Source of the DNA: an uncultured beta proteobacterium
GTDB lineage: Bacteria > Pseudomonadota > Gammaproteobacteria > Burkholderiales > Rhodocyclaceae
Length of the DNA: 64,000 nucleotides
Reading direction: 5' to 3'
Assembly (NCBI GenBank): GCA_903908065.1
Contig: CAIVQO010000033.1
Span: 1 to 64,000 of the forward strand
Position 1 is the stretch's first letter. Each line of letters begins with the position of its first letter. Shown here piece after piece: positions 1 to 64,000 of this stretch. Both the position numbers and the translations under genes were made by a program. The notes below the pieces were generated by a model that worked only from the letters and a program-made list of their open reading frames with translations, searched no databases and was not told the DNA's origin.

Positions 1-2
1 CC

Positions 3-569
<567 letters not shown>

Positions 570-610
570 TCCTCTGCATCACTACTTGTCCCAACCTTAA
601 CCCCCGCTAA

Positions 611-871
<261 letters not shown>

Positions 872-903
872 TCGACTCCATCAACCGCTAAGGAGCGATT
901 ACC

Positions 904-1374
904 GTGAATCTGAACGCAACGCTGTTTGCCCAGCTGGTTGTGTTCCTCATTTTGGCGTGGTTCACCATGAAGTTCGTGTGGCCGCCCATCATGAAGGCAC
1001 TCGACGAGCGCGCGAGCAAGATAGCCGACGGGCTTGCGGCCGCGGACAAGGCCAAGGCCGATCTGGCCCACGCCGAGAAAAAGGCTGGCGACGAGCTGCG
1101 CAAGGCGCGCGAGTCGGCCGCTGAATTCCGCAGTGGTGCCGAACGTCAGGTGGCCCAATTGATCGATGAGGCACGCACGGAAGCCGCCCGCATCGTCAAT
1201 GCCGCCCGCGAAGCCGCCGAATCCGAAGCTGCCGCTGCCTCGCAGCGCGCCAAGGAAGCCCTGCGCGAGCAAGTCGCCGCGCTGGCCGTCGCCGGCGCCG
1301 AACGCATCCTGCGCAAGGAAATCAACGCCCAGGCCCACGCCGAGCTGCTGACGCAACTCAAGTCGGAGCTCTGA
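904..1374 (+). CDS. atpF: ATP synthase F0 subunit b (GTG start)
   Basis: Peripheral-stalk subunit b, 156 aa: one N-terminal membrane helix ([23 protein letters not shown]) followed by a long charged, Ala-rich coiled coil that reaches F1 and docks onto the delta subunit. I chose the GTG at 904 because AAGGAG sits about 8 nt upstream and the resulting N-terminus [10 protein letters not shown] matches the family pattern. The gene is separated from atpH by 6 nt. Confidence 0.95.
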
Positions 1375-1380
1375 TCCGTC

Positions 1381-1929
1381 ATGGCCGAAAACGTCACCCT
1401 TGCGCGTCCGTATGCCGAGGCCGCGTTCCAGCTGGCGAAAGGCGGGAACGCGCTGCAGGCTTGGTCCGATGTGCTTTCGCGCCTGTCGGCGGTAGCCGCC
1501 ACCCCGGAAATGGAAGAGTGCATGGGCAACCCGCGCCTCTCCGCCTCCCAGGTGGCCCAGCTTTGCCTCGACGTGGCCGCCTCCGCGGGCAAGCTTGACC
1601 TGTCGGCCGACCAGCAGAACTTTGTCCGCGTCCTGGCGGACAACGACCGCCTGTTCGTGCTGCCAGAAATCCGCGGACTCTTCGAAGAGTTGAAGCACGG
1701 TCAGGAGGGCGTCAAGGATGCCGAGATCTCCTCTGCCTTTGCACTCGACGACGCAACGCTTAAGACCCTGGTAGCCGATGTGGAACGCAAGTTCGGCTGC
1801 AAGATCCAGGCGACCGTCAAGGTCGATGCAGAACTCATCGGTGGCGTCCGTATCGCCGTCGGCGACGAAGTGATCGATGCCTCGGTCCGCGGCAAGCTTG
1901 CCGCGATGGCCACCGCGCTTAAGAACTAG
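1381..1929 (+). CDS. atpH: ATP synthase F1 subunit delta
   Basis: OSCP/delta subunit, 182 aa, linking the b stalk to the top of F1. The N-terminal helical domain begins [19 protein letters not shown], the typical start. The C-terminal part contains the family pattern [20 protein letters not shown]. Position between atpF and atpA confirms it. The track's next ORF starts inside this gene, but that upstream extension of atpA is not used. Confidence 0.96.
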
Positions 1930-1939
1930 GAGCAATTCC

Positions 1940-3478
1940 ATGAATCTCAATCCATCCGAAATCAGCGACCTGATCAAGAGCCGGATCCAGAACATGCAGC
2001 TGGCCGCCACGGCCCGCAACGAAGGTACCGTGGTATCGGTTACCGACGGCATCTGCCGCGTGCATGGCCTGACCGACGTCATGCAGGGCGAAATGCTGGA
2101 ATTCCCCGGCAACACCTTCGGCCTCGCGCTGAACCTCGAGCGTGACTCCGTCGGCGCCGTGGTCATGGGCGACTACGAGCACATCTCCGAAGGCGACACC
2201 GTCAAGTGCACGGGCCGCATTCTGGAAGTGCCGATCGGCCCCGAACTGCTTGGCCGTGTGGTCAACGCCTTGGGCGAGCCGATCGACGGCAAGGGCCCGA
2301 TCAACGCCAAGCTTTCCGACAAGGTCGAGAAGGTTGCCCCGGGCGTGATCTGGCGCAAGTCGGTGTCGCAGCCGGTGCAGTCGGGCCTCAAGGCGATCGA
2401 CTCGATGGTGCCCGTCGGCCGTGGCCAGCGCGAGCTGATCATTGGCGACCGCCAGACCGGCAAGACGGCCGTCGCGGTTGACACGATCATCAACCAGAAG
2501 GGCCAGAACATGTTCTGCATCTACGTGGCGGTGGGCCAGAAGGCCTCCACCATCGCCAACGTGGTGCGCAAGCTGCAGGAATACGGCGCGATGGAATACA
2601 CCATCGTCGTCGCCGCCTCGGCCTCCGACTCCGCCGCGATGCAGTTCCTCGCGCCGTATGCCGGTTGCACGATGGGCGAGTACTTCCGCGACCGCGGCAT
2701 GGACGCCCTGATCATTTATGACGACCTCACCAAGCAGGCCTGGGCCTATCGCCAGATCTCGCTGCTGCTGCGCCGTCCGCCCGGCCGCGAAGCCTATCCC
2801 GGCGACGTGTTCTACATCCACTCGCGCCTGCTCGAGCGTGCCGCTCGCGTTTCGGAAGCCTGGGTCGAGAAGCTGACCAATGGCGAAGTCAAGGGCAAGA
2901 CCGGTTCGCTGACCGCGCTCCCCGTGATCGAAACCCAGGCCGGCGACGTGTCCGCCTTCGTTCCGACCAACGTGATCTCGATTACCGACGGCCAGATCTT
3001 CCTTGAAACCGACCTGTTCAACGCCGGCATCCGTCCCGCCATGAACGCCGGTATCTCGGTGTCCCGCGTCGGTGGTGCAGCCCAGACCAAGATCATCAAG
3101 AAGCTCGGCGGCGGCGTACGTCTCGCCCTGGCGCAGTACCGCGAACTCGCGGCCTTCGCCCAGTTCGCCTCCGACCTCGACGAAGCCACCCGCAAGCAGC
3201 TCGAGCGCGGCCGCCGCGTTACCGAACTGATGAAGCAGCTGCAGTACTCGCCGCTGTCGGTGGCGCTGATGGCTGTGTCGCTCTACGCGTCGAACGAAGG
3301 CTTCATGGACGACGTCGATGTGTCGCGCATCCTGGCCTTCGAAGGCGACCTGCACCAGTTCATGCAGACCAAGCATGCCGCCCTGATGGACAAGATCACC
3401 AGCACCAACGACCTCGACAAGGATGCGGAAGCACAGCTCAAGGCTGCCTGCGCCGAGTTCAAGAAGTCCTGGGCCTGA
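1940..3478 (+). CDS. atpA: ATP synthase F1 subunit alpha
   Basis: Alpha subunit of the F1 head, 512 aa, which carries the non-catalytic nucleotide sites. The start is the ATG at 1940 ([16 protein letters not shown]), 10 nt after the atpH stop, with an AGGAGC ribosome site; the track's upstream start at 1877 is an artefact inside atpH. A Walker A motif GDRQTGKT lies near residue 169, followed by the conserved IYVAVGQK and [13 protein letters not shown] segments. The length is typical and no catalytic anomaly is visible. Confidence 0.97.
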
Positions 3479-3504
3479 TCATCAACGTCTAACGGGGAGC
3501 GATC

Positions 3505-4386
3505 ATGCCTGGCAGTAAAGAGATCCGCACCAAGATCAAGAGCGTCCAGAACACGCGCAAGATCACCAAGGCCATGGAGATGGTGGCCGCATCCAAGATG
3601 CGCAAGGCGCAGGAAAGGATGCGTGCCGCCCGACCCTACAGCGAGAAAATCCGCCGTCTGGCGGCCAACCTCTCGCAGGCCAACGTGACCGAGTATCGCC
3701 ATGCCTTCCTTGGCCGTACCAAGGCGGAAGCGGTCAAGCGCGTCGGCCTGATCATCGTGACCACGGACAAGGGCCTCTGCGGCGGCCTCAACACCAACGT
3801 CCTGCGCCAGGCGCTGAACAACATGCGCCAGTGGGAAGCCAGCGGCGTGACCGACATCCGCGTCACCTGCATCGGCAACAAGGGCCTCGGCTTCATGCAG
3901 CGCATGGGTGCCAAGGTGGTTTCGCACGTCACCCACCTGGGCGACACGCCGCACCTGGACAAGCTGATCGGGCCGATGAAGGTCATGATCGACGCCTTCC
4001 AGAACGGCGAGCTGGATGCGGTTTACCTTGGCTATACCAAGTTCATCAACACGATGAAGCAGGAGCCGGTGCTGGAGCCGCTGTTGCCGCTGTCCGGCGA
4101 GCGCATGGGCACGCCCGAGCGCAGCTGGGACTACCTGTACGAGCCCGATGCGCAGACCGTGATCGACGAACTGCTGGTGCGCTATGTCGAGGCCCTGATC
4201 TACCAGGGCGTCGCCGAGAACATGGCTTCCGAGCAGTCGGCGCGGATGGTGGCCATGAAGGCGGCCACCGACAACGCCGGCAACGTGATCAAGGAACTGC
4301 AGCTGGTCTACAACAAGGCGCGCCAGGCGGCGATTACCAAGGAAATCTCCGAGATCGTCGGCGGCGCTGCGGCCATCGCGGGTTAA
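3505..4386 (+). CDS. atpG: ATP synthase F1 subunit gamma
   Basis: Central-stalk rotor subunit, 293 aa. The N-terminal helix ([34 protein letters not shown]) and the C-terminal helix ([46 protein letters not shown]) are the two coiled-coil strands that insert into the alpha3beta3 head; both are intact. GGGGAGCG precedes the ATG. It sits between atpA and atpD as expected. Confidence 0.97.
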
Positions 4387-4394
4387 GCATTTAA

Positions 4395-5810
<1,416 letters not shown>

Positions 5811-5833
5811 GCGCCGCATAAAGGGGTACAGTA

Positions 5834-6256
5834 ATGGCCATGACCATTCATGTCGATGTCGTCAGTGCGGAGGAGATGATTTTCTCCGGCCTGGCACAGT
5901 TCGTCGTACTGCCCGGCGAGGCCGGTGAGCTGGGCATCATGCCCGGCCACATGCCGCTGATGACGCGTATCAAGCCGGGTGCCGTGCGCGTGCAGACCCA
6001 GGACGGCAAGGAAGAGTTGATCTTCGTTGCCGGCGGCCTGCTCGAAGTGCAGCCCAACCTCGTCACCGTGCTGGCCGATACCGCGATCCGCGGTGCCGAC
6101 CTCGACCAGGCCAAGGCGCTCGAAGCCAAGAAAATGGCCGAGGAAGCCATGGTCAATCGCGGTTCCGAGATGGACTACGCGCGTGCCCAGGTCGAACTGG
6201 CGGAAGCCATTGCGCAACTGGCGGCAATCGACAAGCTGCGCAAGCAACGCCACTGA
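5834..6256 (+). CDS. atpC: ATP synthase F1 subunit epsilon
   Basis: Epsilon subunit, 140 aa: an N-terminal beta sandwich ([42 protein letters not shown]) plus a C-terminal helical hairpin that can inhibit ATP hydrolysis. Two in-frame ATGs are possible (5834 and 5840); the second gives the commoner MTIHVDVVS start. It is the last gene of the operon, followed after about 30 nt by an intrinsic terminator. Confidence 0.96.
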
Positions 6257-6285
6257 AACAAAGGCGCCGCAACACGGCGTTACGC

Positions 6286-6313
6286 AAAAAAGGCAGCCTT
6301 GGCTGCCTTTTTT
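6286..6313 (+). terminator. Intrinsic terminator after atpC
   Basis: A6-GGCAGCC-TT-GGCTGCC-T6: a perfect 7-bp GC-rich stem extended by an A/T tract on each side. It ends the atp operon and, because of the A-tract, could also work on the opposite strand. Confidence 0.92.
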
Positions 6314-6405
6314 GTTTGCAACATGAAATACTCGCGGCTTCGCAATCGCGCTGATCGTGGCCCCGGGCCACCGCAACCCAAGCAGCAATCCGGTCGGAGT
6401 TGGCA

Positions 6406-7641
6406 ATGAAGAAATTTGCAGGCTTGTTACTTGTCGCCCTGCTCGCCGCCTGTGGCGAGAGCGACAAAAAGCCCGGCGCTGGGCCGGCTGCCGGTGGGCC
6501 AGGCGCGGCGCCACCACCACCCGAAGTCGAAGTGCTGACGATTGCCCCGGGAACGGCAACGCTGACCCAGGATTTGCCCGGCCGCCTGATGGCCGTGCGC
6601 AGCGCACAGATACGCGCCCGCGTCGAGGGCGTAGTCGAAAAGCGCTTGTTCACCGAGGGTAGCGACATCGCCGCCGGCACGCCGTTGTTCCGCATCGACA
6701 CTCGCACCTACGAGGCCAGCCGCGCCGCCGCCGAGGCCGATCTTGCCGCTGCTGCCGCGGCCTTCAACCGCCTCAAGCCGCTGTTGGAAATCAAGGCGGT
6801 CAGCCAGCAGGAATACGACCAGGCGTCGGCGCGCCTCAAGCAGGCCGAAGCGGCGCTGGCGCGCGCCAGGCTAGACCTCGAAAACGCCACGCCGCCGGCG
6901 CCGATCGCCGGGCGCATCGGCCGCGCGCTGGTCACCGAAGGCGCGCTGGTCGGCCGCGGCGAGGCGACCCACCTCGCCACCATTGAACAGCTTGACCCGA
7001 TCCGCGTCGAATTCACCCAGAGCTATTCCGACTTGCTGCGCCTGCAGCAGGCGGTCAAGTTCGGCAAACAGAAGACCGCCAATTCCGCCAAGGTGCAGCT
7101 GCTGCTAGAGGACGGCAGCATCTACGGCGAGCAGGGCACCCTGCGCTTCGCCGACCTTGCCGTCGACCCCAGCACCGGCTCGGTGCTCCTGCGTGCCGAG
7201 TTTCCCAATCCTCGGCGCGAACTGTTGCCCGGCACTTTCGCCCGCATCCGCTTCCCGCAAGCCGAAATGGAGGCGGCGATCCGCGTTCCGCAGCGGGCGG
7301 TGACCGTGTCGCCGCTGGGCCAGGCCGTCATGGTGGTCGATGCCGAAGGCAAGGTGAGCCCGCGTCCCATCAAATCCGGCGCCATGGCCGGGCCCGATTT
7401 CATTGTCGACAACGGGCTCAAGGCCGGTGACGTGGTGATCGTCAACGGACTGCAGAAGGCGCGCCCCGGCGCGACCGTGAACCCCGTGCCTTGGGATCCG
7501 GCGAAGAAGCCGGGCCCACCGCCGGGCGCGGCCGTAGCTCCGCCCGCGCCAGGGATGCAGGGTGCCGCCACGCCGACCGCCGCCGTAGCGCCGCCGCCGA
7601 CTTCTGACAAGAAGCCAGACGCCGCCGCCGCGAAGAAGTAG
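6406..7641 (+). CDS. RND efflux periplasmic adaptor lipoprotein (AcrA/MexA type)
   Basis: Membrane-fusion protein of a tripartite drug/solvent efflux pump, 411 aa. The track's start is a TTG at 6400; the ATG at 6406 (MKKFAGLLLVALLAACGES) has GGAG 6 nt upstream and gives a clean lipoprotein signal with lipobox LAAC, so the protein should be anchored to the inner membrane and face the periplasm. The barrel-sandwich and alpha-hairpin regions follow (ARVEGVVEKRLFTEGSDIAAGTPLFRID ... EYDQASARLKQAEAALARARLDLENA). The C-terminus is a Pro/Ala-rich tail ending DAAAAKK. The pump gene starts 11 nt downstream. No local TetR/MarR regulator is present. Confidence 0.92.
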   Translation: MKKFAGLLLVALLAACGESDKKPGAGPAAGGPGAAPPPPEVEVLTIAPGTATLTQDLPGRLMAVRSAQIRARVEGVVEKRLFTEGSDIAAGTPLFRIDTRTYEASRAAAEADLAAAAAAFNRLKPLLEIKAVSQQEYDQASARLKQAEAALARARLDLENATPPAPIAGRIGRALVTEGALVGRGEATHLATIEQLDPIRVEFTQSYSDLLRLQQAVKFGKQKTANSAKVQLLLEDGSIYGEQGTLRFADLAVDPSTGSVLLRAEFPNPRRELLPGTFARIRFPQAEMEAAIRVPQRAVTVSPLGQAVMVVDAEGKVSPRPIKSGAMAGPDFIVDNGLKAGDVVIVNGLQKARPGATVNPVPWDPAKKPGPPPGAAVAPPAPGMQGAATPTAAVAPPPTSDKKPDAAAAKK

Positions 7642-7652
7642 GCACCCACCCC

Positions 7653-10600
7653 ATGTTCGCCAAGTTCTTCATCGACCGCCCCATCTTTGCCTGGGTGATC
7701 GCCCTGATCATCCTGCTTGCCGGCGGCCTCGCCCTGCGCCAGCTGCCGGTGGCCAGCTATCCGGCCGTCGCTCCTCCCGCGTTGTCGATCACGCTCAACT
7801 ACCCCGGCGCCTCGGCGCAGGTGGTCGAGGAATCCGTGGTCGCGCTGATCGAGCAGGAGATGAATGGCATCGAGCGCCTGCTCTACATGGAGTCGGCCTC
7901 CGAGCAGGGCATCGGTACCGTGACGCTGACGTTTGAAGCCGGCACCAACCTCGACCTCGCTTCGGTCGAGGCGCAAAACCGCATCAAGCGCGCCGAGGCG
8001 CGCCTGCCGGAAGAAGTGCGGCGCCTGGGGATCACGGTAAACAAGGCGGCGCGAAACTACCTGCTGTTCATCTCGCTGTTCTCGCCGGACAACAGCCAGT
8101 CGAACGTCGACCTCGGCAGTTACGCGGCCGCCAACGTGCTGGAAAGCATCCGCCGCACACCGGGCGTGGGTGAGGCCATCCTGTTCGGCACCGAGTATTC
8201 GATGCGCCTGTGGCTGAAGCCGGAACGCTTGCATGCCTACAACCTGACGCCCGCCGACGTGGCGAAGGCGGTGCGGGCGCAGAACACGCAACTTGCCGCC
8301 GGCGAACTTGGCCAGCTGCCGGCGGCCGAGGGCCAGCAGCTCAATGCCGTGATCGTCACCCGCTCGCGCCTGGCGACGCCCGAGGAGTTCGGCGAGATCA
8401 TCGTCAAGGCCAATGCCGGCGGTGCCACGGTGCGCGTCAAGGATATCGCCCGCGTCGAACTCGGCGCCCAGGACTACAGCATTGCCGCGCGCACCGACCA
8501 GCAGCCCTCGGCGGCCATCGCCGTGCGCATGGCGCCGGGCGCCAACGCGCTCGACACCGCCAAGGCGGTCAAGGACCGCATGGCCGAGCTGGCGAAATAT
8601 TTTCCCAAGGGCATCTCCTGGGTCATCCCCTACGACACCTCGCGCTTCGTCGACATCTCGATCCGCGAAGTGCTGAAGACCCTGGCCGAGGCCATGGCCC
8701 TCGTCTTCCTGGTGATGTACGTCTTCCTCGGCAACCTGCGCGCCACCTTCATCCCGGCCATCGTGGTGCCGGTGGCCCTGGTCGGCGGCCTGGTCGGCCT
8801 CTACCTGTTCGGTTACTCGGTGAATGTGCTGACCCTGTTTGCCATGGTGCTGGCGATCGGCATCGTGGTCGACGACGCGATCGTCGTGGTGGAAAACGTC
8901 GAGCGCATCATGAGCGAGGAGAACCTGCCGCCACGCGAGGCCACGCGCAAGGCGATGGACCAGATCGTCGGCGCCATCATCGCCATCACCCTGGTACTCT
9001 CCGCCGTGTTTGTGCCGATGGCTTTCTTCGGCGGTTCGACGGGTGCCATCTACCGCCAGTTCGCCGTGACCCTGGTGCTGACCATGGGCTTCTCGGCGCT
9101 GCTGGCGCTGTCGCTGACGCCGGCGCTGTGCGCCACGCTGCTCAAGCACAAGCCCGGCGCCGACGACCTGGTGCCCATGCACGGCGTGCTCGGCGCCTTC
9201 AACCGGTTCTTCGCCGCCACGGTGAAGCGCTACCTTGCGGGCACGCAGCGCATGCTGGGCCGGCCCTGGCGCTGGCTGATCGTCTATGCGGCAATCCTCG
9301 GCGCCACCGGCTGGCTTTTCGCCAAGCTGCCCGGCAGCTTCCTGCCCGACGAGGACCAAGGCTATTTCATCAGCGTGATCCAGCTGCCTTCGGGCGCGAC
9401 GCGCGAGCGCACGCTGGAAGTATTGCGGGAGGCCGAACAGTATTTCCTCAAGCAGAAGGAAGTGCAGCACGTGATCGGCGTCGCCGGCTTCTCCTTTTTC
9501 GGCCGCGGCCAGAATGCGGCGATCACCTTCGTGCGGCTGAAGGACTGGGACGAGCGCCCGGGCAAGGATGCCGAAGCGCCGGCCGTAGTGCGGCGTGCCA
9601 ACATGGCCTTCTTCCGCATCAAGCAGGCGATGATGTTCGCCATCAACGTGCCGCCCATCCCCGAGCTGGCGGCGATCGGCGGCTTCGACTTCCGCTTGCA
9701 GGACCGCGGCGGACTGGGCCGCGACAAGCTGCTCGAAGCGCGCAACATGGCCCTGGGGCTGGCCGGGCAGAATCCGGTGCTAGTCGGCGTGCGCCCCGAA
9801 GGCCAGGAGGCCGGGCCGCAGATCTTCCTCGATGTCGATCGCCTCAAGGCACGCGCGCTGGGCGTCGACCTCGCCGACCTCAACGACGTGCTGCAATCGG
9901 CGCTGGGCGTCGCCTACATCAACGACTTCGTGCGCCAGGGCCGCGTGCTGCGGGTGCAGATGCAGGCCGAGCCCGACACGCGGCGCACGCCCGAGGACAT
10001 CCTGCGCCTGCCGGTCAAGAACGCGCGCGGTGAGATGATCCCGCTGGCCGAGCTGGCGCGCGCCTCCTGGGTCACCGGTGCGCCCAAGCTCGACCGCTTC
10101 AACGGCCTGCCCTCGATGAAGATTTCCGGCAGCGCGGCACCCGGCCGCTCGACAGGCGAGGCCATGCAGGCGATGGAGCAGGTGGCGGCCAAGCTGCCGC
10201 CCGGCGTTGGCTTCGAATGGTCGGGGACCTCCTATGAAGAACGCCAGTCGGGCAGCCAGGCGCCCTTCCTGTTCGCCGTTTCGCTGATCGTGGTTTTCCT
10301 CTGCCTCGCCGCGCTGTACGAAAGCTGGTCGATCCCCTTCGCCGTGATGCTGGTGGTGCCGCTGGGTATCTTCGGTTCGGTTCTGGCCGTCGAGCTGCGC
10401 GGCCTGACCAACGACGTCTACTTCAAGGTCGGCCTGATCGCCATCATCGGCCTCTCGGCGAAGAATGCGATCCTGATCATCGAGTTCGCCCGCGAGCTGC
10501 AGGAGCAGGGCAGGGATCTGGTCGACGCCACGCTCGAAGCCTGCCGCATGCGCATCCGTCCCATCGTCATGACCTCGATCGCCTTCATCTTTGGCGTGCT

Positions 10601-10784
10601 GCCGCTGGCAATCTCCACCGGTGCCGGCGCCAACAGCCGCCACGCCATCGGCACTGGCGTCATGGGCGGCATGATCACCGCCACGGTGCTGGCGGTGTTC
10701 TTCGTCCCCGTGTTCTTCCTTGTCGTGCGCCGCATCTTCCCCGGTCATAGTCGCCATCACCACCAGGAGGGCGGCCATGAGTAA
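7653..10784 (+). CDS. RND multidrug efflux transporter, HAE1 family (AcrB/MexB type)
   Basis: Inner-membrane proton-driven pump, 1043 aa, the usual length. It starts MFAKFFIDRPIFAWVIALIILLAGG, the typical first TM helix. Proton-relay residues are visible: the Asp-Asp pair in GIVVDDAIVVVENV near residue 406 and the TM10 Lys in IIGLSAKNAILIIEFA near residue 934. Two large periplasmic loops follow TM1 and TM7. The final codons overlap the next gene (ATGAGTAA). Hydrophobic HAE1 family by motif; the substrate cannot be read from sequence. Confidence 0.94.
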   Translation: MFAKFFIDRPIFAWVIALIILLAGGLALRQLPVASYPAVAPPALSITLNYPGASAQVVEESVVALIEQEMNGIERLLYMESASEQGIGTVTLTFEAGTNLDLASVEAQNRIKRAEARLPEEVRRLGITVNKAARNYLLFISLFSPDNSQSNVDLGSYAAANVLESIRRTPGVGEAILFGTEYSMRLWLKPERLHAYNLTPADVAKAVRAQNTQLAAGELGQLPAAEGQQLNAVIVTRSRLATPEEFGEIIVKANAGGATVRVKDIARVELGAQDYSIAARTDQQPSAAIAVRMAPGANALDTAKAVKDRMAELAKYFPKGISWVIPYDTSRFVDISIREVLKTLAEAMALVFLVMYVFLGNLRATFIPAIVVPVALVGGLVGLYLFGYSVNVLTLFAMVLAIGIVVDDAIVVVENVERIMSEENLPPREATRKAMDQIVGAIIAITLVLSAVFVPMAFFGGSTGAIYRQFAVTLVLTMGFSALLALSLTPALCATLLKHKPGADDLVPMHGVLGAFNRFFAATVKRYLAGTQRMLGRPWRWLIVYAAILGATGWLFAKLPGSFLPDEDQGYFISVIQLPSGATRERTLEVLREAEQYFLKQKEVQHVIGVAGFSFFGRGQNAAITFVRLKDWDERPGKDAEAPAVVRRANMAFFRIKQAMMFAINVPPIPELAAIGGFDFRLQDRGGLGRDKLLEARNMALGLAGQNPVLVGVRPEGQEAGPQIFLDVDRLKARALGVDLADLNDVLQSALGVAYINDFVRQGRVLRVQMQAEPDTRRTPEDILRLPVKNARGEMIPLAELARASWVTGAPKLDRFNGLPSMKISGSAAPGRSTGEAMQAMEQVAAKLPPGVGFEWSGTSYEERQSGSQAPFLFAVSLIVVFLCLAALYESWSIPFAVMLVVPLGIFGSVLAVELRGLTNDVYFKVGLIAIIGLSAKNAILIIEFARELQEQGRDLVDATLEACRMRIRPIVMTSIAFIFGVLPLAISTGAGANSRHAIGTGVMGGMITATVLAVFFVPVFFLVVRRIFPGHSRHHHQEGGHE

Positions 10785-12171
10785 GCGCCTGCTTTCGATG
10801 GTGTCCGCAATGGTGTGGGTTGCCGGTTGTTCCATGACTCCAGTCTACGAGCGACCGGCGGCGCCCGTGCCCGAGGCCTGGCCTGCCCTGCAGGCGGCCA
10901 CCGCACTCGGCGATTCCGGCCGTGCGCCGACACTCCGCGAGTGGCGCGAGTACTTCCCCGACCCACGCCTGCAAGCCCTGATCGCCGCCGCCCTGGAACA
11001 CAACCGCGACCTGCGCATTGCGCTGGCGCGCGTCGAGGAAGCGCGTGCCCAGGCCGGCATCGCCCGCGCCGAACGCTTCCCGCAAATCGATCTTGCTGCC
11101 CAGCGTTCCGCCTCGCTGACGCCGGCGGACCTGTCGGCCACCAACCGCCAGCTCAACGCCCAACGCTATGACGTGAACCTCGGCATCAGCGCCTTCGAGC
11201 TCGATTTCTGGGGCCGCGTGAAAAGCCTCGACGAGGCGGCGCGCGCCAACTTCCTTGCCAGCGAGTATGCGCAGCAAAGCTTCCGCCTCGCCCTGGTGGC
11301 TGATGTTGCAAGCGCCTACTTCAGTGCCATCGAGCTGCAGGAGCGGGTCGCACTTGCCGCAGCAACACTCGCCAGCCGCGCCGAAAGCCGTCGCCTGATC
11401 GCCGCCCGGCGCGACGTCGGCCTCGCCGGTGATCTCGATGTGCTGACGGCGGAAGCGGCGATGCAAACCACCCGCGCCGAACTGGCCAACCTCACGCGCC
11501 AGTCGGCCGCCGCAGAAAACGCCCTGCGCCTGCTGGTCGGCAGCAGCCCTGCGCTGCCTTCCGGGCGCATGCTGGAACAACAGGACCTGTTGGCCCAGGT
11601 GCCGGTCGGCCTACCGGCCGAGGTGCTGCTGCGCCGTCCCGACGTCCTCGCCGCCGAGCAGCGACTGCTGGCCGCCAATGCGAATGTCGGCGCCGCGCGC
11701 GCCGCCTTCCTGCCGCGCATCCTGCTTACCGCCGCGCTCGGTACCGCCAGCCGCTCACTTTCCGGCCTGTTCGATGCCGGCAGCGGCGCCTGGAGCTTTG
11801 TTCCGGTGTTGCGTTATCCGCTGTTCGATGGCGGTCGCAGTGCGGGCAGTTCCGATATTGCCGAAGCGCGCAAGACAGTGGCCGTCGCCGACTACGAAAA
11901 AACCCTGCAACAGGGCTTCCGCGAAATTGCCGACCTGCTCGCCGCGCGCGAGCACTACGCCGAGCAGCTCGCGGCGCAGGACGCGGCCACCAAGGCGCAA
12001 GGCGAGCGCCAGCGCATCGTCGAGGCGCGCCACAACGCCGGCTTGTCCAGCTACCTCGAATTGCTCGACGCGCAGCGCGACTACTTTTCCGCACAACAGT
12101 CGGCGCTGGCGATACGGCGTTTGCAGCTTGCCACTACCGCCAGCCTGTACAAGGCACTGGCCTTGTACTGA
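10777..12171 (+). CDS. RND efflux outer-membrane factor lipoprotein (NodT/OprM type)
   Basis: Trimeric outer-membrane channel subunit, 464 aa. The ATG at 10777 has AGGAGGG upstream and overlaps the pump stop by 8 nt; the longer track start at 10720 is inside the pump gene. The N-terminus MSKRLLSMVSAMVWVAGCSM has a lipobox (VAGC). Two internally related helical repeats are present, with the family pattern GLPAEVLLRRPDVLAAEQRLLAANANVGAARAAFLPRI. It completes a three-gene operon with adaptor and pump. It ends 9 nt from a convergent gene. Confidence 0.92.
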   Translation: MSKRLLSMVSAMVWVAGCSMTPVYERPAAPVPEAWPALQAATALGDSGRAPTLREWREYFPDPRLQALIAAALEHNRDLRIALARVEEARAQAGIARAERFPQIDLAAQRSASLTPADLSATNRQLNAQRYDVNLGISAFELDFWGRVKSLDEAARANFLASEYAQQSFRLALVADVASAYFSAIELQERVALAAATLASRAESRRLIAARRDVGLAGDLDVLTAEAAMQTTRAELANLTRQSAAAENALRLLVGSSPALPSGRMLEQQDLLAQVPVGLPAEVLLRRPDVLAAEQRLLAANANVGAARAAFLPRILLTAALGTASRSLSGLFDAGSGAWSFVPVLRYPLFDGGRSAGSSDIAEARKTVAVADYEKTLQQGFREIADLLAAREHYAEQLAAQDAATKAQGERQRIVEARHNAGLSSYLELLDAQRDYFSAQQSALAIRRLQLATTASLYKALALY

Positions 12172-12180
12172 AGGGGCGGC

Positions 12181-12741
12181 TTACAGCGGCCGCTTGACCG
12201 TCAGCGCACCGCGGATCTGACCTTCGGCGTAGCCGGTGGCCTTGTCCTGCGGGTATAGCTCGCTCAGCTTGGCTTTCGCCTCGGGGCTCAGCTTGTCGTC
12301 GGTGCCGTGGCAGTTGAGGCACAGGCCCTGGGTCGGCAGCGCCTTCATGTAGCGCAGCACGCGTTTGTCGCCCTCGGCGACGATCTCGGCCTTGTCCATG
12401 TTGGCGGCGTTTTCGCCGGCGGCGCGGCGGCGGTCGAAATCTTCCAGCACGGCGCGTTCCCAATCGTCCGGCACCGCCTTCGGGTTGCGGTTCTTCAGGC
12501 TCACGCGGCGGATCGCCCAGCCGGTGTTCTGCGAAGCGGCGGCGGCCATCTTCGGCGCCTGCTCGCTGCACGCGGCAATCGCGCCGTGATAGCTGCCCTT
12601 GTCGATTTCCCCCTGCACCATTTGCAACAGCTTGGGCGGAATTGCCAGTGCGGTTTTCTTGGTCTCGGCGATCAACGCGGCATCGTCGGCGAGAGCGCCG
12701 AAGGCGGTGATGGCAAGTGTGGCGGCGATGAGCTTCTTCAT
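12181..12741 (-). CDS. DUF3365 (Tll0287-like) exported haem-binding protein
   Basis: A 186-aa exported protein. The ATG at 12741 gives MKKLIAATLAITAFGALADD, a signal peptide cut after ALA, with GGGAGA upstream; the track's much longer ORF is not credible. One c-type haem motif CLNCHG lies near residue 140, in GLCLNCHGTDDKLSPEAKAKLSELYPQDKATGYAEGQIRGALTVKRPL, the C-terminal pattern of DUF3365 proteins. The fold is known as a PAS-like sensor/haem domain in some members. Its role here is unknown; location is probably periplasmic. Confidence 0.8.
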   Translation of the reverse strand: MKKLIAATLAITAFGALADDAALIAETKKTALAIPPKLLQMVQGEIDKGSYHGAIAACSEQAPKMAAAASQNTGWAIRRVSLKNRNPKAVPDDWERAVLEDFDRRRAAGENAANMDKAEIVAEGDKRVLRYMKALPTQGLCLNCHGTDDKLSPEAKAKLSELYPQDKATGYAEGQIRGALTVKRPL

Positions 12742-13011
12742 GGTTTTGTCTCCCTGGGTGGTGGCAACGCGGGAGGATTGTGTCCCACGATACCCGTGCT
12801 TGCCAATAGAAGATTTCGATGCAAGGACGATCGCGCAGGCCGCTCGTGCCCATTGCACGCCCGACTTAATCTCGAACTGGCCGGTGTTTTCCGCTGTGTG
12901 CCGAAGGCCGAATTTTTCGCCTTGGCTTAGCCTGTCGATCGAAGAGGCATGGTCGATGGCGGGGCTGCACGACGATGCCGTGTTCGGTTCATCGAGAGCG
13001 CAGGGGGCATC

Positions 13012-13464
13012 ATGGCAACACCGGAAATCGCATTGCTGGCGCTGGTCATCGCGGGTTTGGCTGCGGCTCCGGTTGAAGCACCGGCTCCGGCGGCGGCTGC
13101 CATTTCCCCCCCCGCCACAGAATCCGTAGCCGCTGCCGCTCCGGCCGCCAATCCTGGCCCGAACGCGAACGTCGATCCGGGCCGGCGCGTGGAAAGCGAG
13201 AGTTTCACCGCGCCGCCGGAACTGGCGCGCTGCATCGCGCACAACATCCAGCGCAAGATGCCCCACCTCAGCGTACGCCAACGCAGCGACGCGGTGGTGG
13301 ACGAGCGCATCCTGCTGGTGCTGTCGACTTCAGGTCATGAGACCTTTGGCGTAATCCGTGTCGAGGCGGATCAGGGCGGATCGAAGCTCACCACCTGGCT
13401 TGCCGGACCTAACCTGGCGGCGGCTCCGGAGGCCATCGCCAAACGGCTGGTGGCGGGTTGCTGA
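13012..13464 (+). CDS. Hypothetical exported protein
   Basis: Not recognised. The ATG at 13012 gives MATPEIALLALVIAGLAAAPVEA, a plausible signal peptide, followed by an Ala/Pro-rich stretch to about residue 60 and then a compact domain (ELARCIAHNIQRKMPHLSVRQRSDAVVDERILLVLS...). Two Cys, at the start of that domain and at the very C-terminus (VAGC), could form a disulphide. CAGGGGG lies about 8 nt upstream. It is transcribed divergently from the DUF3365 gene. GC and codon use look like the neighbours. Confidence 0.55.
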   Translation: MATPEIALLALVIAGLAAAPVEAPAPAAAAISPPATESVAAAAPAANPGPNANVDPGRRVESESFTAPPELARCIAHNIQRKMPHLSVRQRSDAVVDERILLVLSTSGHETFGVIRVEADQGGSKLTTWLAGPNLAAAPEAIAKRLVAGC

Positions 13465-13470
13465 CGAGCT

Positions 13471-13489
13471 GCTGAGCGGCTCGCTCAGC
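13471..13489. terminator. Hairpin between convergent genes, possible bidirectional terminator
   Basis: GCTGAGCG-GCT-CGCTCAGC is a perfect 8-bp stem with a 3-nt loop between the stop at 13464 and the end of the minus-strand ubiJ; it overlaps ubiJ's stop codon. There is no T-tract, so intrinsic termination is uncertain. Confidence 0.4.
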
Positions 13490-14057
13490 CCAGCAAGGCC
13501 AAACGCTTCTCCAGGCGCGCGACATCGTCTCGCAGGCGGTCGATGTCGGCCGAGAAGGCAGCAATGTCGCCCTGCTTGGCGATCAGCGGCTGTTCCTCGG
13601 TAAAGAATTCGGCCAGGTTGGCGGCGACGTTCTGCGCGGCCTGCTGTTGCCAGTTGATGAATTCCTTGCCGCCCTTGACCAGGCGGTGGGCGGCAACGTC
13701 CCCCACCAGGCGCGAGAGGTCTTCCTCGGCGTCCCAGCGCAGGTTGCGGATGACGAAGCCCAGCGCCTGGGCGAATTCGGCCGAGCCCTCGATGCGCGCG
13801 GCGCGCATCACGGTTTCCTTGCCTTGCAGCGCCAGCAATGGTGTGGCCGTCGGCAGCGAAATGGCGACTTCGAGTTCGGCGTCGGGCGCCGGGGCGGCGA
13901 TGCTGCCATCCGGCGTGATCAGGAAGGCCGCCTCGAAGGGGGGCAGCTTGATCTGCGCGGCGTGGCCGGCAAAGGGCATGAGCTTTTCGCGGGCCCAGCT
14001 CGCCTGCCCCAGCAGGTGGTTGATGGCGGCTTGCAGGGGCGGCGGCAGGGCTTGCAT
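13485..14057 (-). CDS. ubiJ: Ubiquinone biosynthesis accessory factor UbiJ (SCP2 domain)
   Basis: A 190-aa protein that in enterobacteria belongs to the cytosolic Ubi complex and binds hydrophobic quinone intermediates through an SCP2-like domain. The N-terminal half (INHLLGQASWAREKLMPFAGHAAQIKLPPFEAAFLITPDG) is the SCP2 pattern. The C-terminal half is helical and ends in the coiled coil IDRLRDDVARLEKRLALL. The ATG at 14057 is used; the track ORF runs further upstream into another frame of the Tim44-like gene. It is on the same strand as ubiE, but a Tim44-like gene intervenes and no ubiB follows. Confidence 0.82.
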   Translation of the reverse strand: MQALPPPLQAAINHLLGQASWAREKLMPFAGHAAQIKLPPFEAAFLITPDGSIAAPAPDAELEVAISLPTATPLLALQGKETVMRAARIEGSAEFAQALGFVIRNLRWDAEEDLSRLVGDVAAHRLVKGGKEFINWQQQAAQNVAANLAEFFTEEQPLIAKQGDIAAFSADIDRLRDDVARLEKRLALLG

Positions 14058-14061
14058 GGGC

Positions 14062-14955
14062 TCAGGCCTGCTGGATGCCGGCGATGGTCCAGCCGCGGCT
14101 GCCGTCGATCGGCTTGGCCAGATGCCAGATTTCGGCAAAGGCCTCGGGCGCGGCGTTGTCCTCGCGGATCTGGCCATGGAAGCGCACGCTGGCGACGTGG
14201 TCGCCGCCCTCGGTGACGACTTCCAATACCTCGGCATCAAGCTGCTGGACGTCGGTTTCCTGTGCCTTCGCACCGCGCTCTTCGAGTTGCATCTTGATCT
14301 CGGCGAAGAGTTCGGGGGCGGTGAATTGGCGAATGTCTTCCATGTCGCCGCGGTCGTTGGCGGCCTGCAGGCGGATGAAATTGAGCTTGGCTTGGCGCAC
14401 GAAACCGGAGACGTCGAAGTCAGCCGGGATGTTGCCGGCCGCGACTGAAGTGGCGGGCGCCGTCGCCGTGCTGCCAGCGCCGACTGTTGGCGAGGCGTCG
14501 AACTTCGCCGGCGTGAAGCTGGAGGGGCCGGCACCGGCGTATTGCATCGCCGGCTGCGGTTCGCGCTTGCGCATCAGCATGCGCACGACGAAGATGGCCG
14601 CGAATACCAGCAGGGCGATCAGCAGGAAGTTGGCGGCGGCTTCACCCAGCCCGAAGTGGGAGAGCAGGGCGGCGATGCCGAGGCCGGCGGCAAGCCCGGC
14701 CAAGGGGCCGAGGAAGCGGCTCATGCCCTGCTTGGGCGGCGTGGCGGTGGGTGCGGCGGCGGCCGGGCTGGCGGCAGGGGCGGCGGGCTTGGCCGCCTGG
14801 GTTGGCGCAGCAGCAGGCGCCGCGGGCGCGGGCGTGGCCTGGCGCTGCATGCCGACCGATTTGCCTCCGCCAAGGCGCTTGGCCTCGGCGTCGTGGACCG
14901 TCAGGCCAAGGCCGACGACTAGGGCGAACGCAGAGATTGCGAGTTGCTTGATCAT
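14062..14955 (-). CDS. Tim44-like domain membrane protein
   Basis: A 297-aa protein. The N-terminal signal/anchor (MIKQLAISAFALVVGLGLTVHDAEA) is followed by a low-complexity Ala/Pro/Thr linker. Two short hydrophobic segments come next (FLGPLAGLAAGLGIAALLSHFG and FLLIALLVFAAIFVVRMLM). The C-terminal Tim44/NTF2-like domain is FDVSGFVRQAKLNFIRLQAANDRGDMEDIRQFTAPELFAEI. Bacterial members are envelope proteins of unclear role. It is 4 nt upstream of ubiJ and 14 nt downstream of ubiE, so it is probably co-transcribed with them. A near-copy of the iterated decamer (GCGCCGACTG) lies in the linker. Confidence 0.85.
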   Translation of the reverse strand: MIKQLAISAFALVVGLGLTVHDAEAKRLGGGKSVGMQRQATPAPAAPAAAPTQAAKPAAPAASPAAAAPTATPPKQGMSRFLGPLAGLAAGLGIAALLSHFGLGEAAANFLLIALLVFAAIFVVRMLMRKREPQPAMQYAGAGPSSFTPAKFDASPTVGAGSTATAPATSVAAGNIPADFDVSGFVRQAKLNFIRLQAANDRGDMEDIRQFTAPELFAEIKMQLEERGAKAQETDVQQLDAEVLEVVTEGGDHVASVRFHGQIREDNAAPEAFAEIWHLAKPIDGSRGWTIAGIQQA

Positions 14956-14969
14956 GTGGGTACTCCTCC

Positions 14970-15701
14970 TCAGAATTTGTAGCCCCGATGCAGGGCGACC
15001 ACGCCTGCCGTCAGGTTGAATACTTCGACACGCTCCAGGCCGGCCTGTTCCATCATGGCCTTCAGTGTGGCCTGGTCAGGATGCATGCGAATCGATTCGG
15101 CGAGGTAGCGATAGGAATCGGCATCGCCGGCGAACTTGCTGCCCAGCCAGGGCAGGACATGGAAGGAATAGGCGTCATAGGCCTTTTCCAGTGGCTTCCA
15201 GACCTTGGAAAACTCCAGCACCAGCAGGCGTCCGCCGGGTCGCAGCACGCGGCGCATCTCGGCCAGCGCGGCGTCCTTGTGCGTCATGTTGCGCAGGCCG
15301 AAGGCGACGGTGACGATGTCGAAGTGGTTGTCCGGGAATGGCAGCTTCTCGGCATCGCATTGCGCGGTGGGGGCCAGCACGCCTTCATCCAGCAGGCGGT
15401 CGCGGCCCACCGTGAGCATGGCGTTGTTGATGTCGGTGAGCCAGACCTGCCCCTGCTTGCCGACACGTTTGGCGAAGGCGGAGGAGAGATCGGCGGTGCC
15501 GCCGGCGACATCGAGCACGCGTTCGCCGGGACGCGGCGCAGCGATCTCGATCGCGAACTTCTTCCACAGGCGGTGCAGGCCGGCCGACATCAGGTCGTTC
15601 ATCAGGTCGTACTTGCCGGCGACGGACGAAAACACGCCGGCGACGCGTTGCGCCTTTTCCTGCTCGTCTACCGTCTCGTAACCGAAATGGGTCTGGCTCA
15701 T
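14970..15701 (-). CDS. ubiE: Ubiquinone/menaquinone C-methyltransferase UbiE
   Basis: SAM-dependent C-methyltransferase of quinone synthesis, 243 aa, which methylates 2-polyprenyl-6-methoxy-1,4-benzoquinol (and demethylmenaquinol where present). It starts [47 protein letters not shown], the family signature. The SAM-binding motif [12 protein letters not shown] is near residue 61, and [17 protein letters not shown] follows. The C-terminus ends HRGYKF. The ATG overlaps the DUF971 stop by one base (TGATG), indicating coupling. Confidence 0.96.
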
Positions 15702-16123
15702 CAGTGTTTGCCGCAGCCGCCACCGGATTTGGGGGGCTGGGTGGTCGAATCGATATCGCGGCTGGCACCCGCATTTTCAAGCCGGGCGAGGTAATCGGCC
15801 CACAGCGCGTCCTGGTTCACGCCCAGGTCGTAGAGCAGGTCCCAGGAATAGATGCCGGAGTCGTGGCCGTCGGAAAAGGTCGGCTTCACGGCGTAGTTGC
15901 CAACGCCTTCGAGGTCGGTGATCTCGACGTTGCGCTTGCCGGTTTGCAGGGTTTCCTGGCCCGGGCCATGGCCACGCACCTCGGCGGAAGGGCTGTACAC
16001 GCGCAGGTATTCGGCCGGCAGCTGGTAACGGCTGCCGTCCTCGAAGCCCAGTTCGAGGACGCGCGATTTCTTGTGCAGGGTGATCTCGGTCGGGATGGGT
16101 GTCTTGCGGTCGAGGCCGGACAT
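15701..16123 (-). CDS. DUF971 (GBBH-like N-terminal domain) protein
   Basis: A 140-aa protein containing the DUF971 domain that also forms the N-terminus of gamma-butyrobetaine hydroxylases. Visible pattern: [36 protein letters not shown] and [28 protein letters not shown]. The C-terminus is GGGCGKH, and metal or Fe-S handling has been proposed for related proteins, but nothing here proves it. It is the first gene of the group with ubiE and is divergent from phoB, sharing a 115-nt intergenic region. Confidence 0.85.
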
Positions 16124-16176
16124 GGTTCTGGCTCCTTGCAGGGGCCGCTATCATAGCGCAGACGCGGCATCGGCCG

Positions 16177-16221
16177 ATGTCACGGAACCGTAATCAAGCT
16201 GCAATACACTGGCCTTATTCC
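16177..16221 (+). promoter_or_regulatory. Pho box and -10 element upstream of phoBR
   Basis: Three 7-mers spaced by exactly 4 nt: ATGTCAC-GGAA-CCGTAAT-CAAG-CTGCAAT (16177-16205), each close to the PhoB half-site CTGTCAT. A TATTCC -10 candidate starts 10 nt after the last repeat (16216-16221), the spacing known for PhoB-activated promoters that lack a -35. phoB starts 18 nt further on, so autoregulation by PhoB is inferred. Confidence 0.8.
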
Positions 16222-16238
16222 ATTGTTTCGGTAAGCCC

Positions 16239-16925
16239 ATGCCCGCAAGCATCCTGGTCGTCGAAGACGAGCCCGCAATCCAGTCCCTGATCGACGTCAA
16301 CCTGCAACGCGCCGGCCATGGCGTGATTCTGGCGGCCGACGCCGAATCCGCCCGGCGCGAAGTGCAGAAGGCTCTGCCCGACCTGGTGTTGCTCGACTGG
16401 ATGCTGCCGGGCATGAGCGGGATCGATTTCGCCCGCCAGTTGCGCGCCGACCCGCGCACCCGCCGCCTGCCCATCATCATGCTTACGGCGCGTGCCGAAG
16501 AGCGCGACAAGATCGAAGGCCTCGATGTCGGCGCCGACGACTACGTGACCAAGCCCTTCAGTCCGCGCGAACTGATGGCGCGCATCAAGGCGGTGCTGAG
16601 GCGTAATGCCCCGCAGGCCACCGACGACATCGTCGACCTGGGCGGCCTGCGCCTCGACCCGGCGACCCATCGCGTAACGGCCGGCGCGGCGGAAGTCGCG
16701 CTGGGGCCCACCGAATTCCGCCTGCTGCATTACCTGATGACGCATCCCGAGCGGGTGCACGGCCGCCCGCAGCTGCTCGACCAGGTCTGGGGCGACCACG
16801 TTTTTGTCGAAGAACGCACGGTGGATGTACACATCCGCCGCCTGCGCGCGGCCTTGGAACCGCTGGGACTGGAGGGCCTGATCCAGACGGTGCGCGGCAG
16901 TGGTTATCGGTTTTCGGCGCAGTGA
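16239..16925 (+). CDS. phoB: Phosphate regulon response regulator PhoB
   Basis: OmpR-family transcriptional activator, 228 aa. The receiver domain (about 1-120) has the acidic pocket VVEDEP, phospho-acceptor Asp in LVLLDWMLPGMSG, Thr in IIMLTARAEERDKIEGLD and Lys in YVTKPFSPREL. The winged-helix domain ends ERTVDVHIRRLRAALEPLGLEGLIQTVRGSGYRFS. The PhoB assignment rests on the MLPGMSG/GADDYVTKPFSPRELMARIKAVLRR wording, the overlapping phoR and the upstream Pho box. No pst or phoU genes are nearby. Confidence 0.93.
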   Translation: MPASILVVEDEPAIQSLIDVNLQRAGHGVILAADAESARREVQKALPDLVLLDWMLPGMSGIDFARQLRADPRTRRLPIIMLTARAEERDKIEGLDVGADDYVTKPFSPRELMARIKAVLRRNAPQATDDIVDLGGLRLDPATHRVTAGAAEVALGPTEFRLLHYLMTHPERVHGRPQLLDQVWGDHVFVEERTVDVHIRRLRAALEPLGLEGLIQTVRGSGYRFSAQ

Positions 16926-18226
16926 GGGCCGTTGCTGCCGAGCTGCTGACGGCGCTGGCGCTGATCCTGCTGGCGGCCGTTGCCGGCTGGTTCATCGATC
17001 GCGATCGCGGCGCCGGCTTCCTGGCGTTCTGTACGCTCGGTTTATTTTTCCTGCGCCAGCTGTGGATGGTGCTGCGCCTGGTGCACTGGGCCGGGCGTCC
17101 GCTGGGCACGCCCACCCCAAGCGCGAGCGGCGCCTGGAGCGCGGCCTTCGAGGCCCTGCACCGGCGCGCCCGCCTCTCCAGCGCTGAGAGCGAGCAGGCG
17201 ACCCAGGAGCTGGTGCGCTTTCGCCGTGCCGCCGAAGCCCTGCCCGACGGCGTGCTGATCCTCGACGGCCATCGCGCCATCGAATGGATGAACCTGCAAG
17301 CCGAGGTATGCCTCGGGCTCAAGGCCTCGGTGGATACCGGCAGCCGGATCACCCATTTGCTGCGCGAGCCGGAGTTCCTCGCCTACCTCGACAACACTGA
17401 CCATCGCGGCGTGCCGCTGGAGCTCCAGACCCAGCGCAATCCGGGGCGCATCCTGCAACTGCAGGCTGCGCCCTTCGCCGCCGGGCGCACCCTGCTGTTG
17501 GTGCGCGACGTGACGCAGCTGCAGAAGCTGGCCACCATGCGGCGCGACTTCGTTGCCAATGTCTCGCATGAACTGAAGACGCCGCTGACGGTGACCCTGG
17601 GCTTCATCGAGACGGCACAGGACGCTCTGGAAGATACCCCGCCGGCCGAAGTTGCCCGTTACCTGCATACCGCCGGCGAGCAGGCACGGCGCATGCAGCA
17701 GTTGATCGAGGACCTGCTGACGCTCTCCGCGCTGGAAACCGATTCGCCGCCGCCGTTGGAAGACCGGGTCGGCACCGCGGCGCTGCTGGAGGACATACTT
17801 TCCGATGTACGCGTGTTGTCGGCAGGACGCCATCAGGTGCGGCTCGAAAACACCGGCCCGACCTGGCTGCTGGGCAGTGCGCGCGAACTGCGTTCGGCCT
17901 TTGGCAATTTGGCCGGCAATGCCGTGCGCTATTCACCCGATGGCGGGGAGATCGTCCTGCGCTGGTCGCCGGCCGGCGATGCGGGTGCGCGCTTCGCGGT
18001 CAGCGACCAGGGCATCGGCATCGCCGCGGAACACCTGCCGCGCCTGACCGAGCGCTTTTATCGCGTCGACCGCGGGCGGTCGCGCGACGCGGGCGGAACC
18101 GGGCTTGGGCTGGCCATCGTCAAGCACGTGCTGGAGCGCCACCAGGCGGTGCTGCGCATCGAAAGCGAGCCGGGTCGCGGCTCAAGCTTCAGCGTGATCT
18201 TCCCGGCGCACCGGGTTCAGTCGTAG
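16922..18226 (+). CDS. phoR: Phosphate regulon sensor histidine kinase PhoR (GTG start)
   Basis: A 434-aa membrane histidine kinase that phosphorylates PhoB under phosphate limitation. Two N-terminal TM helices with a very short periplasmic loop (as in PhoR, which senses through the Pst/PhoU system) are followed by a PAS-like region around residues 95-200. The H-box FVANVSHELKTPLTVTLGF is near residue 214 and the N-box RSAFGNLAGNAVRYSPDGG near 329. The G-boxes are DQGIGIAAEHLPRLTERFYRVD and GGTGLGLAIVKHVLERH. It starts at a GTG overlapping the phoB stop (GTGA). Its end overlaps the convergent next gene by 10 nt. Confidence 0.93.
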   Translation: MRAVAAELLTALALILLAAVAGWFIDRDRGAGFLAFCTLGLFFLRQLWMVLRLVHWAGRPLGTPTPSASGAWSAAFEALHRRARLSSAESEQATQELVRFRRAAEALPDGVLILDGHRAIEWMNLQAEVCLGLKASVDTGSRITHLLREPEFLAYLDNTDHRGVPLELQTQRNPGRILQLQAAPFAAGRTLLLVRDVTQLQKLATMRRDFVANVSHELKTPLTVTLGFIETAQDALEDTPPAEVARYLHTAGEQARRMQQLIEDLLTLSALETDSPPPLEDRVGTAALLEDILSDVRVLSAGRHQVRLENTGPTWLLGSARELRSAFGNLAGNAVRYSPDGGEIVLRWSPAGDAGARFAVSDQGIGIAAEHLPRLTERFYRVDRGRSRDAGGTGLGLAIVKHVLERHQAVLRIESEPGRGSSFSVIFPAHRVQS

Positions 18227-19875
18227 TAGTTGCAGCGCTCGAATTCGATGCCGCGATCGAGTACGCGGAAGAGTTTGCGCGTTTCGGTTTTCTGGTCGAC
18301 CATTACCTCGACCATGCGATCAAGGCGGAAGGTGCCCGCAGGCAGGATCAGGCTCGCGGATTCCTTCAGCGCGGGAATCGCCGGCAGGACGAAACCCTGC
18401 TGCCACGCCGATTTGGTGCCGGTGGCGTCGAGCGCGCGAATGGCCGCCGGGCGCGCTTCGCCGGGGAAGAGCTGCAGGCCGGCCACCAGGGAATTGTCGC
18501 CTTCGCGCAGGACCCAGCGCACGTTGCCGACCACGAAGTAATGGCCGTCGGCGATGCGCGTCGCCACCACCTGGCCCGGACCGATGCGGGCACCTTCCTT
18601 GAGCGGCCGGCGCAGGCGCAATCCCGAGGCCGATTCATCAACCACGCGCCAGTTTTCGACGTGCGCCTCGGACTTGGCGTTGCCGGCTGCGCTGCGCTGG
18701 CTGTGGTTGCCGAAGGTTTCGAATTCCTCGCGTTCCTGACGCAGCATGGAATCCGAACGCGACGGGGCGCGGAAAGGGGTGCGCCCGGAAAGTTCGAAAT
18801 GCACGTTCTCCAGTCCGCCGACAAAGGCGCATTCGGCATTGGCCGGCTGACGCTCCTGGCGGCGGGTGGCGCCGCCCTTGCACCAGCGCAGCAGCACGCG
18901 TTGCAGGAGCAGGGTGGCCGCCGGTTGCGTGACGTCGTCGCCGAGTTGCAACTCGCCCGGTGCGCGGCCCTGCTCCAGCAGCGTGATGCGGGCGACTAGG
19001 CTCTTCCGCAAATCCGTGGTCTCAAGCCAGCGACCGCCCTCGGCCTGTCGCGGCAGGTAGCTGGGCGGCCGGTCCGATTCGAGGTCCACCCACAGCGGCA
19101 CGGCGCGATTGCGGATGTCCTCGGGCGGCGCCGTCAGCAGGTGCAACTTGGCGCCCCAGCGACGCGCCCAGCGCGCCACCCAGCTGACATGGCGGGCGGG
19201 CAATTCATAGACATTGGCGGCGCTGAGCAGGCAGCATTCGGCATACGCGGCCAGCGCGCTGGTATGCACGCTGCCGTGGTGCACTGGATCATTCACGGCG
19301 CGGTTGGCGATGCCGAGGATTTCCGTCGCCCGCAGGATCTGATGCAGCTTCTGCCAGTAAATGGCATCGGGCAGCTGGCTGCCGCGCGCCAGGTCAAGCT
19401 GCCAATCGGCAAATACCGCTATGGCCCGCTGGGCCGTCAGCGCCGCTTGGGCCGCCTGCTTCGAATCGGCCTGGCAATGTTCGCGCAGCCTAGCCAGTTG
19501 CTCGGGCGAGGCCGAAACGCTGCCGCAGGCTTCGTCGAAGCAGCGCAGATAGCCCAGCGCCAGCTCGATCCAGACATTCAGGGAGGTGCCCAGCGCGGCC
19601 TGTTCATGCGGCGCCAGGGGCAGGGGCTTGGCGGCGAACTTCTTGGCCGCGTCGTCCTGCACGTCGCACAGCGGCGCACGCAGGGCTTCGAGGATCTTGA
19701 AGCGTTCCTCGGTCGGCAGGGTATAGCGGTGCAGCAAGTTGAGCTGGCGCAGCAACATCGATTGCGCCTGCACCGCATTGGCCATGGGTATCGTTGCCAG
19801 CCAGTCCTGGCACGCCACTACATTGACGAAGGCGGGCGGTTGTTCGGTTCCGGTCGGGGGCAGGTCGAAGTTCAT
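18217..19875 (-). CDS. Large PilZ-like domain protein, possible c-di-GMP effector
   Basis: A 552-aa cytoplasmic protein of uncertain role. The ATG at 19875 (MNFDLPPTGTEQPPAF) overlaps the upstream HIT stop by 4 nt. The first about 380 residues look all-helical. After about 430 there is a PilZ-like stretch (VENWRVVDESASGLRLRRPL ... IGPGQVVATRIADGHYFVVGNVRWVLREGDNSLVAGLQLFPGEARP). In PilZ proteins a D/NxSxxG motif binds c-di-GMP, and DESASGLRL fits it, but the preceding RxxxR is not obvious, so ligand binding is an inference. Conserved in betaproteobacteria by my recollection only. Confidence 0.6.
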   Translation of the reverse strand: MNFDLPPTGTEQPPAFVNVVACQDWLATIPMANAVQAQSMLLRQLNLLHRYTLPTEERFKILEALRAPLCDVQDDAAKKFAAKPLPLAPHEQAALGTSLNVWIELALGYLRCFDEACGSVSASPEQLARLREHCQADSKQAAQAALTAQRAIAVFADWQLDLARGSQLPDAIYWQKLHQILRATEILGIANRAVNDPVHHGSVHTSALAAYAECCLLSAANVYELPARHVSWVARWARRWGAKLHLLTAPPEDIRNRAVPLWVDLESDRPPSYLPRQAEGGRWLETTDLRKSLVARITLLEQGRAPGELQLGDDVTQPAATLLLQRVLLRWCKGGATRRQERQPANAECAFVGGLENVHFELSGRTPFRAPSRSDSMLRQEREEFETFGNHSQRSAAGNAKSEAHVENWRVVDESASGLRLRRPLKEGARIGPGQVVATRIADGHYFVVGNVRWVLREGDNSLVAGLQLFPGEARPAAIRALDATGTKSAWQQGFVLPAIPALKESASLILPAGTFRLDRMVEVMVDQKTETRKLFRVLDRGIEFERCNYYD

Positions 19876-20315
19876 GATGGTCCGGTCACGGTCGAAAGTT
19901 CGGCGGCGATCGCCTGCCGCAGGCTGTCCAGCGATTCGATCGGGTGGGGCACTGCGTCGCGCTGTGCGGCCGCCCAGATCGGCGCGGGAAAGTGGCTGTC
20001 GTCGCGCCAGCGCGGAACCACGTGCCAATGCAGGTGCGGCACCATGTTGCCGAGGCTGGCTAGGTTGATCTTGTCCGGCCGCAATGCCTTGCGCAGGCCG
20101 CGCTCGGTGGCCAGCACGGCATCCATCACGCTGCGGGCATCGCCGGCATCAAGGTCGGACATTTCGGCGACATGGCGCTTAAGGATCACGCGGCAGGAAC
20201 CGGGAAAGGCCCGTCCGGAGGTATCGGTGACGCGCACCACGCGACACAGCTCGTTCTCCCAGAGCAGTTCGCCGCCGGCTTGGTCGCACAGTTCACAGTT
20301 GCCATCCATCCTCAT
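19872..20315 (-). CDS. HIT family nucleotide-binding protein
   Basis: A 147-aa histidine-triad protein, usually a nucleotide hydrolase or transferase acting on adenylated substrates. The triad HLHWHVVPR lies near residue 95; the variant middle residue (His-Leu-His-Trp-His) fits the family's HxHxHxx pattern. An N-terminal CELC knuckle may bind metal. Starts at 20315 and 20309 are both possible. It overlaps the PilZ-like gene (ATGA), suggesting coupled translation. Confidence 0.88.
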   Translation of the reverse strand: MRMDGNCELCDQAGGELLWENELCRVVRVTDTSGRAFPGSCRVILKRHVAEMSDLDAGDARSVMDAVLATERGLRKALRPDKINLASLGNMVPHLHWHVVPRWRDDSHFPAPIWAAAQRDAVPHPIESLDSLRQAIAAELSTVTGPS

Positions 20316-20357
20316 CCGCGAAGCATAGCGCCAATCCCTGCCGCTGTGCCAGTGGCG

Positions 20358-20963
20358 CTAGCGGGAGGTGGCCGGCAGGCCCATGCGCCAGGCCCATTCG
20401 CGCGGATGCGACATGCCCTGCGGTGGCGGCGCGCGCTTGCGCTTGCCCATGCCGCCCGGCACCGCCGCCAGCGGCTTGACTTCGGATACCTCGGGGGCCG
20501 GTGTGTCGAGCGCGCGCGGCGCATAGCATCCTTCGATGCGGCCCTGCTCGTCGCGCTTGATGTTGGGCCATACCGCCTCGGCGCAGAAGGAATGGATCGT
20601 CATGCAGCGGCCGCCGTCCTCGGCACAAAGGAAGAGGTCCCAGCGTTCGTTGGTTTGCACCACGACTTTCGATCCGGCTGAGGGCACGTATTTCGCGCCG
20701 GTGAGGAAATACAGACCCTTTTCGGTTTGAACCACGGCCTGCGCGATGCGGCGGGTGTCGATTACTTCCACCGGCGTTGCCACCTGCGGTGGCGAGACCA
20801 GGGTCACCGGGTGAAAGTGCTGCCACAGAGCCGTGTTATGCAGCTTCTGGTTGCCGGCGAACTGGAAGGCCAGCACCACCGCCACTATGAAGCAGAGGAT
20901 GCCCAGCATCCAGAAGAAGGGCCGCTTGTCGAGCGGGCGGGCAGTTTCGGTCGCGGCGGTCAC
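20358..20963 (-). CDS. Single-pass membrane protein of unknown function (GTG start)
   Basis: Not recognised. I start at the GTG at 20963, which overlaps the stop of the FAD/Fe-S gene (GTGA), giving [37 protein letters not shown]: a short cytoplasmic tail and one TM helix. The following about 160 residues would face the periplasm and hold a compact domain with four Cys ([40 protein letters not shown]). The tail is basic (GKRKRAPPP). Tight coupling suggests a functional link to the oxidoreductase. The track's longer start is out of context. Confidence 0.65.
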
Positions 20964-23900
20964 AACAGCACCCGCTCGATGCCGCCGGCATTGGCGGCGC
21001 GCACGTAGTCCTGCAGCCAGTCCGGACCCAGCAGGCTCTTCGCCATTTCGACGACGATGTAATCCGCGGTGGTCGCGGCATCGCTTTCGTAGCGTGACAG
21101 TCCTTGCAGGCAGGAGGGACAGGAAGTGAGGATCTTCACGGCCGAACTTGCGCAATTCGCCGCAGTACCGGCGCCGACTTCTGGATTGGCGCGCAGGCGT
21201 TGTGCACCGGCCTCGATTTCCTGCTGCTTGCGGAAGCGCACCTGGGTCGACACATCGGGCCGGGTCACCGCCAGAGTGCCGGATTCGCCGCAGCAGCGGT
21301 CGTTGAGATCCACGCGTTGCCCCATCAACGCGTTCGCCACCTTGATGCCGGAGTGGTGCTTCATCGGCGTGTGGCAGGGCTCGTGGTACATGTACTGAAC
21401 GCCCTTAACGCCGTCGAGGCGGATGCCCTTTTCGAACAGCCATTCGTGGATGTCCACCAGCCGGCAGCCGGGGAAGATCTTGCCGAATTCGTACTTCAGC
21501 AGCTGGTCCATGCAGGTGCCGCAGGACACCACCACCGTCTTGATGTCGAGGTAGTTGAGGGTGTTGGCGACGCGGTGGAACAGCACGCGGTTGGCGGTGG
21601 TGATGGCCTGGCCCTTGTCCTCGTCGCCCGACGAGGTCTGCGGATAGCCGCAGCACAGGTAGCCCGGCGGCAGCACCGTGGTGGCGCCGGCATGCCAGAG
21701 CATGGCCTGGGTGGCGATGCCGACCTGCGAGAACAGGCGTTCCGAGCCGCAACCGGGGAAGTAGAACACCGCTTCCGCATCCTCGCTTGCACGCTTCGGA
21801 TCGCGGATCACCGGGATCAGCGCGTCGTCCTCGATATCCAGCATGGCGCGCGAGGTGCGTGCCGGTACCGTTCGTGGCAGCGGCTTGTTGAGGAAGTGGA
21901 TCACCTGCGCCTTGGGCTCGGGCCGGCCCAGGCTGGCTGGCGGATGTGCAATGCCGTCCTGGATCAGGCCCAAGGACTTGGCCACGCGGTGCCCCAGGCG
22001 CTGCGCCTTGTAGCCGAGCTGGATCATGCCGCCACGCACCAGCTTGATGGTGGCCGGGTCGGTGGCGGAGAGGAAGGCCATCGCCGCCGCCGAGCCGGGG
22101 TTGAATTTCTTCTTGCCCTGGCGGCGCAGGAAATTGCGCATCGCCACCGAGACATCGCCGAAGTCGATGTCCACCGGGCAGGGATTGACGCACTTGTGGC
22201 ATACCGTGCAGTGGTCGGCGACATCGCCGAACTCGTCGAAATGCTGCAATGACACGCCACGCCGGGTCTGCTCTTCGTAGAGGAAAGCCTCGATTAGCAG
22301 CGAGGCGCCGAGGATCTTGTTGCGCGGGCTGTAGAGCAGGTTGGCGCGCGGCACGTGGGTCGAGCACACCGGCTTGCACTTGCCGCAGCGCAGGCAGTTC
22401 TTGATCGACTCGGAGATGCGACCGATGTCGGACTGCTCCATGATCAGCGATTCGACGCCAAGCAGCGCGAACGAAGGCGTGTAGGCGTTGGTCAGGTCGG
22501 CGCGCAGCTGCGGCAGGTCCATCAGCTTGCCGCGGTTGAAGCGGCCTTCGGGGTCGATCCGGCGCTTGTACTCGCGGAAGGGGCCGATCTCCTCGGCGCC
22601 GAGGAACTCCAGCTTGGTGATGCCAATGCCATGTTCGCCGGAAATCACCCCGCCCAGCGACTTGGCCAGCGCCATGATGCGCTCGACGGTGCGGTAGGCC
22701 GTCTGCAGCATGGCGTAGTTGTCGGAGTTCACCGGGATGTTGGTATGCACGTTGCCGTCGCCGGCGTGCATGTGCAGCGCGACGAAGAGGCGGCCCTTGA
22801 GCACGTCCTGGTGCAGGGCATCGATTCGCTCCAGCACTGGGCGATAGGCGACGCCGTCGAAGATCTCTTCCAGTAGCGGCCGCAGTTCCTGCTTCCAGGA
22901 GACGCGCAGCTCGTAGCTCTGCAGCTTGCCGAACACCGTGGCCGGTACCGGATGCCATAGCTTCACCGGCACCGCGCGCGGCGGCACCGGCAGCGGATGC
23001 CAGTGGCGAGGCATGGTTGGCGGCGGCGGCGGTGGCCAGGCGCCGTCGAGGTTGTCGAGCAGGCCTTGCCAGCGCGAACGCACCTCGGCGATGGTGGCCT
23101 GCGCCTGGTCGCGGCGGTCGCCGATCAGCTCCGCCTTGTCCAGCCCGGTGTCGCCCATGTGCAGCGGAAGTTCGCCGGCGAGGAATTCCGCCAGCGCGTC
23201 GCACAGCTCGATCTTGTTGCGGATCGACAGTTCGATGTTGAAGCGCTCGATGCCTTCGCAGTAGTCGCCCATCCGCGGCAGCGGAATGACGACGTCCTCA
23301 TTGACCTTGAAGGCGTTGGTATGGCGCGAGATCGCGGCGGTGCGCGCGCGGTCGAGCCAGAAGCGCTTGCGCGCCTCGGGGCTGACGGCGATGAAGCCCT
23401 CGCCGCCGCGGGCGTTGGCCATGCGCACCACCTCGGAGGTGGCGCGCATCACGGCGGCTTCGTCTTCGCCGACGATGTCGCCGATCAGCACCATCTTCGG
23501 TCGGCCGTGGCGCTTGGCCTTGGTGGCATAGCCGACGGCCCTGACATAGCGTTCGTCGAGGTGTTCCAGGCCCGCCAGCTGCACGCCGGCAGCGAGGCCC
23601 GCGCCGCCCGGCTTGAAGTAGTCGGTGATCTCGACGATCGAAGGCACCGCCTCGCCGACGCGGCCGAAGAATTCGAGGCAGACGGTGCGCGTCACCGGCG
23701 GCATGCGGTGCAGGATCCACACCGCCGAGGTGATCAGGCCGTCGCAGCCCTCCTTCTGCACGCCGGGCAGGCCGGCGAGGAACTTGTCGGTCACATCTTT
23801 GCCCAGCCCGGTCTTACGGAAGGTGGTGCCGGGAATCGAGAGGAATTCCTCGCGCTCGACACGGCCGTCGTCTGCCAGGTGCTTGACGCGGAAGGTGGCT

Positions 23901-24874
23901 GTTTCCTGCTCGTGGATCTTGCCCAGGTTGTGGCCGATGCGTTCCACTTCTAGCCAGCGGCCCTCGGTGTCGACCATCTTCCACGAGGCCAGGTTGTCCA
24001 GCGCCGTGCCCCACAGCACGGCCTTCTTGCCGCCGGCGTTCATGGCGATGTTGCCGCCGATGCAGGAGGCATCGGCCGAGGTCGGATCGCAGGCGAAGAC
24101 GCGCCCGGCTTCCTCGGCGCGCTCCATGACGCGGCGGGTGACCACTCCGGCGCCGGTGTAGATCGTGCCATAGCTGCGGGTCACGCCGGGCAGTGTGGCC
24201 TCGGTCACCGGCCCCATGTCGATCAGCTTCTCAGTATTGATCACCGCCGAGCGCGCATCCAGCGGTACAGCGCCACCGGTGTAGCCGGTGCCGCCGCCGC
24301 GCGGGATGATGGTCAGGCCGAGCGCGATGCAGTCACGCACCAGCGGCGCTACTTCGGCTTCGGTATCGGGTGTCAGCACGACGAAGGGATATTCGACGCG
24401 CCAGTCGGTGGCGTCCGTCACGTGCGATACGCGCGCCAGGCCGTCGAAGCCGATGTTGTCGCGGCGCGTGTGGCGCACCAGGCTGCGCAGGGCCTTGGCG
24501 CGCAGGGCGCGGGTTTCGTCGAACCAGCGCTCGAAGGACTGCACCGCCTCGCGCGCCGCATCGAGCAGGCGCGCTACGCGTTCATTGCCTTCGCGCCGCT
24601 TGTCGATTTCACGCAGGCGGTGGCGCAGGGCCTCGACCAGCGCCTCGCGCCGTTCGCGGTTGCCAAGCAGGTCGTCTTCCAGGTAGGGGTTGCGCCGCAC
24701 CACCCAGATGTCGCCGAGCACTTCGTAGAGCATGCGCGCCGAGCGGCCGGTCACGCGTTCCGCGCGCAGTTCGGTCAGCGTTGCCCACGCCTCGGCGCCG
24801 AGCAGGCGAATCACGATTTCGCGGTCGGAAAACGAGGTGTAGTTATAGGGAATTTCGCGCAGGCGGGCGGTCAT
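20960..24874 (-). CDS. DUF3683 FAD-linked oxidase / Fe-S oxidoreductase fusion (GlcD-GlcF-like)
   Basis: A 1304-aa flavo-iron-sulphur oxidoreductase. Layout: N-terminal DUF3683 region ([26 protein letters not shown], to about 170). A PCMH-type FAD domain follows with [16 protein letters not shown] near residue 191. Next is an FAD-oxidase C-terminal domain with [19 protein letters not shown] and [13 protein letters not shown]. Two 4Fe-4S motifs follow, [11 protein letters not shown] near 825 and [12 protein letters not shown] near 890. The C-terminus has two CCG cysteine-rich domains ([20 protein letters not shown]). The chain equals a GlcD/D-lactate-dehydrogenase flavoprotein fused to a GlcF-type Fe-S subunit, so oxidation of a 2-hydroxyacid feeding the quinone pool is inferred; the substrate is unknown. 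No Shine-Dalgarno is visible at the ATG at 24874. One exact iterated decamer lies at 21171. Confidence 0.88.
21171..21180 (+). repeat. Iterated decamer GCGCCGACTT, copy 1
   Basis: Exact copy inside the FAD/Fe-S gene, where the minus-strand codons read EVGAG. See the finding on the iterated motif. Confidence 0.7.
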
Positions 24875-25025
24875 GCGAAGGCGGGGAAGGGCGGAACATG
24901 GCATTTTAGGCCATTGCACCGCAACATTGGAGCGCGGCAAGACCCTGGCGCGGATACGGACACCCTTGTAATTTGATGTCATCGCCACCATATTGGCGCT
25001 GTTTGCCCCATCGATGGAGACCTCC

Positions 25026-25664
25026 ATGCCTACCCGTCTGCTCGCCGTGCTTGCTTTCGTCGCCACCCTGCTCTCGGGCTGCGGCTACAACCAGATCCAG
25101 ATCAACGACGAGGGCGTGAACGCCGCCTGGTCCGAGGTGCTCAACCAGTACAAGCGGCGTGCCGACCTGATTCCCAACCTGGTGCAGACGGTGCAGGGCT
25201 ATGCCGCGCACGAGAAGGAGGTACTGACCCGCGTCACCGAGGCGCGCGCCAACGTTGCCGGGATCAAGGCCACGCCGGAGCTGGTCAACGATCCGGCTGC
25301 CCTGGCGGCTTTCCAGAAGGCGCAGGGTGAACTGTCCGGCGCACTGTCGCGGCTGCTGGTGGTGGCGGAGAACTATCCGCAGCTCAAGGCCGACGCCAAC
25401 TTTCGCGATCTGCAGGCCCAGCTCGAAGGCACGGAAAATCGCATCACCGTGGCGCGCAACCGTTACATCAAGTCGGTGCAGGAGTACAACATTTCGGTAC
25501 GGACCTTCCCCAACAACCTGACGGCCATGGTCATGGGCTGGACGCCGAAGGCGAACTTCACGGTGGAAGACGAAAAAGCGATCTCGAACGCGCCCAAGGT
25601 CAATTTCGGCGCGCCTGCCGCCGTCCCGCTAGCGCCGACTTCTGCGCCCGCGCCTGCAAAATGA
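25026..25664 (+). CDS. lemA: LemA family lipoprotein
   Basis: A 212-aa LemA protein. The ATG at 25026 has GGAGA at 25016-25020 and gives [25 protein letters not shown] with lipobox LSGC; the track's TTG start is rejected. The helical LemA core is typical ([41 protein letters not shown] ... [32 protein letters not shown]). LemA proteins commonly precede TPM-domain genes, as here; function is poorly defined. An exact iterated decamer lies in the Pro/Ala-rich C-terminal tail ([11 protein letters not shown]). Confidence 0.93.
25632..25641 (+). repeat. Iterated decamer GCGCCGACTT, copy 2
   Basis: Exact copy in the Pro/Ala-rich tail of LemA (codons read APTS), a permissive protein position. Confidence 0.7.
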
Positions 25665-25668
25665 ATTC

Positions 25669-26490
<822 letters not shown>

Positions 26491-26491
26491 G

Positions 26492-26989
26492 ATGAGACTC
26501 ACGCGCTTGCTGAAGCATCTGCTGTTGCCCGACTGGTGGCGCCGGCGGGTGTTCTCCGCCGCCGACCTGGCCGCCGTGGGCCAGGCCATTACCGCCAGCG
26601 AAACCCGGCATCGCGGCGAGTTGCGTTTCGTCGTCGAAGCCGGCCTGCCGCCGGCCGCCCTGTGGCGCGAGGTCACGCCGCGCCAGCGCGCCGCTGAACT
26701 GTTCGCCAGCGAACGTGTATGGGATACGGAAGAGAACAGCGGCATCCTGATCTACGTCGAACTGGCTGACCGCCGCGTCGAGATCCTCGCCGACCGGGGT
26801 ATCGCCGCGCGCGTGGCACAGGCTGAATGGGACGCGATCTGCCGCGCCATGGAGCAGGCCTTCGGCGCCGGGCGCTGGCGCGAAGGCGCGCTGGCCGCCG
26901 TGGCCCGTGCATCCGAACTGCTGGCGGAACACTTCCCCGCCGACGAAACCAACCCGAACGAACTGCCCGACGCGCCGCTGATGCTCTGA
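26492..26989 (+). CDS. Second TPM domain protein
   Basis: A 165-aa protein. The ATG at 26492 starts MRLTRLLKHLLLPDWWRRRVFSAADLAAVGQAI with GAGGTGGTGAG before it. The TPM-like pattern is HRGELRFVVEAGLPPAALWREVTPRQRAAELFASERVWDTEENSGILIYVELADRRVEILADRGI. It lacks a classical signal peptide, unlike the preceding paralogue, and seems cytoplasmic or peripherally membrane-bound. It is one nucleotide after the first TPM stop and so operonic with it. Confidence 0.88.
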   Translation: MRLTRLLKHLLLPDWWRRRVFSAADLAAVGQAITASETRHRGELRFVVEAGLPPAALWREVTPRQRAAELFASERVWDTEENSGILIYVELADRRVEILADRGIAARVAQAEWDAICRAMEQAFGAGRWREGALAAVARASELLAEHFPADETNPNELPDAPLML

Positions 26990-27024
26990 CGAGCTGCGGC
27001 AGGCCGCTCCGCTAGACTGCGGCC

Positions 27025-28377
27025 ATGTCTGCCCACCGCTCCCTGCCGCGTGAACTGCTGCACCTGGCCTGGCCGGTGCTGATCGCCCAGGCGGCGGTGA
27101 TGGCCACCAGCGTGATCGACACCCTGATGGCTGGCCGTTTGTCAGCGCTGGACCTCGCCGCCGTCGGCATCGGCGCCAGCATCTACGCCACGGTCTTCGT
27201 CACCGCCATGGGCGTGCTGCTGGCGCTGACGCCGGTGGTTTCGCACCATTACGGCGCCGGCCGCTACACCGAGATCGGCGCCGACGTGCGCCAGTGCGCA
27301 TGGCTGGCAGTGCTGTTGTCGATTGCTACCTTCACGCTGCTGAAGAACCCCGATCCGCTGCTGGCGATTTCGCGCCTGACGCCCGACGTCGAAGTCCGAG
27401 TCCGCGCCTACCTCGACGGCGTGGCCTGGGCCGCACCCGGGGTGCTGTTCTTCCGCGTCTTTTTCGGCTTTACCACCGGCATTGGCCGGCCACGCCCGGT
27501 GATGGCCTTCAATCTGCTGGGCCTTTCGCTGAAGGTGCCGCTCAATGCCATCTTCATGTACGGCCACTTCGGCCTGCCGGCGCTGGGCGGCGCCGGCTGC
27601 GGCTGGTCCACGGCGGTCACCGCCTGGATCATGACGCTGGCCGCCTGGTGGTGGTGCCGGCGCGATGCCGACTATGGGCCCTACGCCGTGTTCGCCCGCT
27701 TCGATCCGCCACGTCCGGCGGCCTTGCGCGAACTCCTGAAGCTGGGCCTGCCGATGGGCGTCACCTTCCTGGTCGACGTCACCGCCTTCACCTTCATGGC
27801 CCTGTTCGTCGCCCGACTCGGCGCCGCCACCTCGGCCGCGCACCAGATCGCCGCCAATGTCGCCGTTTTCGTCTTCATGGTGCCTCTGTCGCTGGGCAAT
27901 GCCACCGGCGTGCTGGTGGGCCAGGCGCTGGGCGCAGGCGAAAGTCGGCGCGCGCGACACGCCGGCCTGCTCGGCCTGGGAGTCGCCATCGCCATCGCCG
28001 CCGCGACCGGCAGCGTGATCTGGTTCGGCGCCGGGGCGCTGGCGCGCGGCTATACCACCGACACCGCCGTGGCTTCCGCCGCCACCGGCTTGCTCGCCAT
28101 CGTCGCCCTGTATCACGTAGTCGACGCGGTGCAGGCGGTGATGGCCCAGGTGCTGCGTGGCTACAAGCGGGCCACGGCGCCGATGGTGATCTATGCAGTG
28201 GCCTTGTGGGGCGTCGGTCTTGGCGGTGGCTACCTGCTGGCGCTCACCGACAGCCTGGGCGCAGCGCGAGGCGCCGCCGGTTTCTGGATGGCTGCGGTGG
28301 CCAGCCTGACGCTCGCCGGAATGGGCGTGACGGGGTATTTCCTGTGGATATCGCGCCAGAGCAAGCTACCAGGATGA
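27025..28377 (+). CDS. MATE family efflux transporter (NorM type)
   Basis: A 450-aa inner-membrane cation-coupled drug exporter with about 12 hydrophobic segments in two repeats. Typical wording: LAWPVLIAQAAVMATSVIDTLMAGRLSALDLAAVGIGASIYATVF in repeat one and HQIAANVAVFVFMVPLSLGNATGVLVGQALGAGE in repeat two. No regulator is adjacent. An exact iterated decamer occurs in antisense orientation (GESRRARH) and another lies just past the stop. Confidence 0.92.
   Translation: MSAHRSLPRELLHLAWPVLIAQAAVMATSVIDTLMAGRLSALDLAAVGIGASIYATVFVTAMGVLLALTPVVSHHYGAGRYTEIGADVRQCAWLAVLLSIATFTLLKNPDPLLAISRLTPDVEVRVRAYLDGVAWAAPGVLFFRVFFGFTTGIGRPRPVMAFNLLGLSLKVPLNAIFMYGHFGLPALGGAGCGWSTAVTAWIMTLAAWWWCRRDADYGPYAVFARFDPPRPAALRELLKLGLPMGVTFLVDVTAFTFMALFVARLGAATSAAHQIAANVAVFVFMVPLSLGNATGVLVGQALGAGESRRARHAGLLGLGVAIAIAAATGSVIWFGAGALARGYTTDTAVASAATGLLAIVALYHVVDAVQAVMAQVLRGYKRATAPMVIYAVALWGVGLGGGYLLALTDSLGAARGAAGFWMAAVASLTLAGMGVTGYFLWISRQSKLPG
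27942..27951 (-). repeat. Iterated decamer GCGCCGACTT, copy 3
   Basis: Exact reverse-orientation copy in the MATE gene, where codons read ESRRA. Confidence 0.7.
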
Positions 28378-28394
28378 TCGACGCCGTAGCGGCG

Positions 28395-28404
28395 GCGCCG
28401 ACTT
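28395..28404 (+). repeat. Iterated decamer GCGCCGACTT, copy 4 (intergenic)
   Basis: Exact copy 18 nt past the MATE stop in non-coding DNA, extended as GCGCCGACTTTTG. Confidence 0.7.
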
Positions 28405-28545
28405 TTGCGACGATACAGACCAGCCGGCGCGGCATGGCCTGCGGCCAACTATGGCAATGACATCTTTTCCGGCTCGGTGCATACTCCGTGGGCATTGCAG
28501 GGAAGCCGTTTGCTTCCGTAACGATGCGGACCGGAGGTGTTGAGG

Positions 28546-28986
28546 GTGGGCAGAATTCAATCCGTGGTGGAATCCACGTCGGCAGCTGAGCCGGCTGCCA
28601 GCCTGCGCGAACTGCCGCGCGTGCAGCAGGTGCCGGGTGAGCCGCGCCGGCGCTGGTTCCACGGCCACGAGATGGACCTGGTGGTCTGGGAAGGTGCGGA
28701 AGGCGCGCTGCTAGGCTTTCAGCTGGCTTATGACCGGCACCGCAACGAGCATTCGATCGAATGGCGTGCCGGGCGCGGCTTTGCCCACTACCAGGTCGAT
28801 GACGGCGAGGCGGTGGCGCTGTCGAAGGAAACGCCCTTTCTCTATCGAAACGGCGCGTTCGAACGCGACCGGGTGCTGACCCAGTTTCTGGCTGTGGCGG
28901 GCAGCCTGCCGCCGGTGATCCGGGAGTTTGTCGCGGCACGGCTGGGAGAGTTCGAGGACGCCGGGGGACGGACAGCCGGGCTATGA
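28546..28986 (+). CDS. Hypothetical protein (GTG start)
   Basis: Not recognised. Candidate starts are GTG 28537, TTG 28540 and GTG 28546; the last has GGAGG at 28533-28537 with 8-nt spacing and is chosen (MGRIQSVVESTSAAEPAAS). The 146-aa product has no signal or TM segment. Its centre (RRRWFHGHEMDLVVWEGAEGALLGFQLAYDRHRNEHSIEWRAGRGFAHYQVDDGE) looks like a compact beta domain. It is upstream of, and co-directional with, the DUF1330 gene. The preceding 168 nt hold an iterated decamer but no gene. Confidence 0.6.
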   Translation: MGRIQSVVESTSAAEPAASLRELPRVQQVPGEPRRRWFHGHEMDLVVWEGAEGALLGFQLAYDRHRNEHSIEWRAGRGFAHYQVDDGEAVALSKETPFLYRNGAFERDRVLTQFLAVAGSLPPVIREFVAARLGEFEDAGGRTAGL

Positions 28987-29013
28987 TGAGGCCCGACACG
29001 ACGAGGAGGACGC

Positions 29014-29301
29014 ATGGGCAAGGCCTGGCTGATTGGACACATCACGGTGAAGGACGCGGCGAAGTGGGACGAATACCGCAGCAAGGTGCCGGCGACGATG
29101 GCGCCGTTTGGCGCCGAACTGAGTTTTCGCGGCAAGCTGGCGAAGGTATTCTCGGGCACTCATGCGCACACCGACGTAGTGGTGGGAAGCTTTCCCGACC
29201 GCGCTGCGCTGGAGGCCTGGCATGCTTCGCCGGCTTATCAGGCGCTGATTCCGCTGCGCACCGCGGCAGCCGATGTCGACCTGATGTCGTATGACAGCTG
29301 A
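29014..29301 (+). CDS. DUF1330 domain protein
   Basis: A 95-aa dimeric alpha-beta-barrel (ferredoxin-like) protein of the DUF1330 family, function unassigned. Pattern: KAWLIGHITVKDAAKWDEYRSKVPATMAPFGAELSFRGK and VVVGSFPDRAALEAWHASPAYQALIPLRTAAADVDLM, including the FPDxxAxxAWxxSPxYQ motif. GAGGAGG precedes the ATG. It overlaps the next gene by 11 nt. Confidence 0.92.
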   Translation: MGKAWLIGHITVKDAAKWDEYRSKVPATMAPFGAELSFRGKLAKVFSGTHAHTDVVVGSFPDRAALEAWHASPAYQALIPLRTAAADVDLMSYDS

Positions 29302-29620
29302 TCCGCGCCTGGCGCCGTCGCGCGGGCGGATCGCGGGTGCACTGATCGGAGGCTACCTGCTTGCCGCGACTGCGTCGGCGCTGGCCGTGCGGGTCAATTA
29401 CGCCGGCGTGCCGGAAAAGGAAATTTCAAGCGGCATGGCCGCCTTCGGCATGATGCTGATGTATCTGGTGCTGTTTGGCGCCACGACACTGCTGCACAGC
29501 GGCGTGCTGGCCTGGTGGCTGCGCGGCCGGGTACGGATCTGGCTTGTGGCGTTGGCGGCCGTGCCGGTGGCGATGCTCAGCTTCGTCTTCGGCTTCTTCG
29601 TGATGGCGGGCCGGGCCTAG
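29291..29620 (+). CDS. Small three-TM membrane protein, unknown
   Basis: A 109-aa protein with three hydrophobic helices (GALIGGYLLAATASALAV, GMMLMYLVLFGATTLLHSGVLAWWL, IWLVALAAVPVAMLSFVFGFFVMAG). The layout suggests a small inner-membrane protein resembling iron-uptake or DUF-type accessory proteins, but I cannot name the family. Its start overlaps the DUF1330 gene and its stop overlaps the convergent metW by 4 nt. Confidence 0.65.
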   Translation: MTADPRLAPSRGRIAGALIGGYLLAATASALAVRVNYAGVPEKEISSGMAAFGMMLMYLVLFGATTLLHSGVLAWWLRGRVRIWLVALAAVPVAMLSFVFGFFVMAGRA

Positions 29621-30210
29621 CGGCCCAGGCGATACACGGCGAGGCTGCCGAGGAAGTTCTGCTCTTCGGTCACGGTGCGTCCGGCGTCGTCGAGCACCTG
29701 GCGCTCGCGGATCACCAGGCCCATCTTGTCGCACAAGGACTCGAAATCGAGGATGGTGAAGAAGCGCAGGTTGGGCGTGTCGAACCATTCGTAGGGCAGG
29801 TCTTCCGACACCGGCATGCGCCCGGACATGACCGCCATGCGGTTCTTCCAGTAGGCGAAGTTGGGGAAGCTGACCACCGCCTCGCGTCCGACGCGCAGCA
29901 TTTCGCCGAGGATGCGCTCGGTGTGGCGCACGGTTTGCAGCGTGCGCGAGAGCACCACGTGGTTGAAGGTCTGGTCGTCAAAACCGGCCAGGCCCTGCTC
30001 GAGGTTACCCTGGATCACGTTGATGCCGTTGCCAATGGCGGCCAGCACTTCGGCATCTTCAAGTTCGACGCCATAGCCCTTGGCGCCGCGTTCGTCGATC
30101 AGGCGGCGCAGCAGCGAGCCGTCGCCACATCCCAGGTCGAGCACGCGCTCGCCGGGCTGCACCCAGCTGGCGATTAGGTCGAAATCGGCCCGTTCGAAGG
30201 CGCCTGTCAT
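29617..30210 (-). CDS. metW: Methionine biosynthesis protein MetW
   Basis: A 197-aa class I SAM-methyltransferase-fold protein required with MetX for homoserine acylation in several proteobacteria. Motif I is [16 protein letters not shown]. Family segments: [60 protein letters not shown] and [20 protein letters not shown]. The ATG at 30210 overlaps the metX stop (ATGA); the much longer track ORF is an out-of-frame extension through metX. Confidence 0.96.
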
Positions 30211-31346
30211 GGCGTGATCCGTTTCATGTAGGCGTCGACCACGGCATGGTAGTGCGGGTCGTCCATGAGGAAGGAGTCGTGGCCGTGCTCGCTCTGGATC
30301 TCGGCATAGGCCACGTCCTGGCCGTTGTGCACCAGGGCATTGACGATCTCGCGCGAACGCTCGGGCGAGAAGCGCCAGTCGCTGGAGAAGGCGACTACCA
30401 GGAACTTCGCCTGCGCAACGGCGAGTGCTTTGGCCAAGTCGCCGCCGGCGACGCGCGCCGGGTCGAAGTAGTCGAGAGCGCGCGTCATCAGCAGGTAGGT
30501 GTTGGCGTCGAAATAGCCGGCGAACTTGTCGCCCTGGTAATGCAGGTAGGACTCGATCTCGAACTCGACGTCGAAACCGTAGCTGCCCGCCTCGGGGCGC
30601 CGCTTGCGGCCGAACTTCTCGGCCATCTGGTCCTCGGCGAGGTAGGTGATGTGGCCCAGCATGCGCGCCAGGCGCAGGCCGCGCCAGGGGTGGCTGCCGT
30701 GGGCGTAGTAGTGGCCGCCGTGGAAATCGGGATCGGTAAGAATGGCTTGGCGCGCAACATCGTTGAAGGCGATGTTCTCGGCCGTCAGGTTGGGTGCCGC
30801 CGCAATCACGATGGCATGGCGCACGCGCTCGGGGAAGGTGATCGCCCAGCGCATGGCCTGCATGCCGCCAAGGCTGCCGCCCATCACCGCCGCCCACTGG
30901 CGGATGCCGAGGTAATCGGCCAGGCGCGCCTGGGCATGGACCCAGTCCACCACCGCCACCATCGGGAAATCGGAACCCCAGGGTTTGCCGGTGGCCGGGT
31001 TGATCGACTTCGGCCCGGTCGAGCCGTGGCAGCCGCCAAGGTTGTTCACGCCGACGATGAAGAAGCGATCGGTGTCGAGCGGCCGGCCGGGGCCGACGAT
31101 GTTGTCCCACCAGCCGAGGGTCTTGTCCACGTTGTCCGGGTCGGTGTGGCCGGCGACATGGTGGTGGCCGGAAAGCGCATGGCAGATCAGAATGGCGTTC
31201 GAGGCGTCGGCGTTCAGCGTGCCGTAGGTTTCATACACCAGATCGTAGGCAGGCAACTGCGCCCCGCTGCGCAAGGGTAGCGGCTGGTCGAAATGCGCGA
31301 CCTTGGCGGAGACCAGGCCAACGCCCCGGGGGGAACTCGTAGTCAT
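30207..31346 (-). CDS. metX: Homoserine O-acyltransferase MetX
   Basis: A 379-aa alpha/beta-hydrolase acyltransferase making O-acyl-homoserine, the first committed step of methionine synthesis. The nucleophile Ser is in [14 protein letters not shown] near residue 157; the catalytic His segment is [15 protein letters not shown] near 354. The N-terminal [30 protein letters not shown] and [14 protein letters not shown] are diagnostic. The acyl donor (acetyl- or succinyl-CoA) cannot be settled by eye; many MetX proteins paired with MetW use succinyl-CoA. The ATG at 31346 lies 7 nt after the ptsI stop, so co-transcription with the PTS genes is likely. Confidence 0.95.
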
Positions 31347-31353
31347 GCGCCGA

Positions 31354-33090
31354 TTATAGTTTTTCCAGCTGCTCGGCGATCTTGTCCGGTTCGTCGAGCT
31401 TGAGCAACTTGCCGACGCGCAGGCCAAGCTGGGCGGTGTCGGCCATCATCACCTGCTGTTTCACTTCCAGCAGTTGCGCCGGGTGCATGGAGAACTGGCG
31501 CAGGCCCATGCCCAGCAGCAGCTTGGTCAGGCGCGGGTCGCCCGCCATCTCGCCGCAGACGGCAACCGGCATCAGCACCCGCTGCGCGCTCTGGATGGTT
31601 TGCGCCATCAGCTTGAGTACGGCCGGATGCAAGGGATCGTAGAGATGCGCCACGGCATCGTCGGTGCGGTCGATGGCCAGGGTGTACTGGATCAGGTCGT
31701 TGGTGCCGATGGAAAGGAAATCCAGCTTGCGCAGGAAAGGTCCGAGCGAGAGCGCTGCGGCGGGAATCTCGATCATGCCGCCGATTTCGACCCGGCTGAC
31801 CTTTTGCCGCGCGTCGCACAGTTGCATGCGCGCCAGCTCGATCAGCGACAGGGTTTGTTCGATTTCCTGGGTATGGGCCAGCATCGGAATCAGCAGGCGC
31901 ACCTTGCCGTAGTGCGAGGCGCGCAGGATGGCGCGCAGCTGCACCAGGAACAGCTGTGGCTCGGAGAGGCAGAAGCGGATCGCTCGCAGACCCAGCGCCG
32001 GATTGGGCGAGATGCGGTTGCCGGCGCGCTTGCGCAGGGCACGGGCTTCCTTGTCGGCGCCGATATCGAGGGTGCGAATGGTGACCGGCTTGTCGCCCAT
32101 GGCCTTGACCACCGCCCGATAGGCCTCGAATTGCTCGTCTTCGCCGGGCAGGTCGTCGCGATTCATGAACAGAAATTCGGTGCGGAACAGGCCGACGCCG
32201 TCGGCGCCGACCTCGCGCGCGCGATCGGTGTCCTGCGGCAGTTCGATGTTGGCGTGCAGTTCGACGTCCTCGCCGTCAAGGCTTTGCGCGCGGGCGCCGA
32301 TCAGGCGACGCAGCTTGGAGCGTTCGAGTTCCAGCTCGGCCTTGCGCAGGCGGTATTCCTGCAGCACGCCAAGGTCGGGATCGACAATCAGGGCGCCGCG
32401 CGTGCCATCGACGATCAGCAGGTCGTCATCCTGGATCAGCGGCCGCGCATGCTGCATGCCGACCACGGCGGGAATCGCCAGGCTGCGCGCGACGATGGCG
32501 GTATGCGAGGTGGACCCGCCGAGGTCGGTGACGAAGCCGCCGATGCGCAGGTTCTTGAACTGGATGGTGTCGGCCGGGGAGAGGTCGTTGGCGACCACGA
32601 TCAGGTCGTCTTCGGCGCCCGCCTTGCGCCGCGTGATCTTGCGCGCCTTGCCCTGCAGCACCTTGAGCACGCGCTCGACCACCTGCACGATGTCCTGCTT
32701 GCGTTCGCGCAGGTAGGCGTCCTCGAATTCGTCGAACTGGTCGACCACCAGCTGCATCTGCTGAACCAGCGCCCACTCGGCGTTGCAGCGGCGCTCGCGG
32801 ATCAGCTCGCGCACGCCCTCGGAGAGCGTCGGATCGGCGAGGATCATGGCGTGCACGTCGACGAAGGCCGACAGTTCGGCCGGCGCACCGGGCACGCTGG
32901 CCTCGCCGCGTAGAACATCCAGCTCTGCGCCGGCGGTGCTCACGGCTTTGTCGAAGCGGACCAGCTCGGTGGCGATGTCGCGTTCGCGCAGCTGGTAGTG
33001 CGCGACCTCCAGGATCGCGTTCGATACCAGGTGGGCGCGACCGATCGCGATGCCGGGGGAAACGGCCTGGCCGTGGAGGCTGAAGGTCAC
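31354..33090 (-). CDS. ptsI: PTS Enzyme I (GTG start)
   Basis: Phosphoenolpyruvate-protein phosphotransferase, 578 aa. The GTG at 33090 is chosen: GGAG is 7 nt upstream and the product begins [22 protein letters not shown]. The phosphorylated His lies in [21 protein letters not shown] near residue 193. The C-terminal PEP domain has [36 protein letters not shown] (active Cys, here [11 protein letters not shown]) and [17 protein letters not shown]. It lies 13 nt after ptsH. No EIIB/EIIC permease is encoded nearby, so a regulatory role is inferred. Confidence 0.95.
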
Positions 33091-33103
33091 GGCGCGACTC
33101 CGG

Positions 33104-33373
33104 TCATTCGTCTTCGCCGAAGCGATTGGCAATCAGTTCGAGCATGGCCTGCAATGCCTCGTCGGCGCGTTCGCCGTCGGTGTCGATGGTCACCGTGGAG
33201 CCCTTGCCGGCGGCCAGCATCATCACGCCCATGATGCTCTTGGCGTTGATGCGGCGCGTGCCGCGCTCCATCCAGACTTCGCAGGGAAAGGATCCGGCGA
33301 GCTGGGTCAGCTTGGCCGAGGCGCGGGCATGGAGCCCGAGCTTGTTGACGATTTCGGCGTCGGCGCGCGGCAT
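33104..33373 (-). CDS. ptsH: Phosphocarrier protein HPr
   Basis: An 89-aa HPr transferring phosphate from Enzyme I to EIIA. The active His is in NKLGLHARASAKLTQLA, and the Ser-46 region reads RRINAKSIMGVMMLAAGKGS, which could be a regulatory phosphorylation site if an HPr kinase exists. It lies between the EIIA gene and ptsI; a 117-nt non-coding gap precedes it. Confidence 0.96.
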   Translation of the reverse strand: MPRADAEIVNKLGLHARASAKLTQLAGSFPCEVWMERGTRRINAKSIMGVMMLAAGKGSTVTIDTDGERADEALQAMLELIANRFGEDE

Positions 33374-33451
33374 GTCACGCCCCCGCCGGGCCGCCCCAGA
33401 GGGGCGTGCGTTCAGAGTCGCGGAAGCGACAAAGTCGCTGAACCGTTGTCA

Positions 33452-33472
33452 CCCCTTTCCGCGGGAAAGGGG
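33452..33472. repeat. Perfect palindrome in the EIIA-ptsH intergenic gap
   Basis: CCCCTTTCC-GCG-GGAAAGGGG, a 9-bp perfect stem with 3-nt loop, in the 117-nt gap 33374-33490. A second small hairpin (GTCGC-GGAA-GCGAC) lies next to it. It may be an mRNA-processing or attenuating structure, or one copy of a dispersed palindromic repeat; only one copy is in this window. Confidence 0.6.
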
Positions 33473-33490
33473 CTGGGGGATAGGTTCTCA

Positions 33491-33880
33491 TCAGTGCTTG
33501 AGCATGTTGAGCACGCCATCGCGACCGCCGCCGATGGCGCGCGTGACCAGGGTTTCCATGTCCTTGTCGCGATAGGTGAGCGCGCGCAGCAACATCGGCA
33601 GATTGACGCCGGCAACGCCCTCGATGCGGCCCGGTTCCAGCAGCTTCATCGCCGTGTTGGAAGGCGTGGCGCCGTAGATGTCGGTGAGGATCAGCACGCC
33701 GCGGCCGCCGTCGACCAGCTTCAGCATGCCGCGCGCCAGCGGCAGCGCGTCGAGCGGATCATCCTGCGCCGCCATGCCCAGCTGGATGATTTGTGGCGGC
33801 CGCTTGTTCAGCACGTGGCAGGCGCACTGGATCAGGGCTTCGCCGTAGGCGCTGTGCGTCAGGAGGAATATGCCGATCAT
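33491..33880 (-). CDS. PTS EIIA component, mannose/fructose (ManX) family
   Basis: A 129-aa EIIA(Man)-fold protein. The phosphorylated His is in IGIFLLTHSAYGEALIQCA; the second strand GGRGVLILTDIYGATPSNTAMKLL is typical. It is first in the group EIIA-HPr-EI; without a permease it probably reports phosphorylation state to regulators rather than importing sugar. A TACAAT box lies 6 nt before the ATG on the minus strand (33887-33892); if it is a -10, the leader would be very short. Confidence 0.9.
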   Translation of the reverse strand: MIGIFLLTHSAYGEALIQCACHVLNKRPPQIIQLGMAAQDDPLDALPLARGMLKLVDGGRGVLILTDIYGATPSNTAMKLLEPGRIEGVAGVNLPMLLRALTYRDKDMETLVTRAIGGGRDGVLNMLKH

Positions 33881-33944
33881 GGATCGATTGTAACAGCCCG
33901 TCGCGACGGTGTTTCCGGGCAGGCGGCCCGCCGCCGAGGCCGAT

Positions 33945-34991
33945 TCAGGGAACGACGCGCAGCTTCAGGTCGGGCAGGTCGATCTTCAGCCGCGCCTGCA
34001 TCGCCGGGGTGGCACTCGCCGTGCCGTCAGCGCCGACTTTCAGCACCGCCTCGACGCCCAGCTTTTGCGCCATCGCCCGCCAATTGGCACCGGCGATGAA
34101 GATGGGTTTGGAGAGCGCGTCCGAGCGCATGCCCGCCGCCTTGCCCGGTTTGATCAGCACGGTCACCGCCTGCGTATCCTGGGCGGGGAAGCCGCTGCGC
34201 GGATCGAGCAGGTGGCAATAGCGCCGGCCGCCGATTTCGAAGTAACGATGGTAATCGCCCGAGGTGCCGATCGCTTCGCCGTCACGCAGCTCCAGCGTCG
34301 CCAGCGGCGCGCCGCCCACCGTCTGCGGTCGCGGATGCTGGATTCCGATGCGCCAGGGTGTGCCGGCGCCATCGCGGCTGCCCAGCGCCATCACATTGCC
34401 GCCAATGTTGATCAGGGCGTGGTCGATGCCCTCGGCCTTGAGCAGGGCGGCCGCACGGTCGAGTGCAACACCTTTCAGATAGCCGCCGAAATCCAGCGCC
34501 ACGGCCCGGTTGCGGCTCCTCACGCGGTTGCCATCCAGTTTCAGGTCCGCTATCGACGGCTTTTGTACCAGCAGCGCCTGGAGTGCCGGGCCATCGGGCA
34601 GGCGCGGCTGGATGTCGTCGGTATGAAAACCCCAGAGTGCAATCAGTCGGCCGATGCCGGGGTCGAACAGGTAATCGCCGCTGGCGGCGACAGCCTGCGC
34701 CTCGCTGATGTAGGCGGCGAACTCGGGCGACACGTCATGGGGGCGCCCGGTGGCGATGGCCTCGTTGAGCGCCGAGAGTTCGGAAGCCTGCCAGGCGTGG
34801 TAAGTCCGGTGCAGGTAGTCGAAGTCGCGCAGCACCTTGTCGGCGGCGCTTCGTGCCTTAGCTTCGGGCGCAGCGGCGATCGCCAGTTCGACCCGGGTGC
34901 CGAAGACGTAGGACTCCTGCCGCCACGGCTCGGGCTGCCCGCAGGCGGCGAGCAGGCCCGCCGCAACGAGCAGAATCAGGCGGCGGAACAA
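33945..34991 (-). CDS. apbE: FAD:protein FMN transferase ApbE (lipoprotein)
   Basis: A 348-aa periplasmic flavin transferase that attaches FMN covalently to Thr residues of target proteins such as RnfG/NqrC. I start at a TTG (34991), giving MFRRLILLVAAGLLAACGQPEP with a lipobox LAAC; it overlaps gshB, and no ATG fits, so the start is uncertain. Family motifs: LDFGGYLKGVALDRAAALLKAEGIDHALINIGGNVMALG, GDYHRYFEIGGRRYCHLLDPRSGFPA and TVLIKPGKAAGMRSDALSKPIFIAG. An iterated decamer is at 34030 in LKVGADG. Confidence 0.9.
   Translation of the reverse strand: MFRRLILLVAAGLLAACGQPEPWRQESYVFGTRVELAIAAAPEAKARSAADKVLRDFDYLHRTYHAWQASELSALNEAIATGRPHDVSPEFAAYISEAQAVAASGDYLFDPGIGRLIALWGFHTDDIQPRLPDGPALQALLVQKPSIADLKLDGNRVRSRNRAVALDFGGYLKGVALDRAAALLKAEGIDHALINIGGNVMALGSRDGAGTPWRIGIQHPRPQTVGGAPLATLELRDGEAIGTSGDYHRYFEIGGRRYCHLLDPRSGFPAQDTQAVTVLIKPGKAAGMRSDALSKPIFIAGANWRAMAQKLGVEAVLKVGADGTASATPAMQARLKIDLPDLKLRVVP
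34030..34039 (+). repeat. Iterated decamer GCGCCGACTT, copy 5
   Basis: Exact copy in apbE, where minus-strand codons read KVGAD before a Thr/Ala stretch. Confidence 0.7.
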
Positions 34992-35923
34992 CTCCGTTCC
35001 AGGGCGTCGACCAGCATCGCGGCGACATCGAAGCGCGTCTGCTGGGTTATTTCGACGAAACAGGTGGGACTGGTGACGTTGATTTCGGTCAGGCTGTCGC
35101 CGATCACATCCAGGCCGACGATCAGCAGGCCGCGCGCCCACAGCGTCGGCGCCAGCGCTTCCGCGATTTCGCGGTCGCGCCCCATCAGCGGACGCGCCAC
35201 ACCCTTGCCGCCGGCCGCCAGATTGCCGCGCGATTCGCCAGCCTTGGGAATCCGCGCCAGGCAGTAGGGCACCGGCTCGCCGGCGATCAGCAGGATGCGT
35301 TTGTCGCCGTGGCTGATGGCCGGCAGGTAGCGCTGCGCCATGATGCTGCGCGCGCCGAACCCGGTCAGCGTTTCGACGATCACGTTGCGGTTGGCATCCT
35401 CGCGCGTGACGCGGAAGATGCTGCTGCCGCCCATGCCGTCGAGCGGCTTGAGGATCACGTCGCCGAGTTCGTCGATGAAAGCATGGATGTCGGCCGAATC
35501 GCGCGCGATCAGCGTCGTCGGCGTGAACTGGGGGAATTCGGTAATGGCGACCTTTTCGGAATGGTCGCGGATCGCACGCGGCTTGTTCCAGATACGGGCA
35601 CCTTCGGCGGCGGCGCGCTCGAGCAGCCAGGTGGCGGCGATGTATTCGAAATCGAAGGGCGGGTCCTGGCGCATCAGCACCGCATCGTAGGCCGTCAGCG
35701 GCAGCAGCGCTTCCTCCACCGGGGCATACCAGGCATGGTCATCGGCGGCGGGAGCAATGCGTTGCGCACGCGCGGCAACCCGCCCGTCGCGCCAGGTTAG
35801 CGCGCCGCGCTGGATGGTCCAGACCTCGTGGCCGCGCTTTGCCGCGCAGCGCATCATGGCCACTGAGGAATCCTTGTAGGCCTTGAGGCTGTCCAGCGGA
35901 TCGAGGATGAACGCGAGCTTCAC
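34976..35923 (-). CDS. gshB: Glutathione synthetase
   Basis: An ATP-grasp ligase, 315 aa, joining gamma-glutamylcysteine and glycine. It starts MKLAFILDPLDSLKAYKDSSVAMMRCAAKRGHEVW. Other signatures: LMRQDPPFDFEYIAATWLLERA, DVILKPLDGMGGSSIFRV and ISHGDKRILLIAGEPVPYCLARIPKAGESRGNLAAGGKG. It overlaps gshA by 4 nt (ATGA) and runs into apbE, forming gshA-gshB-apbE. Confidence 0.97.
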   Translation of the reverse strand: MKLAFILDPLDSLKAYKDSSVAMMRCAAKRGHEVWTIQRGALTWRDGRVAARAQRIAPAADDHAWYAPVEEALLPLTAYDAVLMRQDPPFDFEYIAATWLLERAAAEGARIWNKPRAIRDHSEKVAITEFPQFTPTTLIARDSADIHAFIDELGDVILKPLDGMGGSSIFRVTREDANRNVIVETLTGFGARSIMAQRYLPAISHGDKRILLIAGEPVPYCLARIPKAGESRGNLAAGGKGVARPLMGRDREIAEALAPTLWARGLLIVGLDVIGDSLTEINVTSPTCFVEITQQTRFDVAAMLVDALERSCSAA

Positions 35924-37212
35924 GATTCCGCCGGCGCGGCGCGCTCCAGTTCCAGCGAGGCCGCCAGCATGGCCAGTCGCGCGATCACGCCATAGGCATA
36001 GAAGCGGTTGGGTGGCGCATCAGGGCCGAGCTGGGCATCGGGAAGGCTGCAGCCGGTCTCGAAGGCCAGCGGCTTGAAGGTCATGCCCGGGGCGTTGAGG
36101 TTTTCGTCGATGCCACGTGCGGTATTGACCCGGTAGAAGCCGCCGACCACGTAGCGGTCGATCATGTACACCACCGGCTCGGCGGCGCCTTCGTCTACCC
36201 GCTCGAAGGTGGGCACGCCTTCCTGGATGATCACCTCGGTGACCTGCAGGCCTTCCTTGACCACTGCCATCTTGTTGCGCTGCTTGCGGTTGAGGTTTTT
36301 CACCTCGCTGGCGTCCTTCACCGTCATGATGCCCATGCCATAAGTGCCGGCGTCGGCCTTGACGATGACGAAGGGCTCGGACTCGATGCCGTATTCCTTG
36401 TACTTGGCGCGCATGCGGTAAAGCAGGGTGTCGATGTTGGCGGCGAGGCATTCCTCGCCCGAGCGCTCATGGAAATTGACCTTGCCGCAGACCTCGAACT
36501 CGGAATTGATCAGCCAGGGGTCGATGCCGATCTCCTTGGCGAAGGCAATCGCCACGTCCTGGTAGGCGGCAAAGTGGCGCGATTTGCGCCGCACGTGCCA
36601 GCCGGCCCACAGGGGCGGTATCAGGAACTGCTCGTGGATGTTCTCCAGCAGCGGCGGCACGCCGGCGGACAGGTCGTTGTTCAGCAGCACCGCGCAGGGG
36701 TCGAAATCGGCCAGGCCCAGCCGCCGCCCTTCGCTGCCGATGCGCTTGAGCGGTTCCAGGGTCAGCTTCTGGCCATCGGGCAGGTCCAGCGTGGTCGGCT
36801 CGGTGATTTCCGGCAGCAGGCTGCCGACGCGAACATTCAGGCCGGTGTGGCCGAGGATGGTGGCCAGCCGCGCCACGTTGGTCAGGTAGAACTGGTTGCG
36901 CGTGTGATTTTCCGGAACCAGCAGCAGGTTCTTCGCCTCGGGGCAGATCTTTTCGATCGCCGACATGGCGGCCTGCACGCACAGGGGCAGGAAGGCCGGA
37001 TTGAGGTTGTTGAAGCCGCCGGGAAAAAGGTTGGTGTCGACCGGCGCCAGCTTGAAGCCGGCATTGCGCAGGTCGACCGAACTGTAGAAGGGCGGTGTGT
37101 GTTCCAGCCATTGCGTGCGCAACCAGCGCTCGACCGTGGTGGCGTGGTCGAGGATGCGGCGCTCGAGTTCGAGCAGGGGGCCGGTGAGGGCAGTGGTGAG
37201 GTGGGGGACCAT
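35920..37212 (-). CDS. gshA: Glutamate-cysteine ligase, betaproteobacterial type
   Basis: A 430-aa gamma-glutamylcysteine synthetase of the TIGR02049-like class rather than the E. coli class. Recognisable stretches: PFYSSVDLRNAGFKLAPVDTNLFPGGFNNLN, LLVPENHTRNQFYLTN, GLADFDPCAVLLNNDLSAGVP, VKADAGTYGMGIMTVKD and VIIQEGVPTFE. The assignment is backed by coupling to gshB. No Shine-Dalgarno is visible before the ATG at 37212. The 86-131 nt region upstream is shared with the divergent caspase gene and includes the A/T-rich AACGTTTAAGTG. Confidence 0.93.
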   Translation of the reverse strand: MVPHLTTALTGPLLELERRILDHATTVERWLRTQWLEHTPPFYSSVDLRNAGFKLAPVDTNLFPGGFNNLNPAFLPLCVQAAMSAIEKICPEAKNLLLVPENHTRNQFYLTNVARLATILGHTGLNVRVGSLLPEITEPTTLDLPDGQKLTLEPLKRIGSEGRRLGLADFDPCAVLLNNDLSAGVPPLLENIHEQFLIPPLWAGWHVRRKSRHFAAYQDVAIAFAKEIGIDPWLINSEFEVCGKVNFHERSGEECLAANIDTLLYRMRAKYKEYGIESEPFVIVKADAGTYGMGIMTVKDASEVKNLNRKQRNKMAVVKEGLQVTEVIIQEGVPTFERVDEGAAEPVVYMIDRYVVGGFYRVNTARGIDENLNAPGMTFKPLAFETGCSLPDAQLGPDAPPNRFYAYGVIARLAMLAASLELERAAPAES

Positions 37213-37343
37213 CGGTTGCGGTCAGTAAGTAGCAAACGTTTAAGTGTAGCAGCCCGCTTGCCCCGCATCGTTTCCGGCATCAGGGGTACCATGATCAGAT
37301 GGAGCCTGTGCCCGGGATCCGGATCAACGAGCTGGCAAAACCA

Positions 37344-38777
37344 ATGAACTGTCCATCCATCAAATGTCTGGCGATGGCCGCTGCCACGGTGCTATTGCTC
37401 GGTGGTTGCGTCAAGATTTTCATCGTCGGGCACACCGATGACTGGTCGGACTATATGATCGGCGATGGCAGCGCCGACCCCTTGGGCGGCGAGGGCCATG
37501 CCGAGATCAGCTTTGCCAAGCTGGGCACGCGCTGCGCCGGCAGCTTTCGCGATTACCAGCCGGGCCGGGCCCGCGGCGAAATTCGCTGCGATGACCAGCG
37601 CGTGATCAAGACCGAATCCTGGGCGGTCTCGCTTTCCGCGGGCAAGGGCTTCGGCATCGACCAGCTGGGCCATCGTGGCAGCTTCGAGTTCTTTACCGAT
37701 GCCGGCGACTACGAGCGTGAGCTGGCAAAAGTCCGCGCCGAGGTCGAACGGCGCAATCTCGACGTCTCGCACCTGCGCTCGGCCAAGCTCGCGCCCCAGA
37801 TCATTCAGCCGCAGGCCGCGCCCCTGGGGGCGGTCACCACCCTGCCGGCCGCCGCTCCGCCGCCGGTCGCCGCCGCCACACGCGGCGATGCGAAGCCACA
37901 GCCGATGGTCGCGGGCAAGCGCCTGGCGCTGGTCATCGGCAACGGCGGCTACCGCGATGCGCCGCTGAAGAACCCGGTCAACGACGCCCGCGCGCTGGCC
38001 GCCGGACTCAGCGCCCTCGGATTCGAGGTGATCAAGGGGGAAGACCTCGGTCAGCGCGAGATGAACCGCCTGATCGCGCGCTTTGGGGAGCGCCTCGCCG
38101 GCCACGACGTCGGCATGTTCTTCTTTGCCGGCCATGGCATCCAGCTGCGGGGCAAGAACTACCTGATCCCGGTGGATGCCCAGATCGCCTCGGAAAACTC
38201 GGTGCGCGCCGAGGCGGTGGATGTCGATGCGGTGCTCGACCAGTTGTCGGCCAGCCCGCTCAACGTGGTGATCCTGGATGCCTGCCGCAACAACCCTTTC
38301 GAGCGCCGCTTCCGCGGCGTCAGCGGCGGCCTGGCGCAGATGGATGCGCCCAGGGGTACGCTGATCGCCTACGCTACCGCACCGGGCAAGGTGGCGCAGG
38401 ACGGCGATGGTGCCAATTCGACCTACACCGCGGCCCTGCTCAAAGCGCTGGGCGAACCCGGACTGCCGGTGGAGTCAGTGTTCAAGCGAGTGCGCGCCGA
38501 GGTGGCGCGCGTCACCGGCGACAACCAGGTACCCTGGGAGGCATCGTCATTGACTGGCGATTTCTATTTCGCCATCCCTGCGGCACAGGCACAGGCACCG
38601 GTTGCGGCAAAACCCGCGCCGGCCGTCGCCGACACCGAAGCTGAACTGCTGTTCTGGCAATCGGTCAAGGACAGTCAGGATATTGCCGACTTCGAGGCCT
38701 ACCTCAAGCAGTTTCCCGGCGGCCGATTTGCCGACATTGCGCGCAATCGACTGAAGCGGCTTTCCGGCGCCAAGTAG
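37344..38777 (+). CDS. Caspase-like (peptidase C14/metacaspase) lipoprotein
   Basis: A 477-aa predicted lipoprotein: MNCPSIKCLAMAAATVLLLGGC with lipobox LGGC (an earlier ATG at 37299 adds 15 residues and is less like a signal). Residues about 25-140 form an unrecognised Gly/Asp-rich domain, followed by a Pro/Ala linker. The caspase fold spans about 190-410 (KRLALVIGNGGYRDAPLKNPVNDARALAAGL). Its His-Cys dyad is in FFFAGHGIQ near residue 259 and ILDACRNNPF near 311, so proteolytic activity is plausible. The tail (FWQSVKDSQDIADFEAYLKQFPGGRFADIARNRLKRL) is a short motif often found after bacterial caspase domains. Export implies a periplasmic target. Confidence 0.87.
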   Translation: MNCPSIKCLAMAAATVLLLGGCVKIFIVGHTDDWSDYMIGDGSADPLGGEGHAEISFAKLGTRCAGSFRDYQPGRARGEIRCDDQRVIKTESWAVSLSAGKGFGIDQLGHRGSFEFFTDAGDYERELAKVRAEVERRNLDVSHLRSAKLAPQIIQPQAAPLGAVTTLPAAAPPPVAAATRGDAKPQPMVAGKRLALVIGNGGYRDAPLKNPVNDARALAAGLSALGFEVIKGEDLGQREMNRLIARFGERLAGHDVGMFFFAGHGIQLRGKNYLIPVDAQIASENSVRAEAVDVDAVLDQLSASPLNVVILDACRNNPFERRFRGVSGGLAQMDAPRGTLIAYATAPGKVAQDGDGANSTYTAALLKALGEPGLPVESVFKRVRAEVARVTGDNQVPWEASSLTGDFYFAIPAAQAQAPVAAKPAPAVADTEAELLFWQSVKDSQDIADFEAYLKQFPGGRFADIARNRLKRLSGAK

Positions 38778-38789
38778 CCGCTGCCGCCT

Positions 38790-39986
38790 TCAGCAGAGGC
38801 CCTTGACGGCGAACTCGGCGAATCCTTCCGGCAACAGCGCCTGCTCCAGGCTGCGCTGGGAAAAGAGATAGCGGCCGTCGCAGACAAAGCCGAGTTCCTG
38901 CCAATCGACTTCGTTGAGCATGGCGGTCAGACGCTCGATCTCGCCCGCCTTCAATTTGGCGCGATGTGGAAACAGCGCCATGACGGCACCGTCATAATCC
39001 TTGCAGGGATGGGTGAAGAACGGCTGCGGATTGCGGGTCTTGCCATTGACATAGATGCGCGGCGCCGTCGAGACATGGTGGCGGCGCCCCCATTTCCACC
39101 AGTTGTTCTCGTCGAAGCGGGCGACCCTGCGCGCCAGCAGGCGCTCCTTGTACTGCTCCAGCCAGGGAATCGGCCCTGCGTCATCGAGATAGATCATGCG
39201 GCGCGTTTGCCCGCTCTGCGCCGTCTTCGAGCATACGAACTCGCGGTTGGCATGCTCGGCATCGCTGAATATTTCGTCGGCACCGGAGACTGCGCCGACC
39301 TTGACGGCGAACACGCTGGCCAGCGGCAGGCTGTAGATGCCGCGGGTGAACATCAACTGGCCGCCGGAAATTGCCATGCGTCGGCCGTCGCGCAGGCGAT
39401 GGCTGAGGTCGCCGCGGACGAAGCGCCAGATCGCGCAGTTGGGCTGGGCGTCGGCGAAGATCCTGGCATCGCCGAGGTCTTCGAAGTCGGTGATGGTTCC
39501 CTGGTCGTAGAGCCAGGTATTGAGCCGCGCGGCGCCCGTGGCCTTGAGGAAGTCACGCGGTGTGATGAAGATCAGCTCGCCCAGCGGGCCGAGGTGGCGC
39601 ACGCACTTTTCAATGAAATGCAGGTAGAGGTTGGCATGGCCGTCGAGCAGGCTTGACCTCAGCTGCACGGCGGTCTGCGGCAGGATGTCGCGCGCCTTGA
39701 CGTAGGGCGGGTTGCCAAGGATGCTGACGAATTTTTCACTCTCTGGGTAGCTGAAGAAATCGAGGTTGAGCGCGCCCGGCGGGCAGTGCGCGGGGTCGAG
39801 CTCGATTGCCACGGAATCAGGCAGGCGCGAGGAAAAGGCGCCATCGCCGCACGCGGGATCAAGCGCGCGGCCGCCATTGCGGCGCAGCGCGAGCATGCGT
39901 TCGACGATTTCGGGTGGGGTGAAGACCTGGCCGTAACGGATGACGTCGCGGGCGGCAGCCCCGTTCAGAAGGTCCCGATCACCCAC
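38790..39986 (-). CDS. Orphan adenine-N6 DNA methyltransferase, TaqI/Eco57I-like
   Basis: A SAM-dependent gamma-class DNA methyltransferase, about 398 aa. RYGQVFTPPEIVERMLALRRNGGRALDPACGDGAFSSRL is the SAM region. ILGNPPYV carries the catalytic NPPY tetrapeptide. The C-terminal half (WWKWGRRHHVSTAPRIYVNGKTRNPQPFFTHPCKDYDGAVMALFP) would recognise the target site. The start is unclear: GTG 39986 and ATG 40031 both overlap the upstream DUF2782 gene and neither has a good ribosome site. No endonuclease gene is adjacent, so it is an orphan methylase or part of a split system. Codon use resembles its neighbours. Confidence 0.82.
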   Translation of the reverse strand: MGDRDLLNGAAARDVIRYGQVFTPPEIVERMLALRRNGGRALDPACGDGAFSSRLPDSVAIELDPAHCPPGALNLDFFSYPESEKFVSILGNPPYVKARDILPQTAVQLRSSLLDGHANLYLHFIEKCVRHLGPLGELIFITPRDFLKATGAARLNTWLYDQGTITDFEDLGDARIFADAQPNCAIWRFVRGDLSHRLRDGRRMAISGGQLMFTRGIYSLPLASVFAVKVGAVSGADEIFSDAEHANREFVCSKTAQSGQTRRMIYLDDAGPIPWLEQYKERLLARRVARFDENNWWKWGRRHHVSTAPRIYVNGKTRNPQPFFTHPCKDYDGAVMALFPHRAKLKAGEIERLTAMLNEVDWQELGFVCDGRYLFSQRSLEQALLPEGFAEFAVKGLC

Positions 39987-40297
39987 ATCGGCACGCGCAG
40001 ACCTGCGTCCTTGGAGTCCTGGCGCACCCATTGGCCGTCACCGCTATGGTCGACCAGGTAATAGGGCACGCCGTGCGAGGGCGTCACCTTCTGCATGTAG
40101 AGCTTGCCGCCCATGCGGAACTCCTCAACCTTGTCGTCACCTCGCTTGACGATGGTGACCTGTGGTTCCAGCGCTTCGTTGAGTACGCCGGGCGGTGGCG
40201 GCGGCGGTTCGGGCAGCGGTTCCAGCTTGGGCGGCCGGCTCTGCGCGGCAACGTTCAGCGCGACGATGGCAAACAGGCAGGGGAGCAGGCGGCGCAT
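39965..40297 (-). CDS. DUF2782 exported protein
   Basis: A 110-aa protein with signal peptide (MRRLLPCLFAIVALNVAAQ), a proline stretch and the DUF2782 core (LEPQVTIVKRGDDKVEEFRMGGKLYMQKVTPSHGVPYYLVDHSGDGQWVRQDS). The family is known as a small betaproteobacterial/gammaproteobacterial envelope protein often encoded near polA; function unknown. It overlaps the methylase start. Confidence 0.88.
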   Translation of the reverse strand: MRRLLPCLFAIVALNVAAQSRPPKLEPLPEPPPPPPGVLNEALEPQVTIVKRGDDKVEEFRMGGKLYMQKVTPSHGVPYYLVDHSGDGQWVRQDSKDAGLRVPMWVIGTF

Positions 40298-40328
40298 GGC
40301 AAATCCTTCGTGAATACCCGCAAGTCTA

Positions 40329-41081
40329 TCAAAGGTTCAGCAGCAGCTCGTGCTCTTCGGGCAGCGGCCCGAAACCTCGGGCTTCATAGTGGTCGAAGAT
40401 GGCGGCCACCACGCGCTCCGGTTCGTCGATCACCTGCAGCAGGTCGATATCTTCCGGGTTGATCATGCCCTCGGCGATCAGGCGGTCACGGAACCAGTCG
40501 AGCAGGCCGCTCCAGAACTGGCTGCCGACCAGGATCAGCGGGATGCGCGGCGTCTTGCCGGTCTGGATCAGGGTCAGGGCCTCCAGCAGTTCGTCCAGCG
40601 TGCCGAACCCGCCTGGCATTACCACATAGGCGGCGGCGACCTTGACGAACATGTACTTGCGCGCAAAGAAATGTCGGAAGCTCTGCGAGATGTCCTGGTA
40701 GTGGTTGGCCTTCTGTTCGTGCGGCAGCTGGATGTTGAGACCGATCGACAGGCTCTTGCCCTCGAAAGCGCCCTTGTTGGCAGCCTCCATGACGCCAGGG
40801 CCGCCGCCGGAGACCACCGCAAAACCGGCGTCCGAAAGCAGGCGCGCGATCTTTTCGGTCTGCTGGTAGTAGGGCGAATCCGGCATCACGCGCGCGCTGC
40901 CGAAGATCGACACCGCCGGGCGCACGGTGGACAGTCGCTCAGTCGCCTCGACGAACTCTGCCATAATGCCGAACACCCGCCAGGCCTCGCGCGCACTGGT
41001 GGCGGGCGGGGTTGGCGCGGCAACGTCGGCGCCGCGCACGCCCTTCGCGCTGGCCTTCGGCAGTTTGTCCTTTTCATTCAT
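40329..41081 (-). CDS. LOG family protein (cytokinin riboside monophosphate phosphoribohydrolase-like)
   Basis: A 250-aa Rossmann-fold LOG protein; characterised members cleave nucleoside 5'-monophosphates to base and ribose phosphate. The two signatures are GGGPGVMEAANKGAFEGKSLSIG near residue 93 and MPGGFGTLDELLEALTLIQTGK near 157. The ATG at 41081 is chosen (MNEKDKLPKAS), with GGGAG upstream on the minus strand. The N-terminal about 50 residues are extra relative to short LOG proteins. It is divergent from polA with only 14 nt between start codons. Confidence 0.9.
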   Translation of the reverse strand: MNEKDKLPKASAKGVRGADVAAPTPPATSAREAWRVFGIMAEFVEATERLSTVRPAVSIFGSARVMPDSPYYQQTEKIARLLSDAGFAVVSGGGPGVMEAANKGAFEGKSLSIGLNIQLPHEQKANHYQDISQSFRHFFARKYMFVKVAAAYVVMPGGFGTLDELLEALTLIQTGKTPRIPLILVGSQFWSGLLDWFRDRLIAEGMINPEDIDLLQVIDEPERVVAAIFDHYEARGFGPLPEEHELLLNL

Positions 41082-41095
41082 TGCGCATAGCTCCC

Positions 41096-43828
41096 ATGCC
41101 CACGCTGCTGCTCGTCGACGGCTCGTCCTACCTCTACCGCGCCTTCCACGCGCTGCCCGATTTGCGTACTTCGGGTGGGCAGCCGACCGGGGCGATCCGC
41201 GGCGTGCTGTCGATGCTGCGCGTGCTCGAAACCGACTATAAGGCAGATTTTCGCGCCGTGGTGTTCGACGCCAAGGGCAAGACCTTCCGCGACGACTGGT
41301 ACCCGGATTACAAGGCGCACCGCCCGCCGATGCCGGATGACCTGGTGGCACAGATCGAGCCGCTGCATGAGTGCATCCGTGCCGCCGGCTGGCCGCTGCT
41401 GATGGAATCCGGCGTCGAGGCCGACGACGTGATCGGAACCCTGGCGCGGCAGGCCGGCAATGCCGGCATCGACTGCGTGATTTCCACCGGCGACAAGGAC
41501 CTGGCGCAACTGGTGAACCAGCACGTCACGCTGGTAAACACCATGAACGGCGAAACCCTTGACATCGCCGGCGTGAAGGCCAAGTTCGGCGTACCGCCGG
41601 AACGCATCGTCGATTACCTGGCGCTGATTGGCGACAGCGTGGACAACGTGCCCGGCGTGGCGAAGGTCGGGCCGAAGACGGCGGTGAAGTGGCTGGATGC
41701 CTGGGGCTCGCTGGATGCCATCGTCGCCCATGCCGGCGAGATTGGCGGCGCGGTGGGCGAAAACCTGAGGAAGCACCTCGACTTCCTGCCGCTCGGCGTC
41801 AGGCTGGTGACGGTGGCCTGCGAGTTGCCGCTGCCGGTGGCGATCCATGACCTGGCGCCGCAGGCGCCGGATACGGCGAAACTCGAAGAACTCTACGCGC
41901 GGCTCGAATTCAAGGGCTGGCTGCGCGAATTGAAGGGCGAGGCGCCGGCACCGGCCGCGAGGCAGAAAGTCGCCGCAGCGCCAGCGCCGACTCTTGAGCC
42001 ACCGACCGGCGTCGAGCCCGACCGCAGCGGCTACCAGTGCATCCTCGATGCAGCCGGCTTGCATGACTGGCTGGTGCGCCTCGATGCCGCAGCGCTGGTG
42101 TCGCTCGACACCGAAACCACCGACCTCGATCCGCTACAGGCGCGGCTGGTAGGCATCTCCTTCGCCATCGAAGGCGGTCAGGCGGCCTATCTGCCGCTCG
42201 GCCATCATTACGCCGGCGCACCGCAGCAGTTGCCGCTGGCGGAAACACTGGAGAAACTCCGGCCCTGGCTGGAGTCGCCGCACCACGGCAAGCTCGGCCA
42301 GCACCTCAAGTACGACCGCCATGTCTTCGCCAACCATGGCGTGCAATTGCGCGGCATCGTCGAGGACACGCTACTGCAATCCTACGTGCTGGAATCCGAC
42401 AAGGCGCACGACCTTGGCGCCCTGGCGCTGCACCACTGCGGCTTGTCCACCATCAGTTACGACGCCGTCACCGGCAAAGGCGCCAACCGCATTTCCTTCG
42501 CCCAGGTCGACGTGGTTCGGGCCGCCGAGTATTCCGCCGAGGATGCCGATGTCACGCTGCGCGTGCATCAGGTGCTGCGCCCGCAGCTCGCCGCAGCCCC
42601 CGAACTGGAAGCGCTGTACCATGACCTCGAGTTGCCGGTGGCCGAGGTGCTGTTCCGTATGGAACGCAATGGCGTACTGATCGATGCCGATGCACTGGCG
42701 CGCCAGAGCGAGGAACTCGGGCGCAAGATCCTGGCCATCGAGGCCGAGGCCCAGCAACTCGCCGGGCAGCCCTTCAACCTCGCCTCGCCGAAGCAGCTGG
42801 CCGAGATCCTGTTCAACCAGCAGGGCCTGCCGGTGGTGAAGAAGACGCCCTCGGGCGCACCCTCGACCGACGAGGAAGTGCTGGAGAAGCTGGCCGAGGA
42901 CTACCCGCTGCCGAAGAAGATCCTCGAACACCGCAGCTTCGCCAAGCTGAAGAACACCTACACCGACAAGCTGCCGAAGATGATCAACCCGGCCACCGGC
43001 CGAGTGCACACCAGCTTCGGCCAGGCCACGGCAGTCACCGGGCGACTGGCCTCGACCGACCCCAACCTGCAGAACATTCCGATCCGCACTGCCGAGGGCC
43101 GCCGCATCCGCTCGGCCTTCATCGCGCCGGACGATTGCCGTATCGTCAGCGCCGACTATTCGCAGATCGAGCTGCGCATCATGGCGCACCTGTCCGACGA
43201 CCCGCGCCTGCTGGAAGCCTTCGCCCAAGGCGAGGACGTGCACCGCGCCACCGCCGGCGAGGTCTTCGGCCTGACGCCGATCGAGGTGACGAGCGAACAG
43301 CGGCGCGCGGCGAAGGCGATCAACTTCGGTTTGATCTACGGCATGAGCGCCTTCGGCCTAGCCAAGCAGATCGGCGTCGACCGGACAGCGGCGCAGGCCT
43401 ACATGGACCGCTACTTCGCGCGCTACCCCGGCGTCGCCCGCTACATGGAAGAAACCCGAGCCGTGGCGCGCGAAAAGGGCTACGTCGAAACCGTGTTCGG
43501 CCGTCGCCTGTGGCTGCCCGAGATACGTTCCAGCAACGCCGGGCGCCGCCAGGGTGCGGAACGCGCGGCGATCAACGCGCCGATGCAGGGCACCGCTGCC
43601 GACCTGATCAAGCGCGCCATGCTGGCGGTGCAGGGCTGGCTCGACAACCAAGGACTGAAGTCGCTTCTGATGCTGCAGGTGCATGACGAACTGGTGCTGG
43701 AAGTCCCTGTCGGCGAACTGGACCTGCTGCGCGAAGCGCTGCCGAAGCTGATGGGCGGCGTGGCGCAGCTCAAGGTGCCGCTGCTGGTCGAAGTCGGCGT
43801 TGGCGCAAACTGGGACGCGGCGCACTGA
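41096..43828 (+). CDS. polA: DNA polymerase I
   Basis: A 910-aa repair and Okazaki-fragment polymerase. The start is the ATG at 41096 (MPTLLLVDGSSYLYRAFHALPDL); the track's upstream start lies in the LOG gene. The 5'-3' exonuclease domain covers about 1-290. After an Ala/Pro linker, the 3'-5' proofreading domain keeps its metal ligands (SLDTETTDLD near 335, KYDRHVF, YSAEDADVTLR near 478), so proofreading should be active. Polymerase motifs A, B and C: SADYSQIELRIMAHLSDD near 684, RRAAKAINFGLIYGMS and LQVHDELVLEVP near 862. No clear Shine-Dalgarno precedes the start. Confidence 0.97.
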   Translation: MPTLLLVDGSSYLYRAFHALPDLRTSGGQPTGAIRGVLSMLRVLETDYKADFRAVVFDAKGKTFRDDWYPDYKAHRPPMPDDLVAQIEPLHECIRAAGWPLLMESGVEADDVIGTLARQAGNAGIDCVISTGDKDLAQLVNQHVTLVNTMNGETLDIAGVKAKFGVPPERIVDYLALIGDSVDNVPGVAKVGPKTAVKWLDAWGSLDAIVAHAGEIGGAVGENLRKHLDFLPLGVRLVTVACELPLPVAIHDLAPQAPDTAKLEELYARLEFKGWLRELKGEAPAPAARQKVAAAPAPTLEPPTGVEPDRSGYQCILDAAGLHDWLVRLDAAALVSLDTETTDLDPLQARLVGISFAIEGGQAAYLPLGHHYAGAPQQLPLAETLEKLRPWLESPHHGKLGQHLKYDRHVFANHGVQLRGIVEDTLLQSYVLESDKAHDLGALALHHCGLSTISYDAVTGKGANRISFAQVDVVRAAEYSAEDADVTLRVHQVLRPQLAAAPELEALYHDLELPVAEVLFRMERNGVLIDADALARQSEELGRKILAIEAEAQQLAGQPFNLASPKQLAEILFNQQGLPVVKKTPSGAPSTDEEVLEKLAEDYPLPKKILEHRSFAKLKNTYTDKLPKMINPATGRVHTSFGQATAVTGRLASTDPNLQNIPIRTAEGRRIRSAFIAPDDCRIVSADYSQIELRIMAHLSDDPRLLEAFAQGEDVHRATAGEVFGLTPIEVTSEQRRAAKAINFGLIYGMSAFGLAKQIGVDRTAAQAYMDRYFARYPGVARYMEETRAVAREKGYVETVFGRRLWLPEIRSSNAGRRQGAERAAINAPMQGTAADLIKRAMLAVQGWLDNQGLKSLLMLQVHDELVLEVPVGELDLLREALPKLMGGVAQLKVPLLVEVGVGANWDAAH

Positions 43829-43893
43829 AGCCGACGCCGGTTTCTTGCCCTAAGTCACTGTATACTGTCGGGTTTTCCTGACCGGATCGCTTC

Positions 43894-45630
<1,737 letters not shown>

Positions 45631-45636
<6 letters not shown>

Positions 45637-45707
45637 AGATTCTTCACACCGAAGCCTGGGGCTTTTTCGAGGAGCCTTCGCCGTGAAAATTCTTCACACC
45701 GAAGCCT
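45631..45707 (+). repeat. 50-bp tandem duplication of a gene start, creating a coupled 17-codon mini-ORF
   Basis: CCGTGAARATTCTTCACACC...GAAGCCT occurs at 45631-45657 and again at 45681-45707 with 26 of 27 bases identical. Copy 1 begins at the GTGA that ends msbA and encodes MKILHTEAWGFFEEPSP; its stop (45684-45686) lies in the GTGA that starts the real glycosyltransferase in copy 2. The resemblance extends upstream over the TTCG...CG leader. The mini-ORF is probably a duplication relic, possibly kept for translational coupling. Confidence 0.85.
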
Positions 45708-46768
45708 CCTGTGGCTGGGGCGGCCAGGAGATTCGCATCCTGGAAGAGTCCAGCGGCCTGATCGGTCGCAGCCACGCGGTGAGCGTCGCCTGCCCGGCCC
45801 ACGCGCGCATGGCCACCGAGGCGGCACGCTTTGGCGTGGCGGTAACGCCGTTGCCGATCGAGTTCAAGACCGTCGCCGGCTTCCTTGCGCTACGCCGGCA
45901 TCTGGCCGACGCCAAGCCCGACGTGGTGAATACCCACAGCTCGGCCGATTCCTGGCTGGTGGCGCTGGCCTGCGCCACACTGCCCTCGCCGCCGGCCATC
46001 GTGCGCACCCGCCACATCTCGGCGCCGGTATCGGCCAACTTTGCCAACCGCTGGCTCTACCGCCAGGCGGCGCGCGTGGCAACCACTGGCGAAAGCCTGC
46101 GTCGGCACCTGATGGAGACGCTCGGGCTCGATCCGGCGCAGGTTGTATCGGTGCCGACCGGCATCGATACGCAACGCTTCGCTCCCGCTGACAAGGCGGC
46201 GGCCAAAGTGGCCGTGGGCCTCGACCCGCAACATCGGCACCTGGGCATCGTCGCCACGCTGCGCAGTTGGAAGGGCCACCTGTTCCTGCTCGAGGCTTTC
46301 GCGCAATTGGCACGACCCGACCTGCGCCTGGTCATCGTCGGCGAAGGACCGATGCGCGGCCCGATCGACGAGAAAGTTGCCGCGCTCGGCCTTGGCGAGC
46401 ACGTCATCCTCGCCGGCCAGCGCACCGATCCGGAACGCTGGTTGCAGGCGCTCGACATCTTCTGCCTGCCCTCCTACGCCAACGAGGGCGTGCCGCAGGC
46501 GATACTGCAGGCCATGCTGTGCGCCCTGCCCATCGTCACCACGCCGGTCGGCGCCATCCTCGAAGCGGTGGTCGATCAACGCAGTGCGCTGGTGGCCGCG
46601 CCCAAGGATGCCAACGCCCTGGCAACGGCAATTGGCTGCCTGCTCGACGACCCCGCGCTCGCTGCCGCCCTCGGCGCCGAAGCGCGCCGTGTCGCCAGCG
46701 CCGACTTTTCGAAGGAGGCCATGCTCGATCGCATGGAATCCCTCTTCCGCCAGGCCACATCGACATGA
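45683..46768 (+). CDS. Glycosyltransferase family 4 (WGGQE-type N-terminus)
   Basis: A 361-aa GT-B glycosyltransferase, probably acting on a lipid-linked LPS core or O-antigen intermediate at the cytoplasmic face. The N-terminus MKILHTEASCGWGGQEIRILEES is typical of a betaproteobacterial core/O-antigen transferase group. The acceptor domain has TRHISAPV. The donor domain has GIVATLRSWKGHLFLLEAFAQL, LVIVGEGPMRGPI and LDIFCLPSYANEGVPQAILQAMLCALPIVTTPVGAI. The start is the GTG at 45683, since the upstream near-copy is out of frame. An iterated decamer is at 46698 (SADFS). Confidence 0.88.
   Translation: MKILHTEASCGWGGQEIRILEESSGLIGRSHAVSVACPAHARMATEAARFGVAVTPLPIEFKTVAGFLALRRHLADAKPDVVNTHSSADSWLVALACATLPSPPAIVRTRHISAPVSANFANRWLYRQAARVATTGESLRRHLMETLGLDPAQVVSVPTGIDTQRFAPADKAAAKVAVGLDPQHRHLGIVATLRSWKGHLFLLEAFAQLARPDLRLVIVGEGPMRGPIDEKVAALGLGEHVILAGQRTDPERWLQALDIFCLPSYANEGVPQAILQAMLCALPIVTTPVGAILEAVVDQRSALVAAPKDANALATAIGCLLDDPALAAALGAEARRVASADFSKEAMLDRMESLFRQATST
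46698..46707 (+). repeat. Iterated decamer GCGCCGACTT, copy 6
   Basis: Exact copy near the 3' end of the first GT4 gene; codons read SADF. Flank CCA-GCGCCGACTT-TT matches the extended consensus. Confidence 0.7.
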
Positions 46769-47484
46769 GCAAACCCCTCGACTGGACCACGGTCTCCGAC
46801 GACCCCAACAACCGCGAGGCCAAGGCCGCCGTGCGCGCCTGGCTGAAAACCGCGCAGACGGTGCATACCGACAACGACCTGCTCGGGCACATCGAGTCCC
46901 TGGTGTGCGGCAAGCGGGTGCTCGATATCGGCGTCGTTTCGCATAGCGCGCGCTACTTCGACCTGCCCGACTGGCGCCACGGCCGCATCCACAAGGCCGC
47001 CGCGTATTGCGTCGGCATCGATATCCTCGAACCGCTGGTGGCCGAACTCAACGGCCGCGGCTTCAACGTGCGCTGCGTCGACGCCACCTCCGAGGCCGAC
47101 CTGGGCGAACGCTTCGACGTGGTATTTATTGGCGACGTGGTCGAGCATGTCGACAATGCGGTGTTGCTGCTGAAGTTCGCCGCCCGCCACCTGGCGCCGG
47201 GCGGACGCCTGTTCGTCACCACGCCGAACCCCTTTTCACGCAAGTTCTTCCGCCAGTTCAAGCGCGACGGCGTGATGGTGGTAAACCTCGATCACATCGC
47301 CTGGATTACGCCTACCCTCGCCATGGAACTGGCGCGCCGAGCCGGCATCGCGCTCGCCGCCTACCACCTGGTGAAGCGCTTCTCGCCGTCTGCGCTGTTG
47401 CTCAAACGCCTGATCGGCTGGCGCCTCGAGCCGGTGGAGTTTTCCTTCCCGGACTACCTGTATGAGTTCGTCCTCCGCGACTGA
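46765..47484 (+). CDS. Class I SAM-dependent methyltransferase in glycan locus
   Basis: A 239-aa methyltransferase-fold protein. Motif I is KRVLDIGVVSHSARYF, an unusual variant (GVVSHS instead of GxGxG); FDVVFIGDVVEHVDNAVLLLKFAARHLAPGGRLFVTTPNPFSRKFF follows. The ATG at 46765 overlaps the preceding stop (ATGA). A sugar or lipid intermediate is the likely substrate given the context, but this is inference. Its last 23 nt overlap the next gene. Confidence 0.85.
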   Translation: MSKPLDWTTVSDDPNNREAKAAVRAWLKTAQTVHTDNDLLGHIESLVCGKRVLDIGVVSHSARYFDLPDWRHGRIHKAAAYCVGIDILEPLVAELNGRGFNVRCVDATSEADLGERFDVVFIGDVVEHVDNAVLLLKFAARHLAPGGRLFVTTPNPFSRKFFRQFKRDGVMVVNLDHIAWITPTLAMELARRAGIALAAYHLVKRFSPSALLLKRLIGWRLEPVEFSFPDYLYEFVLRD

Positions 47485-48496
47485 GGGCGAGCTGCCCGAA
47501 GCGCGCGACATCCTCTACATCAATGTCTCGCGCATTGGCGACACCCTGCTGGTGACGCCCGCCGTGCGCGCCGTCGCGGCACGCTGGCCGCAGGCGCGCA
47601 TCACCTTGCTGGCGCATCCGAAGCGCGAGGAGGTGGTGCGCAATCTGCCCTTCGTGCATCACACCGGAAGTATCGAAAAGGGACGTGCGCGCCTGATGGG
47701 CCGATTGCCTGGCAAGCCCTTCGACCTCGCCTTCGTCTGCAACTTCGATGCGCCGTTGATCGGGTATGCGTTGCGCGTGGCGCAGCGTGTGGTGGCCTTT
47801 CGCCAGCCCGACGAGGCCCTCAATCGCCGCCTCTACCGCGCCGTCGAACACCCGGCGCTGCAAACCACCCACGCCGTCGACATCCAGCTGATGCTGCCGG
47901 CCGCAGTCGGCATCGCGCCCGCCGGCAAGGCGCTGGCCTATGCGGTCAGCGAGGCTGAATCGCGCTGGGCTCAGGACTTTCTCGTGCGTCACGCGGCCGA
48001 CACCAGCCATCCGCTGATCGGCCTGCAGGTAGCGAGCTTCCCGACCAAGGCCTACCGCGACTGGCCGCCCGGACATTTCAGCGTGCTATGCCGTCGCATC
48101 CTGGAACGCTGGCCGACGGCACACTTCCTGATCTTCGGTGGCGAACTGGAAAAGGATCGCACCGAGGCGCTGGCGCGGGAACTCGGCGCCGCGGCGACGC
48201 TGTGCGCCGGCAAGCTTTCGCTGCGCGAAACGGCGGCCCTGATGAACCGCGTCGATCTCTACGTCGGCGTCGACACCGGGCCGACCCACCTGATGGGCGC
48301 GCTGCACCGCCCGATGGTGGCGCTCTACCACGGCTATTCGCCGAGCCGCGTGCTGGCGCCGCTCGATCACCCCTGCCTGTGGGCCATCGACCATCCTCTG
48401 GCCGACCGCTGCACGCCCGAAGCCGACATGGCCGACATCAGCGTCGACCGCGTCTGGGAAGCGGTGCAACAGGCACTCGCGGCAAGGTCGCAATGA
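47462..48496 (+). CDS. Glycosyltransferase family 9 (heptosyltransferase-like)
   Basis: A 344-aa GT9 protein. The N-terminal DILYINVSRIGDTLLVTPAVRAVAARWPQARITLLAHPKREEVV and C-terminal DLYVGVDTGPTHLMGALHRPMVALYHGYSPSRVLAPLDHP are GT9 patterns; the donor domain has GLQVASFPTKAYRDWPPGHFSVLCRRIL. Heptose or another sugar transfer to LPS inner core is inferred. It starts inside the previous gene and overlaps the next by 4 nt. Confidence 0.88.
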   Translation: MSSSSATEGELPEARDILYINVSRIGDTLLVTPAVRAVAARWPQARITLLAHPKREEVVRNLPFVHHTGSIEKGRARLMGRLPGKPFDLAFVCNFDAPLIGYALRVAQRVVAFRQPDEALNRRLYRAVEHPALQTTHAVDIQLMLPAAVGIAPAGKALAYAVSEAESRWAQDFLVRHAADTSHPLIGLQVASFPTKAYRDWPPGHFSVLCRRILERWPTAHFLIFGGELEKDRTEALARELGAAATLCAGKLSLRETAALMNRVDLYVGVDTGPTHLMGALHRPMVALYHGYSPSRVLAPLDHPCLWAIDHPLADRCTPEADMADISVDRVWEAVQQALAARSQ

Positions 48497-49563
48497 AGTT
48501 CGCCCTGTTTACCACCAACCTCGCCGGTGGCGGCGCCGAGAAGGCGCTCGCAAAGATTGCCGCCGGGCTGGCGGCGCGTGGCCATGAGGTCGATTTCTTC
48601 GTCTGCGAGGATGCCGGAGCTTACCCGCCGCCGCCGGGCTGTCGCTTCAGCGCGCTGTCCGCGCGGGCCGGCCACGGCTGGCTGGGGAAGCGGCGTCTGG
48701 CGTGGAAGCTGAAACGGACGCTGGCAGCGAACCCGCCCGACCTGCTGGTGTCGACCCTGCCTTTCGCCGATGAGGTCGCCGCGCTGGCGCGCCTGCCGCG
48801 CCATGCCTGCCGCATCGCTAACACGCTTTCGGCCGAGATCGCACGCCTGCCTGCCGCCAAGGCGACGCGGCGCGAAGCACGCTACCGAAACCTATACGCC
48901 GGGCGGCCCTTAGTCGCCGTGTCACGCGGCGTGGCCGATGACCTGGTTGCAAACTTCTGCATCGATGCGAAACGCATCCGCACGATAGCCAATCCCTTCG
49001 ACGTCGCCCCGATCCGCGCGCTGGCGGCCGAACCCTGCCCGGCGCGGCCCACCGAGCCCTACCTGCTGCATGTCGGCCGCTTCGCCGCGCAGAAGCGGCA
49101 CGACCTGCTGCTCGAGGCCTTTGCCCGGCTCGACGGTAGGCAAAGACTGGTACTGCTGACCCCGCCCGACCTCGCGCTGGCGGCGCTGATCGCCCGCCGC
49201 GGACTGGAACGCCGTGTCAACGTCGCCGACTTCCAGGCCAACCCCTACCCTTGGATGGCGGGCGCAGAGCTGCTGGTGCTCTGCTCGGACCACGAAGGCC
49301 TGCCCAACGTGCTGATCGAGGCGCTGGCCTGTGGCACGCGGGTAGTCAGCACCGACTGCCCCAGTGGGCCGCGCGAAATTCTCGTCGGGGACCTGGCGCG
49401 CGGGCTGGTGCCCTGCGGCGATGCCGCGGCACTGGCCGACGCAATACAGGCCGCGTTGGCGTCGCCGCGCCCGAACGCAGGCTCCGTGGCGGCGGCGCTG
49501 GCACCCTACGAATCGGCGACGGCGCTCGATGCCTGGGAAGCGCTGGCGCGGGAGATCGCCTGA
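48493..49563 (+). CDS. Glycosyltransferase family 4
   Basis: A 356-aa GT-B enzyme. The N-terminus FALFTTNLAGGGAEKALAKIAAGLAARGHEVDFFVCE is the acceptor-side Rossmann start. The donor side has EPYLLHVGRFAAQKRHDLLLEAFARL, VNVADFQANPYPWMAGAELLVLCSDHEGLPNVLIEALACGTRVVSTDCPSGPREIL with the E-x7-E motif. The product resembles PelF/WbbX-type transferases generally, but sugar specificity is unreadable. ATGA overlap upstream and TGATG overlap downstream. Confidence 0.88.
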   Translation: MKFALFTTNLAGGGAEKALAKIAAGLAARGHEVDFFVCEDAGAYPPPPGCRFSALSARAGHGWLGKRRLAWKLKRTLAANPPDLLVSTLPFADEVAALARLPRHACRIANTLSAEIARLPAAKATRREARYRNLYAGRPLVAVSRGVADDLVANFCIDAKRIRTIANPFDVAPIRALAAEPCPARPTEPYLLHVGRFAAQKRHDLLLEAFARLDGRQRLVLLTPPDLALAALIARRGLERRVNVADFQANPYPWMAGAELLVLCSDHEGLPNVLIEALACGTRVVSTDCPSGPREILVGDLARGLVPCGDAAALADAIQAALASPRPNAGSVAAALAPYESATALDAWEALAREIA

Positions 49564-51398
49564 TGTGCGGCATCCTGCTTGCCGTCGGAGAGTGTTTTCG
49601 CGCCGATTTCGACGCCGCTCTGGCGAGCTTGCGCACGCGCGGACCCGACGCGCGCGAGGTACTGGCCCATGGCGACGCGCTGCTCGGCCATGCCCGCCTG
49701 GCGGTGATCGACATCGCCGGCGGGCGCCAACCGATGCTCACGCCCGACGGCCGCCTGGCGATGGTCTACAACGGCGAGATCTATAACTTCGCCGCCCTGC
49801 GCCGCGAACTCGAAGCCGCCGGCCACGCCTTCGCCACCCGCTCGGACAGCGAGGTGCTGCTCGCCGGCTACCGGCACTGGGGCGAGGCGGTGCTGGACAA
49901 GCTTGATGGCATGTTCGCCTTCGCCATCCACGATCTCGCCGACGGCAGCGTATTCCTCGCCCGCGACCGCGTCGGCATCAAGCCCTTGTTCTGGGGAGAA
50001 CATGCCGGCGGACTGGTGGCCGCCTCGACGCTGGCGCCATTTTTCGCGCTCGGTTCCTTCCCGAAAAAGCTCGACGCCGAAGGCCTGCGCGACTACCTTG
50101 CGTTCCAGACGCCACTCGCGCCCCGCACACTGGTGCGCGACATCCATGCCCTGCCGCCGGGCGCCTGCCTCAGGTGGAGGGGCGGGGCGGCGGCCACGGC
50201 GCGCCAATGGTGGACCATCCCCGACGCCTGCGAAGCCGCGCCTGATCCGGACGCGCTGGCAGCGGAAACCGACATCCTGCTGGCGCAGGCAGTCAAGGAC
50301 CAGCTGGTGGCCGACGTGCCGCTGGGTGCCTTCCTTTCCGGCGGCATCGATTCCAGCCTCGTCGTGCATTACATGGCGCAGGCCGGAGCCAAGCCGATCC
50401 GGACCTTCAGCGTGCGCTTCGCCGAGGCCGGTTTCGACGAGAGCCCGGCGGCCCGCGCCGTGGCCGAAAAATATGCCACCGAGCACCACGTGCTGGATGC
50501 GCCCCAGCTCGATGCCGCGACCCTCGCGGCGGCGCTGGCCGACCTCGACCAGCCGCTGGCCGACCCGGCCTACGTTCCTACCTGGGCCTTGTCGCGCCTG
50601 ACGCGGCAGCATGTCACCGTGGCGCTGTCGGGCGACGGCGGCGACGAATTGTTCGGTGGCTATCCGCGCTTCCTCGACACTGCCGACCGGCATCCCGACA
50701 GCGTGACCAAGCGCAGCCTACGCGCCCTCATCGCACACGGCCTGGCCCCGGCCGGACTGACACGCCGCGCGCTGGCCGGTGCCGATCTGCTGCTCTACCG
50801 CCGCCTCGAACTCGGCGACTATCCGGGCAGCCGCAAGGATCTGCGCCGCTATCTCGCGCCGGAGGTTGCGCGCGCGGCCAGACCCGATGCCACGCTGGAA
50901 GGTTGGCGCGAACTCGCCGCGCGCCACGGCAACTACGACCGTGGTGCCCTGCTGCGCGCCGACCTGTGGACCTATCTCTCGGAAAACTGCCTGCCCAAGA
51001 CCGACCGCGCCAGCATGGGCCACGGCCTCGAAGTGCGGGTGCCGCTGCTGGCCAACGCGATCCAGGACCGCATGCTGAGGCTACCCGCGAGTGCGCATTT
51101 CGATGCGGGCGGCGGCAAGGCCATCCTGCGCGCACTGGCGCGGCGGCACCTGCCGGATGCTGTGTGGAACCGCGAAAAGCATGGCTTCTCCGTGCCGCTG
51201 CGCGCCAACTTCGCCGGCGCCTGGCGCGACTGGGGTGATTCCCAGGTCGCGGCGGCTAAAATGCGCGCACCCTGGCTCGATGCCGGCGCCATCGCGAGGC
51301 TTTGGCAGGAGGCTAGGCGCGGTGAAGGCAATCCGCGCCTGGCGTATACCTTTGCCGTGCTGCTGGCCTGGCTGGAAACCCATCCGCTGGACGACTGA
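49563..51398 (+). CDS. AsnB-like glutamine-dependent amidotransferase in glycan locus
   Basis: A 611-aa asparagine-synthetase-type enzyme. The class II glutaminase domain begins with the nucleophile Cys2 (MCGILLAVGE) and contains LGHARLAVIDIAGGRQPM and YNGEIYNF. The synthetase domain has the PP-loop FLSGGIDSSLV near residue 259 and VALSGDGGDELFGGYPRF. Paralogues inside O-antigen and exopolysaccharide clusters often amidate uronic acids or amino-sugar carboxylates rather than make asparagine; that role is inferred from location. The start ATG overlaps the previous stop by one base. Confidence 0.9.
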   Translation: MCGILLAVGECFRADFDAALASLRTRGPDAREVLAHGDALLGHARLAVIDIAGGRQPMLTPDGRLAMVYNGEIYNFAALRRELEAAGHAFATRSDSEVLLAGYRHWGEAVLDKLDGMFAFAIHDLADGSVFLARDRVGIKPLFWGEHAGGLVAASTLAPFFALGSFPKKLDAEGLRDYLAFQTPLAPRTLVRDIHALPPGACLRWRGGAAATARQWWTIPDACEAAPDPDALAAETDILLAQAVKDQLVADVPLGAFLSGGIDSSLVVHYMAQAGAKPIRTFSVRFAEAGFDESPAARAVAEKYATEHHVLDAPQLDAATLAAALADLDQPLADPAYVPTWALSRLTRQHVTVALSGDGGDELFGGYPRFLDTADRHPDSVTKRSLRALIAHGLAPAGLTRRALAGADLLLYRRLELGDYPGSRKDLRRYLAPEVARAARPDATLEGWRELAARHGNYDRGALLRADLWTYLSENCLPKTDRASMGHGLEVRVPLLANAIQDRMLRLPASAHFDAGGGKAILRALARRHLPDAVWNREKHGFSVPLRANFAGAWRDWGDSQVAAAKMRAPWLDAGAIARLWQEARRGEGNPRLAYTFAVLLAWLETHPLDD

Positions 51399-51399
51399 C

Positions 51400-51960
51400 G
51401 TGAACCCGATCAAGCACCTGCTCTTTATCCTCAGGCAGCGCCGCGCCGGCAACCGGGTGTCCTTTTCGGCCTACCTCAAGGGGCACGAGCAGATCGAACT
51501 CGGCCACGGGTGCAAGATCCACGCCGATGCCTCCGTGGATGCATCGCGCAGCCCCGGGGTCCGCTTCGGCGACAAGGTGACACTGAACCGCTATGCCTAC
51601 GTACAGGGAGGCGCAGGCGGGGTGCGCCTGGGCAATCGCGTCGAGATCAACAACTTCAGCATCGTGAACGGCACCGGCGGCGTCGATATCGGCGACGACA
51701 CGCTGGTCGGCCCAGGGGTACGCATCATCTCCTACCAGCATCGCCATGCGCGTGGCACGCTCATCCGCACGCAGGCCGTCGACGCACGACCGATCCGTAT
51801 CGGTCGCGACTGCTGGCTGGGTGCCAACAGTGTGATCCTTGCCGGTGTGACCATTGGCGACGGCGCCGTGGTGGCTGCTGGCGCAATAGTGCGAGCCGAT
51901 GTGCCGGATTACGCCATCGTTGCCGGCGTGCCGACCAGCGTCAAAAAGTACAGGATATAG
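51400..51960 (+). CDS. Left-handed beta-helix (hexapeptide) O-acyltransferase
   Basis: A 186-aa maltose-acetyltransferase-like protein. The GTG at 51400 gives MNPIKHLLFILRQRRAGNRVSF. Hexapeptide turns are visible (IHADASVD, VRFGDKVTLN, VRLGNRVEIN, VDIGDDTLVG, IRIGRDCWLGANSVILAGVTIGDGAVVAAGAIVRADVPDYAIVAGVP), with the catalytic His probably in YQHRH. It likely O- or N-acetylates a sugar of the surface polymer. It sits 1 nt after the amidotransferase. Confidence 0.9.
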   Translation: MNPIKHLLFILRQRRAGNRVSFSAYLKGHEQIELGHGCKIHADASVDASRSPGVRFGDKVTLNRYAYVQGGAGGVRLGNRVEINNFSIVNGTGGVDIGDDTLVGPGVRIISYQHRHARGTLIRTQAVDARPIRIGRDCWLGANSVILAGVTIGDGAVVAAGAIVRADVPDYAIVAGVPTSVKKYRI

Positions 51961-51963
51961 ACC

Positions 51964-52677
51964 ATGCGCAAGAACGGCCGCACCGCCCGCAAACTAAGGA
52001 AACTCGCCTGGCGCTTCAGCCAGCCCGACTGGGCCGACAATCATGGCGTCATGCTGCCGGTGAAGCATCGCCTGGTCTCGCCCGGCATCGCGCGCGAAAT
52101 CTACATGGGCGACTACGAGGCCAAGGAGATCGAAATCATCTCCAAGCGTCTGACCAGTGATGACGTGGTGTTCGAGGTCGGCGCCGGGCTCGGCTACCTT
52201 TCCGCCTACTGCGCCAAGCGTGTCGGCAGCGACAAGGTATTCACCTACGAAGCCAACCCCGAGCTGATCCCCCTGATCCGCGAGACCCACGCCCGCAATG
52301 CGGTGGCGCCGACCGTGACCAATGCCCTGCTGGCGCAGGGTGAGGGCGAGCGCGAGTTCCGCCTCGAGGACGACTTCTGGGCCTCGTCGGCACATCGCGA
52401 GGGCGGGCGCGCGATCACCGTCAGGCAGGTCGACCTGAATGCCGAGCTGGCGCGCATCCGGCCGACCTTCATGATCGTCGACATCGAGGGCGGCGAGGCC
52501 GAGTTCTTCGCCGGCGCCGACTTGTCGCCCGTGCAAAGGATTTGCGTCGAGACCCATCCCGACGTGCTCGGCGACCGCGTGCTGTCGGAAATGTTCGCCG
52601 GTCTGGTAGCCAAGGGCTTCGCCCTCGATTTCTCGCTGATCCGCAAGAACGTGTTCTTCTTCCATCGGGCCGCATGA
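51964..52677 (+). CDS. FkbM family methyltransferase
   Basis: A 237-aa SAM methyltransferase. The FkbM pattern is DDVVFEVGAGLGYLSAYCAKRVGSDKVFTYEANPELIPLIRETHARN and, later, FMIVDIEGGEAEFFAGADLSPVQRICVETHPDVLG. In polysaccharide loci such enzymes O-methylate sugars. AGG occurs before the ATG at 51964. It overlaps the next gene by 4 nt. An exact iterated decamer is at 52514. Confidence 0.9.
   Translation: MRKNGRTARKLRKLAWRFSQPDWADNHGVMLPVKHRLVSPGIAREIYMGDYEAKEIEIISKRLTSDDVVFEVGAGLGYLSAYCAKRVGSDKVFTYEANPELIPLIRETHARNAVAPTVTNALLAQGEGEREFRLEDDFWASSAHREGGRAITVRQVDLNAELARIRPTFMIVDIEGGEAEFFAGADLSPVQRICVETHPDVLGDRVLSEMFAGLVAKGFALDFSLIRKNVFFFHRAA
52514..52523 (+). repeat. Iterated decamer GCGCCGACTT, copy 7
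   Basis: Exact copy in the FkbM gene; codons read GADL. Confidence 0.7.
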
Positions 52678-53651
52678 CGCAACGCGATGTCCTGCTGGTC
52701 GCGCACGGCAGCCTGCATCCCGCGCTGCGCCGGGAACTCGCCGCACGCGGCCTGACACTGCGTGAAAGTCGGCGCTGGCAGGACGCCGATCGCAGCGAAC
52801 CGCAGCGCATCCTCGGCGCCTATACCTGGTTCTACGAGGGCCTGCGCCATCCACTGACGATCTGGGGCATGCGGCGCTGGCTGCGCTCGCAGGGCATACC
52901 GCTCTTCGTCTGGAACCAGGATGCGCCGCATTACCTGAACCGCGCGCCCTGGCGCCTCAACCTACTCGATCGCTATCGCCTCTACGACATCTACGCCACG
53001 CATACCCAGGTCGATACGCGGCGCGACTTCGCCGACAGCACGATGTACCTGCCGAACGCTGCCGACACCACCCGCTACCATTTGCGCGGCAGGACGCTCG
53101 AATCGCTGCGCGAGGATTCGGCCTACGAGTACGACGTCAGTTTCTTCGGCGCCATGGATGGCCGCCGCTACAAGGAAATGCAGGCGCGCCAGGAATTCTT
53201 CGCCGCGCTCGCGGAACAGCTGACGGCACGGGGAATACGTTTCCTGTTCCGCGAAGCGGCGGGCATGAGCGTCGAGCAACAGGTGGCGCTGATCCAGACT
53301 AGTCGCATCAACCTCAACTTCGGCGCTTCCTGCGACTATGGCGCCCCGATTGCGTCGGGCCTGCCGGAGCGCTGCTACGGCATCCCGGCCTGCGGCGGCT
53401 TCCTGCTCTGCGACCGTCGCACGCATGCGCGCGACGATGTCACACCCGGCACGGACTGGGCCGAGTTCGACGGCCTTGACGATTGCGTGACGCAGATCGA
53501 ACACTGGCTGGGCCACTACGCCGTCGCGCGCGAACTCGCCGAGCGTTGCCATGCCACGGTGATGGCGCGCCATACCTACGCCCATCGCGCGGCGAGCCTG
53601 CACCGGGTACTGCTCGACTGGCACGCAGGGCGCCGCGGAAGTTTGCAATGA
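52674..53651 (+). CDS. CgeB-like glycosyltransferase family 1 protein
   Basis: A 325-aa putative glycosyltransferase related to CgeB/DUF3880-type proteins. The N-terminal half (VLLVAHGSLHPALRRELAARGLTLRE ... IPLFVWNQDAPHYLNRAPWRLNLLDRY) and the C-terminal part (QTSRINLNFGASCDYGAPIASGLPERCYGIPACGGFLLCDRR...TPGTDWAEFDGLDD) show the pattern of donor-site residues with a conserved Arg-Cys/Glu loop. Specificity unknown. Start overlap ATGA; decamer at 52766 in antisense orientation (RESRRW). Confidence 0.7.
   Translation: MTQRDVLLVAHGSLHPALRRELAARGLTLRESRRWQDADRSEPQRILGAYTWFYEGLRHPLTIWGMRRWLRSQGIPLFVWNQDAPHYLNRAPWRLNLLDRYRLYDIYATHTQVDTRRDFADSTMYLPNAADTTRYHLRGRTLESLREDSAYEYDVSFFGAMDGRRYKEMQARQEFFAALAEQLTARGIRFLFREAAGMSVEQQVALIQTSRINLNFGASCDYGAPIASGLPERCYGIPACGGFLLCDRRTHARDDVTPGTDWAEFDGLDDCVTQIEHWLGHYAVARELAERCHATVMARHTYAHRAASLHRVLLDWHAGRRGSLQ
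52766..52775 (-). repeat. Iterated decamer GCGCCGACTT, copy 8
   Basis: Exact reverse copy in the CgeB-like gene; codons read ESRR. The extended flank CCA-GCGCCGACTT-T is conserved. It is only about 240 nt from copy 7. Confidence 0.7.
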
Positions 53652-54625
53652 ATTCGCCGCTCCTGAGCCTGGTGGTCCCGGTCTACAACGTCGCGCCCTA
53701 CCTGCCGCGATGCCTCGAAAGCCTTGCCGCGCTGGATCCGCCCGCCGACGAGATCATCGTGGTCGACGACGGTTCGACCGACGACTGCCCCCGCATCCTG
53801 GCCGACTGGGGCCCGCGCCTGCCGCAGATGCGCGTGATCCGGCAGGAAAACGGCGGGCTCTCGGCGGCGCGGAACACCGGGCTGGATGCGGCGCGCGGCA
53901 AGTATCTGGCCTTCGTCGATTCCGACGATTTCGTCTCTGCGGACGCCTACACCGATGCCTTGCGCCTGGCCGAGGACGAAAACCTCGACATGGTGCTGCT
54001 CAACGCCAACTACCATTTCGAGGGCCGCGAGGCCGACTATGCGATCTATCGCGATGTTCCGGCCACGGAGGTGATCGCCGGTCGCGAGTGGCTGCGCCAG
54101 CGTTTCCGCGCCAATCGCTTCCTGCACATGGTCTGGATGCACCTTTACCGACGCGAGTTCATTGAGGCCAGACGCTATCGATTCGTCCCCCGCCTGATTC
54201 ACGAGGACGTGATCTGGACCACGCGGGCCCTGCTCGATGCCCGCCGTATCCGCTATACCGGCCACATCGCGGTGCATTACCGGATACCTTTGCGCCGCTT
54301 CGATCCAGCGGCAGCGCAGCGTCGATTGCAGGCCATCGTCGACAGCAGCGTGGTGAATGCAGAGGCCCTGGCCAGGATGTGTGCCGAACTCGAAGACGAT
54401 GCCGACCTCCGGACCCTGCTCGCTGACCACCTGGTCGACGGCGCGCTCTCGGTGTTCCACAAGCTGCCGAAGATGCCGGATCGCGCCGCCGCAAGTGCCA
54501 CCTTGCACGGCTTGCGGCGCAACGGGTTCATGAGCCTGCTCTGGCGCCACGCGCAATCCATGGCACAGCGGCGGCGCATCGCACGCCATTGGCTGCGGTC
54601 CTGGTTGGCCGGGGGCGGCAAATGA
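53648..54625 (+). CDS. Glycosyltransferase family 2
   Basis: A 325-aa inverting GT-A enzyme. N-terminus: LLSLVVPVYNVAPYLPRCLESLAALDPPADEIIVVDDGSTDDCPRIL. NGGLSAARNTGLDAARGKYLAFVDSDDFVSADAY contains the metal-binding DSD motif, and the later HEDVIWTTRALLDARR resembles the catalytic ED region of WbbD/EpsJ-like transferases. It overlaps neighbours by ATGA at both ends, so it is embedded in the coupled chain. It adds a sugar to the glycan; donor unknown. Confidence 0.93.
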   Translation: MNSPLLSLVVPVYNVAPYLPRCLESLAALDPPADEIIVVDDGSTDDCPRILADWGPRLPQMRVIRQENGGLSAARNTGLDAARGKYLAFVDSDDFVSADAYTDALRLAEDENLDMVLLNANYHFEGREADYAIYRDVPATEVIAGREWLRQRFRANRFLHMVWMHLYRREFIEARRYRFVPRLIHEDVIWTTRALLDARRIRYTGHIAVHYRIPLRRFDPAAAQRRLQAIVDSSVVNAEALARMCAELEDDADLRTLLADHLVDGALSVFHKLPKMPDRAAASATLHGLRRNGFMSLLWRHAQSMAQRRRIARHWLRSWLAGGGK

Positions 54626-55908
54626 ATCCTGCGGCAACGCCGATCACCTGGTTCTGGCAGCTCTGGCTGGCTGCTGTCGTATTCATCTTCCCGCTGCCCG
54701 GTACGATAGCGCTGCGCAACCTGCTGCTGCTTGTCGGCCTGCTTGCACTCATGGCAACGCTGCGCGGTGCCCCGCGTCCGCATCCACCACGAAGCCTGCG
54801 CCCGGCCGCCTGGGGACTGGTGGCCATGACCACCTGGCTGGCCCTGCATTCGGCCGCCATCGCACCCATGCCAACCCTTGCGCTGGGCAACCTGCGCGGC
54901 GACTGGATCGTGCCATTGCTGACGGCGGCGCTGGCTTCCTATGCATCTGCCCGCATAAGCTCTGAGAAAGCCGTTCGCGCTGCGGTGATTGCGTTGCTGG
55001 CGCATGTCGTCTGGGTGTTTGCCTGGCAGGCTCGGGTTTGGGTTGGCGCTGGAATGCCTGCTCACTGGCCGGTAGTTTTGGTTCCATTTGGCCAGAATGA
55101 TTTTCAGAGTAGTCTGAACGGGATGTTGTTCGCGCTCCTAGTTGGCGAACGCATTTCGCACCTGCTGGTTCCATCCTTCTCGATAGGGAAGTCGGCGAAG
55201 GCGGGCTGGATTGCTGTCGTCACTTCGCTCATGGGTGATGTTGTCTTGCGTGTGCGAAATGGAACCCTGATTACTTTGCTGCAACTTCTGGCAGCCATTC
55301 TTTTGATTGGTAAAGTTCACCGACGTTTTCTGTCCCTGGTCGTTGTCGTGTTAGCTGTCGGTTCGGCGTCGATATCCCTGGATCCGCGCTGGAGCGGGTT
55401 GAAGGAGTCCCTGATAGTAGGCTGGAACTCCCCAACCTTGTACTGGCAGGGATTTAAGGAGGAACTGCGGCCGCGCTCGGTCACCGGGATGCCGATCGAA
55501 CAAAGTGCCTATGCCCGCGCCGCATGGGCCCATGAGGCCATCAAGGCGATTGCCGAAAACCCGCTCGGTCTGGGTTTCGGCCGCGACAGCTTCGGCCGCG
55601 CAGTTGAAATGAAATATGGCTACAAGGGCATGGTCAGCAGCCACAGTGGCTGGCTGGACTTTGCACTCGCAGCCGGAATCCCTGGCCTGGTTCTGCTTTT
55701 ACTGACGGCCACGCTGGCGATTCGCGGCGGCTGGCGCCAGTTTCGCGACCATGAAGATCCCGCCGGCCTGATGCTCGCCTTCCTCGTCGGCAGCTACTTG
55801 CTGCGCTGCCTGCTCGACGGACATTTTTCCGGGTGGCGCCTCGGCCTGTTTGCTTTCATCTGCGGCGTCCTGATCGCCGCGATGAAGCCGGCACCGCGTT
55901 CCGCATGA
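54622..55908 (+). CDS. O-antigen ligase/polymerase-like membrane protein (WaaL/Wzy type)
   Basis: A 428-aa polytopic protein with about 11 hydrophobic segments. A long periplasmic loop (about 255-330: SLDPRWSGLKESLIVGWNSPTLYWQGFKEELRPRSV...) ends in ENPLGLGFGRDSFG...YGYKGMVSSHSGWLDFALAAGIPGLVLLLL, matching the HSxxLxxxxxxGxxG pattern of the Wzy_C superfamily. WaaL versus Wzy cannot be decided by eye. Bases of about 54960-55440 are visibly poorer in GC (near 50% in 55081-55380 by my count) than the flanks, suggesting imported or recombined sequence. ATGA overlaps at both ends. Confidence 0.85.
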   Translation: MNPAATPITWFWQLWLAAVVFIFPLPGTIALRNLLLLVGLLALMATLRGAPRPHPPRSLRPAAWGLVAMTTWLALHSAAIAPMPTLALGNLRGDWIVPLLTAALASYASARISSEKAVRAAVIALLAHVVWVFAWQARVWVGAGMPAHWPVVLVPFGQNDFQSSLNGMLFALLVGERISHLLVPSFSIGKSAKAGWIAVVTSLMGDVVLRVRNGTLITLLQLLAAILLIGKVHRRFLSLVVVVLAVGSASISLDPRWSGLKESLIVGWNSPTLYWQGFKEELRPRSVTGMPIEQSAYARAAWAHEAIKAIAENPLGLGFGRDSFGRAVEMKYGYKGMVSSHSGWLDFALAAGIPGLVLLLLTATLAIRGGWRQFRDHEDPAGLMLAFLVGSYLLRCLLDGHFSGWRLGLFAFICGVLIAAMKPAPRSA

Positions 55909-57032
55909 AGCTGGTCCAGATCAACCTGCAGCCGCATTTCGGCGGCGGCGAAGTTTATACGGCCTTTTTGTGCCGCGCCTTGTCGCAACTCGGCGTGTCG
56001 ACGCGGTTGCTGGTGCACCCGGCCGCCAAGTTCTGGGATCGACTCGACCTGCCTGCGGACACCGAACGCGTTGCCGTCTCGGTGGCGCTGGCCTCGCATC
56101 TTCCCGAGGGACCGGTGTGGCTCTTGTCGCACGGCCCGTTGCCCGCCGAGCTGCGCGGCACCTTTCCCGGTCGCCTGCGGTCCGCCATCGCCCACATGCC
56201 GGTGCAGGGACGCAATCCCGCGGCCTTTGCCGACCACGACCGCATCTACGCCGTCTCCGGCTGGGTGCGCGACGGCCTTGCGGCGGCCGGCCTGCCGGCC
56301 TGGGAAACACCCTTGTATGGTGTTGCTGCACTGGGCACGCGCGGTGAAGATGGTCCGATCCGACGTCGCAGCCGCTACGACTGGGACCGCCGCAAGGGCC
56401 GCGACCGCCTGTTCGGCCTGCTCGAGCCGGCGCTCGAGGCAGTGCGCGACCATCCGACCTTTGCCCGTCGCGATGGCCTGACGCTGGGCATCGTCTCGCG
56501 CCTGACGCCGATCAAACAGTTCCCGCTCTTGTTCGCCAGGCTCGCGCCGGTGCTCGCGGCGCGACCGGGGATCAGGCTCGAGATCTTCGGCAGCGGCGGC
56601 TATGCCTCGGTGCGCGACCTCGACCACGCGCTCTCATCCCTGCCGTCCGGACAGACGCGCTTCTGGGGCCAGCAGTCGAATGTCGGTGGCATTTACCGGC
56701 AGCTCGACTACCTGCTCTCCGGCCTGCCGGAAAAGGAAGCGCTGGGGCTCAACATCATCGAGGCCCAGGCCTGCGGCACGCCGGTGATCGCGGTGCATGC
56801 GCCACCCTTCACCGAGACTGTGAGCAACGGCGCGACCGGCTTCCTTTACCGTGATCCCCGCGAGGACGACGGCGCCGATTTCGGACGCCTGATGGACGAA
56901 CTGCTGGCCGGCCGGCCGCGTCCGCGACCGGAACTGGCGGAAGGCCATCTGGCGCGCTTTTCCTTCGAGGCCTTCGTCGAACGCTTGCGGCCGGTGGTGG
57001 CCGACGCGCGCGCTCAGCTCAGCCGGGCGTAG
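55905..57032 (+). CDS. Glycosyltransferase family 4
   Basis: A 375-aa GT-B enzyme. The N-terminus KLVQINLQPHFGGGEVYTAFLCRALSQLGVSTRLLVHP is the acceptor Rossmann strand; the donor domain has LTLGIVSRLTPIKQFPLLFARL, GIRLEIFGSGGYASVRDL and LDYLLSGLPEKEALGLNIIEAQACGTPVIAVHAPPFTETV with the E-x7-E motif. It is the last + gene of the chain; its end overlaps the convergent WaaG-like gene by 19 nt. Confidence 0.88.
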   Translation: MKLVQINLQPHFGGGEVYTAFLCRALSQLGVSTRLLVHPAAKFWDRLDLPADTERVAVSVALASHLPEGPVWLLSHGPLPAELRGTFPGRLRSAIAHMPVQGRNPAAFADHDRIYAVSGWVRDGLAAAGLPAWETPLYGVAALGTRGEDGPIRRRSRYDWDRRKGRDRLFGLLEPALEAVRDHPTFARRDGLTLGIVSRLTPIKQFPLLFARLAPVLAARPGIRLEIFGSGGYASVRDLDHALSSLPSGQTRFWGQQSNVGGIYRQLDYLLSGLPEKEALGLNIIEAQACGTPVIAVHAPPFTETVSNGATGFLYRDPREDDGADFGRLMDELLAGRPRPRPELAEGHLARFSFEAFVERLRPVVADARAQLSRA

Positions 57033-58132
57033 AGCGCCACCAGCTGCGCCGCCATGATGGCCGGGTCTAGCCCGGCAACGCTGACGCGTGCCGCATCGCG
57101 CATCCGTGCTGCATTCGCGCAGAGTTCGTCGAGGCCGGCCGCGATCGCCGCCACGTCGCCTGCCTTGACCACGCGTCCGCTGTCGGCATTCAGCAACTCG
57201 GCGGCTCCGCAGGTATCGGTGGTCAATACCGGCAGCCCGCAGGCCAGTGCCTCCAGCGCGGCATTCGGCAACGGGTCGTAATGCGTCGGCAGGGCGAACA
57301 GGTCGGCCGCGCCATAGAACGGCCGCACGTCGGTCTGGGCGCCGAGGAACATGACGCGTTGATCGACGCCCAGGGTCTGCGCCAGATTGCGCATCAGGGA
57401 TTCCTGCTTGTCGCGCCCGACCACCCAGAGCATGGCATCCGTGCGCTGCATCTGCTTCAGGGCGCGCAGCAGCGAGGGCAAACCCTTGCGCTCGTAGCCG
57501 GAGCCCACGTAGAGCATCACAGGCGCCGCGGCGCCGGTGCCAGCGCGCTGCGTCTCGCCGAGAATTTTGCGCCGCAGGCCCTCGCCGTGCTCCCGGCGCA
57601 AACGGGGGTGGAAGCTCTCGAGGTCGACGCCGTTGTGGATCACGTGCAGCTTGTCGGCGGCGAGGCCGAAGCGGCGTGCGATGTCGTCGCGCACCATGCG
57701 CGAATTGCAGATCACCGCGCGCAGGGCGGGGTGGCGGAACATCTCGGCCTCGGCCTTCAGCGTGTAACGGTGCCAGGGCGCGTAGCGGTCGCTGGTGCGA
57801 CCGCGCAGGTCCAGCCAGGTGGCATGGACGCCATCCCCAGCGCGATAGATGTCGCAGCCCGGAATCCGTTCGTGGCTTTGCACCAGGTCGAAGCGACCTT
57901 CGGCCACGAGGCGCTGCACCGCGCGCGCAAAACCGGCGTCGCGCCAAGTGCGGCCGAGGTAGAAGGGATTCAGGCGCAGCGCATGGGCGCCACCGCTCGC
58001 CTCGCCCTGCCACTGGCGCGCCACCATGGTGACATCTACACCCTTGGCGGTCAGCGCGGCCAGCGCGCGTTCGACGAAACGCTCGGCGCCGCCAAAAGGA
58101 GTGTACTTTTGCCGCACGATGGCGAGCTTCAC
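57014..58132 (-). CDS. waaG: LPS core glycosyltransferase, WaaG-like (GTG start)
   Basis: A 372-aa GT4 resembling UDP-glucose:(heptosyl)LPS alpha-1,3-glucosyltransferase. N-terminus: KLAIVRQKYTPFGGAERFVERALAAL. Diagnostic centre: ERIPGCDIYRAGDGVHATWLDLRGR. Donor side: MLYVGSGYERKGLPSLLRALKQM, LFALPTHYDPLPNAALEALACGLPVLTTDTCGAAELL. The start is a GTG overlapping the preceding stop (GTGA). It completes an inner-core pair with the heptosyltransferase. The symbol is by similarity only. Confidence 0.85.
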   Translation of the reverse strand: MKLAIVRQKYTPFGGAERFVERALAALTAKGVDVTMVARQWQGEASGGAHALRLNPFYLGRTWRDAGFARAVQRLVAEGRFDLVQSHERIPGCDIYRAGDGVHATWLDLRGRTSDRYAPWHRYTLKAEAEMFRHPALRAVICNSRMVRDDIARRFGLAADKLHVIHNGVDLESFHPRLRREHGEGLRRKILGETQRAGTGAAAPVMLYVGSGYERKGLPSLLRALKQMQRTDAMLWVVGRDKQESLMRNLAQTLGVDQRVMFLGAQTDVRPFYGAADLFALPTHYDPLPNAALEALACGLPVLTTDTCGAAELLNADSGRVVKAGDVAAIAAGLDELCANAARMRDAARVSVAGLDPAIMAAQLVALYARLS

Positions 58133-59211
58133 GCCAACAGCTCCTCGCAAGCGGCCAGCACCTGGGACACCGGCAGGGTGGTGAGGCACTCGCTGACCTT
58201 GCTGTCGTCGCAACCGGCGCGGCCGCAGGGGCGGCAGGGGTGGTTCAACGAGGCCACCACCCTATGTCCTTCGCCCCACGGCCCCCATTCGCTATCCCCC
58301 GAAGGTCCGAAGATGCCTATGGTGGGCGTGCCCATGGCGGCCGCAATGTGCATCGGCGCCGAATCGACACCGACGAACAGTCGCGCACGCACCGCCAGGG
58401 CGGCGAGTTCCTTGAGCGACAGCTGGCCGGACAGGTCCAGTGCCGGCGGCGTCCCCGGGCGGCGCGCGGCGATGACCGCGGCCAGCAACTCCTTTTCCTT
58501 GGCGTCAGGTGCGCAGCTCAGCACCAGCGGCCAGCCGCGTGCTGCCAGCTCATCGCACAGCGTCGCAACGCGCTCCGCCGGCCAGCACTTGAAGCCCCAG
58601 CGCGACGCCGGATGGACATGGATGAAGCGGCCCGCAACCAGTCCGTGCGCGGCCAGCAGCTGTGCGATGCGCGCGTCTGCCGCCGCACCGGGCACCAGGC
58701 TGACACGCATGTCCTGCGGCGTCGGCTGGATGCCCAGCGCGCGCAGGCTGTCGAGGTTGGTATCGACGGTATGACGATCGGGATGCGACTGCGCCGGGTA
58801 GAGATGGGTAAAGCTCTTCTCCCAGAACCCGGCACGAAATTTCGGCGCCACCGACCAGCGGGGACGCAGCAGCCGCACCAGCCAGGCTCCGCGCGTATGC
58901 ACCGACAGGTGCACCACGAGGTCATAGCGGCGGGCGCGCAAGGCGCGGATCAGACGCCACTCGGCGCCGGTCTGGCGCTTCAGGCCCTGGCGCTTCCAGT
59001 TGCGGTCGATCAGGTGCAGCTGCGAAAGCGCGGGATGCCCTTCCAGCATCGGGGCCGTATCGGCATACACCAGGGCATCGACCTCGCATGCCGGCGCATG
59101 GCGCTTGAGCGTCGACAGCACCGGCGCGGCCAGCAACACGTCACCGTGGTGGCGCAACTTGATCACCAGCGCGCGGCGCAGGCCGGCGGTGGAGAAGGCG
59201 GGCGTGGACAT
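58129..59211 (-). CDS. waaQ: Heptosyltransferase III-like, glycosyltransferase family 9 (WaaQ type)
   Basis: A 360-aa GT9 enzyme. N-terminus ALVIKLRHHGDVLLAAPVLSTLKRHAPACEVDALVY; HVHPASRWGFKCWPAERVATLCDEL; LFVGVDSAPMHIAAAMGTPTIGIFGPSGDSEWGPWGEGHRVV; and a C-terminal Cys cluster HPCRPCGRAGCDDSKVSECL as in putative LPS heptosyltransferase III. The ATG at 59211 gives MSTPAFSTAGLRRAL. It adds a branch heptose to the LPS inner core by inference and is translated before the WaaG-like gene. Confidence 0.87.
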   Translation of the reverse strand: MSTPAFSTAGLRRALVIKLRHHGDVLLAAPVLSTLKRHAPACEVDALVYADTAPMLEGHPALSQLHLIDRNWKRQGLKRQTGAEWRLIRALRARRYDLVVHLSVHTRGAWLVRLLRPRWSVAPKFRAGFWEKSFTHLYPAQSHPDRHTVDTNLDSLRALGIQPTPQDMRVSLVPGAAADARIAQLLAAHGLVAGRFIHVHPASRWGFKCWPAERVATLCDELAARGWPLVLSCAPDAKEKELLAAVIAARRPGTPPALDLSGQLSLKELAALAVRARLFVGVDSAPMHIAAAMGTPTIGIFGPSGDSEWGPWGEGHRVVASLNHPCRPCGRAGCDDSKVSECLTTLPVSQVLAACEELLA

Positions 59212-59315
59212 GGGTGCATTTTGCCAGACGGGCCGTGGCCACCACTCAGGCAACACATGCAAATTGCTTCCTTGTTGCTTGACCTGATTAGGCTTTTCCG
59301 TGAAACTTGCTCCCC

Positions 59316-59510
59316 ATGAGCATTTCCCTCGATCAGCTGGAGCGAAAGGTGGACCAAATGGTCGACCTCTGCGCCAGCCTGCGCAGCGAGAATCAGGATT
59401 TGCGCGCCCATGTAGCCAGCCTGGAAGCGGACAAGGCGGCGCTGACGCGGAAGATCGACCTCACCTGCGAGCGCCTCGAAGGCCTGATGGAAAGGCTGCC
59501 CGAGGAATGA
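59316..59510 (+). CDS. ZapB-like / TIGR02449 coiled-coil protein upstream of zapA
   Basis: A 64-aa all-helical coiled coil (ISLDQLERKVDQMVDLCASLRSENQDLRAHVASLEADKAALTRKIDLTCERLEGLMERLPEE) typical of the small protein encoded just before zapA in beta- and gammaproteobacteria. The ATG at 59316 is preferred to the track's TTG. It overlaps zapA by 4 nt. A role with the Z-ring is inferred from coupling. Confidence 0.85.
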   Translation: MSISLDQLERKVDQMVDLCASLRSENQDLRAHVASLEADKAALTRKIDLTCERLEGLMERLPEE

Positions 59511-59821
59511 GCAATACGCTCGAGATCAAGCTGCTGGGCAAGGAGTATCGCGTAGCCTGCAAGCCGGAGGAGCGCGAAGGCCTGTTGGCTGCAGTCGCCC
59601 TGCTCGACGGCAAACTGGCCGAAGCCGGGGACAAGACCAAGGGCAACCACGAACGTACCGCGGTGATGGTGGCGCTGAATCTCGCGCATGAACTTCTCGT
59701 CGCACGGGATACGCCTGAACAACACGCAGTGGCACTTGAACAGGAAACGATTCAGCGTAGAATCGATTCCATCGAAGCCAAGCTCGACCAGTCGCTGGCA
59801 CAGCACGAGCAGCTGTTCTGA
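59507..59821 (+). CDS. zapA: Cell division protein ZapA
   Basis: A 104-aa FtsZ-bundling protein that promotes Z-ring assembly. The N-terminal globular part is LEIKLLGKEYRVACKPEEREGLLAAVALLDGKLAEA, and HERTAVMVALNLAHELLVARD leads into the C-terminal coiled coil. The ATG at 59507 overlaps the upstream stop; the longer track ORF is not used. As in many proteobacteria the 6S RNA gene follows directly. Confidence 0.93.
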   Translation: MSNTLEIKLLGKEYRVACKPEEREGLLAAVALLDGKLAEAGDKTKGNHERTAVMVALNLAHELLVARDTPEQHAVALEQETIQRRIDSIEAKLDQSLAQHEQLF

Positions 59822-59837
59822 ACCTGGCTTCCCAGGG

Positions 59838-60017
59838 TTTCCCCTGCGGTGTTCGCCAAGGCCATACATTCCTTGAACCAATACCGATTGGCATCGGCCG
59901 CTGCCCCAAGACGCCGCTGTTGTGAGCGCCCCAAGTGAGTGCACCTGATGCGGCAGGAACGCGGCCAATCTGAACTCAGGTTCAGGATGCCGGCCAAACG
60001 GCACAGGCGGGGGAATC
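59838..60017 (+). ncRNA. ssrS: 6S RNA
   Basis: About 180 nt located between zapA and the next gene, the classical ssrS position. The ends TTCCCCTG and CAGGCGGGGGAA close a terminal stem. Internally CCTTGAACC pairs with GGTTCAGG, GATTGGC with GCCAATC, GGCCGC with GCGGCC and CTGCC with GGCAG, giving one long hairpin with an unpaired centre as in 6S RNA, which binds sigma70-RNA polymerase by mimicking an open promoter. The 5' wording CCTGCGGTGTTCGCCA resembles known 6S RNAs. Ends are approximate. Confidence 0.85.
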
Positions 60018-60022
60018 AAATT

Positions 60023-60052
60023 CAGGGCGCGAGTTTCGCGCCCTGTTTCTTT
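60023..60052 (+). terminator. Intrinsic terminator of 6S RNA
   Basis: CAGGGCGCGA-GTT-TCGCGCCCTG followed by TTTCTTT: a perfect 10-bp stem with a 3-nt loop and a T-rich tail, 6 nt after the inferred end of 6S RNA. Confidence 0.9.
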
Positions 60053-60079
60053 ATGCCTTCGCGCGACTGGGTGGATGTC

Positions 60080-60552
<473 letters not shown>

Positions 60553-60556
<4 letters not shown>

Positions 60557-61353
60557 CGCTCTGGTGGCTGGGTTACCCGCTGCTCGGCGCCTTTGCCGGC
60601 TTCGTCGCCGGCCTGTTCGGCGTTGGCGGCGGGCTGACCATCGTGCCGCTGCTGCTGATGCTGTTCCAGGCCCAGGACTTCCCGCCCCAGCATGCAATGC
60701 ACCTGGCATTGGGCACCTCGATGGCGACCATCGTGCTGACATCGATCTCGAGCATGCGCGCCCACCATGGCCACGGCGCGGTGCGCTGGGACATCGTCAA
60801 GTCCTTCGCGCCCGGCCTGATGGCAGGAACTTTTGCCGGCACCTTCGTCGCCGCCGCCATTCCCACCCGGCCGCTGGCGGTCGTCTTCACCGGCATCGTG
60901 TTCTACGCCTCGGCGACGATGCTGCTGGACCGCAAGCCGAAGCCTTCGCGCCAGCTTCCAGGCCCTGTCGGCATGGCCGCCGTGGGCACCGGCATCGGCG
61001 TGGTGTCGAGCCTGGTCGCCGCCGGCGGCGGCTTCCTGTCGATCCCCTTCATGGTCTTCTGCAACGTGGTCATCCATCAGGCGGTGGGCACCTCGGCGGC
61101 GCTCGGTTTTCCGATCGCCGTGGCCGGCGCGATCGGTTACCTCGTCAGCGGCATGAAGGCAGTTGGCCTGCCGGAATACTCGCTGGGCTACATCTACCTG
61201 CCGGCCTTGGTCGGCGTGATCGTCGTCAGCATGCTGGTGGCACCGATCGGCGCGCGCTTCGCGCACTCGCTGCCGGTGAAGCCGCTCAAGCGCGGCTTCG
61301 GCGTCTTCCTTGCACTGCTGGCGCTGCAGATGACGTGGCGCCTGCTGCGCTGA
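60553..61353 (+). CDS. TauE/SafE family sulfite/organosulfonate exporter-like protein (GTG start)
   Basis: A 266-aa inner-membrane protein with about 8 TM helices. The N-terminal repeat GAFAGFVAGLFGVGGGLTIVPLLLMLF and the second repeat GIGVVSSLVAAGGGFLSIPFMVFCNVVIHQAVGTSAALGFPIAV are the two DUF81/TauE half-signatures. The substrate is unknown (sulfur oxyanions or organic acids in relatives). It starts at a GTG overlapping the EVE stop. The 170 nt after it hold several short inverted repeats but no gene. Confidence 0.92.
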
Positions 61354-61523
61354 CTGCACGCAGCTGCAATCAAATTTCCGCAGTAGCGGATTAAAAAATT
61401 CAGTGCCGTTTGCTGCACCGCAGCGTGAGGTTTTGCGGATGGTGTTGCGGCAAAATCCGACGTTCCGCCAAAGGCGGAGTCATCTAAAAGACGAATAACA
61501 CATCAAGCCCCGTGGGAGTATCC

Positions 61524-63047
61524 ATGTCCGACCCTGTTACCCTGCAAGCCCTGTTGTCCACTGGTGCCGATGGCGCTGCCGCGATCGGCGCGCCCTCGCG
61601 CAAATCCCTCGCCCACGGAGAGCTGCGTGCCCTGATCGGGCGTACCGTTGCCCGCTTGAATGAGCTTGGCGCCGGCCGTAACGATCGCGTCGCCATCGTT
61701 CTGCCCAATGGCCCCGAGATGGCCGCCTGCTTTCTCGCGGTGGCCTCGGGCACGGCCTCGGCACCACTCAACCCGGCGTACCGCCAGGACGAATTCGAGT
61801 TCTACCTTGGCGACCTCAATGCCAAGCTGCTGATCGCCATGCAGGGCGTGGACACTCCGGCGCGTGCCGCCGCCGCCAAGCTTGGCGTGCCCATCGTCGA
61901 ACTGGTGCCCGATACCACGGCGGGCGCCGGAAGTTTCACGCTGCAAGGCGCGGGCGCGGGCAGCGCCGCCGCCAACGGCGGCTTCGCCCAGCCGGACGAC
62001 GTCGCCATGGTGCTGCACACCTCGGGCACCACCTCGCGGCCGAAGATCGTGCCGCTGTCGCAGAAAAACCTGTGCGCCTCGGCGCGCAACATCCGCGGCA
62101 CCCTGGCCTTCACCGCCAAGGACCGCGGCCTCAACATCATGCCGCTGTTCCATATCCACGGCCTGATCGCCGGCGTGCTGGCACCGATCTCGGCCGGCTC
62201 GGAAGTGTTCTGCTCGCCCGGCTTCGATGCGCTGAAGTTCTTCGGCTGGATGGACGAGTGCCATCCCACCTGGTACACCGCGGTGCCGACGATGCACCAG
62301 GCCATCCTCACCCGCGCCGGGCGCAACAAGGAGATCATCGCCAAGAATCCGCTGCGCTTCCTGCGTTCCTCATCGTCCTCCATTCCGCCGCAAGTCATCA
62401 CCGAACTCGAAGCCGTGTTCGGCGCGCCGCTGATCGAAGCCTACGGCATGACCGAGGCGACGCACCAAATGGCCAGCAACCCCTTGCCGCCCGCCACGCG
62501 GAAACCCGGCTCAGTCGGCCTGCCCGGCGGACCGGAAGTCGAAATCATGGATGAAGCCGGCAACATCCTGCCGGCCAACACCGTGGGCGAGATCGTGATC
62601 CGCGGCGCCAACGTCACCGTTGGCTATGAGAACAATCCCAAGGCCAATGCCGAGGGCTTCACCAACGGCTGGTTCCGCACCGGCGACCAGGGCGTCAAGG
62701 ACAGCGAGGGCTACATTTCGCTCACCGGCCGCCTCAAGGAGATCATCAACCGCGGTGGCGAGAAGATCTCGCCGCGCGAGATCGATGAAGTCATCATGGA
62801 CCACCCCGCCGTGGCGCAGGTGGTCTGCTTCGCCGTGCCCCACCCGAAGCTGGGCGAGGAAGTCGGCGCTGCCGTGGTGCTCAAGGAAGGTGCCAGCGCC
62901 ACCGAAAAGGACATCCAGGCTTTCGTCGCCACCCGAGTCGCCGACTTCAAGGTGCCGAAGAAGCTGCTGATCCTGCCCGAGATCCCCAAGGGGGCGACCG
63001 GCAAGCTGCAACGCATCGGCCTGGCGCAAAAGCTTGGCCTTGCCTGA
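61524..63047 (+). CDS. Acyl-CoA synthetase, oxalate-CoA ligase (AAE3/Pcs60)-like
   Basis: A 507-aa adenylate-forming ligase. The ATG at 61524 has GGGAG 6 nt upstream; the track's GTG is four codons earlier. ATP-binding loop VLHTSGTTSRPKIVPLSQ near residue 166 carries the TTSRPK spelling typical of AAE3/Pcs60 oxalyl-CoA synthetases rather than the general TTGxPK. LIEAYGMTEATHQMASNPLPP, GWFRTGDQG, GRLKEIINRGGEKISPREIDEV and PKGATGKLQR follow. Oxalate or another short dicarboxylate is the inferred substrate. The next gene is a TctC binding protein, consistent with organic-acid uptake. A decamer is at 62860. Confidence 0.82.
   Translation: MSDPVTLQALLSTGADGAAAIGAPSRKSLAHGELRALIGRTVARLNELGAGRNDRVAIVLPNGPEMAACFLAVASGTASAPLNPAYRQDEFEFYLGDLNAKLLIAMQGVDTPARAAAAKLGVPIVELVPDTTAGAGSFTLQGAGAGSAAANGGFAQPDDVAMVLHTSGTTSRPKIVPLSQKNLCASARNIRGTLAFTAKDRGLNIMPLFHIHGLIAGVLAPISAGSEVFCSPGFDALKFFGWMDECHPTWYTAVPTMHQAILTRAGRNKEIIAKNPLRFLRSSSSSIPPQVITELEAVFGAPLIEAYGMTEATHQMASNPLPPATRKPGSVGLPGGPEVEIMDEAGNILPANTVGEIVIRGANVTVGYENNPKANAEGFTNGWFRTGDQGVKDSEGYISLTGRLKEIINRGGEKISPREIDEVIMDHPAVAQVVCFAVPHPKLGEEVGAAVVLKEGASATEKDIQAFVATRVADFKVPKKLLILPEIPKGATGKLQRIGLAQKLGLA
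62860..62869 (-). repeat. Iterated decamer GCGCCGACTT, copy 9
   Basis: Exact reverse copy in the acyl-CoA ligase gene; codons read EVGA. Confidence 0.7.
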
Positions 63048-63093
63048 TCCAGAACAACCAACAACAAACCGTCATTTCCCCGAGGAGACCACC

Positions 63094-64000
63094 ATGAAGC
63101 TGACCAAGATCGCCGCCGCCGTCGGCGCCATTGCCGCACTCTGCATCGCCCCTGCCGCCCAGGCCTGGGAACCGACCAAGCCGGTCGAGTTCGTGGTCCC
63201 TGCCGGTACCGGCGGCGGCGCCGACCAGATGGCGCGCTTCATCCAAGGTGTGGTGACCAAGCACAAGCTGATGAAACAGCCCATCGTGGTGGTGAACAAA
63301 TCCGGCGGCGCCGGCGCCGAGGGTTTCCTCGAGGTCAAGGGCTCGGCCGGCAACCCGCACAAGATCATCATCACCCTGTCCAACCTGTTCACCACGCCGC
63401 TGGCCACCGCCGTGCCTTTCAACTGGCGCGACCTGACGCCGGTGGCGATGCTGGCGCTCGACGAGTTCGTGCTCTGGGTGAATGCCGAGTCGCCGCACAA
63501 GACCGCCAAGGACTATGTTTCGGCGATCAAGATGGGTGCCGACAACAAGTTCAAGATGGCCGGCACCGGCTCCAAGCAGGAAGACCAGATCATCACCGTG
63601 CTGGTTGAGAAGGCTGCCGGCAAGAAGCTCACCTACGTGCCCTTCAAGGGTGGCGGTGATGTCGCCGTGCAGTTGGTCGGCAAGCATGTCGATTCCACGG
63701 TCAATAACCCGATCGAGGCCGAGGCCCATTGGCGCTCGGGCAAGCTGCGCGCGCTGTGCGTGATGGACGCCAATCCCCTGCCGTACAAGACCAAGGTCAC
63801 CGCGACGCAGTCCTGGGCCGACATTCCCACCTGCAAGTCGGCCGGCATCGATGCCGAATACCTGATGCTGCGCGGCATCTTCATGACCCCGAACGCCACG
63901 CCGGATCAGGTGGCGTTCTACGTCGACCTGTTCAAGAAGATGCGCGAGTTGCCGGAGTGGAAGGAGTTCATGGAGAAGGGTGCCTTCAACCAGACCTTCA
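63094..64000 (+). CDS. Tripartite tricarboxylate transporter substrate-binding protein (TctC/Bug), 3'-truncated by window edge
   Basis: Open from ATG 63094 to the window end with no stop (302 codons), hence absent from the track. GAGGAG lies 7-8 nt upstream. Signal peptide MKLTKIAAAVGAIAALCIAPAAQAWEP. Bug-family pattern: KPVEFVVPAGTGGGADQMARFIQGVV, VVVNKSGGAGAEGFLEVKG, MAGTGSKQEDQIITVLVEKAAGKKLTYVPFKGGGDVAVQLVGKHVDSTVNNP. It captures a small organic anion in the periplasm for a TctAB permease that would lie downstream. Ligand unknown; linkage to the acyl-CoA ligase hints at its substrate. Confidence 0.9.
   Translation, partial: MKLTKIAAAVGAIAALCIAPAAQAWEPTKPVEFVVPAGTGGGADQMARFIQGVVTKHKLMKQPIVVVNKSGGAGAEGFLEVKGSAGNPHKIIITLSNLFTTPLATAVPFNWRDLTPVAMLALDEFVLWVNAESPHKTAKDYVSAIKMGADNKFKMAGTGSKQEDQIITVLVEKAAGKKLTYVPFKGGGDVAVQLVGKHVDSTVNNPIEAEAHWRSGKLRALCVMDANPLPYKTKVTATQSWADIPTCKSAGIDAEYLMLRGIFMTPNATPDQVAFYVDLFKKMRELPEWKEFMEKGAFNQTF

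What the first reader, a model, noticed from the sequence alone, without database searches (positions are those of the whole stretch)
21171..62869. Over-represented decamer GCGCCGACTT (extended CCAGCGCCGACTTTTG) on both strands
I found nine exact copies by eye (six +, three -). Five more share GCGCCGACT with a different tenth base: near 4234 (-), 12099 (-), 14479 (+), 41986 (+) and 43148 (+). With about 66% GC, base composition predicts well under one exact copy in 64 kb on two strands (rough estimate, codon bias not controlled). Copies fall in different reading frames (APTS, SADF, ESRR, EVGA), one is intergenic, and several sit in Ala/Pro linkers or protein tails, so selection seems to act on DNA rather than protein. 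DNA uptake sequences of Neisseria and Pasteurellaceae and the HIP1 repeat of cyanobacteria behave this way. Uptake signal, methylation target or chromosome-organisation motif are all possible.
Basis: partly seen in the sequence, partly recalled or inferred. Interest (0 to 1): 0.75.

Follow-up and report, generated by a model that had tools for sequence, protein, structure and literature searches.

The report
Genome-wide DNA self-recognition motif in Sulfuritalea
A 26-letter DNA word is repeated about 650 times in both directions through the genomes of Sulfuritalea and several related environmental bacteria, in genus-specific spellings, and looks like a newly found self-tag for taking up DNA of one's own kind, which is so far known in only two bacterial families.

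Summary
In the window's own genome (Sulfuritalea group, Rhodocyclales, 3.84 Mb) GCGCCGACTT occurs 468 times, against 29 for a reversed control. It is the core of a discrete, asymmetric, bipartite 26-bp motif, TCGCCGT-N4-CCAGCGCCGACTTTC (about 34 bits), with about 650 copies, 1 per 6 kb. Sites occur on both strands, in all six frames and between genes, and far exceed codon-shuffled sequence (48 vs 2-7). In orthologous regions they come and go by substitution, not insertion. All 31 genomes of the genus carry the motif; one species has almost lost it. About ten genera of one family carry it in dialects with a common frame, CGCCGT-N12-GACTTT; one divergent dialect was found de novo. Other families of the order lack it. 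Best explanation: a DNA uptake (self-recognition) sequence for natural transformation, evolved independently of Neisseriaceae DUS and Pasteurellaceae USS. ComEC and type IV minor pilins are present, but the reader protein was not found; one pilin candidate was tested and rejected. Uptake itself is untested.

The parts
7580..7605 (+). 26-bp motif site (29.3 bits)
   Evidence: profile scan
12095..12120 (-). 26-bp motif site (38.2 bits; core GCGCCGACTG)
   Evidence: profile scan
14463..14488 (+). 26-bp motif site (35.5 bits; core GCGCCGACTG)
   Evidence: profile scan
21157..21182 (+). 26-bp motif site (30.7 bits; exact decamer)
25618..25643 (+). 26-bp motif site (31.4 bits; exact decamer)
27940..27965 (-). 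26-bp motif site (26.4 bits; exact decamer, weaker left half)
28381..28406 (+). 26-bp motif site (31.0 bits; exact decamer)
34016..34041 (+). 26-bp motif site (38.0 bits; exact decamer)
41970..41995 (+). 26-bp motif site (35.9 bits; core GCGCCGACTC)
   Evidence: profile scan
43135..43160 (+). 26-bp motif site (33.1 bits; core GCGCCGACTA)
   Evidence: profile scan
46684..46709 (+). 26-bp motif site (36.9 bits; exact decamer)
49209..49234 (+). 26-bp motif site (25.5 bits; imperfect)
   Evidence: profile scan
52764..52789 (-). 26-bp motif site (36.6 bits; exact decamer)
52514..52523 (+). exact decamer without the rest of the motif: background, not a site
62860..62869 (-). exact decamer without the rest of the motif (6.0 bits): background, not a site

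Best explanation
The motif TCGCCGT-N4-CCAGCGCCGACTTTC is a DNA uptake (self-recognition) sequence. In the proposed mechanism a surface DNA-binding protein, probably a type IV minor pilin or a pilus-associated receptor, prefers double-stranded DNA with this bipartite 26-bp site; the DNA is pulled in, passed through ComEC, and recombines at the homologous place. Alleles that carry a better site are therefore taken up and inherited more often, so sites build up by point mutation and biased replacement wherever the protein or the intergenic DNA tolerates them. Each genus keeps a dialect that matches its own reader. Shown here: the motif, its number, its independence of frame, strand and G+C, origin by substitution, dialects, near-loss in one species, near-confinement to one family, and presence of ComEC and minor pilins.
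For: A discrete class of sites: 72 in 440 kb score at least 18 bits and none scores 12-18; the reversed control has none at 16 or above. 648 sites (up to 3 mismatches) in the genome, control 15. All 31 genomes of the genus carry it, 36-704 copies with controls of 0-3. Codon-shuffle 48 vs 2-7; six frames; 20 of 73 intergenic and 5 across gene ends; mildly even spacing (gaps under 1 kb: 5 vs 10.8 +/- 2.8; CV 0.82 vs 0.97, P 0.07); no strand polarity (for a closed chromosome). Orthologous comparison: of 302 pairs without the site, 181 have net gap 0 and no class of 26-32 bp gaps exists, so sites arise by substitution as DUS/USS do. Dialects by genus at G+C 52-66%...GCGCCGACTTT...GCGTCGACTTTT...GC[A/G]CCGACTTTT, TCACCAGCGCCGACTTTT. 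In a supposed non-carrier, de novo k-mers gave GACTGACTTT (11 vs 0.02 expected), and every one of 19 CTGACTTT words in 100 kb has CG at exactly -13/-12, i.e. the same CGCCGT half at the same spacing; 441 copies genome-wide with control 0. The frame CGCCGT-N12-GACTTT is enriched in about ten genera of the family and in almost no genome of other families of the order. ComEC is present in 111 of 122 relatives including G000; G000 has 17 prepilin-like genes and two hits to PF16732 ComP_DUS. The features match those of DUS/USS as listed in PMC12616744 and PMC3630211: hundreds of copies, dialects that follow phylogeny, conserved inner core.
Against: No uptake or transformation experiment is known to me for this genus (no paper found). 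ComEC and PF16732 are equally common in relatives without the motif, so they do not discriminate. The only pilin that looked like a reader was rejected. Density (1 per 3-10 kb) is lower than in Neisseria or Haemophilus (about 1 per 1 kb, general knowledge). No close inverted pairs acting as terminators were seen (smallest spacing 237 bp). The motif is longer than any DUS.
Confidence: 0.72

Rival explanations
1. Binding site of an intracellular chromosome-organising protein (nucleoid-associated, condensin-loading or segregation factor) present hundreds of times.
For: Fixed bipartite architecture, genome-wide spread and mildly even spacing would also suit such a protein.
Against: No polarity towards ori/ter. 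Genus-level dialects, near-total loss in one species (G017: 1 site in 194 kb) and absence in sister genera are unusual for a core chromosome function. About 34 bits is far more than the roughly 13.5 bits needed to specify 650 sites (my estimate), which suggests drive rather than plain binding.
Confidence: 0.13
2. A small mobile or REP-like repeat (MITE, RAYT-mobilised element) that inserted hundreds of times.
For: Long, sharply defined unit with many copies.
Against: Orthologous regions without the site show no insertion-sized gap; the unit is asymmetric, not palindromic, and its N4 differs between copies; no conservation outside 26 bp.
Confidence: 0.03
3. Restriction-modification or other methylation target.
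For: Lineage-specific motifs with dialects could follow changes of enzyme.
Against: Far too long and information-rich for known restriction-modification sites (general knowledge); such sites are usually avoided or neutral in number, while here real sites outnumber controls 40-fold.
Confidence: 0.02
4. Recombination or repair signal of the Chi type, or a transcription or translation signal within genes.
For: Genome-wide distribution in coding and intergenic DNA.
Against: Chi-type and KOPS-type signals are 5-8 bp and strand-biased (general knowledge); here strands are mixed. Same and opposite orientation to the gene are equal (23 vs 25), which speaks against an RNA-level signal.
Confidence: 0.06
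5. By-product of codon usage or of favoured Ala/Pro-rich peptides.
For: Two frames (AVAPAPTF and KVGAGDTA) hold 34 of 48 coding sites.
Against: Codon-shuffled genes give 2-7 instead of 48 sites; intergenic sites; opposite-strand frames; genomes of 52% G+C carry the same motif.
Confidence: 0.01

Closest known systems
DNA uptake sequences (DUS) of Neisseriaceae, read by the minor pilin ComP
   Same: Hundreds of copies per genome on both strands; dialects by lineage; conserved inner core; sites arise by substitution; betaproteobacterial host with ComEC and minor pilins.
   Different: DUS is continuous, up to about 13 nt, with a CTG core and often in inverted pairs; here 26 bp in two blocks, common core GACTT, no close inverted pairs, 1 per 3-10 kb. 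No sequence likeness. Reader unknown.
Uptake signal sequences (USS) of Pasteurellaceae (Hin-USS, Apl-USS)
   Same: Discontinuous motif of up to about 32 bp with a conserved core and further blocks at fixed distance; genome-wide, types by lineage.
   Different: USS core has GCGG and AT-rich flanks; here both blocks are G+C-rich. The reverse complement AAGTCGGCGC begins with AAGT like Hin-USS AAGTGCGGT, but the inner GCGG core is absent; likely chance.
HIP1 (GCGATCGC) of cyanobacteria
   Same: Over-represented short sequence through coding and intergenic DNA.
   Different: HIP1 is an 8-bp palindrome; this is asymmetric, bipartite and 26 bp.
KOPS, Chi, matS and parS-type chromosome motifs
   Same: Protein-binding motifs repeated along the chromosome.
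   Different: Those are short or palindromic, polar or regionally confined; this one is none of these.

Membership tests
DNA uptake sequence / uptake signal sequence (general class) | Short motif over-represented hundreds of times across the genome, both strands, in coding and intergenic DNA | tested here: met
   648 sites, control 15; strands and frames
DNA uptake sequence / uptake signal sequence (general class) | Sites arise in place by mutation, not by insertion | tested here: met
   181 of 302 site-less orthologous pairs with net gap 0, no 26-32 bp gap class
DNA uptake sequence / uptake signal sequence (general class) | Lineage-specific dialects with a common inner core | tested here: met
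   CGCCGT-N12-GACTTT common to most dialects (TGCCGT in G108)
DNA uptake sequence / uptake signal sequence (general class) | Host has DNA uptake machinery (ComEC, type IV pilins) | tested here: met
   not discriminating, since non-carriers have it too
DNA uptake sequence / uptake signal sequence (general class) | Motif raises uptake or transformation of DNA | not testable with these tools
   needs a bench assay
DNA uptake sequence / uptake signal sequence (general class) | A cognate DNA receptor (ComP- or ComN-like) that co-varies with the motif | tested here: inconclusive
   PF16732 not discriminating; pilin candidate G000 C98:129876 rejected
Neisseriaceae DUS | Continuous 10-13 nt with CTG core, ATGCCGTCTGAA-like | tested here: not met
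   Sulfuritalea consensus is 26 bp, bipartite and without CTG
Pasteurellaceae USS | GCGG inner core with AT-rich flanks | tested here: not met
   consensus lacks GCGG and AT-rich blocks
REP/MITE mobile repeats | Copies are insertions relative to empty orthologous sites | tested here: not met
FtsK/KOPS-type or Chi-type polar motifs | Strand bias along replichores | tested here: not met
   strand strings; closed chromosome G002 177 + / 164 -, the listed + sites run from 0.05 to 2.44 Mb without a break (- sites were not listed)
HIP1 | Palindromic GCGATCGC octamer | tested here: not met
   asymmetric consensus

The most novel reading that the evidence does not exclude
Several genera of one Rhodocyclales family (Sulfuritalea and relatives) have their own uptake-sequence system, independent in origin from DUS and USS, with a bipartite 26-bp G+C-rich motif, at least five dialects, and lineages that lost it. 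That would make it a third family with sequence-specific DNA uptake, here in free-living freshwater and groundwater bacteria.
Probability: 0.68. Interest if true: 0.9.

Novelty: new variant of a known kind. Interest (0 to 1): 0.8.

Why it matters
[quoted passage not shown] A third, independent case in environmental bacteria would allow a comparative test of why uptake sequences evolve, how receptors and dialects co-evolve, and whether dialects act as barriers to gene flow. The motif could also be a practical key for transforming Rhodocyclales that are hard to manipulate.

Tried and rejected
Decamer as unit: rejected, the 26-bp profile separates sites from background. Mobile insertion: rejected. 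Codon usage: rejected. Polarity: not seen. ComP family PF16732 as marker of carriers: 177 of 200 relatives have it. ComEC as marker: 111 of 122 have it, also the species that lost the motif. Pilin G000 C98:129876 as reader: 73% identical between two carriers but about 40% in the species that lost the motif, which looked promising; but near-complete carriers such as G010 (423 copies), G011 and G022 lack the well-conserved form, so it is rejected as a general reader. Phage contigs: the motif occurs in IMG/VR contigs at 1 per 16.6 kb beyond the hit itself, a conditioned sample that says little. Dialects in G058, G051 and G092: none found in 80-120 kb each. Literature searches for the sequence, or for transformation or uptake sequences in Sulfuritalea or Rhodocyclaceae: nothing relevant in the held library.
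Full report
THE OBSERVATION. With one mismatch allowed there are 50, against 11.9. In the window's own assembly (G000, 3.84 Mb, 103 contigs, window = contig 33) the decamer occurs 468 times, 246 on + and 222 on -, while the same pattern read backwards occurs 29 times.

THE REAL UNIT. Aligning 39 copies shows conservation reaching 14 bases upstream. An iterated profile on 440 kb of this genome gives TCGCCGTRNCGCCAGCGCCGACTTTY: a left block CGCCGT, four weakly constrained bases, and a right block CCAGCGCCGACTTT. The columns sum to about 34 bits (my sum of the column values). There are 72 sites at 18 bits or more, none at 12-18 bits, and the reversed control has none at 16 or more. So this is a discrete class, 1 per 6 kb, not the tail of a composition bias. 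Genome-wide 648 places match CGCCGTN4CCAGCGCCGACTT with up to 3 mismatches, control 15. In the window 13 sites score above 25 bits.

DNA, NOT PROTEIN. With a simple codon-model gene caller on 440 kb (genes cover 80%), 48 of 73 sites lie inside genes, 20 between genes and 5 across a gene end. All six frames occur, with two favoured (AVAPAPTF and, on the other strand, KVGAGDTA). Sites co-oriented and counter-oriented with the gene are 23 and 25. Shuffling synonymous codons within genes leaves 2-7 sites instead of 48. The same motif keeps its density in relatives of 52 to 66% G+C. Spacing is slightly more even than random (gaps below 1 kb: 5 against 10.8 +/- 2.8; CV P = 0.07), suggestive only. 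Strands are mixed within contigs. In a closed congener chromosome (G002) 177 + and 164 - sites exist, and the 100 + sites listed run from 0.05 to 2.44 Mb without a + free half.

HOW SITES ARISE. I compared 132 sites in window-orthologous DNA of congeners at about 75-90% identity (fetched). In 789 aligned pairs 487 keep the site. Of the 302 that lack it, 181 have no net gap, the rest have scattered gaps of many sizes, and there is no class of 26-32 bp gaps. Many site-less partners differ by only a few bases (for example GCGCCGGTTCTC for GCGCCGACTCTC). Pairs are not independent, since one site is compared with several genomes. Sites are therefore made and lost by substitution in place.

WHO HAS IT. 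The genus: all 31 genomes, 36-704 copies at up to 2 mismatches, controls 0-3. An exact 26-mer in GTDB r220 names the carriers: Sulfuritalea spp. and unnamed Rhodocyclales/Rhodocyclaceae genomes, plus a Rugosibacter and a few others as titled by depositors; most are metagenome-assembled genomes. In the family, other genera have hundreds of copies and the rest have none or a few. The few copies in low-copy genomes often sit together on one contig or in one 40-kb stretch (for example G111, G085), as imported DNA would. A tree from the ATP synthase locus puts Sulfuritalea, G093, G067 and G037 in one clade (support 96), with other carriers (G075, G108/G048, G052) in a neighbouring group that also holds non-carriers; two taxa in it (G074, G033) had truncated loci and unreliable branches.

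DIALECTS AND LOSS. Consensus by genus: Sulfuritalea TCGCCGTNNCGCCAGCGCCGACTTTC; G067 the same with TTTT; G037 CGCCGTCCCGCCAGC[A/G]CCGACTTTT; G074 CGCCGTNTCCCCAGCGTCGACTTTT; G093 CGCCGTNTCACCAGCGCCGACTTTT; G108 TGCCGTCCCGCCAGCGCCGACTTT. Some rest on 7-14 sites. In G039, which the Sulfuritalea pattern had passed over (3 hits), de novo decamers in 100 kb gave GACTGACTTT 11 times against 0.02 expected. Aligning on CTGACTTT alone, all 19 copies show CG at -13/-12 and mostly CGCCGT at exactly the Sulfuritalea spacing: a divergent dialect with the same frame. Searching the family for CGCCGT-N12-GACTTT shows about ten enriched genera (g1, g8, g10, g19, g23, g38, g45, g46, g64 and weakly g66), for example 441 copies in G039 with control 0, with strong differences within g19 (0 to 415). 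In 399 genomes across the order, outside the family only one genome (G487, 14 copies of mixed dialects) stands out. Within Sulfuritalea, G017 (99% complete) has 36 copies by pattern and 1 profile site in 194 kb; its closest relative in the tree, G025, has 192: loss in progress.

MACHINERY AND READER. ComEC is in 111 of 122 relatives including G000 and G017, and a PF16732 (ComP_DUS) pilin in 177 of 200, two in G000, so the machinery is there but does not separate carriers from non-carriers. G000 has 17 prepilin-like genes. One, at C98:129876, was 73% identical between carriers G000 and G002 but about 40% in G017. Across the relatives, however, near-complete carriers such as G010, G011 and G022 lack the well-conserved form, so it is not the general reader.

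BEST EXPLANATION AND KNOWN KINDS. The combination of hundreds of copies, origin by substitution, frame and strand independence, lineage dialects with a shared core, sporadic loss, and presence of ComEC with minor pilins is what marks DUS and USS in genomes (PMC12616744, PMC3630211). The sequence, length and block structure are unlike either: no CTG core in a 10-13-mer, no GCGG core with AT-rich flanks. According to PMC12616744 only Neisseriaceae and Pasteurellaceae are known to have such motifs, and I found no paper on this one. I therefore put it forward as an independent uptake-sequence system, works-like rather than member-of, at 0.72. The main rival is a site for an intracellular chromosome protein (0.13). 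The missing piece is an uptake experiment.

Noticed in passing
L242:629-2123 (IMG/VR contig fragment): Tandem array of a 316-bp unit (4.7 copies, 91% matches), each unit with one motif site and a GCCTAACG...GTTAGGC pair that resembles an integron attC site: possibly a repeated gene cassette that carries the motif.
   Followed up: partly
   Followed up: partly
genus g19 of the family (G048, G108, G232, G315, G349, G408, G418): Copies of CGCCGT-N12-GACTTT range from 0 to 415 between species of one genus; low ones partly use TGCCGT instead: dialect change within a genus.
   Followed up: no
G000:C98:129106-129876 (-): 257-aa prepilin-like protein with no Pfam domain beyond N_methyl, present within the genus mostly in two classes (69% or more, and below about 50% identity).
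   Followed up: partly
window:20960-25066 (-): 1368-aa ORF with GlcD-like FAD and GlcF/LdhH-like Fe-S parts in one frame: a fused FAD/Fe-S dehydrogenase; a motif site lies near its C-terminal end.
   Followed up: no
window:49251-51398 (+): Asparagine-synthase-like amidotransferase of the XrtA/PEP-CTERM exopolysaccharide type.
   Followed up: no
G487 (another family of the order): 14 copies mixing the GCGCCGACTTT and ...ACTGACTTT dialects, control 0; either imported DNA or an older, wider origin of the system.
   Followed up: no
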